Assembly (NCBI RefSeq): GCF_000260115.1
Contig: NZ_JH651379.1
Span: 2,397,466 to 2,461,465 of the forward strand
Reading direction: 5' to 3'
Source of the DNA: Galbibacter orientalis DSM 19592
GTDB taxonomy: Bacteria; Bacteroidota; Bacteroidia; Flavobacteriales; Flavobacteriaceae
DNA: 64,000 bases
Each line of letters starts with the position of its first letter. Position 1 is the first letter of the stretch. The notes under the pieces were generated by a model. The model saw only the letters and a list, made by a program, of their open reading frames with translations, did not search any database and was not told where the DNA came from. Below, one piece after another: positions 1 through 64,000 of the stretch. A program made the position numbers and the translations under genes.

Positions 1-183
1 GGTTTCGGCATTCCAACTTTCCTTAACATCGCACCAATGGCAACCCACATCACAGCCTCCTATTCTAATAAAATAAGCTGCTGTCCCTTTGTAAAACCCC
101 TCTCCTTGGATGGTATAAAACTCCTCCATCAACGGGAGCATTTCCCCCGCATTTACCTTCGCTAAGATCGCTTCTTTTGTCAT
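1..183 (-). CDS. queE: 7-carboxy-7-deazaguanine synthase (5' part, runs off window)
   Basis: Only the first 61 codons are inside the window; the gene continues to the left. The product begins MTKEAILAKVNAGEMLPLME and carries the radical-SAM motif CDVGCHWC (C-x3-C-x2-C) around residues 44-51, preceded by the FYTIQGEG segment characteristic of QueE. QueE makes 7-carboxy-7-deazaguanine from carboxytetrahydropterin in queuosine and 7-deazapurine biosynthesis, in the cytoplasm, using a 4Fe-4S cluster. A TATCTTTG -7 element lies at 188-195, only a few bases before the ATG, so the transcript probably has almost no leader. It is divergent from the ATPase gene at 410. Confidence 0.85.
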   Translation of the reverse strand, partial: MTKEAILAKVNAGEMLPLMEEFYTIQGEGFYKGTAAYFIRIGGCDVGCHWCDVKESWNAET

Positions 184-187
184 GCCG

Positions 188-195
188 CAAAGATA
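188..195 (-). promoter_or_regulatory. TATCTTTG -7 element of queE
   Basis: On the minus strand the sequence reads TATCTTTGCGGCATG, matching the Bacteroidota -7 consensus TAnnTTTG and ending four bases before the queE start codon. I see no clear TTG -33 box at the usual spacing. If used, the mRNA would be leaderless or nearly so. Confidence 0.45.
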
Positions 196-409
196 CGTTT
201 TCCTTTTTTATTTTTAGTAGCCATTTCCTATTGCTTTTTTGGAGTCGCCATTTCCTGCTTTCGCTACTACACGGTAGTTAGCTCAATCAGGGCTAGCATC
301 AATAATTAGCGTACGCTTACTAATGGTAACACTATAAAAAAATACTCCTTTCAACTTAGCAAACTTTACCTTATTTTAGTAAACACGTTCAATAGCAAAT
401 AATTTCAAG

Positions 410-1924
410 ATGAGCAATAAAGACGCTTTTTTTCAACATATAGAAGAAGGTTATAAAACTAAAGGTGATTATATAAGCATGGGAGCCGCCATGCTTAATG
501 GTGACCCGCTAACAAATGCCTTGGTTAAAATCCCTCTAAAAACTTTAAACCGACACGGACTCATAGCCGGTGCCACAGGAACTGGAAAAACAAAAACACT
601 TCAAATTCTGGCCGAAAATCTTTCGGAAAAAGGAATTCCAGTTTTGTTGATGGATTTAAAGGGGGACCTTAGCGGACTAGCACAACCTGGAAATGATAAT
701 GCTAAAATACAAGAGCGACATACCAAAATTGGATTTCCATACGAAGCAAAAAAATTCCCTATAGACATCCTTACTTTATCCGAACAGAACGGAGTGCGAC
801 TTCGTGCTACCATCTCTGAATTTGGTCCTATTTTACTATCTCGGATTTTAGACCTAACAGATACGCAACAAGGAATTGTAGCGGTGCTTTTTAAATATTG
901 TGACGACCACCAGCTTCCGCTTCTTGATTTAAAAGACTTCAAAAAAATATTACAATACTGTACTTCCGAAGGAAAAGAAGAATTCCAAGAAGCCTATGGG
1001 CGAATTTCAACATCTTCTACTGGAGCTATCTTACGTAAAATTATAGAATTAGAACAACAAGGAGCTGACCTATTTTTTGGTGAAAAATCTTTTGATGTAG
1101 AAGATCTTACCCGTATTGATGAGAATGGTAAAGGAATTATAAACATAATCCGATTAACAGATATACAAGACAAGCCTAAACTTTTTTCTACTTTTATGTT
1201 GAGTCTACTAGCCGAGGTTTATGCTACTTTTCCTGAACAAGGAGATAGCGACCGTCCAGAGCTTGTTATATTTATAGACGAAGCACACCTTATTTTCAAT
1301 GAGGCTTCAGACGCACTTTTAGACCAAATAGAAAGTATTGTAAAACTAATTCGCTCTAAAGGAATTGGACTCTATTTTGTAACGCAAAACCCAACTGATG
1401 TTCCAGATGCCGTGCTTTCTCAACTCGGATTAAAAATTCAACATGCGTTACGTGCTTTTACTGCAAAAGACCGAAAAGCAATAAAACTAACAGCAGAGAA
1501 TTACCCTATTTCAGATTTTTACAATACTTCAGAAGTGCTTACTTCACTCGGAATTGGAGAGGCTCTCATCTCTGCTTTGGATGAAAAAGGACGACCAACA
1601 CCTTTAGCTGCAACTATGTTAAGAGCTCCTATGAGTAGAATGGATATTTTAACAGATACTGAAGTAAAACAAGTAATTAGTACGTCTAAATTAATTCCAA
1701 AATACAATGAGGTAGTAGATCGTGAAAGTGCGTATGAACTTCTAAATAAAAAAATTGAAAAAGCACAAACTGAGGAGGCTCAGCAAAAAGCAAAAGAAGA
1801 ACAAAAAAAGACTTCGAGAACTTCTACTCGAAAAAGTTCGGCTATGAATCCTATTATAAAAGTACTAACAAGTGCTACTTTTATAAGAGGTGTTATGGGA
1901 ATCCTAAGTAAAGCCATGCGATAA
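410..1924 (+). CDS. HerA-like / DUF853 (YjgR-type) P-loop ATPase
   Basis: A 504-residue cytoplasmic ATPase of the HerA/VirB4-like superfamily, closest in layout to the DUF853 (E. coli YjgR) family. Walker A is GATGTGKT (residues 54-61), followed by the family segment LLMDLKGDLSGLA; Walker B is LVIFIDEAHLIF (residues 285-296), and YFVTQNPTDVPDAVLSQLG downstream is the sensor region. The C-terminal ~75 residues are a charged, Lys/Glu/Gln-rich stretch followed by a short hydrophobic tail. The biochemical role of YjgR-type proteins is not settled; HerA relatives translocate DNA, but no nuclease partner (NurA) lies next to this gene. It is a single-gene unit ended by a strong terminator at 1931-1966. 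Confidence 0.85.
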   Translation: MSNKDAFFQHIEEGYKTKGDYISMGAAMLNGDPLTNALVKIPLKTLNRHGLIAGATGTGKTKTLQILAENLSEKGIPVLLMDLKGDLSGLAQPGNDNAKIQERHTKIGFPYEAKKFPIDILTLSEQNGVRLRATISEFGPILLSRILDLTDTQQGIVAVLFKYCDDHQLPLLDLKDFKKILQYCTSEGKEEFQEAYGRISTSSTGAILRKIIELEQQGADLFFGEKSFDVEDLTRIDENGKGIINIIRLTDIQDKPKLFSTFMLSLLAEVYATFPEQGDSDRPELVIFIDEAHLIFNEASDALLDQIESIVKLIRSKGIGLYFVTQNPTDVPDAVLSQLGLKIQHALRAFTAKDRKAIKLTAENYPISDFYNTSEVLTSLGIGEALISALDEKGRPTPLAATMLRAPMSRMDILTDTEVKQVISTSKLIPKYNEVVDRESAYELLNKKIEKAQTEEAQQKAKEEQKKTSRTSTRKSSAMNPIIKVLTSATFIRGVMGILSKAMR

Positions 1925-1930
1925 AAAAAC

Positions 1931-1966
1931 AGCGCTTAAGAAATTAATCTTAAGCGCTACTGTTTT
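1931..1966 (+). terminator. Intrinsic terminator after the HerA-like gene
   Basis: Perfect 10-bp stem AGCGCTTAAG (1931-1940) / CTTAAGCGCT (1949-1958) with an 8-base loop, preceded by a run of A and followed by ACTGTTTT, seven bases after the stop codon. Confidence 0.8.
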
Positions 1967-2027
1967 GGAAATTATTGCTACAAAACCCTCATAATGTAAC
2001 AACTATTGCAATTTCTTACTTATCATT

Positions 2028-2147
2028 TCATTTTTTCAACTTCATATAAGTTTCTCTAGACTTTTTGTAATCAAACCAACTAATCAAAATCAAAAAAATT
2101 AATCCTGGCAAAATTAAAAATTGAATAAGTAAAAAAACCATTTCCAT
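2028..2147 (-). CDS. Putative 39-aa single-pass membrane protein
   Basis: Short frame of 39 codons starting ATGGAAATG. The product is MEMVFLLIQF followed by a strongly hydrophobic stretch to about residue 22 (LILPGLIFLILIS), then a polar, basic tail (WFDYKKSRETYMKLKK), the layout of a one-helix inner-membrane miniprotein with a cytoplasmic positive tail. The leader is A-rich, typical of the phylum, with no Shine-Dalgarno. I do not recognise a family. It could be chance coding, because AT-rich DNA readily encodes hydrophobic runs; the sharp polarity switch and basic C-terminus argue mildly for a gene. Confidence 0.35.
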   Translation of the reverse strand: MEMVFLLIQFLILPGLIFLILISWFDYKKSRETYMKLKK

Positions 2148-2713
2148 TATTTATCTATTTAATTTGTATGTTATTATATGTTTTGGCGTTTGCTTCTCTA
2201 TATTATAAGACACACGTTTTTTAAAAAGGTCACATGTACTATTATCAAAAATTTGAAACATCCTATCACTGAAAACACACAACAAACTCACTGTCAATTA
2301 CTTAAATATAAAATGTTAAAATTTATTAAATTGTGTAAGGGAGCTATCATAATAGAAGAAAATTATAAAGCCTTGTAAATTTTATTGATTTTGAATTGAA
2401 TAAACCACTTCAAACATAAATGCAAAGAGCTTTGTAGTAAACTAAAAGTGTTTTAAGATGAATTTAAATTCATAATTTATTTCTTACTGTGTGGCATAGG
2501 TAATTCCTACAAGGAAGTAAGACACAAGTTTTTTAGTAAAATATTTTGGAGTAAGCTCTCGTGGAATTCAAAATAAGAGTTATATATAGCTTAAGAACGT
2601 CGTTAACGTATAGATGTTGACATCGGTTCTAGTTAAAAGTTATGGAGTTACAAAGAAAAACACTGTTTACTGCTATTACCTATAAACATTGCTGAGCGTT
2701 CGCTCTTTTCTAC
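2148..2713. other. Intergenic stretch without a convincing gene
   Basis: About 565 bases between the small membrane frame and the VOC gene. A plus-strand frame of 66 codons (2178-2378) has an implausible composition and I do not accept it. There are only short palindromes (for example TTCCTACAAGGAA near 2503). I see no tRNA, riboswitch, terminator or transposon end. Confidence 0.5.
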
Positions 2714-3208
2714 TTAATTTGAGGAGTTTAAACCAAGTCTATTTCCTTCTGTATCCAAAAATAAAGCAAAAAATCCATTTCCATCTGCATGGGCTGTTTT
2801 CGGCATAAGGATTTTTCCGCCATTTTTTTCAACTTTATCAAGAATGTTTTGAAAATTGTCTCCGCCATTTAGGTATATTGTTACTCCATCAGCAGAAGGT
2901 TTGTATCCATCTCCTTTTATAATTACTCCTGTTACCATTTGTTCTTCGTATGGAAATATTCCCATCTCCATTCCTGTCATTTCTATTTTTTCAATATTAA
3001 TATTTAAAATTGCTTGATAAAAATTTACTGCCCTTGAAATATCCGTTGCAGGAATTTCAAAAATTGAGATATGACTTTTCATTTCTATAGTTTTTTGATT
3101 TAGATTAGATTCAACCGCGTAAGATTCTGTTTTTGATTTATTTTGATTGTTGCATGCAACTATATTTATAGATAGTAATACAATTGCACAAAGCATGTCC
3201 TTATTCAT
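2714..3208 (-). CDS. VOC (glyoxalase/bleomycin resistance-type) lipoprotein
   Basis: About 164 residues. I place the start at 3208, because the protein then begins MNKDMLCAIVLLSINIVAC, a short signal peptide with a lipobox-like IVAC; the frame extends 17 codons upstream without signal features. After a polar linker (residues ~20-42) comes a single vicinal-oxygen-chelate domain: HISIFEIPATDISRAVNFYQ (βαβ start), GVIIKGDGYKPSADGVTIYL, and a C-terminal GNGFFALFLDTEGNRLGL with a Glu metal ligand. VOC proteins include dioxygenases, glyoxalases and thiol transferases; the substrate cannot be read here. The lipoprotein signal is unusual for a VOC protein and implies periplasmic or outer-membrane placement. 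The AraC regulator gene at 3284 lies just upstream on the same strand. Confidence 0.7.
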   Translation of the reverse strand: MNKDMLCAIVLLSINIVACNNQNKSKTESYAVESNLNQKTIEMKSHISIFEIPATDISRAVNFYQAILNINIEKIEMTGMEMGIFPYEEQMVTGVIIKGDGYKPSADGVTIYLNGGDNFQNILDKVEKNGGKILMPKTAHADGNGFFALFLDTEGNRLGLNSSN

Positions 3209-3283
3209 ACAGTTTTGTTTAATTTGATAGGACAAATCTAGTTTACTTGTATAAATCAAAATTGTAAAAATGCGACACGCTAA

Positions 3284-4099
3284 CTATTTGTAGAAAAGAG
3301 TAGAAAGCGTCATGTTTTCATTACCTAAAAACTCCTTTGGGTTGATTCCAGTAAATTCTTTAAAGTCTTTTATAAAGTGTGCTTGGTCAAAATATTCACT
3401 TTCATAGGCAATGTCAGTTAGACTTCCTGAGTCTTTGTTGAGCAACATTTTGAGAGCCGTTTGTAGTCGGATTACTTTGCCTAATTGTTTCGGACTTACA
3501 CCAATTTGTTTAATAAAATTTCTCTCAAGTTGCCGTCGTTTGGACAGATCTTCTTTAAGGATTTTACTTATTGAAGCACTCCCTTTTGATGCTAAAAGTG
3601 CATCTATAGTAGTTTTTACAATAGTATTAATAATAGATTTTTCATTAAATTTCTTTAAAAGAAAATCTTCAATAATTTCTATTCTTTTACTAGTATTCTT
3701 TGCCTCTATTATTTTTCGCTCTAATTCACTAGCAGATTTTTCTCCGAACAATAGTTTTATTGGTGTTTCTTTATTAGCCAATTTCTTAATCGGCATTGTT
3801 ACGAAATTCGAAAAACCATAAGGATAAAAACGAATGGCAAAAGTATTGACATACCCTGTCGGTTCGATATAAAAAGGTTCAATTGTCTGTCCGAGAACCA
3901 TTGCACGAGGCTGTATAATGAATTCATTTTCTGAAGTGTATCGTTTAATATCGTCTCCAAGAATAAAAGCCATTTCAATTGTTCCATCTGGAATTATTCG
4001 CTGTCTTTGCGCAGAAAATTCTGCAGGAACTTCTAAAGTCCAATAACAACTGATAATAGATTCTAAATCAGAACTTGGTTGAAATGTTTGATAATTCAC
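3284..4099 (-). CDS. AraC-family transcriptional regulator (DUF6597-type N-terminus)
   Basis: A 271-residue regulator. The N-terminal ~150 residues (YQTFQPSSDLESIISCYWTLE, RIIPDGTIEMAFILGD, YGFSNFVTMPIKKLA) match the effector-type domain DUF6597 often joined to AraC helix-turn-helix modules. The C-terminal ~100 residues form the two-HTH AraC DNA-binding domain, ending with the signature YFDQAHFIKDFKEFTGINPKEF. Function is cytoplasmic DNA binding; the ligand is unknown. It lies 75 bases upstream of the VOC lipoprotein on the same strand, so that gene is the most likely partner or target. Confidence 0.85.
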   Translation of the reverse strand: MNYQTFQPSSDLESIISCYWTLEVPAEFSAQRQRIIPDGTIEMAFILGDDIKRYTSENEFIIQPRAMVLGQTIEPFYIEPTGYVNTFAIRFYPYGFSNFVTMPIKKLANKETPIKLLFGEKSASELERKIIEAKNTSKRIEIIEDFLLKKFNEKSIINTIVKTTIDALLASKGSASISKILKEDLSKRRQLERNFIKQIGVSPKQLGKVIRLQTALKMLLNKDSGSLTDIAYESEYFDQAHFIKDFKEFTGINPKEFLGNENMTLSTLFYK

Positions 4100-4140
4100 A
4101 ACTTAGGAAATCGTTTTTTAAGTGATATACAATTAGCAAA

Positions 4141-4158
4141 TAAACTGTATTCAGTTTA
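4141..4158 (-). terminator. Possible weak terminator hairpin after the MscS-like gene
   Basis: TAAACTG (4141-4147) / CAGTTTA (4152-4158), a 7-bp stem with a 4-base loop. It lies between the end of the channel gene (4206) and the start of the AraC gene and is followed on the minus strand by only a short T-rich tract, so efficiency is doubtful. Confidence 0.3.
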
Positions 4159-4205
4159 AAATAAATGCTTTATAAATTTATTTTCAATAATTTACTAACC
4201 AATTA

Positions 4206-5039
4206 TCAATTTAAAATCTCTACTTTTTCATTAACTATTTGCTTAATTGGAACCACTATCTTTTTATTTTCGTCATTTTTTATAAGAATGGAGATATTAT
4301 TTACAGCGAGTACAACTCCCTCTATTTCTCCAAATTTTATACGCTTCCCAATGGAAAAAGTCTTTCTTGTATAAAAAACAAAAAGTAAACGAGAAACAAT
4401 GTCTCTAGAACCTAAACCAAGTGCTATTGCTAAAGCTGCCATAAATGTTCCTATTATTAAAAATAGGTTATTAGTGATTATTTCGGTATCTACCCCTGCT
4501 TGGTTAAGAGACATGATGGCCACTATAATAAACACTAAGTAAAAAACTAAAATACTTATGGCTTTAGAGCCATTCATATCAAAAGCTTTTATGGCAGATT
4601 GAACTGCTTTTCGTAATAAAACTGCACCATAGGTACCTACAAGAAATATAATAACTGCAGTGAAAATTCGAGGTAAGTACTGTACTAGTTTACCAACTTC
4701 GTTGGAAACTATAGATAGCCCTAAAATATCGGCCCCAACAATAATTAGTATTAATATTAAAAACCATTTTAAAAAGGCAAGAATAATTTTTGTTGGTTTA
4801 ATTTTTACAGAATCTCCAAATATTGGATTTTTATCATTTACATTCTCTAATAACGAATCTATTTTAGTTAGTTTCAATGATTTTTTTGCTATAAAAAGTA
4901 TCAATTTTAATAGTAGCCAACTTAAAATTATGAATACAATTCCTCCTACAACTTTAGGCAAGACCTCTAAAAAATCATTATAATAATTGTGTAAAATCTT
5001 GAAATCAAAATTCATTTGTAATTGTCTAATCATTATCAT
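4206..5039 (-). CDS. Small-conductance mechanosensitive channel (MscS/TM-helix family)
   Basis: A 277-residue inner-membrane protein. Hydrophobic segments lie at about residues 25-52, 90-112, 123-145, 165-182 and 195-215. The last is the Gly/Ala-rich pore helix (TFMAALAIALGLGSRDIVS), typical of MscS-like proteins, and it is followed by a short β-domain (FSIGKRIKFGEIEGVVLAVNNISILI). The family opens under membrane tension to release solutes in osmotic downshock. The frame starts at 5039 and overlaps the 58-aa gene by 14 bases; a start at 5015 (MNFDFKIL) would leave a gap instead and is equally possible. It is the last gene of a three-gene operon with an ECF sigma factor. Confidence 0.85.
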   Translation of the reverse strand: MIMIRQLQMNFDFKILHNYYNDFLEVLPKVVGGIVFIILSWLLLKLILFIAKKSLKLTKIDSLLENVNDKNPIFGDSVKIKPTKIILAFLKWFLILILIIVGADILGLSIVSNEVGKLVQYLPRIFTAVIIFLVGTYGAVLLRKAVQSAIKAFDMNGSKAISILVFYLVFIIVAIMSLNQAGVDTEIITNNLFLIIGTFMAALAIALGLGSRDIVSRLLFVFYTRKTFSIGKRIKFGEIEGVVLAVNNISILIKNDENKKIVVPIKQIVNEKVEILN

Positions 5040-5202
5040 CTCCTAGGTTTAAAATATTAGTTATTGTTTCTGGATATTTAATAACAAACAAATCCGCAAC
5101 ATCGAGCGACAGCTTAATTAAATCAATATCCTTCATTACCTTTTTCCTTACGGCTTCTGGTAATTTTTCATTGTTTATTATTGTTTTGAACGGATTATCC
5201 AT
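5026..5202 (-). CDS. 58-aa conserved-context small protein between ECF sigma factor and MscS channel
   Basis: A frame of 58 codons, too short for usual gene-finding limits, starting MDNPFKTIINNEKLPEAVRK and ending ILNLGDDND. It starts two bases after the stop of the sigma-factor gene and its stop overlaps the proposed start of the channel gene by 14 bases, the spacing of translationally coupled genes. The product is soluble, mostly helical in character, with no membrane segment or cysteine. I do not recognise a family. Its position behind the sigma factor is where anti-sigma proteins usually lie, but it lacks the zinc-binding and membrane features of the common ones, so that role would be a guess. 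Confidence 0.7.
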   Translation of the reverse strand: MDNPFKTIINNEKLPEAVRKKVMKDIDLIKLSLDVADLFVIKYPETITNILNLGDDND

Positions 5203-5204
5203 AA

Positions 5205-5777
5205 TTACAACGTGTTGTAGATTTCAATTAAACGTCCTTTTGCTCTATTCAATCGCATTTTTACTGCACTGCTTCCCAAATCTAGAACTTCTTGAATTTC
5301 TTTTATTGAAAAATCATCTTGATATCTCATTAATAATATCATCTTGTCATTAGCTTCAATCTTTTTTAGCGCTTTTTCTAATTTCTTAGATTTTAACTGA
5401 TAAATATTTTCATCTAAAATTTCCTGATACTCATGCGATTCACCAGGTAATTCTTCTGTCTGCACAAACTTATCTTGTCTTTTATTTAAGCTCCTTTGGA
5501 CATAATTCACACAAAAATTATAAGTAAAGGAATACAACCATGTAGAAAATTTTGACTTTCCTTTGTAGGTTTTTAGCTTTAAGAATAAGTTTATGAAAAT
5601 ATCATGAGTTAAGTCTTGAGCCTCTTCTGCTTCATGCGTAAAACTGAGGCATTTGTTATATATTATTTCAGAATATCGGTCGTAAAGAATCGCAAATAAA
5701 TGCGTGTTATTAGTTGCAACAATTTCTGCTACAAGCTGTTCATCATCTATCTCACTATCTCCCTGCGTGTTTACCAA
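5205..5777 (-). CDS. ECF-type RNA polymerase sigma factor
   Basis: A 190-residue sigma-70-family ECF factor. Region 2 covers about residues 25-95 (LYDRYSEIIYNKCL, AQDLTHDIFINLFLKLKTYKGKSKFSTWLYSFTYNFCVNYVQ in separate runs), and region 4 about 130-185, with NDKMILLMRYQDDFSIKEIQ and the recognition HTH LDLGSSAVKMRLNRAKGRL. The only workable start is TTG at 5775-5777: an in-frame stop lies five codons upstream and the next ATG is far inside the domain. It heads an operon with the 58-aa protein and the MscS-like channel, suggesting an envelope or osmotic stress response. Confidence 0.9.
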   Translation of the reverse strand: MVNTQGDSEIDDEQLVAEIVATNNTHLFAILYDRYSEIIYNKCLSFTHEAEEAQDLTHDIFINLFLKLKTYKGKSKFSTWLYSFTYNFCVNYVQRSLNKRQDKFVQTEELPGESHEYQEILDENIYQLKSKKLEKALKKIEANDKMILLMRYQDDFSIKEIQEVLDLGSSAVKMRLNRAKGRLIEIYNTL

Positions 5778-5860
5778 AATAACAAAAAATTAGGTTAAGG
5801 CTAGTCCCAATCATTTAGACACAAGAAGTAAGAAATGGTCACATTAAATTTAAAAAATTA

Positions 5861-6340
5861 TTAAAAAAAATTAAAAATTACTTCTTTCCTAAAGGTAAAT
5901 ATTTCTACAAAACGTTTACGAATTATTTTTCCTCCAATAAAACGTCCTAGTAAACCAAATGGTAATTTATAGGTAACTATGTCTTCAACCAAGGTTTTAT
6001 TTGCATCAATCTTTTTAAAATGATGTTCATGATGGAGCATTTTATAGGGTCCTAAACGTTGTTCATCAACAAATAAACTTTGATTTTCGAACTGTGTAAT
6101 TTCAGTTACCCAATTAGTTCTATATAAAGGTAACACTTTAATACTGTATGTTATAATCTGACCCTTATAGGTTTGATTACTTTTTGGAGAGGTTATTTTA
6201 AAGTCTAAATCCTTTGGGGTTAAACTATTTAAGTTCTGCGGATTTATAAAAAACTCCCATACATCTTTTATAGAAGCGTTAACTTCTTGAGAGACTCTTA
6301 ACTGATAAATCCCTGAATGAGATGTTATTTTAATGCTCAA
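5861..6340 (-). CDS. SRPBCC-fold protein of the carotenoid operon
   Basis: A 159-residue START/Bet v1-like (SRPBCC) protein: YQLRVSQEVNASIKDVWEFF is the typical first strand and helix, and LLHHEHHFKKIDANKTLVED the central sheet. Such proteins bind hydrophobic ligands; related proteins recur in flavobacterial crt clusters, where the function is not established. Its start overlaps the end of crtY by 11 bases, so it is the last gene of the crt operon. The reading-frame end lies in a very A/T-rich tail with no clear terminator. A role in handling carotenoids is inferred from position only. Confidence 0.75.
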   Translation of the reverse strand: MSIKITSHSGIYQLRVSQEVNASIKDVWEFFINPQNLNSLTPKDLDFKITSPKSNQTYKGQIITYSIKVLPLYRTNWVTEITQFENQSLFVDEQRLGPYKMLHHEHHFKKIDANKTLVEDIVTYKLPFGLLGRFIGGKIIRKRFVEIFTFRKEVIFNFF

Positions 6341-7028
6341 AACGTTTTTTTTTTAAATGTTCAAATAACAAAATGCTTCCATAGAGCATTGAAAAACAAT
6401 AGAAAAAATCTTCTAGTGGAATGGTTCCTACACGAATTCCTAAATTCTCATCATCATTATAAAAAACAATAGGCTCTGCTGTAAAAGCCCCTGTAAGCCA
6501 TGAATTGACAATAAAAAAGGGGATTAAAATAATAAGGAATGAAAGTATATATCTCTGAAAAATGGCAAAACCATACTTTAATTGTATAAGCATTAAGATA
6601 CTGAAAAGTCCAAAACTACAGAGGGTATATATTTTATCGAAATTTAAAACTGCCACTACCGCACTCAAAATAAATAATGAAAGACTTAAATAAAAACTAG
6701 ATTGTGGAGTTAGTTTAGGCTTCGGGAAAAAGTATTTTAAAGAATAATGAATAAAGTTGCTAGCATAAGGAATTAGCAGAAAAAACAACCATTCTTCTAG
6801 TGGAAGATAAAAAATATTTATCCCGACTAAATAACGATTGTTAAACCCCCAAACTCCTTCTACAGTAAAGTAAACATCCCAAGCAATAAAAAACAATCCT
6901 ACTAATAAAATAGCCAAGAAATAGGGTTTCCAATATTGAATAAAATGAAGATGCTTACGTTCAAAGCTATACGCAAACGGAATAAGAAAACTAAAAACAT
7001 CTAATACTAAATACAGAAATTTCTCCAC
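6330..7028 (-). CDS. crtY: Lycopene beta-cyclase (fused CrtYcd-type)
   Basis: A 232-residue integral-membrane protein with 6-7 predicted helices and two copies of the lycopene-cyclase-domain signature: YLPLEEWLFF (residues ~73-82) and TIPLEDFFYCF (~204-214). This matches the fusion of the heterodimeric CrtYc/CrtYd cyclase found in flavobacteria. It converts lycopene to beta-carotene in the inner membrane. It overlaps crtZ by one base and the SRPBCC gene by 11 bases. The internal duplication of the PLE(E/D) motif is visible directly. Confidence 0.88.
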   Translation of the reverse strand: MEKFLYLVLDVFSFLIPFAYSFERKHLHFIQYWKPYFLAILLVGLFFIAWDVYFTVEGVWGFNNRYLVGINIFYLPLEEWLFFLLIPYASNFIHYSLKYFFPKPKLTPQSSFYLSLSLFILSAVVAVLNFDKIYTLCSFGLFSILMLIQLKYGFAIFQRYILSFLIILIPFFIVNSWLTGAFTAEPIVFYNDDENLGIRVGTIPLEDFFYCFSMLYGSILLFEHLKKKRFEH

Positions 7029-7477
7029 TACATTTTAAAGTATTTTTTTGGAACAAAAAGCATCCCAAAACATTCTCCGTCTTCTTTCCCTAAATGTTTA
7101 TGATGAATCTTATGAGCCTTTCTAAGCCCCTTTAAATAGGTGTTATTAGTACGCTTAAACCACTTAAATCTTTGATGAATTAAAACATCATGCACTAAAA
7201 AATAAGCTATTCCATAGAATAAAATTCCTAAACCAATAAACAACAAATAATTTACTCCGTCTATGGTTCCAAAGTAGAATAATAAAATACTAGGAATGGC
7301 AAAAATGATAAAAAAGAAATCATTTTTTTCAAAAACATGTGGATATCCGGGTTGGTGATGATCGTCATGAAAATACCACATAAAACCATGCATAATATAT
7401 TTATGTGTAAACCAAGTAACCGCTTCCATTAAACAGAAAACAAAAACAGTAAGTACTATATAAAAGACATAAATCAT
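7028..7477 (-). CDS. crtZ: Beta-carotene 3-hydroxylase
   Basis: A 149-residue membrane di-iron hydroxylase. The His clusters of the fatty-acid-hydroxylase superfamily are visible: HKYIMH (residues ~25-30), HDDHH (~37-41), HDVLIHQ (~95-101) and HKIHHKH (~117-123). It adds 3-hydroxyl groups to the beta-ionone rings, converting beta-carotene to zeaxanthin via cryptoxanthin. It overlaps crtB by four bases (ATGA type) and crtY by one. Zeaxanthin is therefore the predicted end product unless later genes lie elsewhere in the genome. Confidence 0.92.
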   Translation of the reverse strand: MIYVFYIVLTVFVFCLMEAVTWFTHKYIMHGFMWYFHDDHHQPGYPHVFEKNDFFFIIFAIPSILLFYFGTIDGVNYLLFIGLGILFYGIAYFLVHDVLIHQRFKWFKRTNNTYLKGLRKAHKIHHKHLGKEDGECFGMLFVPKKYFKM

Positions 7478-8325
7478 ATTTGAATTTTTAGACTTTTCTG
7501 AACATATATTCTTGAAAACAACATTAATTTTTCAAGATTATTTACTCGAATACGCTTTTTAAATAGTAGCGCAGAATCGGTCTTTTTAATTTTATCAAAC
7601 AAACTAGTGTAATAAAGATACGCAAGGTAAACTGCAAATCGGGAGGAAAGGGGTAATTTTTTTATTCCTATTATTGCCTCTTGAAAATCCTCCTTAATCT
7701 CTTCTTCAATCCTTATTTTATCTTCTAATGTAAAACTTTGGAAGTCTACATTTGGAAAGTAAGTACGATTAAGCTGATGAAAATCTGCACTGATATCTCT
7801 TAAAAAATTCACCTTTTGTAAAGCAGCTCCAAAACGCTGTGCATGAGGCTTGAGCGCTTCAAAATCTTTACAATCTCCTTTGAGAAAAACATTTAAACAC
7901 ATTAAACCTACTACTTCTGCAGAACCATATATATATTTCTGGTAGGCTTCTGAATTTAAATCTTTCATCACTCCTAAATCCATATACATCGAATCTAAAA
8001 ATGAATCTACCAAATGCTGAGGGATAGAAAACGCTTTTTGAGTTCTACAGAATGCTTGTAAAACTGGATTTAATGAAATCCCCTGAGAAAGTGCCAAATG
8101 ATAATCTGCTACAAACCGATCTAATAATTTTTTCCGATCGTGCTCATAAAAAGTATCTACAATTTCGTCTGCAAAACGAACAAACCCATAGATATTATAA
8201 ATATTCTCTCTTATTTCTGGGGTTAAAAATAAAATAGAACGGGAAAAAGACGAGCTGTACTTTTTGGTAACCATTTTACTCGTTTCCGAACATACTTTAT
8301 GATAGAGATTGTAGTTGGTTGTCAT
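7474..8325 (-). CDS. crtB: Phytoene synthase
   Basis: A 283-residue squalene/phytoene-synthase-family enzyme. Both Mg2+-binding aspartate motifs are present: DEIVD (about residues 53-57) and DISAD (about 177-181), with the substrate-binding AALQKVNFLRD segment next to the second. It condenses two geranylgeranyl diphosphates to phytoene, the first committed carotenoid step, at the membrane surface. It overlaps crtI and crtZ by four bases each, so the three are translationally coupled. Confidence 0.93.
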   Translation of the reverse strand: MTTNYNLYHKVCSETSKMVTKKYSSSFSRSILFLTPEIRENIYNIYGFVRFADEIVDTFYEHDRKKLLDRFVADYHLALSQGISLNPVLQAFCRTQKAFSIPQHLVDSFLDSMYMDLGVMKDLNSEAYQKYIYGSAEVVGLMCLNVFLKGDCKDFEALKPHAQRFGAALQKVNFLRDISADFHQLNRTYFPNVDFQSFTLEDKIRIEEEIKEDFQEAIIGIKKLPLSSRFAVYLAYLYYTSLFDKIKKTDSALLFKKRIRVNNLEKLMLFSRIYVQKSLKIQI

Positions 8326-9785
8326 AGGTTTTTCTTTTTTATATAGTTACTCACAATTTTACCAGAAATTAATGCTGGTGGAACTCCTGGCCCTGGAACT
8401 GTAAGTTGCCCGGTATATAACAAATTGTTAATTTTTTTATTTTTAATACTTGGTCTTAATACCGAGGTTTGTAAAAGTGTATTTGCTAAACCATATGCGT
8501 TCCCTCTACAAGAATGGTATCTCGACTTAAAGTCTGTTACTCCAAAAGATTTTTTATATACAATTCTATCCTTCAAATTTTCTCCAGTGCAGGCTTCCAA
8601 TCGTTTTAAAATAAGATCTAAATAGTTATCATGCATTGTAACATCGTCTTCTATATCTACAGAAACAGGGATTAAAAAAAAAGCTGTAGACATTCCTTCT
8701 GGTGCTAATGAAGCATCTGTTTTTGAGGGGAAATTTGCATAAAATAATGGATCCTTAGGGAGACATTTTTCATCATAAATTTCTTCGGCATGGGCTTTAA
8801 AGTCGGTATCAAAAAACAAATTATGGTGCGCTAACTTTTCTGTATCTCCTTTAAATCCTATATAATACAAAAATGCAGAAGGAGCAAATGTCTTTTTCTG
8901 CCAATAACTCGATTTATAATTACGTAATTTTGAGGTTAATAGTTTTTCTGTATGTGCATAATCTGCACCAGAAACTACCAAATTACAATGAAATAAATTT
9001 GTTTTTGTCTCTACCCATGAAACTTCTTTTCCTTCCAATTCTATCGACATAACCTCTTGGTTGGTAAGATATTTTACCCCTAAAGACTTCCCTAAAGAAA
9101 CCATTGCTTTTACAATTTCATTCATTCCTCCTTCTGGATACCAAGTTCCTTTACCAAAATCGGCATAATTCATAAAATTGTAAAATGCAGGTGTTTTTTC
9201 TGGTTTTGCTCCCAAAAAAAGTACTGGAAACTCTAATATACTTTGGAGCTTTTCATTATTGGTAATCTTTTTTACTTCCGAAGTTATATTGGTAATAAAT
9301 AAATTAAGTCTAGAAATAGTCTCGGCAGTGACTAATTCTGAAATTGAAATTCCAGGCTTGTAAACTAATTCTTGCATCGCGATAGAATAATTTGTTTTTG
9401 CCTCATCAATAAATTTTTTTAGCTTACTACCACTTTCTGGGTCTATAGATTCAAATGTTTCAATAATTTTATCTAAACTATCACCAATTGTTATAACATC
9501 GTCCTTACCAAAAAATACTTTATAAGCAGGCGATAATTTTTTAAGCTGATAATAATCGGAAACTTCCTTTCCGAAGTCGTTAAAAAAGCGCTCAAAAATA
9601 TCGGGCATCCAATACCATGATGGTCCCATATCAAATTTAAAACCTTCTTCCTCCAAAACAGACGCACGTCCTCCGAGCTGTTCATTTTTCTCCAAAACAA
9701 CAACATTTCTACCCGCTTGCTGTAAATAACAAGCAGTAGCCAATGATGAAAATCCAGAGCCTATTACAATAACATCATTATCCAT
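8322..9785 (-). CDS. crtI: Phytoene desaturase
   Basis: A 487-residue flavoprotein with an N-terminal FAD-binding Rossmann motif VIGSGFSSLATACYLQ (residues ~7-22), the ENxxxLGGRAS segment, GPSWYWMPD, and the C-terminal desaturase signature LYTGQLTVPGPGVPPALISG (about residues 456-475). It desaturates phytoene to lycopene using FAD at the membrane. It is the first gene of the crt operon and the nearest one to the regulatory inverted repeats at 9796-9864. Confidence 0.93.
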   Translation of the reverse strand: MDNDVIVIGSGFSSLATACYLQQAGRNVVVLEKNEQLGGRASVLEEEGFKFDMGPSWYWMPDIFERFFNDFGKEVSDYYQLKKLSPAYKVFFGKDDVITIGDSLDKIIETFESIDPESGSKLKKFIDEAKTNYSIAMQELVYKPGISISELVTAETISRLNLFITNITSEVKKITNNEKLQSILEFPVLFLGAKPEKTPAFYNFMNYADFGKGTWYPEGGMNEIVKAMVSLGKSLGVKYLTNQEVMSIELEGKEVSWVETKTNLFHCNLVVSGADYAHTEKLLTSKLRNYKSSYWQKKTFAPSAFLYYIGFKGDTEKLAHHNLFFDTDFKAHAEEIYDEKCLPKDPLFYANFPSKTDASLAPEGMSTAFFLIPVSVDIEDDVTMHDNYLDLILKRLEACTGENLKDRIVYKKSFGVTDFKSRYHSCRGNAYGLANTLLQTSVLRPSIKNKKINNLLYTGQLTVPGPGVPPALISGKIVSNYIKKKNL

Positions 9786-9795
9786 ATAAGCAAAA

Positions 9796-9824
9796 AGATG
9801 TATTTAATTTGTTGAGATACATCT
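9796..9824. promoter_or_regulatory. Inverted repeat AGATGTAT-N13-ATACATCT upstream of crtI
   Basis: Perfect 8-bp arms at 9796-9803 and 9817-9824 in the crtI leader, starting 11 bases upstream of the ATG. Flavobacterial crt operons are commonly controlled by MerR/CarH-type regulators; no such gene is in this window, so operator status is inferred from symmetry and position. Confidence 0.45.
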
Positions 9825-9828
9825 ATTG

Positions 9829-9864
9829 TTTTGTTTAATTTTTACACTATAAAGTTAAACAAAA
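9829..9864. promoter_or_regulatory. Inverted repeat TTTTGTTTAA-N16-TTAAACAAAA upstream of crtI
   Basis: Perfect 10-bp arms at 9829-9838 and 9855-9864. The 16-base spacer contains the AT-rich segment that could hold the promoter core. It lies directly beyond the first inverted repeat, giving two adjacent candidate binding sites for the crt promoter. Confidence 0.45.
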
Positions 9865-10096
9865 AAATCAATAAGCTATAATAACTTTCAAGAAAAAAAT
9901 TAATTTCCTACAATATACAGAAATCTAAAAATTATGATTCAATAAAACTCAAAGAAAATAAGACATAACCTACTGAAATTCAGCACCATTATTTGCTACA
10001 TCTGAAAGAATTGACTACATTTAAATAACTATTTAATCTTACAAACACCCCATAGCAGTTTCACCCCAACCTCTATAAATTCTTTTTTATATTAGG
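9865..10096. other. Divergent intergenic region between crtI and the giant surface protein
   Basis: Very AT-rich DNA with the two inverted repeats on the crtI side. On the right it leads into the gene at 10097 with an A-rich leader (TATTAGGATG). I see no consensus TAnnTTTG element and no small gene. Confidence 0.5.
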
Positions 10097-13000
10097 ATGA
10101 AATTAAAATGGTATACATTAATCTTTGTAGGTGTGTTATGCATTGCTAAAATCAATGCGCAACGGCTAACTATTGATAATAACCAACCACTTCCAGAGTT
10201 AATTGAGGGGAGTTTTGTAGAGGGTTGTGTAGAAATTTTAAATGTGAGTTCTCCCATTAATGGTATGGCTACTGGTATTGAAAGCTATGGATATTTTAGT
10301 AATAATGCTCCCTCCTTTCCTTTCTCTGAAGGAATTGTAATTACCACTGGAGCTATTAACCAAATTAGTGGATCGGTTAATGGTGAGTTATTAAGTGCTG
10401 GAGATGAAAATTGGAGCGGAGATCCAGATTTAGAGGTTATTACTGGGGTTACAGAAACCTTTAATGCTACTACAATTGAATTTGAATTTATTGCAGGAAC
10501 AAATACTATTAGCTTTAATTACTTACTAGCTTCTGAAGAATATTCCAATCATTTTCCATGCGAATATTCTGATAGTTTTGCTTTTTTAATTCAACCCGCC
10601 GATGGATCCAAACCCTATCAAAATATAGCTTTAATTCCTAATACAACTATTCCAATTGCTACAAACACTATCCACCAAGAGATTGTAGGATTTTGCGATG
10701 CTGAAAATGAAGAGTTTTTTGATGGATATAATATAGGAAACACAAACTTTAATGGACGTACTGTTCCACTTACTGCAACTGCAAATATAGAACCCAATAA
10801 ACCCTATAGGATTAAACTTATTGTAGCAGACCAAAGAGATACTCTCTCCGATTCTGCTATTTTTATTGAAGCACATAGTTTTACTACGGAAATAGATTTA
10901 GGTCCTGATATTAGCACCTGTGCCAGCGCCGTTAAATTAGATGCGAGCATTCAAAATCCGCAAGCTACTTATGAATGGTTTTTAAATAACGTAAAACTTC
11001 CTCAAACCACTTCTTCTATTATTGCAAACGAACCCGGTGGAAATTTTAAAGTTATTGCATCTATTCCTCTTGGCTCAAATATGTGTACTATTGAAGATGA
11101 AATTAATATTAGTTTAAGCACAGAGCAAGCTTCTACTACCCTCAGCGATTTTATAAAATGTGATGCTGAAAATGATGCTTCTGAAACTTTTAATCTTTCA
11201 GAAAAAGATGAAGAGGTCTTAAATTCTCTAGGAAATACAGGTAATTACACCATTACTTACCACCTAACCGAAGCAGATGCTAATTCCAGTAGGAATCCGC
11301 AAACTACTGTTATAAATAGTAGTAATCCGCAAACAATTCATGTAAGAATAGAAGAAAACGAGAGTGGTTGTCTTGCTTTTAATCATTTTAATCTTATTGT
11401 GAATCCGCTTCCTATTGTAAATAATGATATTACACTAGAGAAATGCGACACCAATGTGGTGGGCTCTGAAAGTTTTGATCTTTCTGAAATTACTCCTCTA
11501 CTTATTGATGATGAAAACAAGTACGTAGTTACCTACCACGAAACTCAAACAGCGGCAGATAGTGGTATAAATTCTGTAAGTGAAAATTATATAAGCTACC
11601 AAGAAACTAAAACACTATTTGTACGTATTAGAGACCCTATTACCCGATGTTTTGCTACAACAACGGTTACACTAAAAATTAAAAAAGGGGTTCTTCTTTC
11701 AACAACAGTGAACTCCATTGATGCATGCGACAATGATTTGGACGGATTTGCAAACTTTGATCTTATAAGTGCTGCACAGCCTATTATTGAATACCTAACA
11801 AACGTTTCTATTAGTTATCATCTTACCAATCAAGATGCTTTAGATGGGGTAAATCCAATTGATAACCCATCTAATTTTACAAATACTACTTCTTTTGAAC
11901 AAATTATTTATATAAGAATTATCAATACAAATTCTGGATGTATTACTTTGGGGTACATAAGACTTTTTACGAATAGACTGTTGAGTGACACTAATTTAAA
12001 TCCGTTTTATGTTTGTGACGATGAACTTAATGACGGAGTTGAGATTTTTGATCTTTTAGAAATTGAAACTACCATTGCCAGTATTGTTCCTAATGTAAAT
12101 GTTACTTTTTATTTAACGGAAACCGACAGAGATAATCAACTTAACCCTATTGATAAAAACCTCCCTTTTACAAATACCCAAAATCCGCAATCATTATATA
12201 TTACTATTAGCGATTCTAATTGTTCTGAAGATGATGAGATAGAAATTGGAGTAACACCTCCCATTCTAATAAACCCCATAGGAAATCAACAAATATGTGA
12301 TGATAGCCAAGATGGATTTACCACAATAAACCTAACGCAATATAGTAACCATTATAAACAGGGAAATCCGAGACTTTCTGTATCCTATTTTTTATCTGAG
12401 GAGGATGCTGAAAGCAATACTAATCTTATTCCAAATTCTCTTTTATTTGAAAACACATCAAATCCACAAAAAATAGTGGTTAGGGTAACAAATACTGTAA
12501 CTCAATGCTTTGGATTAGATAACTTTGAAATTGAAGTCCTCCCCATTCCTATTGCTAACCAACCTACAGATATTTTTGTTTGCGATAATGATGATGACGG
12601 AATTGCCACAATTGATCTATCTGAAAAGAGAACAGAAATAGTTGGGAGTTCTTCTACAAGTACAGTTCGGTTTTTTCCTTCAGAAGAAGATGCAAATAAT
12701 AGTAGTAATGAAATTATAAATCTGAATAATTTTAGTAGTAATTCTACCAAAATTTTTGCGCTTATAGAAAATCCTGTTAATACATGTAACTCTATAGTTT
12801 CCTTTGACATTATTATTTCTTCCAAACCTCAAAAAAAACCTATCTCAGATTATGAATATTGCGACACTAATAACGATGATGTTGGGATATTTATATTTAA
12901 CTCCAAAGACGATGAGATTCTAAATAGACAGACTCAAAAACAAATTACCTATTACACCTCATTACAAAATGCAGAAAATAGAACTTCGGCAGCTAATAAA

Positions 13001-14941
13001 AACCTTCCATTTACAAATACTGAAAATCCGCAAACAATATATGCTCGAATAGAAAATACTGCGGATCAGAATTGTTATGAAACTGTTTCTTTCGATTTGG
13101 TTGTGGTGGATGGGCCAGAATACAACCCTCCTACCGACCTATATACTTGTGATGATATAAGTAATAATGGACAAGAGATCTTTGACTTACAACCTGTAGA
13201 AAACGAAATCCGAAATGGATTTCCAGATATAGCAGGTGTTAGTTTTTATTATTCTGAAATAAATGCTATCAACAACACCAATTCCCTCCCTTATTCTTAT
13301 GAAAATATCGAAAATCCACAAACTATTTTTACTAGAATCGAGTCCAATAATGGGTGTTTTCAAGTGGTAGAATTTGAATTAAATGTTGTAATTGTAGGTT
13401 TGGTTAACGATCCTGCTCCTATTATTGCCTGTGATGATGATTATGATGAAATAACTACTTTCGATTTGACAGATGAAAACATTGATATCCTTGGAATACG
13501 GCAAGACGATGTGGTTCTTGATTTTTTTTATACGGAAGTAAATGCAGAAGCTAATACCAATCCTATTTCAAATCCTGAAACTTTTGTAAATACCACCAAC
13601 CCCCAATTAATATATGTAAGAGCTACCAATACTGTTTCTAATTGCTATTTAATTGTTCCGTTAGATTTACATGTTGAGGGACCACCTCTTTTAAAAACCT
13701 TCAATACCTTAAGCCTATGCGCTGATAATATGAATACTGTTTTACTCTCTGATTTAGACATTCAAATTGCACAAAACCCTTCCAAAGTATCCATTTCATA
13801 TTTTCCTAACCTAACGGAAGCTGAAAACAATACTAATGAGCTAAATACTATTTATGAGCCAATAAATTCTATAAATACTTTATATGCTCGAGTTACTAAT
13901 ACCACCTCTGGGTGCTTTATTATTACAGACATTTACATTGAAGTATCCGACTTACCAAAATATAACATCCCTCCTACACTCCGTAAATGCTCAGAAAGTT
14001 TAACTGCAAATTTTGACCTGAGTATACAGTCGGATTTTATTCAAGTTTCCCCAATTCCAGAAGCACAACAAATAGGTTATTTTACAAACCATGAGGATGC
14101 TGTGTCAAATACAAACTCCTTAGCTTCCGAAGAAATTTTAAATTTTGAAGCAATAAATGGAGATGTGATTTTTGTGAGATTAAAAAGCCAAAAAACAGGT
14201 TGCTTTATAACTACCTCATTTGAGATAAACATCAACCCATTTCCTACTATTCCTATTCAAGATGTTACCGTAAAATGTGCTGCCAACTCCCAAACAACAA
14301 TAAGTGCAGCCACTGGCACTACCGGAGAAACTTATTTATGGTCTACTGGAGCTACTACTCCAGAAATTGTACTAAATAATGATGGAGATTATTGGGTTAC
14401 TGTAACCTCCTCTTTGGGGTGTAGTAACACCAAAAACTTCAAAATATCAACCTCCCGAACAGCAAGTGTTTTAACTATTGAAGAAATTATTTTTACTGAT
14501 GAAAATAGTATTGTTGTAAATGCAAGTGGAAGTGATAACTATATATTTTCTTTAGATGATAGCGCACCTCAAAACAGTAATGTATTTGAGGATATTCCCA
14601 TAGGTTATCATACTGTAACTGTAGCAGATTTATATGATTGTGTAGGAATTGCACAACAACAAATTTTAGTTTTAGGATTTCCAAAATTCTTTACCCCAAA
14701 TGGAGATGGAACCCATGAAACTTGGCATCTTACAGACGCCGATATACGTTCCAATGCAACAGTTTCTATTTATGACCGTTATGGTAAACTTTTAAAAGTA
14801 CTAAATGCTAATGACCCTGGTTGGGATGGAAAATTTAATGGTAGAGACATGCCAGAAACCGATTATTGGTTTAGGGCAGCTATTGCAAACAATGAAGATT
14901 TAATCATTGCAAAGGGGCATTTTAGCTTGGTTAGAAATTAA
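10097..14941 (+). CDS. Giant secreted repeat protein with type IX secretion (type B) sorting domain
   Basis: A 1,614-residue protein. Residues 1-21 are a signal peptide ending KINAQ. About 35-265 resembles a choice-of-anchor L domain (GYFSNNAPSFPFSEGIVITTG; LLASEEYSNHFPCEYSDSFAF in parts). About 266-355 is an Ig-like module. About 356-1370 holds eleven degenerate repeats of ~93 residues; most show a CD(D/N)-rich start, F(D/N)L, a (V/I)xYxxT strand with a DA/NA helix, N(P)Q-(T/L/S)IY(V/A)R, and a conserved Cys before a final strand. Another Ig-like and a SprB-like module follow, and the C-terminus is a gliding-motility-associated type B domain starting FFTPNGDGTHETWHL. The likely role is a surface adhesin or matrix protein exported by the T9SS and attached or released. 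Its stop overlaps that of the convergent ROK gene. Confidence 0.85.
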   Translation: MKLKWYTLIFVGVLCIAKINAQRLTIDNNQPLPELIEGSFVEGCVEILNVSSPINGMATGIESYGYFSNNAPSFPFSEGIVITTGAINQISGSVNGELLSAGDENWSGDPDLEVITGVTETFNATTIEFEFIAGTNTISFNYLLASEEYSNHFPCEYSDSFAFLIQPADGSKPYQNIALIPNTTIPIATNTIHQEIVGFCDAENEEFFDGYNIGNTNFNGRTVPLTATANIEPNKPYRIKLIVADQRDTLSDSAIFIEAHSFTTEIDLGPDISTCASAVKLDASIQNPQATYEWFLNNVKLPQTTSSIIANEPGGNFKVIASIPLGSNMCTIEDEINISLSTEQASTTLSDFIKCDAENDASETFNLSEKDEEVLNSLGNTGNYTITYHLTEADANSSRNPQTTVINSSNPQTIHVRIEENESGCLAFNHFNLIVNPLPIVNNDITLEKCDTNVVGSESFDLSEITPLLIDDENKYVVTYHETQTAADSGINSVSENYISYQETKTLFVRIRDPITRCFATTTVTLKIKKGVLLSTTVNSIDACDNDLDGFANFDLISAAQPIIEYLTNVSISYHLTNQDALDGVNPIDNPSNFTNTTSFEQIIYIRIINTNSGCITLGYIRLFTNRLLSDTNLNPFYVCDDELNDGVEIFDLLEIETTIASIVPNVNVTFYLTETDRDNQLNPIDKNLPFTNTQNPQSLYITISDSNCSEDDEIEIGVTPPILINPIGNQQICDDSQDGFTTINLTQYSNHYKQGNPRLSVSYFLSEEDAESNTNLIPNSLLFENTSNPQKIVVRVTNTVTQCFGLDNFEIEVLPIPIANQPTDIFVCDNDDDGIATIDLSEKRTEIVGSSSTSTVRFFPSEEDANNSSNEIINLNNFSSNSTKIFALIENPVNTCNSIVSFDIIISSKPQKKPISDYEYCDTNNDDVGIFIFNSKDDEILNRQTQKQITYYTSLQNAENRTSAANKNLPFTNTENPQTIYARIENTADQNCYETVSFDLVVVDGPEYNPPTDLYTCDDISNNGQEIFDLQPVENEIRNGFPDIAGVSFYYSEINAINNTNSLPYSYENIENPQTIFTRIESNNGCFQVVEFELNVVIVGLVNDPAPIIACDDDYDEITTFDLTDENIDILGIRQDDVVLDFFYTEVNAEANTNPISNPETFVNTTNPQLIYVRATNTVSNCYLIVPLDLHVEGPPLLKTFNTLSLCADNMNTVLLSDLDIQIAQNPSKVSISYFPNLTEAENNTNELNTIYEPINSINTLYARVTNTTSGCFIITDIYIEVSDLPKYNIPPTLRKCSESLTANFDLSIQSDFIQVSPIPEAQQIGYFTNHEDAVSNTNSLASEEILNFEAINGDVIFVRLKSQKTGCFITTSFEININPFPTIPIQDVTVKCAANSQTTISAATGTTGETYLWSTGATTPEIVLNNDGDYWVTVTSSLGCSNTKNFKISTSRTASVLTIEEIIFTDENSIVVNASGSDNYIFSLDDSAPQNSNVFEDIPIGYHTVTVADLYDCVGIAQQQILVLGFPKFFTPNGDGTHETWHLTDADIRSNATVSIYDRYGKLLKVLNANDPGWDGKFNGRDMPETDYWFRAAIANNEDLIIAKGHFSLVRN

Positions 14942-15858
14942 ATTGTAGGCAAACTATTTTTCATCTCGTTCCAAAACTCATTATTGAACGTATGAGAGGC
15001 TCCAATTATATTTGCTTCTTCTGTATTGTCAATTATTTTTATAGACAACGGGAGTATTTTATTAAACTCTTCCTCTAAAGAAGGTAAAAACAACGCTGAA
15101 GATTTTGCTATACTTCCACCAATAATTAATACATCTGGTTTAAATTTTAATAGATAGGGAGTCATAAAAGCTACCATATTCTTATTAAACTCCTTAAATA
15201 TTTCTATAGCAGCTGCCCTGTCGGTATCCAAAATACATTTAACCCCATGTACATCAACATCGTTAAAGTTCTTTTTGTATTTATTAAGAAACCAGCGCGT
15301 AGAAAAATAATCATCCGAGATTCCTTCTTTAAATTTCTTATCCCATAAGCACCCATTTTCTGGAATAGATTCTCCACTAATTAATGGGGTTTGTTTGTCA
15401 AAAAAAGCAGCCCCAAAACCTGTTCCTAAAGTAATGGCTACTACTTTATCATTTTCCATTTCTCCTTTATGTAAAATACTTCCAAGTCCAAACGCAGAAG
15501 CATCATTTAAAAAACGGAGTTTTATTTTTTTATCGATAAGATATTTAGGCAGTTCTTCAACAATAGAAACATTATACAATGCTTCGTACTTATCGTTCAC
15601 TTCAAACATTGCAATTCCCTCTTTATATAAAAAAGGGCCTGGCATTGCAAAGCCTATTCCCTCAATTAATTCGGGAGCTATACTTTCAATCGACTTATTT
15701 ATGGTAGTTGCCCATCTCTTTAAGATCTCCGTTTTACTTCCTTTTGAATCTACTTCATCATGAAAATAGGTGTTCGAAATTATTCTATGACCATCTTTTG
15801 CAATGGCGGCACAACTAATATGGCTACCTCCTACATCTACTCCAATAGTTATTGGCAT
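14938..15858 (-). CDS. ROK-family sugar kinase (glucokinase-like)
   Basis: A 306-residue ROK protein: phosphate loop GVDVGGSHISC (residues 6-16), catalytic Asp119 in FLNDASAFGLG, adenosine loop ITLGTGFGAAFFD, and a second nucleotide segment DVLIIGGSIAKSS. The zinc-binding CxCGxxGC cluster of canonical ROK glucokinases and repressors is missing; the corresponding stretch is IPENGCLWDKKFKEG. It would phosphorylate a hexose (or use another phosphoryl donor) in the cytoplasm; substrate cannot be read. It has no DNA-binding domain, so it is an enzyme rather than a repressor. The last four bases overlap the convergent surface-protein gene. Confidence 0.75.
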   Translation of the reverse strand: MPITIGVDVGGSHISCAAIAKDGHRIISNTYFHDEVDSKGSKTEILKRWATTINKSIESIAPELIEGIGFAMPGPFLYKEGIAMFEVNDKYEALYNVSIVEELPKYLIDKKIKLRFLNDASAFGLGSILHKGEMENDKVVAITLGTGFGAAFFDKQTPLISGESIPENGCLWDKKFKEGISDDYFSTRWFLNKYKKNFNDVDVHGVKCILDTDRAAAIEIFKEFNKNMVAFMTPYLLKFKPDVLIIGGSIAKSSALFLPSLEEEFNKILPLSIKIIDNTEEANIIGASHTFNNEFWNEMKNSLPTI

Positions 15859-15946
15859 CTCTTCAATTTTTGCGCAAGATACTAAACCGATTTAGCAATT
15901 AAAAGTATATTCGATATTTGATACGCTATTTTTGATAGAAATAGAC

Positions 15947-15985
15947 TCCCTCGGGCCAAGCCCATGAGCTATTCAAAGGAAAATA
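15947..15985 (+). repeat. Degenerate hairpin unit preceding repeat copy 1
   Basis: CCCTCGGGCCAAGCCCATGAG followed by CTATTCAAAGGAAAA resembles the first third of the 122-bp element that follows at once (CTCAAGGCAAGCCTACGAGG then TATTCAAAGGAAAA), so the hairpin part appears to be tandemly duplicated here. Confidence 0.5.
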
Positions 15986-15987
15986 AA

Positions 15988-16110
15988 TCAACTACCTCAA
16001 GGCAAGCCTACGAGGTATTCAAAGGAAAAATATTTTAACCCATTTAGACGTAGAACACTTCGATACACTCAGAACAGGCTCTGGGAAATAAAACCCTCAA
16101 TGAGGGATTA
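15988..16110 (+). repeat. Dispersed ~122-bp intergenic hairpin repeat, copy 1
   Basis: Begins TCAACTACCTC and ends CCCTCAATGAGGGATTA. The first 30 bases can fold as two nested stems (ACCTC../..GAGGT outside AGGC-AA-GCCT), the end as CCCTC-AAT-GAGGG. It shares roughly 80% identity by eye with copies at 49458 and 60341. Its final TTA is the reverse complement of the LacI gene's stop codon, so the element abuts and completes that gene. Confidence 0.85.
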
Positions 16111-17136
16111 GTTTCTTTTTTTAGAAGATTCTCTAACTATTAATGAAGATTCCAAGGTAATTGTTTGCTTACTTTTAGAACTATCTTTCTTTTTTATAAG
16201 ATCCAAAATTAAAGACATTGCCATAGTGGCCATTTCTTGGGTTGGTTGAGAAACTGCGGTAATAGTGGGGCTATAAGTTTTAAATAGTTCATTATCGTCA
16301 AAAGTGATGATTCCAATGCTATTTATTAAATCTGGATACTCTTGCTTAATAACTTTTAACCCTGATTGCGTTAGGTAGTTGGTTGCAAAAAGAATTGAAT
16401 CTATTGATGGATTTTCTTCCATGAAATCCTTAATATACCTCTCACTATTTCCTTGAGTGGTTTCTTCAAAAGGAATTTGAAGCGTATAATTAGGAATATT
16501 ATATTTTTCTACAACCGCTTCATAACCTTCTAATCTATCTGCCATCTGAGATTGTATTGCATCAATAGTAATATAAGCAATGTTCCTAAATCCATTTTCA
16601 AATAAATGAATTACAGCATTCTCTGTTGCAGCTTTATTATTTGTAATTACATAATTGGCTTCTAAGGACGCAAAATATCTATCAAAAAGCACCACAGGGA
16701 TATTCTCATCTAATAAATGAGCAATCGTTTTATCTAAATTAGGAGAGGGTACAATTATAAACCCATCTACTTGCCTATCTTTAAAGAGATTTATTAATTC
16801 TATAGATTTTTTATCATCATTATCATTACTACAAAAAAGAACTTTATATCCTTTTTTATAGGCTAAATCTTCAATCAATCTAGCAAGTTGAGCAAAGAAT
16901 AGGTTAGAAATATCTTCTACCATAAACACCAAAATTTTAGACTGTCCAGTCCTTAAACTTTGAGCTATTTGATTGGGAGTATAATTTACTTCTTGTACAT
17001 ATTTTAAAACCTTTTCAGTTAATGCCTTTGATATATGCTTTTCTTCTGCTTTTCCATTTAAAACAAAGGAAACTGTGGTAACAGAAATATTTAAATGAGC
17101 AGCAATATCTTTAATTGAAATACGTTTTTTCTTCAT
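16108..17136 (-). CDS. LacI-family transcriptional regulator
   Basis: A 342-residue repressor. The N-terminal HTH is ISIKDIAAHLNISVTTVSFV (residues 5-24) followed by the hinge YTPNQIAQSLRTG. The periplasmic-binding-protein-like ligand domain covers about 60-335 (ILVFMVEDISNLFFAQLARL; VDGFIIVPSP; NIPVVLFDRYF; IGIITFDDNELF). It binds DNA in the cytoplasm and probably responds to a sugar or sugar phosphate. Neighbours are the ROK kinase and, 624 bases away, the arabinose operon, so a catabolic role is likely, but no matching operator could be assigned. Its stop codon lies in the terminal bases of a dispersed repeat. Confidence 0.9.
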   Translation of the reverse strand: MKKKRISIKDIAAHLNISVTTVSFVLNGKAEEKHISKALTEKVLKYVQEVNYTPNQIAQSLRTGQSKILVFMVEDISNLFFAQLARLIEDLAYKKGYKVLFCSNDNDDKKSIELINLFKDRQVDGFIIVPSPNLDKTIAHLLDENIPVVLFDRYFASLEANYVITNNKAATENAVIHLFENGFRNIAYITIDAIQSQMADRLEGYEAVVEKYNIPNYTLQIPFEETTQGNSERYIKDFMEENPSIDSILFATNYLTQSGLKVIKQEYPDLINSIGIITFDDNELFKTYSPTITAVSQPTQEMATMAMSLILDLIKKKDSSKSKQTITLESSLIVRESSKKRN

Positions 17137-17645
17137 TATCTATAAGTAAATTATTACTAGGTAATATTTTTCATTAAGACTTCTAATATAAATAAATTTA
17201 ATTTAACACTTTGCACATTATAAGCAATCCTAATTCTAATAGTATTTCTATTAACTCAACTAAGTTGGTTGTACCTTAAAACCTTACCCTCTATAAAACA
17301 CAACCTCCATTTAGGTAAAAAGATGACCTGTTTGAGTGTTATAATGATGTTATTTATTAGAAAGATGCTATTTTTAAACGATAGAATGAAAATTATAATT
17401 AGTTAGATTAAAATTTTGGGGATTTTAATTAAAGTTTAAGGGAAATAGATTTAAATTTTATTGATTGGGATTAAAAACATCTATTTTTAACCCTAACACA
17501 GCTTCTTTTAATCTAAACACACTTACTTTTTACATAAAACTATCTCTAAAACACTTAAACAATAGTGCAGCTTAGTTAAAGGCTTCAGGCAATAGATAAA
17601 CATTTGACTGTTCAATCCAAAATTTTAAGGTAACTCCCTAAAAAT
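17137..17645. other. Long AT-rich intergenic region without a gene
   Basis: About 510 bases upstream of the LacI gene and beyond the 3' hairpin of the symporter gene. It is very AT-rich with no frame of convincing composition. I see no tRNA, repeat copy or riboswitch. It presumably contains the LacI promoter, but no TAnnTTTG element stands out. Confidence 0.5.
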
Positions 17646-17684
17646 ATATGCATTCATACTAATTACTTAAGTATGAATGCATAT
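17646..17684 (-). terminator. Perfect 15-bp inverted repeat downstream of the arabinose operon
   Basis: ATATGCATTCATACT (17646-17660) and AGTATGAATGCATAT (17670-17684), loop of nine bases, 77 bases past the symporter stop. It has no poly-U tract on either side, so a protein-binding or processing hairpin is an alternative to a terminator. Confidence 0.5.
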
Positions 17685-17760
17685 TGTATAAACTCGTGCA
17701 AAAAAATTGAAAGCTTAGTACGATTCTACCAAAACAAGTTCTATTTTTATATTCTAACCT

Positions 17761-19380
17761 CTATGCTCCGTTAAAAAACATCATAACCCCTATAACAATA
17801 ACTATAATTAGTATAGATACTAAAATATCTATCCATGAATAACTTACTTTATTGTTACGTTTTTCTTCTTCAGTAATAGTTTGATAGGTAAGATTTTCTA
17901 CCTTTTCTTTTGATGGTGCAGGCGAAAGGAAACTTACTACCACAATCAATATTACACAGAAAAGGAAGAACCAAGATGCAAAATATAGGAAGTTCATGTG
18001 TCCTATATAATACAACACACCATCTGGATTAAGAGACTCCTTAATAAGTTCTAATACTATTCTAAGTGCAGCTACAATTAATCCTGTTACCAAAGTTATA
18101 AATGCCCCTGTTGCATTGATTCTTTTTGAGAATATTCCCAATAAGAACACTGCTGTAATAGGAGGTGCTATATAAGATTGAACACTTTGCAAATACTCAT
18201 ATAATACTCCAGAGATATTTGCCATAATAGGAATCCAAATAATACCAATAATTACTATAATCCCTGTAGCAAACTGTCCTGTTCTAACTAATTTCTTTTC
18301 AGGAGTATTTGGTCTCAACTTCTTATAAATATCAACTGTAAAAAGTGTAGAACACGAATTAAATACCGACGCCAAAGAACTCATAAGAGCTGCTAATAAC
18401 CCAGCAGCTACCAAACCACGCAATCCAGAAGGAAGTAAATTACTCATTAAAACAGGAAAGGCCTCATCTGGGCTATCCCAATTTAATTCTCCTCTCATTT
18501 TTAGGGTAAGTGCTATAATTCCAGGTACTAAAAACAAGAATACAGGTAAAAGTTTTAGTAACGCACCAAAAATAGTTCCTCTTCGTCCTTCTTTTATATT
18601 TTTAGCAGTTAGGGTACGCTGAACAATGTATTGATCGGTACACCAATACCATATCCCAGTAATGGTACTAGCAATAAGCAATGGCAACCACGGGAAGTTT
18701 GGGTCGTTCATTGGTCGCCACATATTTAAATATTCTGGTCCTACTGTATCTGCCATACTCTCCCATCCGCCAACTTTATCTAGACCAATAAAAGTAAGTG
18801 CTGCTGCTCCAATAACTAAGATAATAGCTTGTAGTGTTTCTGTATAAACAACTGCTCTCATTCCTCCTAAAACGGTATAAATACCTGTAAGTATTACGGT
18901 TCCTAAAGCACCTGTCCAAAAATCGATTCCTAATAAAGCCGCTACTACAACCCCTCCAGCATATATGGTTACAGAAATTTTAGTAAGGACATATGCAATA
19001 ATTGAGAAAACGGAAAGCACCCAACGTGATCGAGCATCAAATCTTTTTTCTAAAAATTCTGGCATTGTAAATACCCCACTACGTGCGTAAAAGGGTAAAA
19101 ACACCCATCCTAGAATAAGGACTACCCAAGCTTGAATTTCATAAATAAGCATAGGCAATTTATTTCCAGCACCAGCACCAGCAAGTCCTACCACATGTTC
19201 TGAACCAATATTGGAAGCAAAAATGGAAGCTCCCACTACAAACCAGCCCACATTACGACCAGCAAGAAAATAATCTTCTGTATTTGAGTTTTTCTTTTTG
19301 ATTACCCAAACCGCTATTCCTATAAGAACAGCAAAATAAATTGAAATCGTGATCCAATCAAAAGTATCTAGTAATTGCAT
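17761..19380 (-). CDS. Sodium/solute symporter (SSS family), probable arabinose importer
   Basis: A 539-residue inner-membrane protein with about 14 hydrophobic helices, typical of SSS/SGLT transporters. Family segments include YFLAGRNVGWFVVGASIFAS, GSEHVVGLAGAGAG, the YARSGVFTMPEFLEKRFD loop, and GLVAAGLLAALMSSLASVFN, the Na+-site region. It couples sodium entry to sugar uptake. It lies two bases downstream of the mutarotase gene at the end of the arabinose operon, so L-arabinose is the likely substrate; this is inference from context. Only short intracellular loops and no extra domain are present. Confidence 0.88.
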   Translation of the reverse strand: MQLLDTFDWITISIYFAVLIGIAVWVIKKKNSNTEDYFLAGRNVGWFVVGASIFASNIGSEHVVGLAGAGAGNKLPMLIYEIQAWVVLILGWVFLPFYARSGVFTMPEFLEKRFDARSRWVLSVFSIIAYVLTKISVTIYAGGVVVAALLGIDFWTGALGTVILTGIYTVLGGMRAVVYTETLQAIILVIGAAALTFIGLDKVGGWESMADTVGPEYLNMWRPMNDPNFPWLPLLIASTITGIWYWCTDQYIVQRTLTAKNIKEGRRGTIFGALLKLLPVFLFLVPGIIALTLKMRGELNWDSPDEAFPVLMSNLLPSGLRGLVAAGLLAALMSSLASVFNSCSTLFTVDIYKKLRPNTPEKKLVRTGQFATGIIVIIGIIWIPIMANISGVLYEYLQSVQSYIAPPITAVFLLGIFSKRINATGAFITLVTGLIVAALRIVLELIKESLNPDGVLYYIGHMNFLYFASWFFLFCVILIVVVSFLSPAPSKEKVENLTYQTITEEEKRNNKVSYSWIDILVSILIIVIVIGVMMFFNGA

Positions 19381-19382
19381 GA

Positions 19383-20576
19383 TTATTTAGTTGAAAATTT
19401 AAAAGATGTTTCTGTTTTATAAGTCTCTCCAGGTTTTAATTCCACCGAAGGAAATTCTTTTTGATTAGGAGAATCTGGATAATGCTGAGTCTCTAAACAA
19501 AAACCTGTTCGCTTAGCATATGTTCCTCCCCCTTTAGCAGGCAATGTACCATCCAAAAAGTTACCAGTGTAAAATTGAATTCCAGGTTCATCGGTAAAAA
19601 CTTCCATAATTCTCCCACTCTCAGGATCATAAGCCGTAGCTGCTAATTGCTGACCGTTATTTTGGTTATTTAAAACCCAACAATGATCGTAACCCAAGCC
19701 ACGCTCTAACTGTTCGTTTTCGGTATTGATTTCTTTTCCTATAACTTTAGGAGACCTAAAATCGAATGGAGTTCCAGCAACATCTTTAAATTCTCCTGTT
19801 GGAATTAAAGACGAATCTACAGGCAGAAAAGCATCAGCATTAATCATAATCTGATGATCTAAAATAGTTTTAGAAAAATCTCCCGATAAATTAAAATACG
19901 AATGTTGAGTAAGATTTACCACCGTTTTCTTGTCGGTTGTAGCTTCATACGCAACCTTTAATGTATTTGTGTTGTCTAATGTATAAGTAACAATAGTTTT
20001 TAAATTTCCTGGATACCCTTCTTCCATATCCTTACTTGTATAAGAAAGTTGTAGTGCTAAATAATCCTTTTCTTGTATTGGCTTTACTTCCCAAACAACT
20101 TTATCAAAACCTTTATTTCCTCCATGTAAATGGTTTTTTCCATCATTTTGAGCTAAGGTATATTCTTCTCCATCGATTGCGAATTTACCCCCAGCAATTC
20201 TATTGCCATAACGTCCAATAATGGCTCCAAAATATGGTGGCGGAATTAAATAATCTTCTAAAGAATCAAATCCTAAAACTACATCTTCAATAGCTCCATT
20301 TTTATCTGGAACTTTTAAGTTGGTAATAACCCCTCCGTAATTAATAATAGCTACCTCCATACCATGCTTGTTTGTAAGCTGGTATTTTGTAATTTTTTCT
20401 CCGGAAGGAAGTTTTCCAAATTCTGAGGTTGAAATATGGAGAGCTTCGGTGTTTTCTTGTATCTCACTTTGCTCTGAATTAGCAGTTGCTTTTTCCGATT
20501 TTGTTTTACATTGAGTAAAAACAACAGCAAGACACACCAGTGAAATATACTTTAAGTTTTGTTTAAATGAATTCAT
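19383..20576 (-). CDS. galM: Aldose 1-epimerase (mutarotase), lipoprotein
   Basis: A 397-residue protein. The N-terminus LVCLAVVFTQCKTKS is a lipoprotein signal with Cys at about residue 23, so it acts in the periplasm. The catalytic domain shows IGRYGNRIAGGKF, NDGKNHLHGGNKGFDKVVW, the catalytic His region TQHSYFNLSG, GYDHCWVLN, and the general-base Glu in FCLETQHYPDSPNQ. It interconverts alpha and beta anomers of free aldoses, useful between glycosidase release and uptake. Two bases separate it from the symporter gene; 112 bases separate it from araA, where a candidate AraR-like site lies at 20607-20623. Confidence 0.92.
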   Translation of the reverse strand: MNSFKQNLKYISLVCLAVVFTQCKTKSEKATANSEQSEIQENTEALHISTSEFGKLPSGEKITKYQLTNKHGMEVAIINYGGVITNLKVPDKNGAIEDVVLGFDSLEDYLIPPPYFGAIIGRYGNRIAGGKFAIDGEEYTLAQNDGKNHLHGGNKGFDKVVWEVKPIQEKDYLALQLSYTSKDMEEGYPGNLKTIVTYTLDNTNTLKVAYEATTDKKTVVNLTQHSYFNLSGDFSKTILDHQIMINADAFLPVDSSLIPTGEFKDVAGTPFDFRSPKVIGKEINTENEQLERGLGYDHCWVLNNQNNGQQLAATAYDPESGRIMEVFTDEPGIQFYTGNFLDGTLPAKGGGTYAKRTGFCLETQHYPDSPNQKEFPSVELKPGETYKTETSFKFSTK

Positions 20577-20606
20577 CTGTTAATATTTATTATTTTAAAA
20601 AGGTCA

Positions 20607-20623
20607 GATGTAATACCCACAAT
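20607..20623. promoter_or_regulatory. Weak AraR-like site upstream of mutarotase-symporter genes
   Basis: GATGT-N7-ACAAT, whose reverse complement ATTGT-N7-ACATC matches the AGTGT-N7-ACATT pattern of the arabinosidase promoters at 8 of 10 arm positions with identical spacing. It sits in the 112-base gap before the mutarotase gene. Position supports it, sequence only moderately. Confidence 0.35.
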
Positions 20624-20688
20624 CATCATATCTATGTGTTTGATAAAGTTGTTAATGGGCATTTCATAATCTATTTAGGTTTAGAAGG

Positions 20689-22194
20689 TTACATTCTATG
20701 TTGAAATAAATGATAATACGATTCATTTGCATTGAGAGTATTCTTAAATTCACGAATACTTGTTTTATCATCAATTACTAATAATTCAATTCCTGCAATA
20801 TCTGCAAAATCTTCCATATATGCAGTAGTAAGTGCTTGGGAGTATACCGTATGATGAGCTCCACCAGCTAGAATCCAAGCGGTAGTAGCTTCTTCAAGAC
20901 TTGGTTTACAATCCCAAAGTACTCTTGCAACTGGCAATTTAGGTAAATCTGCCATTGGTTCCACAGCTTCTACTTCATTAACAATTAATCTAAAACGATT
21001 CCCCATATCTATTAAAGAAGCATTAATTGCAGGACCAGCAGGCGAATTAAAAACCAATCGAACAGGGTCTTCTTTCCCTCCAATTCCTAAAGGATGTACT
21101 TCACAAGAAGGTTTTCCATCGGCAATAGAAGAACATATTTCTAGCATATGCGAGCCTAATACATACGATTTTTCAGGAGTAAAATGATAGGTATAATCTT
21201 CCATAAACGAAGTTCCTCCTTCCAAACCTTGCGCCATTACCTTCATGGTTCTCAACATAGCTGCCGTTTTCCAATCGCCTTCTCCACCAAAACCATAACC
21301 ATCTGCCATTAAACGCTGTACTGCAATTCCTGGCAACTGTTTTAAAGCTCCTAAGTTTTCAAAAGTATCGGTAAAAGCTTTAAACCCACCTTCATCTAAA
21401 AAAGCACGAAGTCCTAATTCAATTTTAGCAGCATCTATTAACGATTGTCTTTTTGCTCCTCCTTCTTTAAGAGATGCTGTTAAATTATAAGACGTTTCAT
21501 AAACCGCAAGTAAATTCTGTAATTGCTTATCTGTAACAGCATCAATATGCTTTACTACATCCGAAGAATCATAGCCATTTACTTCCAGTCCAAAACGCAT
21601 TTGAGCCTGTACTTTATCTCCCTCAGTAACTGCAACTTGGCGCATATTGTCGCCAATTCTGGCAACTTTCATATGTTGTAATTCGTCCCAACCTAAAGCT
21701 ACACGCGTCCAAACACCTAATTGTTTTTGTACATTTTCCGATTTCCAATGTCCTACAATTACTTTTCTTTTCTGACGCATTCTAGACATCATAAATCCAA
21801 ATTCACGGTCGCCATGCGCCGATTGATTTAAATTCATAAAATCCATATCTATATCATTCCATGGAATCTCTGCATTAAACTGCGTATGAAAATGACATAA
21901 TGGTTTTTTAAGAATATTAAGTCCTGCAATCCACATTTTAGCTGGAGAAAATGTATGCATCCAAGTAATAATTCCGATACAATTTTTTGTGGTATTTGCT
22001 TCAATACAAATAGCTGTTATCTCATCGGGAGTTGTAACGATATTCTTACTTACTATTTTTACATCAATTTTTGAAGAAGCATCCAATCCATTTGCAATGG
22101 TATTTGCATTTTGTGCTACCTGTTTTAGAGTTTCGGGACCGTATAAGTGTTGGCTCCCCGTTACAAACCAAATTTCTTTTTCCGTTGAAATCAT
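20689..22194 (-). CDS. araA: L-arabinose isomerase
   Basis: A 501-residue enzyme of normal length. The Mn2+-site residues of the family are visible: Glu in [11 protein letters not shown], Glu in FMEDYTYHF, His in VLGSHMLEI and His in GGAHHTVYS. It converts L-arabinose to L-ribulose in the cytoplasm. The gene follows araD by 16 bases; order in transcription is araB-araD-araA. It opens [20 protein letters not shown], the usual AraA N-terminus, which fixes the start. Confidence 0.97.
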
Positions 22195-22210
22195 TAATTA
22201 TAGTTTTTTA

Positions 22211-22915
22211 TTATTTCTGTCCGTAGTAAGCATCTTTTCCATGCTTACGTTCGTAATGTTTTTTTATAAGTGAATCTTTTAATCTTGGTGCATTTGGATT
22301 AATTTGAAGTGTTAAATAAGCCATTCTTGCTACTTCTTCCAATACTTTACTATTATATACTGCTTTTGAAGCTGAATTACCCCAAGTAAACGGACCATGA
22401 TTACCCAATAATACCATCTGTACTTCTTGATGGGATATCTTTTTATCTTTAAAACAATCTAAAATCTGAATTCCAGTATTGTGTTCGTAGTTTCCTTCAA
22501 TTAATTTATCTTTCATTGGAGGAGCACAAGGAATATCGGCTACCAAATGGTCGGCATGTGTAGTTCCAAAAATAGGAATATCTTTTTGCGCTTGCGCCCA
22601 AGCTACAGAATAGGTAGCATGTGTATGAGCTATACCTCCAATATCTTCCCAATTTTTATACAAGAACGCATGTGTTTTGGTATCAGATGATGGTCGCATT
22701 TCCCCTTCAACAATATTGTTTTCAAAATCGACAATTACTATATCCTCTGGTTTTAATTTTTCATAAGGAACCCCGCTTGGTTTAATAGCAAAAACCTTAT
22801 TCTGTCTATCAACAGCACTTACATTTCCAAAGGTATAAATTACCAAATCCAATGCGTTAAGCTCCATATTTGCCTCGTAGCATTCTCTTTTTAATTCTTT
22901 ATATTTTGACTCCAT
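22211..22915 (-). CDS. araD: L-ribulose-5-phosphate 4-epimerase
   Basis: A 234-residue class II aldolase-family epimerase. Zinc ligands are visible in GIAHTHATYSVAWAQA and in the later LLGNHGPFTWG; TTHADHL is the conserved partner segment. It converts L-ribulose 5-phosphate to D-xylulose 5-phosphate, feeding the pentose phosphate pathway. It lies 14 bases after araB and 16 before araA, so all three are co-transcribed. Confidence 0.96.
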   Translation of the reverse strand: MESKYKELKRECYEANMELNALDLVIYTFGNVSAVDRQNKVFAIKPSGVPYEKLKPEDIVIVDFENNIVEGEMRPSSDTKTHAFLYKNWEDIGGIAHTHATYSVAWAQAQKDIPIFGTTHADHLVADIPCAPPMKDKLIEGNYEHNTGIQILDCFKDKKISHQEVQMVLLGNHGPFTWGNSASKAVYNSKVLEEVARMAYLTLQINPNAPRLKDSLIKKHYERKHGKDAYYGQK

Positions 22916-22929
22916 AATTACTAATTGTA

Positions 22930-24609
22930 TTATTTGGATGTGTTGTTTTCTATATAAACTGAAAGTCCTGAATAAGACTCCAATAGTGTTTTATAAACCG
23001 CTACTTGATCTTCCTGCGGATGATATTCGGCTTCAAAATTGCTTCCTAAATGTTTACTAGCTTCTATTACGTCTTTATAAATTCCAGCGGCTACAGCAGC
23101 ATAAATAGCCGCTCCCAATGCTGGAGCTTGATCTGAGGACGCTATTTTTATTGGCATATTTAATACATTGGCAAGAGTTTGCATAATAAAAGGAGATTTC
23201 CTTGCTACTCCCCCAATACCAATAACAGTATTAATTTTTACCCCTTCGCTCTCAAAACGATCTACTATTTTTTTAGCACCAAAACAAATTGCGTTTACTA
23301 ATGCCTTAAAAATATGTGGTGCTTTGGTTCCTAAGTTTAAGTCCATCATGGCAGCTTTTAATTCCTGATTTGCATCTGGAGTTCTTCTACCATTAATCCA
23401 ATCTAAGGCTGTAGGAACACTTTCTTCCAACGGGATATTTTTGGCTGCTTCAGCTAATTGTTTGATGAAATTCCCTTCAATCTCTTTCTTTAAATTATCT
23501 TTTTGAGCTTCGGTTAAACTTTCTGAGGTATAAACCAAATTATGAAGAGGCCAAGAAAGCACATCTTTAAACCAAGCTAATAAATCTCCAAATGCAGATT
23601 GACCAGCTTCCAAACCTACCATTCCTGGAATTACAGAACCATTTACTTGACCACAAATTCCTTTAACAGCCTTTTTTCCAATTACATTTTCATTGGCTAC
23701 AATAATATCACAAGTAGATGTTCCCATTACCCTAACCAACGTATGCTCTTCTATTCTAGCTCCCACTGCTCCAGCGTGCGCATCAAAAGTTCCAACTGCA
23801 ATTACCGTTTCTGTAGTTAACCCCAATCTCTCTGCCCATTCAGAGTTTAAATTTCCAGCAACCTCATCAGAAGTATATGTTTCTTTATAAAGTTGATTTC
23901 TTAGTTTGGATAAATACGGATTTAATTTCCCTAAAAATTCTTCGGAAGGGAGTCCGTCCCAGCTTTCATGCCACATTGCTTTATGACCAGCAGCACAACG
24001 ACTTCTTTTAAATGTATTTAAATCTTTTTCGTCGCCTAATAAATAAGTGATGTAATCGCAATGTTCCATCCATGTATAAGCAGCATTCTTAATAACTTCA
24101 TCTTCTCTGGCTATATGAAGTATTTTAGCCCAAAACCATTCAGAAGAATAAATTCCTCCCTCAAACTGCGTAAAATCTTGTCCTCCCCAACTTCTAGAGA
24201 GCTTATTAATTTCATTGGCCTCCTCAATAGCGGTATGGTCTTTCCATAAAACCATCATTGCATTTGGGTTTTCACTAAATTCTGGTAATAAAGCAAGTGG
24301 AGTACCCTCTTTAGAAAGCGGCATTGGAGACGAGCCTGTGGTGTCTATACAAATTCCTTTAATAGCAGCTGGTTTTACCCCCGCTGTAGCAACAACTTTT
24401 TTAATAGTCTGTTCTAATCCCTCAATATGATCTAATGGATGCTGACGAAATTGATTTTTAGAAGCATTACAATATAATTTCTGTTTCCATCTTTTATAAT
24501 ATGAAACATCTGTAGCTATTTCTTCCCCATTTGCTGCATTTAACAATACAGCTCTTACAGAATCTGTACCGTAATCCAGCCCGATTACGTATGATTTATT
24601 ATCGCTCAT
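22930..24609 (-). CDS. araB: L-ribulokinase
   Basis: A 559-residue FGGY-family kinase of usual length. The N-terminal ATPase-fold signature is VIGLDYGTDSVRAVLLNA; substrate-side motifs CIDTTGSSPMPLS and GTFDAHAGAVGA and the C-terminal nucleotide segment IGIGGVARKSPFIMQTLANV are all visible. It phosphorylates L-ribulose to L-ribulose 5-phosphate in the cytoplasm. The gap to the upstream GH51 gene is four bases and to araD 14. Confidence 0.96.
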   Translation of the reverse strand: MSDNKSYVIGLDYGTDSVRAVLLNAANGEEIATDVSYYKRWKQKLYCNASKNQFRQHPLDHIEGLEQTIKKVVATAGVKPAAIKGICIDTTGSSPMPLSKEGTPLALLPEFSENPNAMMVLWKDHTAIEEANEINKLSRSWGGQDFTQFEGGIYSSEWFWAKILHIAREDEVIKNAAYTWMEHCDYITYLLGDEKDLNTFKRSRCAAGHKAMWHESWDGLPSEEFLGKLNPYLSKLRNQLYKETYTSDEVAGNLNSEWAERLGLTTETVIAVGTFDAHAGAVGARIEEHTLVRVMGTSTCDIIVANENVIGKKAVKGICGQVNGSVIPGMVGLEAGQSAFGDLLAWFKDVLSWPLHNLVYTSESLTEAQKDNLKKEIEGNFIKQLAEAAKNIPLEESVPTALDWINGRRTPDANQELKAAMMDLNLGTKAPHIFKALVNAICFGAKKIVDRFESEGVKINTVIGIGGVARKSPFIMQTLANVLNMPIKIASSDQAPALGAAIYAAVAAGIYKDVIEASKHLGSNFEAEYHPQEDQVAVYKTLLESYSGLSVYIENNTSK

Positions 24610-24613
24610 TAAA

Positions 24614-26587
24614 TTAATTAATTTTCAATTTGAATACATTTACAGAATAAGGAGCTAATTGAACTCCATCTTTAGCATCTATTTTAATTTCTTTAGATTT
24701 TGGTATTATATTTTTAGGTTTACTGATGGAATTTACATCACTCAACCCTTCACTTACAAGAACAATTTGAGTAGCATTATTAGCAACAGAAACCCCATTC
24801 CATTTAAAATTAATAGTATTTTTTTCAGATAGTGTATTTACCACTTTAACAATCATTTCGTTGGTTTCTGTATCTTTTACTACAGAAGCATATAAACTCT
24901 TCTGTCCTATTATTTTTTTACCATCAATAGTAACTTTCATAAGATCGGTGCCTCGATTGGTTGCAAATAATTTTTGCACATAATAATTTGGTGTCCCATA
25001 AGAAGTAAGATTGTTAAACCAAATTAAATCGGGAGTCCATTGCCAACCTTCTGTATGCGCCATCAAGGGTGCATAAGACGTTAATTGAACTACCTCAGCA
25101 TTACGCTCTAATCCAGTCATAAATGCTGCTTCAGACATGGCACACTCCCAATTATTTTCGTTTTTTGGGCTTGCAATTGCAACACTTTGTGCAGCGTATT
25201 CTCCAGCAAAAATTTTAGGACCATTTCTATCGTAATCATCATACCTATCGGCATTATCTCTAAACCATTGCGGACTACGGTAATAATGCTCATCTATAAT
25301 CTCTGCATTTAGTTTTTTCAACGCTTCCATTCCGTATTCAAAATAATCGCCATCTGGAAAAGGACCACTTCCAGAAACAATAATCATATCTGGATATTGT
25401 TTTTTAATAGCTTCAGAAAAAACCTTGTAACGCGCAATATAATCTGGTCCCCATTGTTCATTTCCAACCCCAATATATTTCATATTGAAAGGCTCTGGAT
25501 GCCCCATATCACTACGTACTTTTCCCCAAGGAGTTGAAACATCTCCATTAGCAAACTCTATTAAATCTAAAGCATCTTGCACATAAGGATCAAGTTCTTC
25601 CATTGGCACTAATTCTCCAGTATTGAACTGGCATGCCATTCCGCAACTCAAAATTGGTAATGGTTCTGCCCCCATATCTTCTGCTAATTGGAAATATTCA
25701 AAAAAACCAATTCCAAAACTCTGATAATAATCGGGGGTTGGACGATGTCCAAACTCTGTATTCCATCTATTGACCAATATTTCACGATCTTCAATAGGGC
25801 CTACTGTTTTTTTCCATTGATAGCGTTTTGCTAACGTTCTTCCTTCTACAATACAACCTCCTGGAAAACGTAAAAACCCTGGATCCATATCTGCTAACAA
25901 TTGCACCAAATCTTTACGCATTCCATTTTTTCTTTGTTTCCATGTATCTTCAGGAAATAAAGAAATCATATCCATATCAATTTCTCCCGTTCCAGAAAAC
26001 GTTATTTCAAGGGTAGCTTTTTCTGCGGTTGCAGTTGCCGTTAATTGTGCTTCATATTTTTTCCAATCGTTGGCATCTACTACTACCGAGGTAGAAGCAA
26101 TTTCCTTCTTATCTTTCCCGACCAGCTTAAAGTGAAGCTCCTTTATATTACCCGATGTTTTAGCAGCTAAAAAGGACAGATTATAAACAGCCTTGGCATG
26201 TATCCCCATCCCTCTAAAACCTTGATTGATGATTTTGTAACCTTGATCGTCTTTTACAGTAATTCTACAATAATTGTGATTGGTTTGATCTCCAGAATAT
26301 TTTATAATTGTAGCAATTCCTGAATTGTTATTATAAGAATGACGATCGCTATTAGGTTGTTCCCAACCCATTAAAGGCTCATCAAATTCAAAAGATCTAT
26401 TTTTAATCATCTCAGCATACAACCCACCATCTGCGGCAAAATTGATATCCTCAAAAAATATCCCGTACATTGTGGGTTGTATTTTAGCAATAGATTGTGA
26501 TGCATCTACCTCTAAAGTTGTTATTTGTGCATAATTTATTCCTACACAAAAAAATGCTAGAATGTATATCTGTTTTAAAGTTTTCAT
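24614..26587 (-). CDS. GH51 alpha-L-arabinofuranosidase with N-terminal carbohydrate-binding-like module
   Basis: A 657-residue secreted enzyme; signal peptide to about residue 20 (FFCVGINYAQ). Residues ~75-210 form a β-sandwich module resembling CBM4-type domains, inserted after the first strand of the catalytic region as in many GH51 proteins. The catalytic barrel covers ~220-530: acid/base Glu377 in GVGNEQWG and nucleophile Glu463 in IFAGEYAA. The C-terminal β-domain follows. It removes alpha-L-arabinofuranosyl side chains from arabinan or arabinoxylan in the periplasm or on the surface. It lies between the GH127 gene and araB in one operon. Confidence 0.93.
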   Translation of the reverse strand: MKTLKQIYILAFFCVGINYAQITTLEVDASQSIAKIQPTMYGIFFEDINFAADGGLYAEMIKNRSFEFDEPLMGWEQPNSDRHSYNNNSGIATIIKYSGDQTNHNYCRITVKDDQGYKIINQGFRGMGIHAKAVYNLSFLAAKTSGNIKELHFKLVGKDKKEIASTSVVVDANDWKKYEAQLTATATAEKATLEITFSGTGEIDMDMISLFPEDTWKQRKNGMRKDLVQLLADMDPGFLRFPGGCIVEGRTLAKRYQWKKTVGPIEDREILVNRWNTEFGHRPTPDYYQSFGIGFFEYFQLAEDMGAEPLPILSCGMACQFNTGELVPMEELDPYVQDALDLIEFANGDVSTPWGKVRSDMGHPEPFNMKYIGVGNEQWGPDYIARYKVFSEAIKKQYPDMIIVSGSGPFPDGDYFEYGMEALKKLNAEIIDEHYYRSPQWFRDNADRYDDYDRNGPKIFAGEYAAQSVAIASPKNENNWECAMSEAAFMTGLERNAEVVQLTSYAPLMAHTEGWQWTPDLIWFNNLTSYGTPNYYVQKLFATNRGTDLMKVTIDGKKIIGQKSLYASVVKDTETNEMIVKVVNTLSEKNTINFKWNGVSVANNATQIVLVSEGLSDVNSISKPKNIIPKSKEIKIDAKDGVQLAPYSVNVFKLKIN

Positions 26588-26608
26588 TTTTAGTTTTTGT
26601 TGATTTAT

Positions 26609-28591
26609 CTATTTTTTAGGCAACCATACTTTCATTTTTCCTATTCCTCTGTTTGACCATGCATAATAAGGAATGGCTTTTAATTTATTGTTCTCTATTA
26701 CATTAACCCCTTCTAAAAGATCGTTCTCCTTTTTTACTTGAAAAGTATCGTCATTAGAAATCGTAATAGCATCAAAATTATTTTTATTATCTATTTCTTC
26801 CACTGCATATACAATTGGACCATATTCCAAAGCAATTTTCCCACGGTCTTCTTCCACTTTTTCATTTGCTAATACTTCTCTAACTTTCATTGGAATCTCT
26901 AAAGAAATGGTTTCTCCTTTTTTCCAGTTTCGAGTAAGTGTTATATATCCATTATCAATTGTTGCTTCCACTAGCTCTCCATTAACCTTAACTTCTGGTA
27001 CTGCTTTTATTTTTTCTTTATATGAATAAAGTGTTCCTGGGAGCACCTCATTTCTTGCCCAACCTGGAATTCGTAATTTTATAGTAAAATCTGACGCTGT
27101 TTCTGGAGTAACTGTTAACTTAACACTTCCATTCCATGGATAAGAAGTTTCCTGAGTAATAGCTATAGCTGTTTCCTCCAAGCCTATTGTTGCCTGATTT
27201 GCAGCATATAGATTTACAAATACTGTATCGGAAGTTTTAGAATAAATTAACCCAGGTAAAGAAGGAATAAAACGAATTACATTAGTAGGACAACAAGAGC
27301 AATCAAACCAATCTTTTCGGGTACATGCCCCTTGATTAAATTTATACACTCCATCTGATTCTAATGCATTTGGATAGAAAAATTGAGTCCCGTTTAATGA
27401 AAGTCCAGAAATTAAACCATTATACAATGTACGTTCAATAACATCAAAATATTTTACATTCCCAGTCATATTATGCAATCTGTGATTCCAATAGACATCT
27501 CCAATTGCAGCACAAGTTTCGTTATAAGCAGTTAAATTAGGAAGTTCATAATTTTCTCCAAATGCCTCACCTTCATGCCTAGCTCCTATTCCACCAGTGA
27601 GATACATTTTTTTATTTACCATATTCTCCCAAAGGTTATCTACAGCTTTATGGTAAGCGGTATCATTCTCAATAGCCGCAATATCCGTCATAGCGGCATA
27701 CATATAAACAGCTCTAACAGCATGTCCCACTACTTCATCTTGTTTTATAACAGGAACATGATCTTGAGCATAGGGACCAAAATCCATTCTTCCTTCATGA
27801 AACCCTCTTCCATCTAAAAAGTATTTTGCCAATTCTAAATACTTCTTTTCGTTGGTAATTCTATACAACCTTATCAATCCTGTTTCTATAATTTGGTGTC
27901 CTGGAACCGTATGGATTTTTCCATCTTCTGGCCCAAAGGTTTCTACCATTAAATCTGCATTTTTTAAAGCTATATTTAAGAAATTCTTTTTCCCAGTAGC
28001 CTCGTAATGAGCAGCAGCAGCTTCGTATAAATGTCCAGCATTGTATAATTCATGACTCATCTCTAAAGATTCCCAACGCTTCCCTTCATTAACCTTTACC
28101 CACGTTGCTGGGGGATGAGCAGGATTTATAGTTCGCCAAGTAGTTAGATAACCATCTTTTTCCTGACCAATACTTATTACATTAATAATGGAATCTAATA
28201 AAGTTTCTAGTTGAGGATTCGGTGCACTAATTAAAGAGTAAGATGCTCCTTCAACAATTTTATAAACATCGGTATCATCAAAAGGCATAACACCTTTTAC
28301 TTCGCCTTCCATTTTTCCTCCAGCAATTAAGAAGTTATCAAAGCGACCTTCTTCTGTAGATTTTTCTATAGCGTATTCTATAGTTCTTTCTTGTACTCTT
28401 TCTATAATAGGAAGCCAAAAATTATCATTCAATTTTACATGTTGAATATTTACCGATTCTATTTGGTAACCCGATTCATTCTCAATTTTTGTAGTAACAC
28501 CTTCCTTCTGACTTTCTTGCTGACAAGAAAATAATAACAATAAAGAAAATGTTACTAAAATAGTACTGTCAATTCTTCTTAGACTTCTCAT
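26609..28591 (-). CDS. GH127 beta-L-arabinofuranosidase (DUF1680), lipoprotein
   Basis: A 660-residue protein with lipoprotein signal LLLLFSCQQ (Cys23). The catalytic features of GH127 are visible: Glu342 in HEGEAFGENYELPN, the zinc ligands Glu358 and Cys360 in NETC, and Cys433-Cys434 in CSCCPTNVIR, of which the first is the family nucleophile by analogy to the Bifidobacterium enzyme HypBA1. It releases beta-L-arabinofuranose, for instance from hydroxyproline-linked arabino-oligosaccharides or pectic side chains. It is the first gene of the GH127-GH51-araBDA operon, with an AraR-like site 31 bases upstream of the ATG. Confidence 0.92.
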   Translation of the reverse strand: MRSLRRIDSTILVTFSLLLLFSCQQESQKEGVTTKIENESGYQIESVNIQHVKLNDNFWLPIIERVQERTIEYAIEKSTEEGRFDNFLIAGGKMEGEVKGVMPFDDTDVYKIVEGASYSLISAPNPQLETLLDSIINVISIGQEKDGYLTTWRTINPAHPPATWVKVNEGKRWESLEMSHELYNAGHLYEAAAAHYEATGKKNFLNIALKNADLMVETFGPEDGKIHTVPGHQIIETGLIRLYRITNEKKYLELAKYFLDGRGFHEGRMDFGPYAQDHVPVIKQDEVVGHAVRAVYMYAAMTDIAAIENDTAYHKAVDNLWENMVNKKMYLTGGIGARHEGEAFGENYELPNLTAYNETCAAIGDVYWNHRLHNMTGNVKYFDVIERTLYNGLISGLSLNGTQFFYPNALESDGVYKFNQGACTRKDWFDCSCCPTNVIRFIPSLPGLIYSKTSDTVFVNLYAANQATIGLEETAIAITQETSYPWNGSVKLTVTPETASDFTIKLRIPGWARNEVLPGTLYSYKEKIKAVPEVKVNGELVEATIDNGYITLTRNWKKGETISLEIPMKVREVLANEKVEEDRGKIALEYGPIVYAVEEIDNKNNFDAITISNDDTFQVKKENDLLEGVNVIENNKLKAIPYYAWSNRGIGKMKVWLPKK

Positions 28592-28621
28592 TTTAGGTAG
28601 TTTTGGCGGTTAACTTTTATA

Positions 28622-28638
28622 AGTGTGCAATTTACATT
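28622..28638. promoter_or_regulatory. AraR-like operator upstream of the GH127-GH51-araBDA operon
   Basis: AGTGT-GCAATTT-ACATT in the sequence TATAAGTGT..TTTACATTTT. The same 17-bp layout and flanking TATA occur at 32328-32344 before the second arabinosidase operon, and a perfect AGTGT-N7-ACACT version precedes SusC. AraR of Bacteroidota is a known regulator of arabinose genes; assigning this motif to it is inference. Confidence 0.6.
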
Positions 28639-28657
28639 TTTAATTTTAAAAAACAAG

Positions 28658-29638
28658 TTAATCTAAATAATCCTTATCTATTTTAGGCCATAACTCCTCA
28701 TCCCATTGCAATTCTAATACCTTTAGCTTAGGTTTTCCATTATCTTGAGCATCATAAGCATGGAAAAACAAATAATCCTTTCCATCAAAATTATAGGTAC
28801 TATTATGTCCTAAACCATACCAGTTTTTATTCCCTTCTAATACTAAGGTACCTCCTCCATTTACTAATGATTTCCCATTTTGATCTAGATAAGGCCCCAT
28901 TACTTTTTTAGACCTTCCTACTACAATTTTATAGGTACTTTCTTTACCTCTACAACATAAATCCCACGATAAAAACAGGTAATAATATCCGTTTTTCTTA
29001 AAAATAAAGGGCGCTTCTAAAGCTCCATTTCCAGGATCATTATCGAGAATCTTAAAGTCTCTTTCTCGTCTTGCAAGGGTGTGCCATTCTTCGGGTTTAG
29101 CAACCGATTTTAAATCTTTGCTTAATTTTACCAATTTTAAACCTTCCCAAAAAGAACCAAAAGACAACCATGGCGTATTGTTTTCATCAAATATTAAATT
29201 TGGATCAATAGCATTCCACATATCCCGATTGGGAACCGATTGAACAACAATCCCTGCGTCTTCCCATTTATAATTGGCATCAGTAGCATCTAAGGTTGTA
29301 TTTGTTGCTACACCTATTGCAGAAGTATTTTTTCCAAAGCTTGAAACCGAATAATATAAATAGTATTTTCCATTGTGAAAAGAAATATCTGGTGCCCAAA
29401 TATGATTTTTAAAATTAGGAACAACACTATCTGTCCATGTTGGTTTTTGCTGAAATACGGCTGGCTCTTTCTTCCAATCTTTTAAATCTTTAGAACTGTA
29501 ACTTGAAATTCCATTTCCTGTACAGAAAAGATAGTATGTATCTCCTTGTTTGGCAACTACAGGATCATGAACCATAATATCTTGAGCTAAAATTCCTGCT
29601 GAAAACAGTACAATACATAATTGAAAAAATAATTTCAT
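28658..29638 (-). CDS. GH43 arabinanase / arabinofuranosidase
   Basis: A 326-residue secreted enzyme with a 19-residue signal peptide (FSAGILAQ). The five-bladed propeller family GH43 is clear: catalytic base Asp25 in MVHDPVV, pKa-modulating Asp145 in AIDPNLIF, acid Glu208 in GALEAPFIF, and the IWAPDISFHNGKYYLYYS segment. Sequence layout fits endo-1,5-alpha-L-arabinanases, which cut the arabinan backbone; an exo mode cannot be excluded. It is the last gene of the GH51-GH43-GH43 unit, 151 bases behind the previous gene. Confidence 0.88.
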   Translation of the reverse strand: MKLFFQLCIVLFSAGILAQDIMVHDPVVAKQGDTYYLFCTGNGISSYSSKDLKDWKKEPAVFQQKPTWTDSVVPNFKNHIWAPDISFHNGKYYLYYSVSSFGKNTSAIGVATNTTLDATDANYKWEDAGIVVQSVPNRDMWNAIDPNLIFDENNTPWLSFGSFWEGLKLVKLSKDLKSVAKPEEWHTLARRERDFKILDNDPGNGALEAPFIFKKNGYYYLFLSWDLCCRGKESTYKIVVGRSKKVMGPYLDQNGKSLVNGGGTLVLEGNKNWYGLGHNSTYNFDGKDYLFFHAYDAQDNGKPKLKVLELQWDEELWPKIDKDYLD

Positions 29639-29789
29639 GCGAATAAATTTAGTTTAAACATCTCATTTTAAATATTTTATATTATTTCACAAAGAATGAC
29701 TCCCTTATAAAAATCTCTGCTTTATTCATTTTATTTTATGGAAACAATTACTTTGGCTATACTTAATCCCTTTATGAAGGATTCATTAC

Positions 29790-30752
29790 TCAATCATTAT
29801 TTTGAATTCCTTCAGAAGTCATTTGGATTCTCTTAATAGTTCCATCCTCATTATAGTATAAGCGGTCTATACAAACAGAACGCCTAAAACTCCCCCCATT
29901 AGGTTCAATACTTCCATTATGATATATAAAATATGGGATTCCTTTATACTCAATTATGGCTTGATGGTTTGTGTTTGTATTTCCTGCAACTTCATTTAAA
30001 ATTCCTTTAAATTCCCATGGACCAGTAATAGATTTACTCATAGCATAGGCTGTTTTTTCAGGAAAACCATATGCATAAGACAAATAATACCAGTCTCCTT
30101 TTTTATGTATCCAAGGAGCTTCTGTAAATTTAGGAAGGTCTACCGTATGGATGGGACCATCAAATTCTATCATATTTTCTTTTAATTTGGCATAATAACA
30201 AGCTGTATTACCCCAATATAAATAGGCTTGCCCATCATCATCTATAAAAACAGACGGATCAATATCATCCCAACTTATATCTGTATGCTCGGTAGTCATA
30301 TCATTAGTTACTAAAGCCTTTCCTAAAGCATCTTTAAAAGGTCCAGTTGGAGAATCGGAAACAGCTACACCAATTGCTTTTCCGTGTATGTTTTTATGAG
30401 TTACCGTAACATACCAATAAAACTTACCATCTCTTTCAATTACCTGTGCAGCCCAAGCATCTCCTTTAGCCCATTTAAAATCGGAAGGTTTTAAAGGTAC
30501 TGGATGCTCTTTCCAGTTTACCATATCTGTAGATGAGTATACCAACCATTCATCCATTTTATAAAAATGAAAATCTTTTGGAGCCTCATCATGCCCAGCA
30601 TATAAATACACTGTGTTGTTATGTACCAATGCCGCAGGATCTGCCGTAAACTTGTCTTTAATAATTGGATTATTAAAATTTTCTTGATCTTGAGCTTCTG
30701 TTAATAATGTTCCTATAAAAAATAGAAACACACTATATAATTTTACTCTCAT
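29790..30752 (-). CDS. GH43 glycosidase (arabinofuranosidase/xylosidase type)
   Basis: A 320-residue secreted enzyme; signal peptide ends near FFIGTLLTEAQ. Catalytic Asp38 in FTADPAALV, middle Asp in DDIDPSVFIDDDG and acid Glu in KFTEAPWIHKKGDWYYLSY mark GH43. The short single-domain form resembles arabinofuranosidase members that debranch arabinan or arabinoxylan oligosaccharides. It follows the GH51 gene by two bases, so the pair is coupled. Exact linkage specificity cannot be read from sequence. Confidence 0.87.
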   Translation of the reverse strand: MRVKLYSVFLFFIGTLLTEAQDQENFNNPIIKDKFTADPAALVHNNTVYLYAGHDEAPKDFHFYKMDEWLVYSSTDMVNWKEHPVPLKPSDFKWAKGDAWAAQVIERDGKFYWYVTVTHKNIHGKAIGVAVSDSPTGPFKDALGKALVTNDMTTEHTDISWDDIDPSVFIDDDGQAYLYWGNTACYYAKLKENMIEFDGPIHTVDLPKFTEAPWIHKKGDWYYLSYAYGFPEKTAYAMSKSITGPWEFKGILNEVAGNTNTNHQAIIEYKGIPYFIYHNGSIEPNGGSFRRSVCIDRLYYNEDGTIKRIQMTSEGIQNND

Positions 30753-30754
30753 AA

Positions 30755-32311
30755 TTATTTTATTTCAAAAACGATTACTGAAAAAGCAGGAACTTCAAGT
30801 TCAAGTGTTCCTTTCTTAAATTTAAAATCCTCATACTCTTTTACTACAATTTTGTTTGGATTTTCAAATGAATTATGATCCTGAACTTTAGCAGAAGTTA
30901 AGATGTTGGCTGTTGCCTTATTTAGCTTCATTTTTTGAAAATCTAGCGTAATCTTATGTGCTTTGTTCATATCAACATTTACCAAAGAAACATGTGCTAC
31001 TCCTTCTTTATTAATAGATGCAGACGCAGATATTGCTGGAACTGAATTTCCTTCAAACTCATATTTATCAGATTTTAAATCTATTGGTAACAAGGTTGCA
31101 TCTTGGTGCACCGCATACATTTTCATTACATGATAAGTTGGTGTAAGAATCATTTTTTCATCATCAGTAAGAATAACTGCTTGTAAAACATTTACGGTTT
31201 GCGCTAAATTAGCCATCTTAACACGTTCACTATGATTGTTAAAAATATTAAGTGTTGCCCCAGCAATCATGGCATCTCTCATAGTGTTTTGTTGGTATAA
31301 AAAACCAGGATTAGTTCCTTCTTCCACATTATACCAGCCACCCCATTCATCTACTATCAAGTCTATTTTTTTATCAGGATCATATTTGTCCATTACAGCA
31401 ACATGCTTGGTTATTAAAGTCTCCATATTCAATGCACGCTCCATAGTTTTAAAATATTGCTTTTCATTGAAATTAGCTGCAGGACCTTTATCATTCCATT
31501 CTACAAAAGAATAAGAATGTAATGCCACACCTTCTATAAGATGCTTTGGAATGTCTCTCATTAAAACTTCTGTCCAATGATAATCGTCTACATTTGCTCC
31601 AGAAGCAATTCTGTAAATCCCTTTATCATTATTCCAGCTACTCATAAAAGTAGCGTATTGACGATACAGATTTGCGTAATATTCTGGAGTCATATTACCA
31701 CCACAACCCCACATTTCATTACCTACTCCCCAATAAGTTACTCCCCAAGGTTTATCTCTCCCATTTTCTTTACGAAGGTTTGCCATCGGACTCTCCCCGT
31801 CGTGATTTACATATTGGATCCAATCGGTAAACTCTTTTACGGTTCCGCTCCCAATATTAGCTGCCAAGTAAGGTTCTGCCCCCAAAGCCTCACATAAATT
31901 TAAAAAATCGTGAGTTCCAAAACTATTATCTTCGGTTACCCCACCCCACCATTGATTCACAATAGTAGGTCGGTCTTCTTTAGCTCCAATACCATCTTTC
32001 CAATGATACGTATCTGCAAAACAACCTCCTGGCCAACGTAAATTTGGTACTTTTAACTCTTTAAGTGCTTCAATAATATCTGTACGTACCCCGTTTGTAT
32101 TAGGAATATTACTGTCTTCGCCTACATAAAAACCCCCGTAAATACAACGGCCTAAATGCTCTGCAAAATGCCCATAAATATGCTTACTTATTATGGGAGC
32201 ATTTTCCTTTTCTTGTATAGTAACTGTAGTTTGTGCACAAGTGACTCCTGCTAAAAGAAGGCAAAGTATCAATACAATACCTCTTGATTTTATATTTTTT
32301 TTTGAAATCAT
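30755..32311 (-). CDS. GH51 alpha-L-arabinofuranosidase (short form)
   Basis: A 518-residue enzyme with a signal peptide (LCLLLAGVTCAQ). It lacks the inserted binding module of the other GH51 in this window. The (β/α)8 barrel carries acid/base Glu199 in GVGNEMWG and nucleophile Glu322 in IVDEWGGWY; HIYGHFAEHLGRCIYGG is the family N-terminal signature. It liberates alpha-L-arabinose from short arabino-oligosaccharides. It heads the GH51-GH43-GH43 operon, with an AraR-like site 17 bases before the ATG, and is divergent from araR. Confidence 0.94.
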   Translation of the reverse strand: MISKKNIKSRGIVLILCLLLAGVTCAQTTVTIQEKENAPIISKHIYGHFAEHLGRCIYGGFYVGEDSNIPNTNGVRTDIIEALKELKVPNLRWPGGCFADTYHWKDGIGAKEDRPTIVNQWWGGVTEDNSFGTHDFLNLCEALGAEPYLAANIGSGTVKEFTDWIQYVNHDGESPMANLRKENGRDKPWGVTYWGVGNEMWGCGGNMTPEYYANLYRQYATFMSSWNNDKGIYRIASGANVDDYHWTEVLMRDIPKHLIEGVALHSYSFVEWNDKGPAANFNEKQYFKTMERALNMETLITKHVAVMDKYDPDKKIDLIVDEWGGWYNVEEGTNPGFLYQQNTMRDAMIAGATLNIFNNHSERVKMANLAQTVNVLQAVILTDDEKMILTPTYHVMKMYAVHQDATLLPIDLKSDKYEFEGNSVPAISASASINKEGVAHVSLVNVDMNKAHKITLDFQKMKLNKATANILTSAKVQDHNSFENPNKIVVKEYEDFKFKKGTLELEVPAFSVIVFEIK

Positions 32312-32327
32312 ATAGGTTAATTTATAA

Positions 32328-32344
32328 GTGTTATTTTTACATTT
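32328..32344. promoter_or_regulatory. AraR-like operator upstream of the GH51-GH43-GH43 operon
   Basis: AGTGT-TATTTTT-ACATT, same arms, spacing and TATA flank as the site at 28622. It is placed between the start of the arabinosidase operon and the divergent araR gene, so it could control both. Confidence 0.6.
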
Positions 32345-32457
32345 CCAAATTAATTAATAATTTTTAATAAAAACAAATGATTTATTAAACAATTCGTTTT
32401 TTTAATGTTATAAAAATGAACAAACCCTAATAAAAATAAATTTTAGCAGTTACAAAA

Positions 32458-32541
32458 CTAACTGCCTCAGAGCAAGCCCAAGAAGTGTTAAGCGAAATAA
32501 CCTCAACCCAAAATTCTTCAACAAACTCTGGAAAATTAAAT
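32458..32541 (+). repeat. Decayed relic of the dispersed hairpin repeat
   Basis: AACTGCCTCAGAGCAAGCCC, then a short AT-rich stretch and ACTCTGGAAAATTAAA align with the start and the later CTCTGGGGAATTAAA part of the 122-bp element, with the middle deleted and the terminal CCCTCAATGAGGG missing. Similarity is partial, so the call is tentative. Confidence 0.4.
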
Positions 32542-32627
32542 TAGCTATGTGGTATTAAAATGTGAATTCATTGATTATTTTTAAAAAAAATGTAATTTTA
32601 CCCGTATTCTGTGAAAATCTACCCCAC

Positions 32628-33317
32628 ATGTTAAATAATTATAGTAAAGAAGATAAGGTATTACTTGCCGTAGATTGTATCATTTTTGGGTTTGACAAAG
32701 AAGAACTTAAAATTTTATTGATTAAAAGAGATTTTGAGCCTGAAAAAGGAAAGTGGTCTCTTATGGGTGGATTTTTAAAACGCAATGAAACGTTAGATGA
32801 TTCGGCAAATAGGATTTTGCATCATTTAACGGGATTCCATAATATCTACATGGAGCAATTGTATGGTTTTAGTAAAGTGGACAGAGATCCAGCTGAACGA
32901 ACCGTTTCTGTAGCCTACTATGCCCTTATCAACATTGAAGAGCATAACCAAGAATTAATTGAGCAATATTCTGCTAGGTGGTTTAGTATTTCTGAGGCTC
33001 CAAAATTAATTTTTGATCATGACCAAATGGTAAACCATGCTATTAGGCGTTTGCGCTATCGAACTTCAAACAAACCTATTGGATTTGAATTATTACCTGA
33101 GAAATTTACAATGAGACAGCTTCAAAAACTTTATGAAGCTATTTTAGATGAAGAGCTTGATAAAAGAAATTTTATCAATAAAATAAATGGTTTGGACATC
33201 CTTATAAAGTTGACAGAAAAAGATATGTCTTCCTCTAGAAAAGGTTCTTTTCTATATCAATTTGATAAAGAAAAATATGACAAAAAAGTGGAAGATGGAT
33301 TTACTTTTAAAATATAA
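32628..33317 (+). CDS. araR: AraR-type Nudix-domain transcriptional regulator of arabinose use
   Basis: A 229-residue protein: Nudix-fold domain (about 8-145) followed by a winged-helix DNA-binding domain (about 155-225, FTMRQLQKLYEAILDEELDK, FINKINGLDILIKL). The frame is open further upstream, but family members start like MLNNYSKEDKVLLAVDCIIF, so I use 32628. The Nudix box GGFLKRNETLDDSANRILHH lacks the REUXEE glutamates, as expected for a sensor rather than a hydrolase. In Bacteroidota, Nudix-type AraR represses arabinose genes and binds L-arabinose. It is divergent from the arabinosidase operon and has its own terminator. Confidence 0.85.
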   Translation: MLNNYSKEDKVLLAVDCIIFGFDKEELKILLIKRDFEPEKGKWSLMGGFLKRNETLDDSANRILHHLTGFHNIYMEQLYGFSKVDRDPAERTVSVAYYALINIEEHNQELIEQYSARWFSISEAPKLIFDHDQMVNHAIRRLRYRTSNKPIGFELLPEKFTMRQLQKLYEAILDEELDKRNFINKINGLDILIKLTEKDMSSSRKGSFLYQFDKEKYDKKVEDGFTFKI

Positions 33318-33348
33318 AAATCCCCCGAAAATAAACTCCGAGGGATTT
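33318..33348 (+). terminator. Bidirectional terminator between araR and the efflux operon
   Basis: Stem AAATCCC (33318-33324) / GGGATTT (33342-33348), extended by inner CG pairs, directly after the araR stop and flanked by A and T runs. It can serve araR and the convergent tolC-like gene. Confidence 0.65.
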
Positions 33349-33393
33349 ATAAAGAAACAAATTCAACCCACTTAAAACAAGTTTTTACACAAG

Positions 33394-34830
33394 CTATTCC
33401 ACTACAGAATCAGGAAGTAATCCTAAGGCTTTAAACAAAGACACTCGCTCTTTAAGTTCTTGCCCAAAAAGCTGAACACTTAATTGTTCGGCCTCCAAAG
33501 CTTGTCGTTCTGCATCTACAACATCTATATAATTAATAAGCCCTTTTCTATACCTTTCATTTGTTAACTCTGCCGCGTTATTTGCTGCTTTTACAAATTC
33601 TTGTTGTGCCAGCAATTGTTCATGCACCCATTTAATATTAGAAATGGAATTTTCTACTTGTCTATAAGACACTAGAACATTTTGATTGTAAGCAGCTTCT
33701 GCTTGTTTTAACTCACTTTTTCTAAGTTTAATTTCTGCACGTTTTTTTCCACCTTCAAAAATTGGTAAGGAAGCTGAAACTCCTGCTACCCATGTTCTAC
33801 TATCATTCTCAATCCAATTATTACTGTCACCCGACAAGTAACCGAAGGCGCCATTTAGATAAAATGATGGTAATAATTGTTTCCATTGATTCTTTACCAA
33901 ACTTTTAGATGATTCTAACATGAGTTTAGCAGATTTTAAATCGGGGCGTGTAGCAGTTAAAGAGTCCTTTTCCAAAAAGATCAAATCTGGTGGCATATAG
34001 CTAATTTCTGTTTTATGTATACTGAAATTACTTGCATCTACTCCAACCAATGGTGCTAAAATAAGTTCGATTTCGGTTCTAAGTTTATGAATCCTTTTTA
34101 TTTGAACTTGCACCGATGACAATTCAGTTTTAGCTCTTAAAACATCAATCTGACTTACCAAACCTGCTTCATAACGAGTTGTGGTTATTTCTAAATTATT
34201 CAACCTTGTTTTTTCTGTTTCTTTTAAAAGATCCTTTTCAGCATCAACCTGTAATAACAAGAAATAATTTTGAGCCACTTCTGTAATTACCTGTAGTAAA
34301 ATATCTTTTCTACTTTCAACAGTTGCATCGGCTGCCAAGCGGTTTGCTTTTACATTATCAATGTTCTTACCAAACACATCGAGCTCATAATTTACCGTAA
34401 GCGGAATATCAAAAGTATTAATAGTTACCCTATCTAATTGACCTCCAAAAGGGTTTGGTCTATTAGCCGAGAACTCTTGTCTAGCAACCGAAGGCTCCAA
34501 ACGCAACATTGGTAATAATGATGAAAATGCTATTCTTTTCTGCGCTATTGCCTGTTCTACTCTAGCCTGCGCTATCTTCAAGTCTTCATTATTTTGCAAT
34601 GCCAAGGCTATTAAACTATCCAATTCCTTATAACCAAAAGCTTCCCACCATTTGTCTGTTTCAATAACAGGAGCTGCTTTTTTAGATATGGTGTCCGTTC
34701 CTATATACAGCACCTCATTTGTCTGCTCTGGCACATCCCATTTCCATGTGGAGGTACTGTCTTGACTATATCCAATTGACTGATAGAATCCTATCAAAAT
34801 CAATATAGTTTTTATAAATATCTGATTCAT
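33394..34830 (-). CDS. TolC/OprM-like outer-membrane efflux protein
   Basis: About 478 residues, an outer-membrane factor of RND pumps. After the signal peptide come the paired coiled-coil repeats typical of the family (LALQNNEDLKIAQARVEQA; ARPDLKSAKLMLESSKSLVK; RYRKGLINYIDVVDAERQAL). The trimer would form a channel across the outer membrane and periplasm. I place the start at 34830 (MNQIFIKTILIL), which gives a normal signal peptide and an A-rich leader; the frame extends seven codons further to 34851, where it would overlap acrB by 11 bases. It is the last gene of the pump operon. Confidence 0.9.
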   Translation of the reverse strand: MNQIFIKTILILIGFYQSIGYSQDSTSTWKWDVPEQTNEVLYIGTDTISKKAAPVIETDKWWEAFGYKELDSLIALALQNNEDLKIAQARVEQAIAQKRIAFSSLLPMLRLEPSVARQEFSANRPNPFGGQLDRVTINTFDIPLTVNYELDVFGKNIDNVKANRLAADATVESRKDILLQVITEVAQNYFLLLQVDAEKDLLKETEKTRLNNLEITTTRYEAGLVSQIDVLRAKTELSSVQVQIKRIHKLRTEIELILAPLVGVDASNFSIHKTEISYMPPDLIFLEKDSLTATRPDLKSAKLMLESSKSLVKNQWKQLLPSFYLNGAFGYLSGDSNNWIENDSRTWVAGVSASLPIFEGGKKRAEIKLRKSELKQAEAAYNQNVLVSYRQVENSISNIKWVHEQLLAQQEFVKAANNAAELTNERYRKGLINYIDVVDAERQALEAEQLSVQLFGQELKERVSLFKALGLLPDSVVE

Positions 34831-34840
34831 TTTTATTTTT

Positions 34841-37800
34841 TTACTTAACATCTACGGTTGCTTTTTTTAAGACCATTTTTCTACAAAGCACATAAAATAC
34901 AGGAGTAAATAGTAATCCGAACAATGTTACTCCCAACATTCCACTAAAAACTGCCGTTCCTAAAGAGCGTCTCATTTCTGCTCCTGCTCCCGTTGCTGTA
35001 ACCAAAGGAATTACCCCAAGAATAAAAGCAAAGGCGGTCATTAAAATAGGTCGTAATCTTAACCTTGCAGCCTCTTTTGCCGCTTCTTGCAAACTATACC
35101 CTCTATCTTCAAGTTGCTTTGCAAATTCTACAATTAGAATAGCATTTTTACTAGCTAACCCTACTAGCACAACCAATCCAATTTGTGTTAAAATATTATT
35201 ATCCATTCCCATTATTCCTACTCCAAACATTGCCGATAGTAAACACATAGGCACAATAAGAATTACAGCCAATGGCAATACCCAACTTTCATACTGAGCA
35301 GCTAATAGTAGAAAAACAAATAAAACGGCCAATGCAAAGGCTATTCCTGCTGTATTACCTGTACTTTTTTGCTGATATGCAATTTCAGTCCATTCATAAT
35401 CAATACCATCTGGTAATATCTGCGCTGCTAGTTGTTCCATAGCATCCAAAGATTCTCCAGAACTATGCCCAGGAGTAGTGTTTCCTGTAAGTGCCAAAGA
35501 AGGATATAAATTGTACCGAGGTACACGTGCTGGGCCAGAAATATCTTTTAGATCTCCAACAGCACTCAAAGGAATCATATTTCCATATTTATTTCGAACT
35601 CTAATGTGCTCCAAATCCTCTGGAGTATATCTAAACTCTCCATCGGCTTGGGCGGTTACTCTAAATGTTTTCCCTTGTAGGTTAAAATCATTTACAAATG
35701 CAGAGCCCAAATAAACCTCTAAAGCGCTTGAAACTTCTTCAATTGGGACACCCAGCTTTTGAGCTTTTTCTTTATCGAGATCAAAAAATAATTGAGGCGA
35801 GCTGGTATTAAAAAATGTAAAAACATTTGTCATTGTCGGATCTTGATTAGCAGCTCCCATAAGCTCATAAGCCGATTTTAACAATTGCTCATTGCCTAAT
35901 CCACCTCTGTCCTGCAACATCAATTTAAATCCACCAGCATTACCAATTCCTCTTACAGGTGGAGGTGGAATAACAATAACGTAAGCATCTGTCATCTTAC
36001 TTAACGAACTAGTTAAAGACTGTTGAATCCCTTCATAGGTAACCCCTTTATCATTACGTTCTTCAAAACTTTCCAATGCAGTAAAAATTACCCCTGCATT
36101 TGATGAATTTGTAAATGTTGCCGCATCAAAACCTGTAAATGCAACCGCGTCTTTTACCCCATCAACTTTAAGTACACTGTCTATTGCTTTATTTACAACT
36201 TTGTCTGTTCTCTCTAGCGAAGAACCTGGAGGTAACTGTATTACAGTAATAAAATATCCTTGATCCTGTTCTGGAATAAACCCAGTAGGCACCTTGTAAA
36301 AAGCAAAAACAGTTAAAGCTATAAGTCCTAAATACACTAGCATCACTCCTTTTCTTATATTGATAAGTCTTGACGTTAATTGTGCGTATTTATTAGATGT
36401 CCAATCCATTAACTGATTAAACTTATCAAAGAATTTAGTTATAAAACCTTGTGCTGCAACATTAGAATGCTTAGGAGAGTCATCGTGCTTTTTCATTACT
36501 TTGGCTGCAATTGCAGGACTTAATGTAAGCGAAACAAAAACAGAAATCATGGTTGCAACAGCTATGGTTACTCCAAATTGACTGTAAAACTGACCACTAA
36601 TTCCTTTTAAAAATATGGTAGGTAAAAATACAGCAACAAGCACTAGTCCCATTGCTACCAATGCTCCCCCAACTTCATTCATTGTTTTTTGAGCAGCTTG
36701 TTTTACCCCCATTCCTTCTCTAAGGTTTCGCTCCATATTCTCAACCACCACAATGGCATCGTCTACCACAATCCCTATGGCTAGTACTAATCCAAACAGT
36801 GTTAAACTATTAAGAGAATACCCTAAAGCTTGCATTACGGCAAAAGTTCCAATAAGCGAAACAGGGATTGCAAGGATTGGTATAATAGCCGCTCTCCATG
36901 TTTGTAGGAATAATATAATTACCAATACCACTAAAATTACGGCTTCGTAAATAGTTCCCCCTACTTCGTCGATTGATTGTTGAATAAACTCCGTTGGGTT
37001 GTATGCAATACGATATTCTATCCCCTCTGGAAAATCTTTTGATGCTTCTTTCATGGTATTGATCAAAGCATCTGCTGTTTCTAACGCATTGGTTCCTGGG
37101 CGCTGAAAAACTGGTAAGGCTACAGCAGGATATTTACTTAAATACCCTTTGGTAGCATAGCTTGCCGATCCTAACTCTACACGTCCAATATCTTTAACAC
37201 GAACTAATGCCCCATCTTCTCCATTTCTAATAATGATATTTTCAAATTCTTCAATTGAATTTAATCTTCCTTGTGTTTGAATATTAATTTCAAAAGCGTT
37301 TTGGGTAGTTAAAGGTTGCTGATTTAAAGTTCCTCCCGCAATTTGAACATTTTGAGCTCTTAAAGCAGTTAACACCTCATTTGGTGTCATGTCCAAATTT
37401 GCTATTAAATCTGGATTCAACCAGATTCTCATGGAGTATTGATCGCCTCCAAACATTCTTACAGCTCCAACCCCATCAATTCTTGAAAGTTTATCTATAA
37501 TTTGAAAATTGGCATAATTTGCAAGATATGTTTGGTCATAAGTCTCTTCTGGAGATATTAAATGGATAACCAACATAAGGTCGGGAGCACTTTTTTGTGT
37601 TGTAATTCCCAATCGTCTTACGGGTTCTGGCAATCTAGGTTCTGCAATGGCCACACGATTTTGCACCAATACTTGGGCATTATCTACATCTACCCCTTGT
37701 TTGAAAGTGATTGTTAATTCCATAACACCATCATTTGTAGCTTGAGATGCCATGTATATCATTCCTTCAACTCCATTAATTTCTTGTTCCAAAGGCGTTG

Positions 37801-37990
37801 CCACCGTTTTGGAAATCGTTTCTGTGCTAGCTCCAGGATAGGTTGCCCTCACTACTACTGTTGGAGGAGCTACTTCTGGATACTGTGAAACAGGTAGCGA
37901 AAAATACGCCAATCCACCAACTATCATTAATATAATAGATATCACGATTGACAATATTGGACGCTCTATAAAAGTATGCGTGAATTTCAT
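34841..37990 (-). CDS. RND multidrug efflux permease (HAE1/AcrB type)
   Basis: A 1,049-residue inner-membrane pump of standard length with 12 helices and two large periplasmic loops. The proton-relay residues are present: Asp-Asp in IGIVVDDAIVVVENMERN (helix 4) and the Lys in VGLASKNAILIVEFAKQ (helix 10). It exports drugs or other amphiphiles using proton influx together with the adaptor and outer-membrane channel encoded on either side. The gene starts 33 bases after a rho-independent terminator hairpin, so its expression relative to the adaptor may be attenuated. Confidence 0.94.
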   Translation of the reverse strand: MKFTHTFIERPILSIVISIILMIVGGLAYFSLPVSQYPEVAPPTVVVRATYPGASTETISKTVATPLEQEINGVEGMIYMASQATNDGVMELTITFKQGVDVDNAQVLVQNRVAIAEPRLPEPVRRLGITTQKSAPDLMLVIHLISPEETYDQTYLANYANFQIIDKLSRIDGVGAVRMFGGDQYSMRIWLNPDLIANLDMTPNEVLTALRAQNVQIAGGTLNQQPLTTQNAFEINIQTQGRLNSIEEFENIIIRNGEDGALVRVKDIGRVELGSASYATKGYLSKYPAVALPVFQRPGTNALETADALINTMKEASKDFPEGIEYRIAYNPTEFIQQSIDEVGGTIYEAVILVVLVIILFLQTWRAAIIPILAIPVSLIGTFAVMQALGYSLNSLTLFGLVLAIGIVVDDAIVVVENMERNLREGMGVKQAAQKTMNEVGGALVAMGLVLVAVFLPTIFLKGISGQFYSQFGVTIAVATMISVFVSLTLSPAIAAKVMKKHDDSPKHSNVAAQGFITKFFDKFNQLMDWTSNKYAQLTSRLINIRKGVMLVYLGLIALTVFAFYKVPTGFIPEQDQGYFITVIQLPPGSSLERTDKVVNKAIDSVLKVDGVKDAVAFTGFDAATFTNSSNAGVIFTALESFEERNDKGVTYEGIQQSLTSSLSKMTDAYVIVIPPPPVRGIGNAGGFKLMLQDRGGLGNEQLLKSAYELMGAANQDPTMTNVFTFFNTSSPQLFFDLDKEKAQKLGVPIEEVSSALEVYLGSAFVNDFNLQGKTFRVTAQADGEFRYTPEDLEHIRVRNKYGNMIPLSAVGDLKDISGPARVPRYNLYPSLALTGNTTPGHSSGESLDAMEQLAAQILPDGIDYEWTEIAYQQKSTGNTAGIAFALAVLFVFLLLAAQYESWVLPLAVILIVPMCLLSAMFGVGIMGMDNNILTQIGLVVLVGLASKNAILIVEFAKQLEDRGYSLQEAAKEAARLRLRPILMTAFAFILGVIPLVTATGAGAEMRRSLGTAVFSGMLGVTLFGLLFTPVFYVLCRKMVLKKATVDVK

Positions 37991-38023
37991 TTTATTTTCT
38001 TTATATTTTTATTGGATTTTGAC

Positions 38024-38071
38024 AAAAAAAGAGCCTCCCTCAAATCAAAAAATATGATAAGAGGCTCTTTT
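38024..38071 (-). terminator. Terminator-like hairpin between adaptor and permease genes
   Basis: AAAAGAGCCTC (38027-38037) pairs perfectly with GAGGCTCTTTT (38061-38071); loop 23 bases. On the operon's strand the stem ends GAGGCTC followed by seven T, a proper intrinsic terminator, 33 bases before the permease ATG. Confidence 0.75.
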
Positions 38072-38148
38072 ACAGATGATTAAAAATTAGCTTTTTAACT
38101 AAGTCCTTTTAACCATCAAAAAAACAACTACATGAGAGTTATTGAAAT

Positions 38149-39309
38149 TTACTTATAGGCCACACTTTTAGTGTTTTGTTGAATTTTAAAATTATCTTCT
38201 GAAGGAGCTACCTTCATACCTGGTCTAATTTTTAAAAGATTTCCAGTAACAATTTTATCATCCAAAGTAAGTCCTTCTTTCACTATTCGGTACTTCATTT
38301 TAAAAAGTTTCCCTAGTTTAATAGGCTTAGCATGCACCGTGCTATCTTCAGCAATTACATACACTACTTTATTGGATTGATTAGAACTTATAGCTTCTTC
38401 TGGGATTAAAATTGCTGAGGAATTCCCCTTCATAAGTCGTAGTCTCCCAAACATTCCAGATTCTATTTTTAGATCTTCATTATCAAAAACTGCGCGCCCT
38501 CTAATGGTTCCTGTATTTCTATTAACTTCATTATCAACAAAATCCAGCACCCCTGCTCTGCTATATTCTCCCTCTGTTGAAAGTTTTACTGCTACTGGGG
38601 TATTAGAATTGCTATTATAATTAACAAAATCGTTTTCACTTCCTTCAAAATAAAAGTGAATAGGATTAATTTTCACAATGGTAGTTAACGGAGTGGCATT
38701 GGCAACACCTCCAGTTACATAATTTCCAGCATCTATAAAGTCGTCACTAATTTTCCCACTAATAGGCGCCTTAATTTCTGTATAGCTTAGATTAAGTTTA
38801 GCCTGCTCTAGTCGTGCATTGGCAGCCATTAATTGTGCCTCTGAAGATTTAGCAATTTGTTTACGTTGTTCTACTTCTTCTAAAGATACCGCACGAGAAT
38901 CTTTAACCGATTCTATTCTGTTGTAATCACTTGTGGTTCGGTTAAGATCGGCTTCGGCTCTTAATTTTTCGGCTTCGGCTTGTTTTAATTCAATATAAAA
39001 TGGCCTTTGATCGATTACAAAAAGTACTTCTCCTTTTTTTACAATATCCCCATCTTTAAAATTTACCGATTCGATATACCCGTTTACACGTGAACGAACC
39101 TCAACTCTTTCAGATGCAGCAAAACGCCCAATATATTCGTCCCAATCATCTACAGAGTTTTGAACAGGATGAACAAATGGAGTTGCCATTAATGCATTCC
39201 CTCCATGTTCTGCAGCTTTAGAATCGCTACAAGAATGGATGGCAAATACAAGTACTGCAAGCAAGGGGACTCCAAACACTATTTGTATTAATTTACTTCT
39301 CTTTTTCAT
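38149..39309 (-). CDS. RND efflux periplasmic adaptor (AcrA/MexA type)
   Basis: A 386-residue membrane-fusion lipoprotein; signal LVFAIHSCSDSK gives a lipid-anchored Cys near residue 27. It has the lipoyl halves (VRSRVNGYIESVNFKDGDIV and LSYTEIKAPISGKISD), an α-hairpin between them (residues ~105-170, EAEKLRAEADLNRTTSDYNR), and the β-barrel and membrane-proximal domains after it. It links the permease to the outer-membrane channel. It heads the pump operon; a candidate TetR operator lies about 36 bases upstream of its ATG. Confidence 0.93.
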   Translation of the reverse strand: MKKRSKLIQIVFGVPLLAVLVFAIHSCSDSKAAEHGGNALMATPFVHPVQNSVDDWDEYIGRFAASERVEVRSRVNGYIESVNFKDGDIVKKGEVLFVIDQRPFYIELKQAEAEKLRAEADLNRTTSDYNRIESVKDSRAVSLEEVEQRKQIAKSSEAQLMAANARLEQAKLNLSYTEIKAPISGKISDDFIDAGNYVTGGVANATPLTTIVKINPIHFYFEGSENDFVNYNSNSNTPVAVKLSTEGEYSRAGVLDFVDNEVNRNTGTIRGRAVFDNEDLKIESGMFGRLRLMKGNSSAILIPEEAISSNQSNKVVYVIAEDSTVHAKPIKLGKLFKMKYRIVKEGLTLDDKIVTGNLLKIRPGMKVAPSEDNFKIQQNTKSVAYK

Positions 39310-39344
39310 TTTTTGGATTTTTTTAGTTGTTTTTAATTATAATT

Positions 39345-39357
39345 GACCGGTCGTCTA
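39345..39357. promoter_or_regulatory. Candidate TetR operator in the pump promoter
   Basis: GACCGGTCGTCTA, containing the 8-bp palindrome GACCGGTC and the larger pattern TAGAC..GGTCAA on the minus strand. A 12/13 identical copy (GACCAGTCGTCTA) lies before the TetR gene at 40000, which points to one regulator binding both. Confidence 0.65.
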
Positions 39358-39374
39358 TTACTAGTTAAAAAAAA

Positions 39375-39971
39375 TTATTTTAAAATAAGAGTTTTCAAAA
39401 AGTATAAAAAATTGTTTAGTGGATCTGCACATTTGTTTTCTTTCATAGAAGTAAGCATTCCTTTGTAAGCATCTTCCATAAAATCTACAATTTTAGCGGC
39501 GTCTATATTCTTATCAATACTACCGTCTATTTGCGCTTCCTTTACTACATCAACAATTATTTCTCTAGTTTTTTGTTCTTCATGAACAATAGTAGTTCTA
39601 ATACTTTCACTATGTTCGGCCATTTCTAAACCTATATTACAACCCATACAACCCAAAGAACAATTTAATTGATCTCTCACTATGGTAACTCTATGATTAT
39701 AATAATTGAATAGCCTTTCTACAGCAGGAATGTTTTCATGACTAAGAACTTCAATAGTAGCTGCCCTTTTTAATGAAAAATACCGTTGCAATGCATGAAC
39801 TGTGAAATCCTCTTTAGATTTAAAATAAAAATAAAAAGACCCTTTCGGAACATCCGCAGCCGATACAATATCGTTTACGCTTGTTCCGTTATACCCTTTA
39901 GACCATAAAATATTAAGACCTTTGTCTAAAAGGTAATCTGCCTTATCTCTATTTTTAACTGTTGCTGACAA
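39375..39971 (-). CDS. TetR/AcrR-family repressor
   Basis: A 198-residue regulator. The N-terminal HTH is YNGTSVNDIVSAADVPKGSF followed by YFYFKSKEDFTVHALQRYF; the C-terminal ligand domain contains CSLGCMGCNIGLEMAEHSE, a Cys-rich segment seen in several relatives of NemR/AcuR. It lies directly upstream of the RND pump genes on the same strand and both promoters contain the same GACCnGTCGTCTA motif, so it most likely represses the pump and itself. The ligand is unknown; the clustered cysteines make electrophile sensing conceivable. Confidence 0.9.
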   Translation of the reverse strand: MSATVKNRDKADYLLDKGLNILWSKGYNGTSVNDIVSAADVPKGSFYFYFKSKEDFTVHALQRYFSLKRAATIEVLSHENIPAVERLFNYYNHRVTIVRDQLNCSLGCMGCNIGLEMAEHSESIRTTIVHEEQKTREIIVDVVKEAQIDGSIDKNIDAAKIVDFMEDAYKGMLTSMKENKCADPLNNFLYFLKTLILK

Positions 39972-39999
39972 CTATTCTAATTTGAAGGAGCAAATATAT

Positions 40000-40012
40000 G
40001 ACCAGTCGTCTA
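40000..40012. promoter_or_regulatory. Candidate TetR operator upstream of the tetR-like gene
   Basis: GACCAGTCGTCTA, 29 bases before the repressor ATG, identical in 12 of 13 positions to the motif at 39345. It suggests autoregulation. Confidence 0.6.
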
Positions 40013-40150
40013 CAAAATCAAACATTGTGATGTTAAATTTATGCAAATAAAAACAATTTACTGATTACAAGTGTTTTACATCGTAAAACTAAGGACTCTT
40101 CCCCCTAACTATTTTAATAGAATTAATAAATATTTATAAGATGCCTCAAA

Positions 40151-42850
40151 CTATAGTTTTATTACTATCTCACTTTCTTTTTCTGAAAGAGGAATTTTAT
40201 AAGCTCCATTATCCATTTTAAAAGGAAGATTTACATTTTTATTACTTTGTAAAAAAGCTGTAGGAGTATAATCATTTTTGGGATTTAGATATAGTCTTAC
40301 TTCCTTTTCTTTTTCATTATAGCCTACCTTATTAATACTTCCAGCATCTAGAGTAATTAGTAACCCTTCTGGAGCTATAAAAACTTTATTTTTAGCGGCT
40401 GTAGTTAACATCATTTCTACCTTATCTTTATTGCTTTTAATATTTCCACCAAAAGAAACCCAACCAAAATCGGCTGTTTTAGTTAAATAAGAAGTAGAAT
40501 TAATAGCATACCCAAAAAACCCAGAACCATAATCGCCCGACAGGTAATCAATTTCCAAAGTTTGCGGAAACGAATGAAAAGCTGCTGGACCAAAACCATC
40601 TTTAGTAATATTAGAAATTCCTCCTAACAAACCTCCATATCCCACTTTTAGAAGATGAAAATCGTCTGGAGAGTTTTGATACGCTTTTAACACTGGAATG
40701 GCATTTAAAGCCGATCCATAATGATGTATTTGTCGTTCTACTCTCGACAATTTTCCTCCGTAAAGAAAATCCCAATACCGCCTTGCATTTCCATTATATG
40801 CCCAGTGTGGCATGGTAGGCATGTATGCTAGCACTGCATTTAAGGTAATTGCAGCTTTTTCTGTATACCCAAAATAATCGGACCACATAAACACTTCTTC
40901 TTGCCCCGTTGAATCCCAAGGCATTTCACTTCCGAAGGGATAATTTAATGACTTCCAATGATCGGCACGTTCTTTCATCTTAAATTCTAAATTCTCGGCT
41001 AAATCATTAATTCCTTCCCGTTTTAAATCTTTTAAAACATTCAAAAAAACAGTCCCCTCCATTTGTCCGAATTGTGCATAATACGGAGCTAACTCTGTCA
41101 TTGCTATAGCTGTATGATATGCTTGTTTTAAATACCAATCCCACGGCTTATTTTCCACTAAACCTGTATGATATCGAGCCAAACGATACATTACCCAATA
41201 AGCAGCTGTTACATGCGGATAATTATACGATCTCCCAGGATCGTTAGCGTGTTTATGATTCCAAGCAGCCCATGTTTTATAATTAATGGTATCATTATAA
41301 GTTCCTTTAGGCATGCTATCTGGTTCATAATAGAAAACACTTTTTTTAACTCCATATTTATTTTCACCCTCTGCATATTGTATAGTACCCCATAAAGTTT
41401 TATGTACAAATTCTGATAGTTTGTCTATTTCCTCCTTATCTGGTTGTACATACTGCTTCATCATTGCTGCCAACCAGCTTCCAGCTCCCCCCTCGTCGCT
41501 CAAGCCTGCAATCCATGCTCGGCTATCTTGAGTTACTTGCTTTTTTGCTTCATAATCATAAGATATTACCGAAGGATTACGATTAAAAGGATCTTCTTCA
41601 TTGTCAAACCACTGCTCAGTTGTTAAAAAATGACCAAAATCTGCTATTACTTCCGCTTCCGACTTAATTATTTTATAATTTATAGTTTGCTGTTTTCCAT
41701 CTTCATAATCAATAGTTATACGAGCTCTACCCCATTGTTGTCCATTGACTTGATATGCAACATAACCACTTTTTAATTGCTGCTTTTTTTCAATAGAAAT
41801 TGCTCCCTGAGGCTCAACTGCTATATTTTTTATTTTTGAAGAATTTTTAATGAATAATTGTCCGTTTACATTCTTTGGCAACACATATCCTGGAACACCA
41901 ACAGCTGTTGGCATTTTATGATCGATAAGAGATTGTTGAACATTTTTAATGCTTTTTGCCAATACAAATTTTACCGCAAAGTCTTTTTCTTCATCTGGTT
42001 TTAACAGTATCGATGTGGGCTTATTCCATTGCTGTACACCTTTCCATTGATTTACTGCATAGGCTTTACTCAAAGACATCCATTCATGAAATCCTTCAAA
42101 AACTATGCTTCTCCGAGTGGGGTCGTCCAACAAAGGTCTGTATGCCTCAAAAGGCATATTCTCTTCGGGGAGTACCAATAAAGCGGAACCTTTTCCGCTT
42201 AAATGCTTAACTTCCAAATACCCTGCATCCATTCCAATATAAGGGTCGAAAAACACATTATCTGCATGAGCTTCATCTAATGATTTTCCTTCTAAAATAT
42301 TATTGAAAATCATTGGAACTCCCAAAGCTCCAATTTCCAATGGCGCATCACTTGTATTTTTTAAGACAAAACGCAGTATTAAATTCCCGTTATCCTCTTC
42401 ATAATAACGTTTAATATTTACAGGAAGTTCTTCCGGAAAAGTATTGGTCATATCCGAAGCCATTAAAACATTTCCTTTAACAGAAAGTTTTTCCACAGGC
42501 TTTCTTTTATAAGCTGATGAATAATTTACCCAATCTCCTTGTGTATTTTTCAGCGTTAAATTAAGATCTCCAAGATGATACAAACTGTCCTTATCTCGAA
42601 TTTCTAATCTTTCCCCGGGAGTAAAATCAAAATTGGCATCTGCTACAGGATATAAACCAGCTACTGTTTGTGAAGTTTTTACCAATTTTAAATTAAATTC
42701 TGATGTTTTTACTTCTATAAAACCATTTTCTAATCCTAGGCTAGAAGGCTTCTTGACAATATTATTCCAATATTCCTGAGAATGTCCTTCAAAAGAAAAA
42801 AATACTAATAATAAGAGAATAAAATTATATTGTGAACGAGGGTTTATCAT
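40151..42850 (-). CDS. Secreted DUF5695-like protein, putative glycan-active enzyme
   Basis: An 899-residue protein with a signal peptide (LLLVFFSFEGHSQ). The N-terminal ~300 residues are β-rich (GLENGFIEVKTSEFNLKLVK; LILRFVLKNTSDAPLEIGAL); from about 430 to 800 it is α-helical with many aromatic residues (WIAGLSDEGGAGSWLAAMMK; WAAWNHKHANDPGRSYNYPH; YWVMYRLARYHTG; ALNAIPVLKAY), resembling an (α/α) barrel glycosidase. I match it to the DUF5695 family from memory; its reaction is not established. It is the downstream neighbour of the GH146-type gene (95-base gap) and likely acts on the same glycan in the periplasm or at the surface. Confidence 0.55.
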   Translation of the reverse strand: MINPRSQYNFILLLLVFFSFEGHSQEYWNNIVKKPSSLGLENGFIEVKTSEFNLKLVKTSQTVAGLYPVADANFDFTPGERLEIRDKDSLYHLGDLNLTLKNTQGDWVNYSSAYKRKPVEKLSVKGNVLMASDMTNTFPEELPVNIKRYYEEDNGNLILRFVLKNTSDAPLEIGALGVPMIFNNILEGKSLDEAHADNVFFDPYIGMDAGYLEVKHLSGKGSALLVLPEENMPFEAYRPLLDDPTRRSIVFEGFHEWMSLSKAYAVNQWKGVQQWNKPTSILLKPDEEKDFAVKFVLAKSIKNVQQSLIDHKMPTAVGVPGYVLPKNVNGQLFIKNSSKIKNIAVEPQGAISIEKKQQLKSGYVAYQVNGQQWGRARITIDYEDGKQQTINYKIIKSEAEVIADFGHFLTTEQWFDNEEDPFNRNPSVISYDYEAKKQVTQDSRAWIAGLSDEGGAGSWLAAMMKQYVQPDKEEIDKLSEFVHKTLWGTIQYAEGENKYGVKKSVFYYEPDSMPKGTYNDTINYKTWAAWNHKHANDPGRSYNYPHVTAAYWVMYRLARYHTGLVENKPWDWYLKQAYHTAIAMTELAPYYAQFGQMEGTVFLNVLKDLKREGINDLAENLEFKMKERADHWKSLNYPFGSEMPWDSTGQEEVFMWSDYFGYTEKAAITLNAVLAYMPTMPHWAYNGNARRYWDFLYGGKLSRVERQIHHYGSALNAIPVLKAYQNSPDDFHLLKVGYGGLLGGISNITKDGFGPAAFHSFPQTLEIDYLSGDYGSGFFGYAINSTSYLTKTADFGWVSFGGNIKSNKDKVEMMLTTAAKNKVFIAPEGLLITLDAGSINKVGYNEKEKEVRLYLNPKNDYTPTAFLQSNKNVNLPFKMDNGAYKIPLSEKESEIVIKL

Positions 42851-42946
42851 TTGTTTATGCGTTTGGTTAATGTATTAAAAAACATACATAGCTATGAGTT
42901 CTTTGGGTATTTAAGTTCTTGCTCTACCCTAATTATAAATTTCAGG

Positions 42947-45900
42947 TTACTTTAATGTAACATCTAAATAAACAGAATACCTATTGTAAGTATCATAAAA
43001 AGGTTTGTAAGTAATTCCATCAATTATAAATTCTAATTTTTCAGGATCTCCAGAAATATCCTTTCCTATCTCGTTTTTATCAAACGTAACCTTACGCCAT
43101 TCTGTACGGGGTTCAGACTCTTGAGCAACAAGTAAAATAGGACCATAAAATAAACTAGCTATATTTTGTTGATCCATTATTGATTCTAAATGAAACTGAA
43201 ATGGCATTTTTAATTCCACAGTATCCCCGTCTTTCCAAGTACGATTTAAGGTTAGGTAACTTCCAGGAATAGCTTCTACTTTTTCCTCTTTTCCATTAAT
43301 CTTCACTATAAAACCTTTGGTAGCCCAATTTGGTACACGAACTTTCAAATCAAATTTTCCATTACCATTAATAGTTAGTTGTGTAAAATCTTCTTTCGGG
43401 AAAGCAGTTTTTTGTGTAATTGTTAGCTTTTTTTCCGCCCAATGTAAAGTTGATGGCACATATAGATTTACATAAAGCGCGTCATTTTCTACACTTTTAA
43501 AATAAATAGAATTTTGAAGTTTTGTACTACTTTCTATAGCTGTACCGTTACAACAAGTAAACCCTTTCATATCTGGATTTCCAAAATGCTTTACAGAACC
43601 TGGTCTTAATGGAACATGGTATGTATTTGCTGGAGTTTTCTCTGCTACAGACGCTAGAATATGATTATATAAACCGCGTTCATAATAATCCATGTATTCG
43701 GCTCTTTGATCAAAAAGAAACAAGTTTCTCGTTAATTTAAGCATGTTATAGGTAGCACACGTTTCATTTTGCCCTCCTGCTGATAATCCATTTTCATATA
43801 TAGTTGCTGGTTGTGAGATAAAACATTCTGCATTTGCTGGGTTTCGTGCTCCTGCAACTCCACCAATACTATACATATAATCGTTTTTGCTTTTAAACCA
43901 AAAGTTATCGGCTATACGGTAATATTCGGCTGTATTGGAATCTCTATACATTTCTATGGCTCCCACAATTTGAGGAATGTGTTGATTGGCGTGAAGTCCT
44001 CTAAAAGTATCTACGTTCTTTGCTAGTCCGTTTGAATGGTTAGCATCGCCATAAAACACTTTAATATTATCAAATAATTGTGCCACTTGTAAGTATTTCT
44101 CTTCATCTGTTAACCTATATAAACGAGCCATTACTTCATTCATTCCTCCAAACTCTCCCGCAATATATCTATTCCACATACTAATCAGCGTTTCTGTTGG
44201 CAGTTCATTTAAACGAGCATAGACCCAACTCCCCATTCCTTCTGCAACTTCTAGTGCCTTTTTGTTTCCACTTACTTCATAAATATCTAATAAACCTGCA
44301 AGTATTTTATGTAGGGTATAATAAGGAGCCCAAACTTGGGTTTGTTGTCCTCCATAGGTAGCTCCATTTTCTAGCATAATAAATTGATCTGGCGGATATG
44401 CACTTATAAAGCCTTCTCCCCAGTTCCAATAATCGGTTCGAATTCCATCTTCACTTAAATCAGAATCATAGTTTGATTTTCCTGGTCCAGGAGGAACTTC
44501 TGTTGGATTAGCCACATAGGAACCATCTTTTGTTTTTGGATTTCCAGACATTTGAGCTAATTTGTACAAAGTATTTACCATATACTCCATCTTATCGGCA
44601 AAGTTATTTTGGAGCGATTTATCGTACCCCGTACTTGCATATGCCTGTGCAATTGCTGTGAGGTAATGCCCAGTTGCATGTCCGCGTAATTTAGTTTCCT
44701 GAGAATCCCATACTCCCAATGGCTCGGCAGCATCTGGTTGCGGCTGACCAAAAGTGTTTCGGAACATATATAAAAAAGCATCTGGATTTGTTTGAGCAAG
44801 AGTGCTTATAAACTTATCACGATTTTCAATAAATTTAGATTCATGACCATGAGTATCTACATCTAGAGAAACCTCATCTAACTCAAAAGCCTCTAAAGTT
44901 TTATCTGGTGTTGCAGATATTTTTGCATCTTTTACTGTAACAATAGCCTTAGGTTTTAAATTTGTTCCTGCAACACATCCTATTACCGTATAACTACCTG
45001 GTTTCTTAACCTCACTATTGTCTTTTGGCGCAGGCCAAATTACTCTAGCTTTTTCATTTTTTATTCCATTTCTATACACTCCTTTTACATAACGAGGTAA
45101 ACGAGGTAGGTAACCTACTACAGTTTCTACTTCAATATCTGGCACACTTGTTAAGTATTCGTTATAAAGTTGTGGGGTTGTTTCTGAAAAAATTGGTAGA
45201 TTATCATCAGGTTCTTCACGTTCGTTTACAACAGATTCCCCATCAGATAACGCATTTTTATATATTCTAGCTACTTGTTTTTCACTCAAAGGGATTCTAT
45301 AAATTCTAAAATCGTATAATTTAGCATCGAGATAGGATTTAGATGACACCGATTTTCCTATATAAAATTTATTATTTTCTCCTGAATTATTATCGAACAA
45401 CTCGGCTAGTATAACCTCAACATTTTCAGTTTCTTTTACCAACTTTCCATTTACATAGGTAGCAATAGTTTTTGAAGGAATATTAATAGTAACAGCCACA
45501 TGATTCCATTCGTTTACTTTTACTCCAGATGAAAGTGTTTGGTACATAGCTCCTTTGGCTGTTGTTATTTCTGCAACCAAGCCATCATTCTCTTTAGTTC
45601 CTGTAGGTGCTACAAAAAAATGTGCTTTGTTGCTTTCCCCAAAGTCAAAAAAATACTGATTTGCATTAGAAGAAGTTAGGTATAACCAACTTGTTATACT
45701 TATAGATTCCTCATTAGCAACAGTCCCTTTTGGAAGTTCTATATAATTTTTACCTTTTTCTGATAATGAAAGTACTTTCCCAAACTTACTATCATCTACA
45801 AATTGAAATCCATCACCATGAATTTCTCCATGTAAATTATTTCTAGACCAATCTTTTGCATCTCCATTAAAAACATAACGGGCAATTAATCCTGTTTCTC

Positions 45901-46003
45901 CAATTCCATCAAGAATCTGATCCCCACTTTGCGCTAATACTTTTGATGTACTTAAGGTTAAAAAAACTAACATTGTACATAGTAATAATTTGTATGTTTT
46001 CAT
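42947..46003 (-). CDS. GH146-type beta-L-arabinofuranosidase with LamG and Ig-like domains
   Basis: A 1,018-residue secreted protein; signal peptide ends TSKVLAQ (~25). Residues ~36-250 are a LamG/concanavalin-like domain (GLIARYVFNGDAKDWSRNNL; EWNHVAVTINIPSKTIATYV). About 285-360 is a group 4 bacterial Ig-like domain (VGYLPRLPRYVKGVYRNG). The catalytic (α/α)6 barrel follows from ~375. The zinc-thiolate site typical of GH127/GH146 is visible: Glu747 and Cys749 in QNETCATYN, Cys817-Cys818 in GFTCCNGT. The CCNGT form fits GH146 rather than the GH127 form at 26609. It removes beta-L-arabinofuranose; the extra domains probably hold it on the polymer. Confidence 0.85.
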   Translation of the reverse strand: MKTYKLLLCTMLVFLTLSTSKVLAQSGDQILDGIGETGLIARYVFNGDAKDWSRNNLHGEIHGDGFQFVDDSKFGKVLSLSEKGKNYIELPKGTVANEESISITSWLYLTSSNANQYFFDFGESNKAHFFVAPTGTKENDGLVAEITTAKGAMYQTLSSGVKVNEWNHVAVTINIPSKTIATYVNGKLVKETENVEVILAELFDNNSGENNKFYIGKSVSSKSYLDAKLYDFRIYRIPLSEKQVARIYKNALSDGESVVNEREEPDDNLPIFSETTPQLYNEYLTSVPDIEVETVVGYLPRLPRYVKGVYRNGIKNEKARVIWPAPKDNSEVKKPGSYTVIGCVAGTNLKPKAIVTVKDAKISATPDKTLEAFELDEVSLDVDTHGHESKFIENRDKFISTLAQTNPDAFLYMFRNTFGQPQPDAAEPLGVWDSQETKLRGHATGHYLTAIAQAYASTGYDKSLQNNFADKMEYMVNTLYKLAQMSGNPKTKDGSYVANPTEVPPGPGKSNYDSDLSEDGIRTDYWNWGEGFISAYPPDQFIMLENGATYGGQQTQVWAPYYTLHKILAGLLDIYEVSGNKKALEVAEGMGSWVYARLNELPTETLISMWNRYIAGEFGGMNEVMARLYRLTDEEKYLQVAQLFDNIKVFYGDANHSNGLAKNVDTFRGLHANQHIPQIVGAIEMYRDSNTAEYYRIADNFWFKSKNDYMYSIGGVAGARNPANAECFISQPATIYENGLSAGGQNETCATYNMLKLTRNLFLFDQRAEYMDYYERGLYNHILASVAEKTPANTYHVPLRPGSVKHFGNPDMKGFTCCNGTAIESSTKLQNSIYFKSVENDALYVNLYVPSTLHWAEKKLTITQKTAFPKEDFTQLTINGNGKFDLKVRVPNWATKGFIVKINGKEEKVEAIPGSYLTLNRTWKDGDTVELKMPFQFHLESIMDQQNIASLFYGPILLVAQESEPRTEWRKVTFDKNEIGKDISGDPEKLEFIIDGITYKPFYDTYNRYSVYLDVTLK

Positions 46004-46094
46004 CTATTTTAATTTTCTCAATTAATTGTTTCTAGTGTTTTAATTATTTCGATAGAACAGTCTAAATAAACTTTCTAAAAAGGTTTAAAAGATT

Positions 46095-48347
46095 CTAATT
46101 GTATATTTCATCCCAAGAAGGAGGATCTACTTCTAATAATTTTTTCACAAAGAAATCCTTACGTTTTTTATCTCCAAATGTTCCTCCAGATGAATGTCCC
46201 ATTCCTGGAACTACCACTAATTCGAAATTTTTTCCTGCTTTAATTAAAGCATTTGCAAACTGATATGTTGAAGCAGGGTCCACATTATCATCTACCTCCC
46301 CAACAATCAACATTAGATCTCCTTCCATTTGGGTTGCATTTTCAATATTTGAACATGCTGCATATTGAGGCCCAATTGGGAATCCCATCCACTGCTCGTT
46401 CCACCAAATTTTATCCATACGGTTATCATGGCAACCACAAGAAGCTACTGCCACATCATAAAAATCAGAATTAAAAACTAAGGCTGCACCTGCATTCTGT
46501 CCGCCTGCAGAAGTTCCTCTAATTCCAACTTTTTCAATATTCATATATGGATATTTCTTTGCTGCTGCTTGCATCCATAATTTTCTATCAGGAAAACCTG
46601 CATCTTTAAGATTTTTCCAACAAACATTATGAAAAGCTTTGGAACGATTGGAGGTCCCCATACCATCTATTTGAACCACAATAAAGCCCAGCTCTGCCAA
46701 AGAAGACATCGACCAATAATAACTTTGAAAACTTTTTGGCACAAAAGAATCATGAGGTCCCGCATAAATGTATTCAATAATTGGGTATGTTTTTGAAGGA
46801 TCAAAATTTGTTGGACGAACTATAATTCCCCAAATATCGGTTTTCCCGTCTCTTCCTTTTGCATTAAAAACTTCGGGAGACTTCCATCCAGTTGCTAAAA
46901 GTTCTGAAATATCAGCTTTTTGCAATTCTTTTATTATTTCACCTTTTTGATTTTTCAATAAAGTAACAGGTGGCATATCTACCCTTGAATATTGGTCTAC
47001 ATAATATTGATAATCATCTGAAAAACTTACCTTATGATTTCCATTTTCCTCAGTATATCTTTTAAAGTTTTTTCCATTAAAATCAATGCTACAATAGTGT
47101 TTAAAATATGGATCTTGATCTTGATCTAAACCACTTGCAATAAAATAAATACGCTTGTTTTCTTCATCTACTTTTACCACTTCCCGTACTGGCCACTTCC
47201 CTTTTGTTATTTGGCGAATTACTTTTCCAGTTTTTGCATCATATAAATATAAATGATTCCAGCCATCTCTTTCGGATGCCCAAATAATCTGTGCTCCATC
47301 GCTAGTATCATATCGATATTTTTTTTCGCTATAATCAATAAAAGTTGGGCTCGTCTCATTAATAATTACCTGTACTTTTCCAGTAGTTGCATCAACAGAA
47401 ATCACCCTATATTTTTGGTGTCCGCGCTCATTATATTCAAACCTAAAAGCACCACTGTCTTCTAGCCATTGTATAGTTCCTAAATGAAATTGTTGCTGAA
47501 ACTCATCTGTAGGAATTCTTATATGCTTTTTTGATGCAATCAAAAATAACTGCGGACTCCTAAATGCAACTTGATCTCCTGGTTTTAAATAATCTCTCGA
47601 TTGTAGCTTTGGCTGCAACTGATCTGTAGGACTAGACTCCACAAAATAAATCTTATGATCTTCTGCTGGACGTAATTTGTAAGCCATAATTTTCTTACCA
47701 TCTGGAGCCCATTTTATTTGCCATGAATAGTAATAACCATTAGACCCATCATAACTCAGCTGAGTTTCTTCCTCCGTCTTAATGTTTTTTATATATAAAT
47801 TGTAATTCTTAACATATGCAGTATACTTCTTATCTGGAGAAACTACTGGTTCCCCTTCCCGTTCATCATCTTTACTTCCCCAGTAATGCTGGCGATTGCT
47901 CTTTTCTAAAGTATCTAAAACCGTTAAGGTATAATCGGATAGGTTACATTTAACTTTGAGACTATCGGTATTAAATAAGACAGAATTTTGTTCTGTATTA
48001 AACTCTAAATCTGTTATAGCAATCTTCCCACTGGTAATTGTACCTTCTGTTAAAATTGATAAACTCTTAGCCATTCTCTCATGGTCAAAAGCCAATTCTT
48101 GGGAACTGCTTAAAGCGTTTACTTTTATATACTCTTTTCCTTGTGGCGTATTATTTACATACCAAAATAATTGATTGTTTTGCCAATAAAAAGCAGTTGG
48201 AGTATTGTATGTTTTGTTTTTAAACAATGTGTCTACAGCAATAGATCTTTTGTAATCTTTCAATGTTCCTTGTGCAAAGGAGAATAAAGAATTAAAAAGT
48301 GTTATAAACACACATATTTTACAGAGGTAGGTTTTCTTACTATACAT
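46095..48347 (-). CDS. S9-family (DPP IV-like) serine peptidase
   Basis: About 750 residues. I use the ATG at 48347 (MYSKKTYLCKICVF), giving a standard signal peptide ending LFSFAQ; the frame opens six codons earlier. Residues ~50-480 form a β-propeller (DPP IV N-terminal type: WGSKDDEREGEPVVSPDKKY; DGWNHLYLYDAKTGKVIRQI), then an α/β-hydrolase domain with nucleophile Ser in GIRGTSAGGQNAG, Asp in GEVDDNVDPAS and His in VVPGMGHSSGG. Such enzymes cleave dipeptides after proline or alanine from peptides. It lies among glycosidase genes, 91 bases after the GH146-type gene's upstream end, in the same orientation. Confidence 0.87.
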   Translation of the reverse strand: MYSKKTYLCKICVFITLFNSLFSFAQGTLKDYKRSIAVDTLFKNKTYNTPTAFYWQNNQLFWYVNNTPQGKEYIKVNALSSSQELAFDHERMAKSLSILTEGTITSGKIAITDLEFNTEQNSVLFNTDSLKVKCNLSDYTLTVLDTLEKSNRQHYWGSKDDEREGEPVVSPDKKYTAYVKNYNLYIKNIKTEEETQLSYDGSNGYYYSWQIKWAPDGKKIMAYKLRPAEDHKIYFVESSPTDQLQPKLQSRDYLKPGDQVAFRSPQLFLIASKKHIRIPTDEFQQQFHLGTIQWLEDSGAFRFEYNERGHQKYRVISVDATTGKVQVIINETSPTFIDYSEKKYRYDTSDGAQIIWASERDGWNHLYLYDAKTGKVIRQITKGKWPVREVVKVDEENKRIYFIASGLDQDQDPYFKHYCSIDFNGKNFKRYTEENGNHKVSFSDDYQYYVDQYSRVDMPPVTLLKNQKGEIIKELQKADISELLATGWKSPEVFNAKGRDGKTDIWGIIVRPTNFDPSKTYPIIEYIYAGPHDSFVPKSFQSYYWSMSSLAELGFIVVQIDGMGTSNRSKAFHNVCWKNLKDAGFPDRKLWMQAAAKKYPYMNIEKVGIRGTSAGGQNAGAALVFNSDFYDVAVASCGCHDNRMDKIWWNEQWMGFPIGPQYAACSNIENATQMEGDLMLIVGEVDDNVDPASTYQFANALIKAGKNFELVVVPGMGHSSGGTFGDKKRKDFFVKKLLEVDPPSWDEIYN

Positions 48348-48591
48348 AAGTATAAAACTATACATAAAATATGCCTTTTAGTTGAAGAATATTACCAGAA
48401 TATCATACTATCTTATCCGTTAAAAGATAAAACTACGATTTACAATGGTATTTTGGTATTAAGAAATAATGGAAACCACAAGAACACCCTAACTATTATA
48501 AGTAAAAATTAGCTAATTGTAGTATTATATTACCCTAAATAGTATATTTATACGTTATTATGACTAATATTGTTTAATTAGTTATATTATT

Positions 48592-49431
48592 ATGAAAGTA
48601 CTCCCCTTTAAAATACCTAAACCAGAACAAGAAGCACTGGTATATCAAGAAGATCATGAAGTTTATTTTTACGATCAACTCCATCAACATGAAGAAATTC
48701 AGATAAGTTTTATTAAAAAAGGAAGCGGTTCCTTAATTGTTGGAGACTCCATAAACACCTATAATAAAAATGATATTTTGGTTATAGGTGGAAGCATCCC
48801 CCACGTTTTTAAGAGTGATGTTGAGGCAGCTCCAGAATCTATTATGTATACTTTATTTTTTACAAAGCATGCTTTTGGAAATAACTTTTTTCAAATAAGC
48901 GACATGGAAGCTACCAAAGATTTTTTTAGACCTGCAGAATATGGTATGAAAATTTCTAAAAATCATAATAAAATCATTAGAGTTTTTAATAAACTACAAA
49001 ATCAAAATAAAATACAACGTATTGCTTCATTACTGAAAATTATAAATCAGATTATTGAAACTGAATACACGCCTCTTTCTTCTTTTGTATATGAGAAAAA
49101 TTATACAGATGATGAAGGAAAACGTATGAGAGCTGTATTTGAACATGCTATGGAAAATTACCACAATCAGATAACTTTAGAGGAGGTAGCAAATATTGCT
49201 AATATGACTAAAAACGCATTTTGTAGGTATTTTAAAAAGCGTACCAATAAAACTTTTTTTCAATTCTTAATAGAAATACGTATTGAAAATGCCTGTAAAT
49301 TACTTTATCGAAACAAAGAAATGTCTATTACAACCATTTCTGAATTATGTGGTTTTCAAAATATTACAAATTTCAACAGAAAATTTAAAGAGCTTAAAGG
49401 CACTACGCCATCTCAATATAGAGCTCAATAA
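48592..49431 (+). CDS. AraC-family regulator with cupin sensor domain
   Basis: A 279-residue regulator. The N-terminal cupin-like part (YFYDQLHQHEEIQISFIKKG; YNKNDILVIGGSIPHVFKSD) is typical of sugar-responsive AraC proteins; the C-terminal two-HTH module (ITLEEVANIANMTKNAFCRY; FFQFLIEIRIENACKLL; ISELCGFQNITNFNRKFKEL) is intact. It is divergent from the S9 peptidase and convergent with SusD, so it probably activates the DUF5695/GH146/S9 group. It is transcribed towards a hairpin repeat and a bidirectional terminator. Confidence 0.9.
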   Translation: MKVLPFKIPKPEQEALVYQEDHEVYFYDQLHQHEEIQISFIKKGSGSLIVGDSINTYNKNDILVIGGSIPHVFKSDVEAAPESIMYTLFFTKHAFGNNFFQISDMEATKDFFRPAEYGMKISKNHNKIIRVFNKLQNQNKIQRIASLLKIINQIIETEYTPLSSFVYEKNYTDDEGKRMRAVFEHAMENYHNQITLEEVANIANMTKNAFCRYFKKRTNKTFFQFLIEIRIENACKLLYRNKEMSITTISELCGFQNITNFNRKFKELKGTTPSQYRAQ

Positions 49432-49457
49432 ATAAACTTGATAAGTTTACGAGGAAA

Positions 49458-49579
49458 TCAACTACCTCGAGGCAAGCCTACGAGGTATTCAGAGGAAACA
49501 AATTAAATCCATTTCGATACAGAGCCCTTAGATAAACTCAGGACAAGCTCTGGGGAATTAAACCCTCAATGAGGGATTA
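49458..49579 (+). repeat. Dispersed ~122-bp intergenic hairpin repeat, copy 2
   Basis: Starts TCAACTACCTCGAGGCAAGC and ends CCCTCAATGAGGGATTA. The first part forms nested stems TACCTCG/CGAGGTA around AGGC/GCCT with an AA loop. It lies 27 bases after the AraC gene and immediately before the shared terminator. Confidence 0.88.
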
Positions 49580-49580
49580 A

Positions 49581-49611
49581 AAAAGGCGAATGATAAAATC
49601 ATCCGCCTTTT
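49581..49611. terminator. Bidirectional terminator between AraC gene and SusD
   Basis: AAAAGGCGAATGAT / ATCATCCGCCTTTT, 14-bp stem with a single mismatch and a 3-base loop, A-rich on one side and T-rich on the other. Serves the convergent AraC and SusD transcripts. Confidence 0.85.
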
Positions 49612-49652
49612 CCTTTGGTGTAAAAATAAACTAACTAAATCTAATATGAAGA

Positions 49653-51254
49653 CTAATAGCCAGGATTTTGTTTTAAGTTTGTATTGGTATTTAGTTCTTC
49701 TAATCCAATAGGAAATATAATGGTATGATCTCCTTGTGGAGTATGATTATACCAGTTTTTGGTTTGAAAAACTCCAAAGCGAATTAAATCGGTTCTTCTA
49801 TGAGCTTCCGCAGCAAATTCCCAGCCCAATTCATCTAAAAAGCGACCATATTGAACAGGAGATTGATCTCCAGGAGCATCAATACTTCCATCTTCTGCTA
49901 GTGTTCCATATTCTACAGTGGTATCTGCTTCCAATTCTGCACCAGTTACAGTAGCATCTGCTGGATTATCAAAAGAACGCATTCGCACCTCGGTTACAAT
50001 TTGAGCTGCAACACCACTTTGACCAGTTCTTAATAAACTTTCAGCTTTCATCATTAAAACTTCTGTATATCTTAAAAAAGGAAAATCGTTATTCAACGCT
50101 CCGGTTGCTCCTGGTTCAATTTCATATTTTGCACAACGAAATCCTTCAGTAAAGGTACAGTCGTAAATACTTGGCATCTCTTTTACTAAAGTCATTACAA
50201 CACTCCCATCTTTAGCATTTAATTGGTCTCCCATTAACCAAGTATCGGATAAACGTTTATCTGTTGCTTCGTAGCTATCTATAAATTGCGGATTACAACT
50301 TGAACCTCCCCAAGGCTGTGATTCCATATCAAACACCAATCTATGATCTGGCAATAACATTTTCATATGCGCATTCCATTCTGCAGCATAAATTTGATCA
50401 TAAGGAACTGCAAAAACCATTTCAGGATTTCCTTCATTTTGAGCACTAAAAATATCTCGGTAATTAGCAGAAAGGCTATATTTTTTACTATTTATAATTT
50501 CATTACAAGCAGCAATACATTTATCCCATTGCGGCGTTCCTGTATATACTTCGGCATTTAGATATACCTCTGCCAACACATGGTATGCAGCCCATTTTGT
50601 CATCCGTCCATAAGTTGACTGATCTACGGTTTCAGATAGTGAAGGAATCACCTCAGTTAATTCGGAAACTATAAAATTGTAAACTTCTTCTCGGTTACTC
50701 TGCACTGGTAATTCATCACTATAGCTTGCTATAATAGGCACATTTCCGTGAGTATCTATTAACATTGAATAATACAAGGCTCTTAAAGCTCTCATTTCGG
50801 CAACAATATTAGCAGCTTGTTCTTCAGAAACTGGTAATCCTCCAGATTCAATTTGTAGAATCACTCTGTTTGCACTATTGATACCGTTAAAACACGTTAT
50901 CCAAGAATTTCTAGGCTGGTACTGCGTATTATCCCATTTATGAAAATGCATTCTCTTATAAGTTCCTCCATCATCCCAACCGTTTGGTCTTGTAGGAGTT
51001 ACAAACATATCTGCAGGCTCTTCTTGCACATCAAAATAACCCTGCCACCCCATAATATATCTTAAAGGAGTGTATGCTGAAGCCATTACAGCCACAATAT
51101 CTGTTTCTGCAGGAACAAAAGAATCTTCTGTTACCTCTGAAAAAACCTCTTCATCAAGATTTGTACATCCTACAAAAGTAAAACCTGCTACTAATGCGAA
51201 CATCCAAAATTTTATCATAAATGAAGTCATATAATTTATTTTTCTATTATTCAT
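49653..51254 (-). CDS. SusD/RagB-family outer-membrane glycan-binding lipoprotein
   Basis: A 533-residue protein. The signal ends in lipobox VGCTN (Cys ~30), placing it on the outer-membrane surface. SusD features include N-terminal helices with TPR character (ADIVAVMASAYTPLRYIMGW; EMRALRALYYSMLIDTHGN), NDFPFLRYTEVLMMKAESLL in the middle-to-late part, and a C-terminal ELGWEFAAEAHRRTDLIRFG. It captures oligosaccharides and closes the SusC transporter like a lid. It follows susC by 11 bases. The substrate is not readable; the arabinosidase neighbours and the shared operator suggest arabinose-containing glycans. Confidence 0.94.
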   Translation of the reverse strand: MNNRKINYMTSFMIKFWMFALVAGFTFVGCTNLDEEVFSEVTEDSFVPAETDIVAVMASAYTPLRYIMGWQGYFDVQEEPADMFVTPTRPNGWDDGGTYKRMHFHKWDNTQYQPRNSWITCFNGINSANRVILQIESGGLPVSEEQAANIVAEMRALRALYYSMLIDTHGNVPIIASYSDELPVQSNREEVYNFIVSELTEVIPSLSETVDQSTYGRMTKWAAYHVLAEVYLNAEVYTGTPQWDKCIAACNEIINSKKYSLSANYRDIFSAQNEGNPEMVFAVPYDQIYAAEWNAHMKMLLPDHRLVFDMESQPWGGSSCNPQFIDSYEATDKRLSDTWLMGDQLNAKDGSVVMTLVKEMPSIYDCTFTEGFRCAKYEIEPGATGALNNDFPFLRYTEVLMMKAESLLRTGQSGVAAQIVTEVRMRSFDNPADATVTGAELEADTTVEYGTLAEDGSIDAPGDQSPVQYGRFLDELGWEFAAEAHRRTDLIRFGVFQTKNWYNHTPQGDHTIIFPIGLEELNTNTNLKQNPGY

Positions 51255-51265
51255 CGTTTAAAATT

Positions 51266-54262
51266 TTATAATGTGAAATTAATTCCTAGTGTAAATGTTC
51301 TGGTAGATGGATATTTATCCCTTTCATCATTTCCAGGTGCAAGTCCGTCTCTATTAACCTCAGGATCAATCCCCTTATAACTAGTAAAAGTAGCTAGGTT
51401 TAATCCTGAAAAATAGATTCGGAAACTGTCTGTAAACTTTAAAGCATCCTTAGGTAAAGTATATCCTAAAGTAACATTATCAATTTTTAAGAAATCTCCA
51501 TCTTCAACATAATAACTTACATAACGCTGCACATCGTTTAAAACTGCTTTTCCATACACCTCATCAAATGCAGAATCTAGCACATTGTAATTTACTGTAG
51601 GGTTCTCGTAAAACATTCTTGAAAAATTAAGTATTTGATAATCAAGCGCTCCACGTAAATTCATATTAAAATCCCAGTTTTTATATCTTACTGTGTTATT
51701 CCAACTATAATAAGCGGTTGGCAAACCATTTCCAAGAATTTGTCTATCCTCGGTAGTAGCTTCTGTAGCAGGAATAATTCTTCCGTCAGGAGTTTCTATA
51801 AGAAAAACCCCATCATCTGTAATATCTACACTTTTAAGTCCAAAGAAATTCCCAATAGGTTCCCCTTCTTTTACTCGATGTGTTTCTATTTGGATTGGTT
51901 CTCCAGTATATCCTTGATCAAAAAAATCATTAGTCAACTGGAATTCATCATTAGATAAAGAAACTACTTTATTGGTATTTGTAGAATACGTTAAATTAGC
52001 AGTCCATGTAAAGTTTTCTGTTTCAAATGGAGTTACATTCAGTAAAAATTCCAACCCTGAATTTTCAAGTTCCGCCACATTTGCTGCTATAGTTCCATAA
52101 AAATAAGGAGGTGTTGGTACGCTATAATCAAACAATGCTCCTTCTGTTCTTCTTTGATAATAATCTACAGAACCACTAATACGATTGTTTAAAACTCCAA
52201 AATCCAATCCAAAGTTTAACTCTTTCTTCTTTTCCCAGCGTAAATTTGGATTTGCATTTCTAGAAGGCACTAATTCTCTAATCCACTCTCCATTGTTTAA
52301 AAAGTAGTCGCCATAAGTTAATCCACTAAGCGATTGGTAATTTGAACCTGCATTAATTCCAGTAATACCATAACCTGCACGAAGCTTTAAGTTATCAATC
52401 CAGTCAACATTTTCCATAAACTCTTCTTGATCTATACGCCATCCAGCGGAGATCCCTGGGAAATTACCCCATTTATTGTCTTCTCCAAATCGAGAAGAAC
52501 CTTCATGACGGATACTTGCTAACAACAAATAACGGTCGTCATAATTATAAGTTACCCTTCCAAAAAAGGCTATTAATTTATCTGAGTTTTTATAACTACT
52601 CATGCCTGCTTCTCCAAGCTGTAGACCTTGCCCAGAACCAATATTATTATAAGAAAAACCATCTGTTGGGAAACGTCTGTTGGTTGCCCAAAAGCCTTCG
52701 TTTACATTATCTTCATAATTATAACCCGCTAAACCTGTAACGGTATGTTTTCCAAAAGTTTGTTTATAATCGAGGGTTAATTGTCCATAATTTCCTCTAT
52801 AATCGTCTGTCCCTCTGGAAGCAAAACCATCTTGACCATATTTTACAGTCGACACATGATTTTTAGTTTGGTAGAATCCACGAATGTTTGAATTTCCTTT
52901 TCGTGTATACAATCCTTTCAACGTAAAATTATCATTAAAATCATAACTCATACTAAAATCAAAACGAACATTTCTATAACGATTCTCCCCTATTGTTTCT
53001 TGAATATAACCAACAGGATTATCATAGAAATAAACATCTCTTTCAAACCAATTACCATTATCATCATAAACGGGCTCAGTAGGGTTACGTATAATGGCCT
53101 GTCTATATATGTACGGATCAAAACTGGTACCATCTCCAAGAGCGTTGTAGACCTGCTCACTCGCAATCATGGCAACATTTGTTTTCAATTTATTATCAAA
53201 CATTGCATGGTTTACACTAATACGACCCGTATATTTTTCGGTCTCCGACTTGTCGAAAATTCCTTCTAAATCTCTATAGTTAATAGATGCTGTAATATTA
53301 GTAGCATCATTTCCACCTCTAAAAATTAAGTTATGAACTTGACTTACGGCGTCTCTAGTAATCTCGTCCAGCCAATCGGTATCGTGACCAAAATCTTGTA
53401 AGTTTGCGCCAACAAAAGTATATCCTTCAGCATATTTTTGTCTTAATTCTCCTGCATCCAAAAAGTCCATTTGTCTTGCAATGGTAGACAAAGAAGAATA
53501 TCCATTGTATTCTATAGAAGGCTTTGCATTATAATTTCCTTTTTTGGTAGTAATAATAATAACTCCATTAGTTCCACGAGTTCCATATATTGCTGTAGCA
53601 GAACCATCTTTTAAAACGTCTATCGACTCAATATCCTCTGGCGCTACAGTACCTAAACTCCCCGGCACTCCATCTACCAATACCAATGGATTTGTACCCC
53701 CGCTTAAGGAGGAAGTTCCTCTTAATTTTATTTGGGAGCTCTGTGTAGGATCTCCAGAAGGGGCAGATACTGTTAAACCTGCAACTTTTCCTTGTATAAG
53801 TTGTGCAGCATCTTTTACATTACCCTGTACAAAGTCTTCCGACTTTACAGTGGCCACGGCACTGGTTACATCTGCTTTCTTTTGAGTTCCATAACCTATT
53901 ACTACTACTTCATCTAGTTCTTGAAGGTTCTCTTTAAGTGTAATATCAAAAGTAGTTTCTGTTCCTACTTTTACTTCTGAATTTGTAAAACCTATGTAAG
54001 AAATTACAATCGCTGCATTTGAAGATGCAACCGACATTTCGAATTCACCATCAAAATTAGTCACAACACCATTTGAGGTATTTTTTTCTGCCACAGAAGC
54101 TCCGGCAATTGGTATTCCTTGTTCATCTCTTACAATTCCATTAATTTGTTGTTGCGCCAACGAAACAAATGAGGTTAAAAGAAAAAATAGTGTAAAAAGC
54201 AGTTTTGGAATACCAAAATTTATTCCAGCTTTTACCCTATGAGGGAAGTTAGTTTGTTCCAT
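51266..54262 (-). CDS. SusC/RagA-family TonB-dependent outer-membrane transporter
   Basis: A 998-residue transporter. It has a signal peptide (FFLLTSFVSLAQ), then a carboxypeptidase-regulatory-like domain (INGIVRDEQGIPIAGASVAE, residues ~40-115), the TonB-box/plug start (ELDEVVVIGYGTQKKADVTS), SusC signature PLVLVDGVPG with IESIDVLKDGSATAIYGTRG, and the 22-strand barrel ending TFTLGINFTL. It imports oligosaccharides bound by SusD using TonB energy. There is no N-terminal sigma/anti-sigma STN domain, so control should be by a DNA-binding regulator; a perfect AGTGT-N7-ACACT palindrome lies 75 bases upstream of the ATG. Confidence 0.95.
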   Translation of the reverse strand: MEQTNFPHRVKAGINFGIPKLLFTLFFLLTSFVSLAQQQINGIVRDEQGIPIAGASVAEKNTSNGVVTNFDGEFEMSVASSNAAIVISYIGFTNSEVKVGTETTFDITLKENLQELDEVVVIGYGTQKKADVTSAVATVKSEDFVQGNVKDAAQLIQGKVAGLTVSAPSGDPTQSSQIKLRGTSSLSGGTNPLVLVDGVPGSLGTVAPEDIESIDVLKDGSATAIYGTRGTNGVIIITTKKGNYNAKPSIEYNGYSSLSTIARQMDFLDAGELRQKYAEGYTFVGANLQDFGHDTDWLDEITRDAVSQVHNLIFRGGNDATNITASINYRDLEGIFDKSETEKYTGRISVNHAMFDNKLKTNVAMIASEQVYNALGDGTSFDPYIYRQAIIRNPTEPVYDDNGNWFERDVYFYDNPVGYIQETIGENRYRNVRFDFSMSYDFNDNFTLKGLYTRKGNSNIRGFYQTKNHVSTVKYGQDGFASRGTDDYRGNYGQLTLDYKQTFGKHTVTGLAGYNYEDNVNEGFWATNRRFPTDGFSYNNIGSGQGLQLGEAGMSSYKNSDKLIAFFGRVTYNYDDRYLLLASIRHEGSSRFGEDNKWGNFPGISAGWRIDQEEFMENVDWIDNLKLRAGYGITGINAGSNYQSLSGLTYGDYFLNNGEWIRELVPSRNANPNLRWEKKKELNFGLDFGVLNNRISGSVDYYQRRTEGALFDYSVPTPPYFYGTIAANVAELENSGLEFLLNVTPFETENFTWTANLTYSTNTNKVVSLSNDEFQLTNDFFDQGYTGEPIQIETHRVKEGEPIGNFFGLKSVDITDDGVFLIETPDGRIIPATEATTEDRQILGNGLPTAYYSWNNTVRYKNWDFNMNLRGALDYQILNFSRMFYENPTVNYNVLDSAFDEVYGKAVLNDVQRYVSYYVEDGDFLKIDNVTLGYTLPKDALKFTDSFRIYFSGLNLATFTSYKGIDPEVNRDGLAPGNDERDKYPSTRTFTLGINFTL

Positions 54263-54303
54263 AATACATGTTTTTCTAGTTAGAATTTAGTTTTGGATTA
54301 GCT

Positions 54304-54334
54304 ATATATTTGAAGTAAAGCACTTCATATATAT
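54304..54334. promoter_or_regulatory. 13-bp inverted repeat in the susC promoter region
   Basis: Left arm 54304-54316 (ending TGAAGT), five-base spacer AAAGC, right arm 54322-54334 (starting ACTTCA); 12 of 13 positions pair. It lies between the AGTGT palindrome and the susC start, so it could be a second operator or part of the leader RNA. Confidence 0.45.
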
Positions 54335-54336
54335 TT

Positions 54337-54353
54337 AGTGTCTTTATTACACT
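54337..54353. promoter_or_regulatory. Perfect AGTGT-N7-ACACT palindrome upstream of susC (AraR-like)
   Basis: AGTGT-CTTTATT-ACACT, fully symmetric arms with the same 7-base spacing as the sites before both arabinosidase operons. It makes susCD a candidate member of the arabinose regulon. Confidence 0.6.
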
Positions 54354-54545
54354 TGTAAAATTATAACTAAAAAAAATGTTAAATATCTATATATTAGCTA
54401 ATCCTCATACTATATTATCTTGTTTTACTTAATAAACTAGCTAAAACATGAAATTTGAAAAATGAAGAGGTTTACAAACCTACACTCTAGTATTAATTTG
54501 TAGTTCTTAATAGAGTAAAGATTACATGGAAAGTTTAAAAAAACA

Positions 54546-54575
54546 AAAAGCTCAGTATTTTCATACAGAGCTTTT
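54546..54575 (-). terminator. Terminator of the tRNA-Arg transcript
   Basis: AAAAGCTC (54546-54553) / GAGCTTTT (54568-54575), 8-bp stem, 14-base loop; on the minus strand followed by TTGTTTTTTT. It lies just downstream of the tRNA 3' end. Confidence 0.7.
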
Positions 54576-54581
54576 ATTTTG

Positions 54582-54655
54582 TGACCTCGCCAGGATTCAA
54601 ACCTGGAACCTTCTGAGCCGTAATCAGATGCGCTATTCAGTTGCGCCACGAGGCC
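54582..54655 (-). tRNA. tRNA-Arg (anticodon ACG)
   Basis: A 74-base cloverleaf. The acceptor stem is GGCCTCG with CGAGGTC and discriminator A. The D arm contains GCGCAACTGAATAGCGC, the anticodon stem TCTGA/TCAGA encloses loop TTACGGC (anticodon ACG at 54619-54621), and the T arm is CCAGGTTTGAATCCTGG. The CCA end is not encoded. ACG (read as ICG after deamination) decodes CGN arginine codons. A strong promoter (TTG-N17-TATATTTG) lies immediately upstream. Confidence 0.97.
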
Positions 54656-54688
54656 TTTTGCACATTTGTTATTACTCAAATGCGGGTG

Positions 54689-54716
54689 CAAATATAATAT
54701 TTTTTATTAAAAACAA
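54689..54716 (-). promoter_or_regulatory. Promoter of tRNA-Arg: TTG-N17-TATATTTG
   Basis: On the minus strand GTTG (TTG at 54716-54714) is followed after exactly 17 bases by TATATTTG (54696-54689), matching the Bacteroidota sigma-A consensus (TTTG / TAnnTTTG). The tRNA starts about 34 bases beyond the -7 box. Confidence 0.75.
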
Positions 54717-54757
54717 CCCATGATTTTTAAAAAAATATAAAAGCTTACTTTTACTCT

Positions 54758-55390
54758 ATGAAAAACATTCTTCAACAGAAACTTGCTTATCTTTTTCCTA
54801 CAGCTCTCCTCCAAGAACTTTCTGAAGTAGGGAAATTAGCTCATTACACTAAAAATGATATCATTATGGATGTAAATCAAGAGTTACATTCGGTTCCTTT
54901 GGTTATAAGTGGTAGTGTAAAAGTGCTTCGAGAAGACATTAATGGAAACGAACTCCTCCTTTATTTTTTAGAAGAGGGAGATACTTGCGCCATGTCTCTT
55001 ACCTGTTGCCTAAAACATTCTAAAAGTAAAATTAGAGCTATTGCAGATATAGATTCTGAAATTTTATTTATCCCTGCTGAAAAAATGAATGAATGGTTTG
55101 AAACAGAACCTAGTTGGCGGAATTTTATTTTGGAAAGCTACCAAATTAGATTTAACGAAATGCTCGAAACTATAGATACTTTAGCATTTTTAAAAATGGA
55201 TGAACGACTGCATAAATACATAATAGACAAGATAAAGGTTCAAGGACACACATTATTACACATTACCCATCAAGAAATAGCGGAAGATTTAAACACCTCT
55301 AGAGTTGTTGTCTCAAGACTTTTAAAACAACTTGAAAATCAAAATCTCATAAAACTCTTCAGAAATAAAATAGAGGTCTTAAAGTTTTAG
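54758..55390 (+). CDS. Crp/Fnr-family regulator with cysteine-rich ligand segment
   Basis: A 210-residue protein: cyclic-nucleotide-binding β-roll (residues ~10-115), dimer helix (~118-145) and winged HTH (~150-208, with HITHQEIAEDLNTSRVVVSR and LLKQLENQNLI). At the phosphate-binding cassette position it reads GDTCAMSLTCCLKHSK: Cys77, Cys83 and Cys84 replace the conserved cAMP contacts, so it is unlikely to bind cAMP. There is no Fnr-type N-terminal Fe-S Cys cluster. The adjacent sulfur genes and two Crp-like palindromes in their promoters make it their probable activator; thiol or persulfide sensing is inference. Confidence 0.88.
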   Translation: MKNILQQKLAYLFPTALLQELSEVGKLAHYTKNDIIMDVNQELHSVPLVISGSVKVLREDINGNELLLYFLEEGDTCAMSLTCCLKHSKSKIRAIADIDSEILFIPAEKMNEWFETEPSWRNFILESYQIRFNEMLETIDTLAFLKMDERLHKYIIDKIKVQGHTLLHITHQEIAEDLNTSRVVVSRLLKQLENQNLIKLFRNKIEVLKF

Positions 55391-55455
55391 TATTTGTACT
55401 TTTTTGATTTTTAAATCGCATATTTCCCAGTTCTAGGCTTTAAAATGTGCCACTA

Positions 55456-55500
55456 AGTAACATTCGTTACAAAGCCTCTTATGGAATAAAATTACCTTTG
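55456..55500 (+). promoter_or_regulatory. Crp-like site plus -7 element before the YeeE operon
   Basis: Palindrome AGTAA-CATTCG-TTACA (55456-55471) and -7 element TACCTTTG (55493-55500). The palindrome centre is 29.5 bases before the -7 element; the same distance recurs at 57314. No -33 TTG box is present, consistent with an activator-dependent promoter. Confidence 0.7.
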
Positions 55501-55520
55501 CTTAAATAATTAGTAACAAA

Positions 55521-56078
55521 ATGGATCTTATATTACAACCTTGGCCGTGGTATATTACTGGCCCACTTCTAGCTATTGTTATGTTTTTACTTATTTACTT
55601 CGGAAAAACATTCGGTATGTCTTCTAATCTCAGAACTTTTTGTGCCATGGCTGGTGCAGGAAAGAAAAGCGACTTTTTCAAAATAGATTACAAAACCCAA
55701 AAATGGAATTTAATGGTGGTTTTTGGGGCTGTTATAGGTGGTTTTATAGCTCATTTTTTTCTTTCAAACGAAACTAATATTCAACTCAATCCACATACTA
55801 TTGAAAAGCTTCAATCTTTTGGCTTCGAAAATATTGGGAAAGCTCTAGTCCCTCCAGAAATTTATAATTGGGATGCCGTTTTTTCTATCAAAGGAATATT
55901 AATTCTCGTTATTGGAGGTTTTTTAGTTGGTTTTGGCACTAGATATGCTGGCGGATGTACTTCTGGTCATGCTATAACAGGATTGAGTAATTTACAAATT
56001 CCATCGCTTATTGCCGTAATCGGTTTTTTTATTGGTGGGCTTATTATGACTCATTTTATTCTTCCCTTAATTTTTTAA
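55521..56078 (+). CDS. YeeE/YedE-family sulfur transporter, larger half
   Basis: A 185-residue inner-membrane protein with four or five hydrophobic segments. The family signature RYAGGCTSGHAITGLSNLQI (residues ~143-162) carries the conserved Cys proposed to relay thiosulfate or sulfur through YeeE-type channels. It is half the length of full YeeE proteins; the other half is encoded by the next gene 10 bases away, so the pair probably forms one functional unit. It starts the sulfur operon behind a Crp-like site. Confidence 0.88.
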   Translation: MDLILQPWPWYITGPLLAIVMFLLIYFGKTFGMSSNLRTFCAMAGAGKKSDFFKIDYKTQKWNLMVVFGAVIGGFIAHFFLSNETNIQLNPHTIEKLQSFGFENIGKALVPPEIYNWDAVFSIKGILILVIGGFLVGFGTRYAGGCTSGHAITGLSNLQIPSLIAVIGFFIGGLIMTHFILPLIF

Positions 56079-56088
56079 ACTGATAAAA

Positions 56089-56502
56089 ATGAAATACTTA
56101 AAATTTATATTGACTGGAATTTTCTTCGGAATTGTACTGGTAAAATCTGAAGCTGTTTCTTGGTATCGGATTTTTGAAATGTTCAGATTTGAATCGTTTC
56201 ATATGTATGGAATTATAGGAAGTGCTGTTATTACAGGCATTATCCTTGTCCAAATTGCTAAAAGAAAAAAAATTAAAAATATTGAAGGGGTTCCTATACA
56301 TCCAACTCCAAAAGATAAAAGCATTACTCGCTACCTCCTAGGTGGTCTATTATTCGGTCTTGGTTGGGCACTTGCTGGAGCTTGCCCCGGACCAATGTAC
56401 ATTCTAGTTGGTACTGGTGCTTTCTCTATGTTAATTGTTATTATTGCAGCCACTTTAGGAACTTTTGTTTACGGATTGATTAAAAATAAACTCCCTCATT
56501 AA
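56089..56502 (+). CDS. YeeE/YedE-family (DUF6691) sulfur transporter, smaller half
   Basis: A 137-residue inner-membrane protein with four hydrophobic segments. GLGWALAGACPGPMYILVGT (residues ~103-122) mirrors the Cys motif of the partner protein. The first part (FGIVLVKSEAVSWYRIFEMF) is typical of DUF6691. It lies 10 bases behind the larger half and 4 bases before the TauE gene, indicating tight co-expression. Together the two halves likely import or export a reduced sulfur species. Confidence 0.87.
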   Translation: MKYLKFILTGIFFGIVLVKSEAVSWYRIFEMFRFESFHMYGIIGSAVITGIILVQIAKRKKIKNIEGVPIHPTPKDKSITRYLLGGLLFGLGWALAGACPGPMYILVGTGAFSMLIVIIAATLGTFVYGLIKNKLPH

Positions 56503-56506
56503 CCTT

Positions 56507-57298
56507 ATGGATAGTATTTTTGGATATTTTGGAGCTCTATTTATCGGACTAATTATTGGATTATTAGGTGGTGGTGGTTCTATTTTAACAGTACCTTTAC
56601 TCGTTTACCTATTAGCCTATAATCCAGTAGTAGCCACTGCATATTCTCTTTTTGTTGTAGGTTCTTCCTCATTAATTGGCGCTATTCAGAAGTATAAAAA
56701 TGGTAATGTAGCTATTAAAACAGGACTCGCTTTTTCTTTTCCTTCTTTTATAGCGGTATATGCTTCACGCAGGTTTTTAGTTCCAGCTATTCCCGATAAA
56801 CTATTTACTACCCAAAACTTTATTTTCACTAAAGACATCCTCATTATGGTCTTTTTTGCAATTATTATGCTAATTGCATCTATTTCCATGATTAAAAAAA
56901 GAAAACGCAACTTAAAAAGTCTACATTATAAACAACCCTATTACAAAACTTTTTTACAAGGTTTGGCTATTGGTATTATAACGGGGTTAATAGGAGCTGG
57001 CGGCGGATTTTTATATGTACCTGCGCTCGTATTGTGGGCAAATTTACCCATGAAAAAAGCTGTTGGAACTTCGTTAGTAATTGTAAGTTTTAATTCGCTT
57101 ATAGGTTTTACAGGAGATATGCAAACTCTAGAAATCGACTGGAATTTTCTTTGGTTATTCACTTCTCTTACAATAGTCGGGGTAATTATAGGTGGCCGTT
57201 TGTCTAATTTTATCCCTAATACAGTACTAAAAAAAGGTTTTGGCTATTTAATTTTACTGATGAGTTTTTATATTCTTTTAAAAGAACTTTATCAGTAA
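56507..57298 (+). CDS. TauE/SafE-family sulfite/organosulfur permease
   Basis: A 263-residue inner-membrane protein with about eight hydrophobic segments and two related halves: GLIIGLLGGGGSILTVPLLV (residues ~15-34) and GIITGLIGAGGGFLYVPALV (~154-173). These Gly-rich motifs are the TauE/SafE hallmark. Members export sulfite or move sulfonates and related anions. It is the last gene of the three-gene operon after the two YeeE halves and precedes the persulfide-dioxygenase-like gene by 123 bases. Confidence 0.9.
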   Translation: MDSIFGYFGALFIGLIIGLLGGGGSILTVPLLVYLLAYNPVVATAYSLFVVGSSSLIGAIQKYKNGNVAIKTGLAFSFPSFIAVYASRRFLVPAIPDKLFTTQNFIFTKDILIMVFFAIIMLIASISMIKKRKRNLKSLHYKQPYYKTFLQGLAIGIITGLIGAGGGFLYVPALVLWANLPMKKAVGTSLVIVSFNSLIGFTGDMQTLEIDWNFLWLFTSLTIVGVIIGGRLSNFIPNTVLKKGFGYLILLMSFYILLKELYQ

Positions 57299-57313
57299 TC
57301 CTTAGGTAGGATA

Positions 57314-57358
57314 TGTAACATAGATCACATTTAGAAATGAAGTAGTTTCGTATCTTTG
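57314..57358 (+). promoter_or_regulatory. Crp-like site plus -7 element before the MBL-rhodanese gene
   Basis: Palindrome TGTAA-CATAGA-TCACA (57314-57329) and -7 element TATCTTTG (57351-57358); centre-to-element distance 29.5 bases, identical to that at 55456. Both match the Crp/Fnr half-site TGTNA. Confidence 0.72.
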
Positions 57359-57421
57359 AACAAGAAATTTATACAATAATCTGATTTAAAATAAAATACT
57401 AAATCAGTAATAAAATAAATA

Positions 57422-58822
57422 ATGAAAATAGAACAAATATATACTGGATGTTTAGCGCAAGGGGCTTATTATATAGAGTCTGAAGGAGAAGTTGCTATAA
57501 TTGACCCTTTGAGAGAAACGGCTCCTTATCTAAAACGAATTGAAAAAGAAAATGCTAAAGTAAAATACATTTTTGAAACACATTTTCATGCTGATTTTGT
57601 TTCTGGACATGTTGATTTAGCTGAAAAAACAGGTGCTACCATTGTTTATGGTCCTAATGCAAAAACTAGTTACGATATTTACCAAGCTAAAGACAATGAA
57701 ACCTTTAAACTTGGTAAGGTTACTATAAAAGCACTCCATACACCTGGACATACCCTTGAGTCTACCACGTATTTATTGATTGATGAAGATGGAAAAAATC
57801 ATGCATTATTTACTGGAGATACGCTTTTCCTTGGAGATGTTGGTAGACCAGATTTGGCAATAAAACAAGATATTACTAAAGAGGATTTGGCAGCAATGTT
57901 ATTCGATTCTTTACGCAATAAAATTATGCCTTTAGCAGACAATGTTATAGTATATCCTGCACATGGTGCTGGTTCTGCCTGTGGGAAAAACCTTAGTAAA
58001 GAAACCGTTGATACCCTAGGAAACCAAAAGAAAACAAACTACGCCCTCCGTGCCGATATGACTAAGCAGGAATTTGTAGATGAAGTTTTAGACGGAATAA
58101 TGCCTCCACCTCAATACTTCTCTAAAAATGCAATGCTCAATAAAGAAGGGTATAGCACTTTTGATGATGTACTTGAAAAAGGAGACGTGCCACTTTCTCC
58201 AGAAAAATTTGAACTAATTGCAAATCAAGAAGGCGCCTTGCTGCTCGATGTACGCACACAAGATGAGTTTTTAAAAGAACATATTCCAAACTCAATCTTT
58301 ATTGGACTCAATGGTTCTTTTGCTCCATGGGTAGGTGCTTTAATAACCGATTTAAAACAACCTATTCTTTTAATAGTTCCTGAAGGAAAATCCAAAGAAG
58401 CAGTTACCAGACTTTCAAGAGTTGGTTATGATAATACTTTAGGATATTTAGATGGCGGAATTGAAAATTGGAAAAAAGCTGACAAAGAAGTAGCTACTAT
58501 CAACTCTATAACTGCAGAAACTTTTCAAGAAGAGTACAACGATTCTTTAAATATATTGGACGTTCGTAAACCAGGAGAGTACGAATCGGAGCACCTAGAA
58601 AAAGGGATAACTTTTCCTTTAGATTTTATTAATGAACATATGGGCGAGTTAGATAAAAATAAAAAATATTATGTGCATTGCGCTGGTGGCTATCGTTCTG
58701 CAATTGCTGCTTCCATATTAAAAGCAAGAGGTTTTGAAAACCTAGTAGATATAAAAGGTGGTTTTGGTGCTTTAAAAAACACAGAAATCCCTAAAACAAA
58801 TTATTCATGTCCAAATTCTTAA
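57422..58822 (+). CDS. Persulfide-dioxygenase-like metallo-beta-lactamase fused to two rhodanese domains
   Basis: A 466-residue cytoplasmic protein. Residues 1-240 are an ETHE1-like metallo-β-lactamase: ETHFHADFVSGH (His54, His56, Asp58), HTPGHTLEST, GDTLFLGDVGRPDL and YPAHGAGSACG supply the iron ligands. Residues ~255-355 are a rhodanese domain without a catalytic Cys (loop reads VPEGKSKEA). Residues ~360-460 are a second rhodanese with Cys420 in VHCAGGYRSA. It would oxidise glutathione or other persulfides to sulfite, which TauE can export. It has its own Crp-like promoter. Confidence 0.9.
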   Translation: MKIEQIYTGCLAQGAYYIESEGEVAIIDPLRETAPYLKRIEKENAKVKYIFETHFHADFVSGHVDLAEKTGATIVYGPNAKTSYDIYQAKDNETFKLGKVTIKALHTPGHTLESTTYLLIDEDGKNHALFTGDTLFLGDVGRPDLAIKQDITKEDLAAMLFDSLRNKIMPLADNVIVYPAHGAGSACGKNLSKETVDTLGNQKKTNYALRADMTKQEFVDEVLDGIMPPPQYFSKNAMLNKEGYSTFDDVLEKGDVPLSPEKFELIANQEGALLLDVRTQDEFLKEHIPNSIFIGLNGSFAPWVGALITDLKQPILLIVPEGKSKEAVTRLSRVGYDNTLGYLDGGIENWKKADKEVATINSITAETFQEEYNDSLNILDVRKPGEYESEHLEKGITFPLDFINEHMGELDKNKKYYVHCAGGYRSAIAASILKARGFENLVDIKGGFGALKNTEIPKTNYSCPNS

Positions 58823-58848
58823 AACTTAAAAAGCTATAAACTATTAAA

Positions 58849-58880
58849 GAACAAAGCCCAGAAATTTCTGGGCTTTGTTC
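58849..58880 (+). terminator. Perfect palindromic terminator after the MBL-rhodanese gene
   Basis: GAACAAAGCCCAGAAA directly followed by its reverse complement (58849-58864 / 58865-58880), then TTTATTTATATTTTTAT. A very strong hairpin; the next small gene starts 31 bases downstream and must be read through or have its own start site. Confidence 0.85.
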
Positions 58881-58910
58881 TTTATTTATATTTTTATAAA
58901 AAATTTTATT

Positions 58911-59126
58911 ATGAAGAAAAACATGAGTCAAAAAGACAAGCTTATCCGTGTAATTATTGCTTTTGGAATAGCTTTACTTTTTTACTTTCAAATTATAAAA
59001 GGCATTTTTGGAGTAGCGCTAATGCTATTTGCTATTGCACTTTTACTAACTTGTTTATTCCGCTTTAGCATACTTTACAAAATAATTGGTATAAATACCA
59101 ATCTCGACAAAAAAGAGAATAAATAA
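58911..59126 (+). CDS. Small DUF2892-type membrane protein
   Basis: A 71-residue protein: MKKNMSQKDKLIRVIIAFGI, then two hydrophobic helices (about 13-32 and 35-55) with a short loop KGIFGVALM, and a charged tail. DUF2892 (YgaP C-terminal-like) proteins typically accompany rhodanese and sulfur genes. The frame opens earlier, inside the terminator region, but the ATG at 58911 is the sensible start. It ends one base before the convergent clpS gene. Confidence 0.75.
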   Translation: MKKNMSQKDKLIRVIIAFGIALLFYFQIIKGIFGVALMLFAIALLLTCLFRFSILYKIIGINTNLDKKENK

Positions 59127-59402
59127 CTAAACTATTTCCGCACTTAGCCCAGCTTGTAATAATTTAGAGCAACGAGGCTTTAAATCATCATAATCTCCTG
59201 TTTTTACAGTACATTTTCCTTTATAATGTACAATAATAGAACACTGCTCAGCTTGTTCTGGGGTATGGTCGCAGGTAGCTACGAGCATATCAATTACATA
59301 ATCAAATGTATTTACCTCATCATTATAAAGTACAATCTCGTTCTGTTTTAATACTTCTTCGTCAAGTAATAATTCTTCTAAAATTTCTTCCTTCGTACTC
59401 AT
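59127..59402 (-). CDS. clpS: ATP-dependent Clp protease adaptor
   Basis: A 91-residue ClpS. The core shows VLYNDEVNTFDYVIDMLVAT (residues ~25-44), the N-end-rule pocket, and the ClpA/C contact region. The C-terminal part (GKCTVKTGDYDDLKPRCSKL; LLQAGLSAEIV) is conserved. It delivers N-degron substrates to the ClpAP/ClpCP protease. It follows prmA by 15 bases, an order common in this phylum. Confidence 0.92.
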   Translation of the reverse strand: MSTKEEILEELLLDEEVLKQNEIVLYNDEVNTFDYVIDMLVATCDHTPEQAEQCSIIVHYKGKCTVKTGDYDDLKPRCSKLLQAGLSAEIV

Positions 59403-59417
59403 ATTCAGTATTTTAAG

Positions 59418-60251
59418 CTAATTTAAAAATTTTACAGCAACCCAATGGTTCTTTTCAAGATTTTCAATAAATTTTAACGAAAATTCCTCACATCGTTCCT
59501 GTATTTGAGGTATATCGTCTTTATAAAAACCACTTAACAATAAAGTTCCTCCTTCATTTAAACAATTTACATAGGTTGGAATATCTGCTAAAAGTATATT
59601 CCTATTTATGTTTGCTATAATAACATCATACTTGTTTCCTTCTAATAAAGAGGCATCTCCTTCTAACACTTTTATATGCTTACAGTTATTGCGTTCAACA
59701 TTTTCCAATGAGTTTAGGTAGCACCAATTATCAATATCAATAGCATCCAAATCTATAGCACCTTCTTTTTCAGCTAAAATTGCTAAAACTCCAGTTCCAC
59801 ACCCCATATCGAGTACTTTTTTATCTTTCAAGTCATTTTTCAGTAGAAACTGAATCATCATATGTGTGGTTTCATGATGCCCTGTTCCAAAACTCATTTT
59901 AGGCTCAATAACAATATCATATTTGGTAGTAGGCTTTTCATGAAAGGGAGCTCTTACTGTACACAGGCCATCTACTTCTATAGGGTGAAAGTTTTTCTCC
60001 CACTCTGCATTCCAATTCTGCTGTTCTATTTCTTTAAAATCAAATGTAATTTCAAACAAATCACTCTCTAGAATTTGAATATCTTCAAGTATTTCTGGTT
60101 TCCATTCTCCTTTTTGGATATAAGCTACAACTCCTTCTTCATTTTCAACAAAACTTTCAAAACCAGCATACCCCAATTCAGCAATTAAAATTTCATTTCC
60201 TTGCGCTATTGGTGCTACTTTAAAAGTGTACTCTAGATATATCTGATCCAT
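59418..60251 (-). CDS. prmA: Ribosomal protein L11 methyltransferase
   Basis: About 277 residues. The SAM-binding motif I is KKVLDMGCGTGVLAILAEKE and the target-side motif IIANINRNILL (NxxN type) is present; PKMSFGTGHHETTHMMIQFL is the PrmA signature before it. It trimethylates L11. The frame is open upstream to 60344, but that extension would overlap a dispersed repeat and has no PrmA similarity; the true start is MDQIYLEYTFKV at 60251. Confidence 0.93.
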   Translation of the reverse strand: MDQIYLEYTFKVAPIAQGNEILIAELGYAGFESFVENEEGVVAYIQKGEWKPEILEDIQILESDLFEITFDFKEIEQQNWNAEWEKNFHPIEVDGLCTVRAPFHEKPTTKYDIVIEPKMSFGTGHHETTHMMIQFLLKNDLKDKKVLDMGCGTGVLAILAEKEGAIDLDAIDIDNWCYLNSLENVERNNCKHIKVLEGDASLLEGNKYDVIIANINRNILLADIPTYVNCLNEGGTLLLSGFYKDDIPQIQERCEEFSLKFIENLEKNHWVAVKFLN

Positions 60252-60340
60252 ATATTCAATTAAAAAATTATTAGAAAAAATGAAGTCGAAAACTGTACAA
60301 AAATACAATCTTTCGACTTCATTTAAAATATTGAGTTTAA

Positions 60341-60462
60341 TCAACTACCTCGAGGCAAGCCTACGAGGTAGTTAAAGGAAAATAATTTAATCCATTTCGA
60401 CGTAGAACCCTTCGATATACTCAGAACAGGCTCTAGAGAGTAAAGCCCTCAATGAGGGATTT
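60341..60462 (+). repeat. Dispersed ~122-bp intergenic hairpin repeat, copy 3
   Basis: Starts TCAACTACCTCGAGGCAAGC, identical to copy 2 over the first 36 bases except near the end of the stem, and ends CCCTCAATGAGGGATTT. It lies between prmA and the end of tpiA. The alternating conserved blocks (GTAGAAC, TTCGATA, ACTCAGAACAGGCTCT) are the same as in copy 1. Confidence 0.87.
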
Positions 60463-60499
60463 AAACTTTTTCTATTTCCTAGAAATGTCTAAAATTTGT

Positions 60500-61249
60500 T
60501 TAGATAGCTTTTACTATCCCAATAAAATCTTCTGCTTTCAATGCTGCCCCACCAATCAAACCGCCATCTACATCTGGCTTAGAAAAAATCTCTTCTGCAT
60601 TTGCTGGTTTTACACTACCACCATAAAGAATAGAAATACTATCGGCTAAGTCTTGACTGTACTTGTCGGCTAATGTTTTTCTAATAAATTCATGCATTTC
60701 TTGTGCTTGCTCTGGACTTGCTGTTTCTCCTGTACCTATAGCCCATACTGGCTCATAAGCCAAAACAATACGCTTCCAAGCAGCAGCTTCTAAATGAAAT
60801 AAAGCATTTTTTAACTGACTTTCAACTAATTTAAAGTGATTATCAGACTTTCTATCCTCTAATTCCTCTCCAAAACAAAAAATAATATCCATTTCGTGTT
60901 TTATAGCAGTATCTACTTTTTTAGCAAGTAAAGCATCGTCTTCTCCAAAATAAGCACGACGTTCTGAATGCCCTAAAATAACCGTTTTAATCCCTACACT
61001 TTTAAGCATAGAAGCAGAAATTTCTCCTGTATACGCTCCATTTTCTTCTTGGTGCATATTCTGTGCTACCACTTCTATGGCGCTATCTTTAAGAGCTTCA
61101 TAAGCTGGGTATAGATTTGTATATGTTGGCGCTATTTTTACTTCTGCATCGGTAGCTGGTAAACTTTTCTTCAAATCACTAATTAAGGTTTGTGTTTGAG
61201 CAAGATCGTTATTCATTTTCCAGTTTCCAGCAACTATTTTTTTTCTCAT
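60500..61249 (-). CDS. tpiA: Triose-phosphate isomerase
   Basis: A 249-residue TIM barrel. Catalytic residues are all visible: Asn9 and Lys11 in GNWKMN, His94 in ILGHSERR, Glu166 in AYEPVWAIGTG, and the phosphate-binding loop SILYGGSVKPANAEE. It interconverts dihydroxyacetone phosphate and glyceraldehyde 3-phosphate in glycolysis. The frame extends 11 codons upstream (to 61282), but MRKKIVAGNWKM is the normal TIM start. Confidence 0.96.
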   Translation of the reverse strand: MRKKIVAGNWKMNNDLAQTQTLISDLKKSLPATDAEVKIAPTYTNLYPAYEALKDSAIEVVAQNMHQEENGAYTGEISASMLKSVGIKTVILGHSERRAYFGEDDALLAKKVDTAIKHEMDIIFCFGEELEDRKSDNHFKLVESQLKNALFHLEAAAWKRIVLAYEPVWAIGTGETASPEQAQEMHEFIRKTLADKYSQDLADSISILYGGSVKPANAEEIFSKPDVDGGLIGGAALKAEDFIGIVKAI

Positions 61250-61350
61250 TTTATTTTTTTTAAGTTGAATTTTTATTTTCATAACAAAAATATTAATTAA
61301 AGCCTATTTAAACGACTTCTTAACATCTTGTTACAATTAAGTTCTTATTG

Positions 61351-62445
61351 TTAATTTTCAAACTCAAAATCATGTGCATCTTTAAAATGCAATTTTTGAG
61401 TAATTGTTCCTTTTTGCAATTCCAATATAGCTGGATTTGAACGTATTATTGTTTTTACCGTAGTTAAATCGCAAAAGTAAAAGTCAAAATTTAATTGATA
61501 CTTTTCTTTAAAAGGGGCTAACTGCTCTTCATTTGAAGCAGATAAACCTATTATTTTATACCCTTTAGACCTAGCTTCTTTTACAACTTCCATTATAGCT
61601 GTTAAACCTTTGGTATTTGCTTCTTCTATATTTCTAGAAACTACCACCAAAACTTTATCCCATTCCATTATCTCCGAAGTATAGTCTGTGCCATTCAATT
61701 CCATCGTAAAATCATGAATTGGAGGCTCATACCCTTCTTGGAGTAACGTAGTTTGAACATCAATAAACTCTCCATCAACCGTTGGATAATCTCCTTCGGT
61801 ACTTATTATTTTTTCTTCTCCGTTTACATTAAATTTCCAATCGTATTGATACACTGCCTCAGGAGCTCCTTCTGGCACTTCCATCCCTTCTATAATATTT
61901 ACCCCTATTTTATATGGGCGAAAATCTACAACTGGCAAATGGTTGTACACATAATATGCATATCCAGAACAAAATATTATAGCTAAAAAAGTAGCAAACC
62001 CTGCAAAGCTAAACTTATTAATATATACTCTTTTAAAGAATAATATTAAAATAAGTAGCAATAAGGCCACATCTTTAAAGAACGACTCCCAAGGGGTTAA
62101 TTTTATAGCATCTCCAAAACACCCACAATCGGTAACTTTATTAAAATATGCAGAATAAAACGTTAAGAATGTAAAGAATATAATCATAAGGAGTAAACTC
62201 CAAACTGTAAATTTACGTTTAAAACCCACTAAAAGCATGACTCCTAGAACGGTTTCAAAAATTACTAAAAATATAGCTATGGCAAGTGCATAAGGCGCTA
62301 AAAACTCTAAATTTAATACACTGGGACTAAAATATTCTTCCAATTTAAATGAAAACCCTACTGGATCGTTTAATTTTATAAGTCCACTTATAATAAACAA
62401 AACCCCAACTAGTATTCTTGCAATTGAAACTACTATTTTACCCAT
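61351..62445 (-). CDS. DoxX/MauE-like membrane protein (BT_3928 family) with thioredoxin-fold C-terminus
   Basis: A 364-residue protein. The N-terminal ~165 residues contain four or five helices of the DoxX type (RILVGVLFIISGLIKLNDPV; LLLMIIFFTFLTFYSAYFN) with the pair CGCFG (about residues 108-112). The C-terminal ~180 residues look like a periplasmic thioredoxin fold (WDKVLVVVSRNIEEANTKGL; GYKIIGLSASNEEQLAPFKE) without a CxxC redox motif. The family is found at this locus, between tpiA and DUF1599, in many Bacteroidota; function is undefined. The CGC pair suggests a redox role, which is inference. Confidence 0.8.
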   Translation of the reverse strand: MGKIVVSIARILVGVLFIISGLIKLNDPVGFSFKLEEYFSPSVLNLEFLAPYALAIAIFLVIFETVLGVMLLVGFKRKFTVWSLLLMIIFFTFLTFYSAYFNKVTDCGCFGDAIKLTPWESFFKDVALLLLILILFFKRVYINKFSFAGFATFLAIIFCSGYAYYVYNHLPVVDFRPYKIGVNIIEGMEVPEGAPEAVYQYDWKFNVNGEEKIISTEGDYPTVDGEFIDVQTTLLQEGYEPPIHDFTMELNGTDYTSEIMEWDKVLVVVSRNIEEANTKGLTAIMEVVKEARSKGYKIIGLSASNEEQLAPFKEKYQLNFDFYFCDLTTVKTIIRSNPAILELQKGTITQKLHFKDAHDFEFEN

Positions 62446-62496
62446 TCTTTACTTTTTCTATTATTTTTAAATTCAGTTTTTATATGAAACTCATTA

Positions 62497-63042
62497 TTAA
62501 CTTTTCAACTCTTCAAGATGAATCATTGCAAAAACTGCATAATTAATCATATCTTGATAGTTTGCATCAATCCCTTCACTTACCAATGTTTTCCCTTTAT
62601 TATCTTCAATTTGCTTTACACGAAGTATCTTTTGTAAAATCAAATCCGTCAAAGAACTTACACGCATTTCTCGCCAAGCCTCTCCATAATCATGGTTTTT
62701 ATTTAGCATTAAATTCTTTGTCTGCTCAATATAAAAATCATACAGTTTTACAGCTTCATCAGTAGTTAAATCTGGTTGTACTGCTATCCCTTTTTCTATC
62801 TGAATAAGCGCCATAACGGAATAATTTATAATTCCGATAAATTCAGATATTTCGTCTTCATCTACTTTTCTAACACTATTTTCTTGAAGGGAACGAATAC
62901 GTTGTGCCTTTATAAATATCTGATCTGTAAGCGATGGCAATCGTAAAATACGCCACGCACTTCCATAATCTTTCATTTTCTTTTCAAACAATTCACGACA
63001 AACACTAACTACCTCATCGTATTGTTTTGATGTATTTTGCAT
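62497..63042 (-). CDS. DUF1599 protein (duplicated nucleotide-modification-associated domain)
   Basis: A 181-residue cytoplasmic protein made of two similar halves: VCRELFEKKMKDYGSAWRIL with PSLTDQIFIKAQRI (residues ~10-45), and TKNLMLNKNHDYGEAWREMR with SSLTDLILQKILRVKQIED (~110-150). The DYGxAWR and SLTD(Q/L)I blocks are repeated almost identically. The family occurs widely in Bacteroidota beside folP; its reaction is unknown. It is divergent from folP, and a TAACTTTG -7 element for this gene lies at 63091-63098. Confidence 0.88.
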   Translation of the reverse strand: MQNTSKQYDEVVSVCRELFEKKMKDYGSAWRILRLPSLTDQIFIKAQRIRSLQENSVRKVDEDEISEFIGIINYSVMALIQIEKGIAVQPDLTTDEAVKLYDFYIEQTKNLMLNKNHDYGEAWREMRVSSLTDLILQKILRVKQIEDNKGKTLVSEGIDANYQDMINYAVFAMIHLEELKS

Positions 63043-63090
63043 AAGTTTGATACTATTTTGCGTAAATTTCGCTTAAAATTTTCAATTGTT

Positions 63091-63098
63091 CAAAGTTA
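63091..63098 (-). promoter_or_regulatory. TAACTTTG -7 element for the DUF1599-DoxX-tpiA-prmA-clpS group
   Basis: Minus-strand TAACTTTG matches TAnnTTTG and lies 49 bases before the DUF1599 ATG; no clear TTG -33 box. Confidence 0.4.
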
Positions 63099-63131
63099 GC
63101 CCTTTAAACTTTATATTTTAAGCCCTTTTTA

Positions 63132-63971
63132 ATGACAATTAACTGTAACGGAACCCTTATCGATATTTCAAGCCCAAAAGTAATGGGCATACTAAATACC
63201 ACTCCAGATTCATTTTTTGATGGAGGAAAATACACCAATGATAGTCACATTTTAAATCGTGTAGAATCGATGTTAAATGATGGCGCTACTTTTATTGATT
63301 TAGGCGCCTACAGTTCTAGACCTGGAGCAAAAGAAGTTTCTGTTCAAGAAGAACTAAAACGCAGTGTTCCTACTACAGAACTTATTCTGAAAAACTTTCC
63401 TGAAACCTTACTCTCTATAGACACCTTTCGTGCTGAAGTTGCAAAAGAAGCTATTGAAGCAGGAGCGTGTATAGTGAACGATATTTCTGGCGGAACATTA
63501 GATCCTAATATGATTCCGACTGTAGGAAAACTTCGAGTTCCATATATTTTAATGCATATGAAAGGGAATCCAGAAACAATGCAAACAAAAATAACCTACC
63601 GTAATTTTATGAGAGAACTTCTTTATTACTTTTCTGAAAGAATAGCAGAAGCCAATGCTCATAAAATAAACGATGTGATAATTGATCCTGGTTTTGGATT
63701 TGCTAAAAACTTAGACCAGAATTATGAGCTAATGGCTAAACTAGATGTATTGCACATTTTAGGATTACCTCTATTAGTAGGAATCAGTAGAAAATCTATG
63801 ATTTACAAACTATTAGAAACTGATGCTTCTCAAGCCCTTAACGGTACCACAAGTTTAAATACAATTGCTCTAAGCAAAGGTGCTAATATTTTAAGAGTGC
63901 ATGATGTAAAAGAAGCTATGGAGTGTATCAAAATTAAGGAAATGATTGCCAAAAATAATTTCAGTATCTAA
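63132..63971 (+). CDS. folP: Dihydropteroate synthase
   Basis: A 279-residue TIM-barrel enzyme. The pterin-site motifs are present: MGILNTTPDSFFDGG (residues ~18-32), IDLGAYSSRPGA, SIDTFRAEVAKEAIEAG, IVNDISGG, and C-terminal LLVGISRKSMI with NGTTSLNT. It joins dihydropterin diphosphate to p-aminobenzoate in folate synthesis and is the target of sulfonamides. Length is normal and it ends 29 bases before the window end; I cannot tell which gene follows. Confidence 0.96.
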   Translation: MTINCNGTLIDISSPKVMGILNTTPDSFFDGGKYTNDSHILNRVESMLNDGATFIDLGAYSSRPGAKEVSVQEELKRSVPTTELILKNFPETLLSIDTFRAEVAKEAIEAGACIVNDISGGTLDPNMIPTVGKLRVPYILMHMKGNPETMQTKITYRNFMRELLYYFSERIAEANAHKINDVIIDPGFGFAKNLDQNYELMAKLDVLHILGLPLLVGISRKSMIYKLLETDASQALNGTTSLNTIALSKGANILRVHDVKEAMECIKIKEMIAKNNFSI

Positions 63972-64000
63972 TTGCTCTCAATATTTTACTGCAAAAAACA

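Follow-up and report, generated by a model that had tools for sequence, protein, structure and literature searches.

The closest described system is the AraR regulon of Bacteroides thetaiotaomicron (BT0354; araMPRDAB, BT0365-60; PMC4666351, PMC3878776), whose regulator belongs to the same family as the one considered here and whose operators are AGTGTTACTTTTACACC, AGTGTATTTGATACACC and AGTGTAAAAAAGACACT, one of which has been co-crystallised with its regulator (PMC4666351). XylR (BT0791), of the NrtR family, shares the protein family of AraR and serves another sugar (PMC3878776). A beta-L-arabinofuranosidase and an importer are likewise under one sugar regulator in Bifidobacterium, where BauR controls HypBA1/HypBA2 for beta-arabino-oligosaccharides of hydroxyproline-rich glycoproteins; that system differs in its LacI-family regulator and its ABC or permease import, and hydroxyproline catabolism is absent from it in the part of the description drawn on here (PMC5928203). 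The XeHypBA1/BA2/AA cluster of Xanthomonas euvesicatoria likewise combines GH146 (label from PMC10850190) and GH43 enzymes, the GH43 gene adjoining a predicted prolyl oligopeptidase gene that is a pseudogene there, and is presented without susCD, AraR or a hydroxyproline operon in the portion of the account used here (PMC6085000).

The window analysed here, a 64-kb stretch of the Galbibacter orientalis DSM 19592 genome, resembles the B. thetaiotaomicron regulon in placing arabinose catabolism, GH51/GH43 and susCD operons under (here predicted) AraR control. It differs in the predicted inclusion of GH127 operons, in operators that extend across 26 kb, in an added GH146-prolyl peptidase susCD locus, and in that a scan of 29 of the 46 window ORFs found no hybrid two-component gene. 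The features are as follows, with genes assigned by Pfam and any further basis in brackets.

17761..20576, minus strand: aldose epimerase (araM) and SSF symporter, probably with the araA unit
20689..24609, minus strand: araB (FGGY kinase), araD (class II aldolase), araA (arabinose isomerase)
24614..26587, minus strand: GH51-type alpha-L-arabinofuranosidase
26609..28591, minus strand: GH127 beta-L-arabinofuranosidase
28622..28638: predicted AraR operator before GH127-GH51-araB-araD-araA(-araM-symporter), AGTGTGCAATTTACATT (motif scan, genome count)
28658..29638, minus strand: GH43
29790..30752, minus strand: GH43
30755..32311, minus strand: GH51-type alpha-L-arabinofuranosidase
32327..32343: predicted AraR operator before GH51-GH43-GH43, between GH51 and the divergent araR, AGTGTTATTTTTACATT (motif scan, genome count)
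32628..33317, plus strand: araR, Nudix domain and NrtR-type winged helix, predicted arabinose-responsive repressor (PDB match, kept residues)
40151..42850, minus strand: DUF5695 protein
42947..46003, minus strand: LamG-Big_4-GH146-like beta-L-arabinofuranosidase (nearest PDB 5opj, 8k7y, 8k7x)
46095..48365, minus strand: S9 (DPPIV/prolyl tripeptidyl type) peptidase with signal peptide (nearest PDB 2d5l/2eep; N-terminus from translation)
48298..48314: probable AraR operator, 9/10, in signal-peptide codons of the S9 peptidase (homologous position in relatives)
48592..49431, plus strand: AraC-family regulator, conserved in the locus; orthologues adjoin a hydroxyproline operon in relatives
49653..51254, minus strand: susD
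51266..54262, minus strand: susC (TIGR04056, 771 bits)
54337..54353: predicted AraR operator before susC-susD, fully symmetric, AGTGTCTTTATTACACT (motif scan, kept in susC orthologues)

Glycoside hydrolase family names beyond the Pfam, NCBIfam and PDB labels are partly those we take to be current and otherwise follow PMC10850190.

The araR product matches all three Pfam models NUDIX, NrtR_WHD and AraR_C above their cut-offs, and its best PDB match is BtAraR (5bs6, E 1.6e-72, 50% identity, gapless alignment). The match begins at ATG 32628, in agreement with the initial annotation, and the reading frame opens upstream of it at GTG 32562. The L-arabinose contacts R34, R86 and H131 of BtAraR are all kept, as is the base-contacting helix D178-K179-R180-N181. 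Three of the six listed base-contacting residues (K179, R180, N181) are the same, whereas K184, K204 and R205, counted as invariant contacts (PMC4666351), are N184, R204 and K205 here. Among 36 flavobacterial AraR orthologues residue 184 is N or S in 34 and residue 205 is K in 35, and the operators keep the motif. The gene clusters with arabinose genes in the window, and relatives of the window ara, GH51, GH43 or GH127 genes lie in the fetched stretch of 25 of the 36 orthologous loci.

The window motif is identical to the published BtAraR operator pattern (PMC4666351), with half-sites and a 7-base spacer like those of the Bacteroides system, just as sensor and main helix residues are alike in the two proteins. 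Copies of AGTGT-N7-ACATT are present at 28622-28638 and at 32327-32343, the latter having been placed one base too far along in the initial annotation, and the fully symmetric AGTGT-N7-ACACT stands before susC at 54337-54353 as reported there. They end 30, 15 and 74 bases from the start codons of GH127 (28591), GH51 (32311) and susC (54262), respectively. The flank TTATA is common to the first two, one base more than the TATA first noticed; the susC site has one mismatch to the extended form AAGTGT-N7-ACAYTT, at one flanking base. A same-genus relative (G030, locus L052) has a predicted operator at the same place as the 28622 site. A promoter-box search at the window sites turned up no convincing Bacteroidota -7 box next to the operators. 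Within the GH127 coding sequence, a 9/10 match at 27111 was discounted. The weaker 8/10 match initially noted before the mutarotase-symporter genes (20607-20623) is at chance level and unsupported; in eight relatives with adjacent genes the araA-araM gap is only 18-55 bases with a best motif score of 6 to 8 of 10, so that araM and the symporter probably belong to the araA transcription unit.

Across the 4.51-Mb genome the strict form AGTGT-N7-ACAYT occurs at eight places, three of them in the 64-kb window (binomial p 1.5e-4). Four of the eight are intergenic and all of these precede GH127, GH51 or susC; the other four lie inside called frames of unrelated genes. The extended form has three perfect copies, at 28622, at 32327 and before a susCD operon on a second contig; conservation of this last site is weak, four relatives yielding two 9/10 variants in G144 and nothing of at least 9 in G030, G117 and G220. 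Looser forms are less informative: a one-mismatch scan gave mostly noise (77 rows against 50 in the control, palindromic sites counted twice), and since the motif with up to two mismatches is no commoner than in shuffles (100 matches, shuffle mean 88.6), weak matches carry no meaning. Genome-wide counts were 538 against a control of 321 in 37 AraR genomes and 390 against 337 in 37 genomes without a close AraR, a modest contrast (Mann-Whitney p 0.009) because chance copies dominate, and one further blurred by some comparison genomes having a second AraR clade.

Neighbourhoods of AraR orthologues gave a sharper picture. In the 36 loci, spacing 7 yielded 60 sites, 57 of them noncoding (noncoding DNA being 8.3% of bases), against 12 for nine other spacings together. 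Noncoding sites are present in 33 loci and absent in three, and face AraR (34), SusC-like genes (25), GH51 (10), araB (7), GH127 (1), other genes (15) or none (1). Among the best 80 of 589 AraR relatives in named genomes, a set partly overlapping the first in its genomes, there were 105 sites at spacing 7 (102 noncoding, in 54 loci) against 18 at the nine other spacings; the 26 loci lacking noncoding sites under the strict pattern, which is blind to the ACACC half-site of BtAraR, include ones from Bacteroidales, Chitinophaga, Mucilaginibacter and Spirosoma. All seven loci selected from a second AraR clade carry the motif, in one case only within a called ORF.

Ownership of the motif by a paralogue, such as the Nudix proteins beside galK-galT or beside xylose genes, or by another regulator would fit the presence of three such proteins in this genome and a motif copy at one xylose-type locus (L097). 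That locus is, however, the only one with the motif among the seven of its type examined, none of eight galactose-linked loci examined has it, and the recognition helices of these paralogues, D-(P/S/D/A)-(R/G)-N and D-K-(S/P)-N, differ from DKRN, all of which makes such ownership extremely improbable and supports the view that the motif follows AraR orthologues. No Nudix AraR outside Bacteroides/Prevotella and no title pointing to a Nudix galactose regulator were found among the literature matches listed; AraR and GalR of PMC5507952 belong, from the part of that study consulted, to families other than Nudix. A second alternative treats the palindrome at susC as a chance occurrence, with AraR owning only the two arabinosidase operons and the AraC-family gene at 48592 controlling susCD. 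The missing flanking base, the position of the AraC gene next to susD and its retention in relatives are compatible with this, as is the finding that only 10 of 30 susC relatives (own included) have a best match of at least 8.5 within 100 bases of the start. Against it, six of seven other orthologues of at least 63% identity keep the site (8.5-10 of 10, 14-84 bases ahead of the start), with spacer letters and distances that vary, and in the exception (G143), as in the more distant G117 and G100, a hydroxyproline operon on the same strand precedes susC by 142-238 bases; we consider a chance origin very unlikely. The susC relatives in G144 and G159 also lack the site. Among the relatives with a site and fetched context, susC either diverges from the adjacent gene or lies 264-702 bases after one on the same strand. 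To expect the site wherever susC begins a unit of its own would be too strong, as same-strand genes lie 264-702 bases ahead in G075, G297, G245 and G196 and G144 lacks the site with a preceding gene at 248 bases. In a search that scored two candidates per genome, 19 of 22 genomes with susC relatives encode a close AraR, as do all 14 with relatives of at least 44% identity; the overall share is 38 of 299 (p 8.9e-17). A single AraR regulon joining enzymes and importer, as initially proposed, is thus the best-supported reading, given the published-operator match, the BtAraR relative, the tracking of orthologues and the kept susC site, and the 17-bp motif is very probably the operator of a dimeric Nudix-type repressor (32628-33317) acting on the arabinosidase operons and susCD.

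The 9/10 site at 48298-48314 does not appear in the initial annotation. Lying within signal-peptide codons, it is a probable new operator of an operon of prolyl peptidase, GH146-like enzyme and DUF5695 protein. Sites of 9-10 of 10 occur at the homologous place in four of five relatives and none of at least 9 in L268 and L269 (four of seven in total), against a background of 0.03 per kb for scores of at least 9/10. The regulon is probably larger than first stated, taking in this operon and the susCD operon on the second contig. The GH146 label is our assignment from sequence similarity, 5opj being, we presume, BT0349; the DUF5695 protein has no PDB relative at E 0.001. By family assignment, the locus brings together a beta-L-arabinofuranosidase, a Pro-specific peptidase and an importer.

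A four-gene hydroxyproline-catabolism operon adjoins this susCD-S9 set in six genomes (G094, G297, G143, G127, G117, G100), of which G094, G297 and G127 have AraR sites both upstream of susC and within S9, and G143, G117 and G100 neither. We posit, at slightly under even odds, that the susCD-S9-GH146-DUF5695 locus has a glycoprotein as its substrate and that AraR in Flavobacteriaceae may tie the degradation of arabinan to the import and complete catabolism of arabinosylated, hydroxyproline-rich glycoproteins of the extensin type; the odds are put just below even because half of the six linked loci show no AraR site. SusCD would import Hyp-arabinoside glycopeptides, the GH146-type enzyme would strip their beta-arabinofuranose, the prolyl peptidase would cut the peptide, and the hydroxyproline operon, adjacent in the six relatives and elsewhere here, would burn the amino acid; the operator in the signal-peptide codons would act as a roadblock. 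A rival of comparable, not quite even, probability is that the susCD/S9/GH146/DUF5695 part serves ordinary arabinan and that the relatives' hydroxyproline genes are fortuitous neighbours. S9 peptidases are widespread, and the own-genome hydroxyproline genes lie elsewhere (C1:839205, L267) with no credible operator, since two identical 9/10 matches upstream fall within intergenic repeats; of those genes the epimerase alone occurs in 152 of 299 genomes. According to the part of PMC10850190 drawn on, oligosaccharides derived from arabinan are what the first GH146 member described acts on. The rival has to accommodate that the operon adjoins exactly this gene set in six genomes, and that the epimerase in five of them is the L171 query or 81-83% identical to it, compared with at most 78% elsewhere except in G079 (81%). 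Among the literature matches listed, no title was recognised as describing a susCD locus for extensin or for glycoproteins with hydroxyproline: 'extensin' stood in no title among the best 15 of 256, and none was recognised in the best 20 of 176, where the term susc also matched 'susceptible'.

By analogy with BtAraR, in the absence of L-arabinose an AraR dimer would sit on each TAAGTGT-N7-ACAYTTA just before the first genes, blocking the arabinosidase operons and susCD; L-arabinose in the Nudix domain would swing the winged helices away from the DNA and switch on the whole gene set. The finding is ordinary in kind, the operator being already known as the AraR docking site in gut Bacteroides, and extends a crystallographically understood gut switch to Flavobacterium, Zunongwangia, Salinimicrobium, Chryseobacterium, Neolewinella and other Bacteroidota, with an operator simple enough for pattern-based regulon annotation near araR. 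It suggests that one sensor may control both plant-wall sugar breakdown and a possible system for arabinose-coated wall proteins, a concrete candidate route by which Bacteroidota may feed on extensin-type glycoproteins of the wall; if true, AraR would report on a protein substrate via its sugar coat.

The 17-bp motif AGTGT-N7-ACAYT is the operator of the Bacteroides thetaiotaomicron arabinose repressor (BtAraR, BT0354), for which AGTGTTACTTTTACACC, AGTGTATTTGATACACC and AGTGTAAAAAAGACACT have been reported (PMC4666351); BtAraR was crystallised with one of its operators, the contacts defining a GTGT motif (PMC4666351). The initial annotation had noticed the motif before two arabinosidase operons and a susCD pair and assigned it to the Nudix/NrtR-type AraR encoded in the window (32628-33317). 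Both observation and assignment stand, given the match to the BtAraR operator, conservation across AraR loci and the contrast with paralogues.

28622-28638, site before GH127-GH51-araBDA, ending 30 bases from the GH127 start codon
32327-32343, site before GH51-GH43-GH43, ending 15 bases from the GH51 start codon
54337-54353, site before susC-susD, ending 74 bases from the susC start codon

The outer two positions are as originally annotated, and the middle site is real but had been placed one base off. Matching with up to two mismatches was uninformative because its 100 matches compare with a mean of 88.6 in shuffles. Strict matching, unlike this, was telling, with eight places in the 4.51-Mb genome, three of them in the window. 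Four are intergenic, upstream of GH127, GH51, susC and a second susC (contig C2), and four lie inside called frames (a DUF4270 protein, an M1 peptidase, a CNNM/CorC protein and a short-chain dehydrogenase). The extended form AAGTGT-N7-ACAYTT is matched perfectly at three places genome-wide, before the two arabinosidase operons and before susC on C2, and with one mismatch at the site before the window susC. Just five places in the window score at least 9/10: the three sites, 27111 (within GH127 coding DNA) and 48298-48314. An RND efflux operon with a TetR regulator (33394-39971) separates araR from the DUF5695-GH146-susCD part, and ROK-family and LacI-family genes (14938-17136) lie directly downstream of the mutarotase-symporter genes.

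L016:7848-14661 and L051 (fetched loci, contig C2), perfect intergenic site 151 bases upstream of susC

The C2 operon encodes susCD, DUF2264, GH16-like, BNR_4, GH88-like, GH2, melibiase and GH43 proteins, which would fit an arabinogalactan-type PUL for a substrate of the arabinogalactan-protein type. Its site is weakly conserved, occurring in one of four relatives, there as 9/10 variants.

AraR relatives (E ≤1e-30) occur in 107 of 299 genomes of the family and close AraR (better than 1e-100) in 38, own included. Besides the window gene there are 38 close copies, G143 having two; 36 of their loci were compared, with up to ~10 kb on each side, leaving out those of G228 and G251, which lie near contig starts. 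Spacing 7 yielded 60 sites, 57 of them noncoding, and spacings 3-6 and 8-12 together 12 sites, one noncoding; 8.3% of the bases are noncoding. Noncoding sites are present in 33/36 loci and face, within 500 bases, AraR (34), SusC-like (25), GH51 (10), AraB (7), GH127 (1) and other (15) genes, or none (1). In a search of named genomes, partly overlapping the family set, with an alignment of 16 AraRs, the best 80 of 589 relatives were retained; their loci contain 105 sites at spacing 7 (102 noncoding, in 54/80 loci) and 18 at the nine other spacings (three noncoding). Within these 80, noncoding sites occur in Flavobacterium, Zunongwangia, Salinimicrobium, Chryseobacterium, Epilithonimonas, Neolewinella, Marinoscillum and a Cytophagia MAG, among others, and none was found in loci of Bacteroidales, Chitinophaga, Mucilaginibacter and Spirosoma, among others. 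Whole-genome counts were 538 for the motif versus 321 for the control in 37 AraR genomes, and 390 versus 337 in 37 others. Two AraR loci of ~20 kb each, L073 and L077, hold four and seven noncoding operator copies.

Two Nudix paralogues in the same genome, one galactose-type and one beside xylose genes, provide an internal control.

L017:9504-10208 (own C2:336509-337192), also L088 and L090-L095, galactose-type Nudix/NrtR regulator, galK-galT adjacent in 6/8 loci
L018:9680-10399 (own C1:2795685), XylR-type paralogue, divergent from MFS transporter, FGGY kinase, xylose isomerase and GH2 genes

In these two loci and those of selected relatives (E ≤1e-30 in the family search), the motif occurs in 0/8 galactose-type and 1/7 xylose-type loci; a second AraR clade (53-59% identity) has it in 7/7, in L103 inside a called ORF only. 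Recognition-helix residues of both paralogues differ from those of AraR. The galactose-type protein, which keeps the sugar-binding R34/R86/H131 with V at 36, is a candidate D-galactose regulator; the table of B. thetaiotaomicron NrtR-family regulators in PMC3878776 does not include it. The XylR-type group has H at 34 and S or P at 180.

Read from the ATG at 32628, the window AraR matches BtAraR without gaps (50% identity) and keeps R34, R86, H131 and D178-K179-R180-N181, but has N184, R204 and K205 in place of K184, K204 and R205. DKRN is kept in 36/36 flavobacterial orthologues examined, with N or S at 184 in 34/36 and K at 205 in 35/36, and the motif is unchanged. The stated invariance of all six base contacts in AraR (PMC4666351) does not extend to these orthologues.

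Ten of 30 susC relatives from the family search (own included) have a best match of at least 8.5/10 less than 100 bases from the start, as do 7/8 of those with at least 63% identity.

Scores of the susC site, out of 10
Own genome 10, G030 9, G075 8.5, G094 10, G297 9, second G297 copy 9
G251 9.5, G245 10, G127 9, G196 9.5

No site was seen in G143, G117 and G100, where susC lies 142-238 bases behind a same-strand hydroxyproline operon, in G144, where a different same-strand gene lies 248 bases ahead, in G159, in the second susC copies of G094, G030 and G144, or in the lower-identity relatives of the set. In fetched contexts, site-bearing susC is divergent from its neighbour in G030, G094, G251 and G127, and follows a same-strand gene by 264-702 bases in G075, G297, G245 and G196. 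Our reading is that the operator was lost where susC was drawn behind another operon. Close AraR is present in 14/14 genomes with a susC relative of at least 44% identity, and in 19/22 with any susC match.

The match at 48298-48314, within signal-peptide codons of the S9 peptidase gene (46095-48365), is probably a further AraR operator. The homologous place scores 9 in G030, 9.5 in G094, 9 in G297 and 10 in G127; G143 has nothing there, and G117 and G100 orthologues have no match of at least 9/10. These three are the ones with S9 behind susCD on the same strand. Coding constraint may contribute to this conservation, since the site encodes part of the signal peptide (S/C-V-x-x-T/A-L).

The susCD part also encodes a DUF5695 protein and a LamG-Big_4-GH146-like enzyme whose nearest structures are 5opj, 8k7y and 8k7x; its S9 peptidase is of prolyl type. 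Four extra genes in relatives had been guessed to serve hydroxyproline catabolism before a scan, which agreed; those of G297 encode a 4-hydroxyproline epimerase (NCBIfam, 600 bits, cut-off 376), a DAO oxidoreductase, an aldehyde dehydrogenase and a DHDPS-family protein. This operon adjoins susCD in six genomes, in three of which (G143, G117, G100) neither AraR site was seen, which disfavours AraR control there. The organism's own hydroxyproline genes are clustered at and near C1:839205, and an upstream search found no credible operator; two identical 9/10 matches upstream (L267:15396 and 15736) appear to lie in an intergenic repeat. XeHypBA1 is a GH146 enzyme mainly targeting Araf-beta-Hyp, and the legend to a figure of Bll3HypBA1 mentions LamG and Ig domains (PMC10850190). 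In the Xanthomonas XeHypBA1 cluster, a predicted prolyl oligopeptidase gene is reported to adjoin the GH43 gene (PMC6085000). On the GH146-like enzyme, the S9 peptidase, the adjoining operons and these precedents, we put the chance that the susCD part targets hydroxyproline-rich glycoproteins slightly below even. In relatives, the hydroxyproline operon has as its divergent neighbour an orthologue of an AraC-family gene that lies in the window at 48592-49431 and may encode a sensor of hydroxyproline or peptide.

AraR has been reported from Bacteroides and Prevotella, including susCD operons under its control (PMC4666351), for example BT0365-60 with two susCD pairs (PMC3878776), and an AraR regulon joining enzymes and importer is thus of an already known kind. 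This analysis adds the operator's wide conservation, a control from paralogues, one further probable operator and the link to hydroxyproline.
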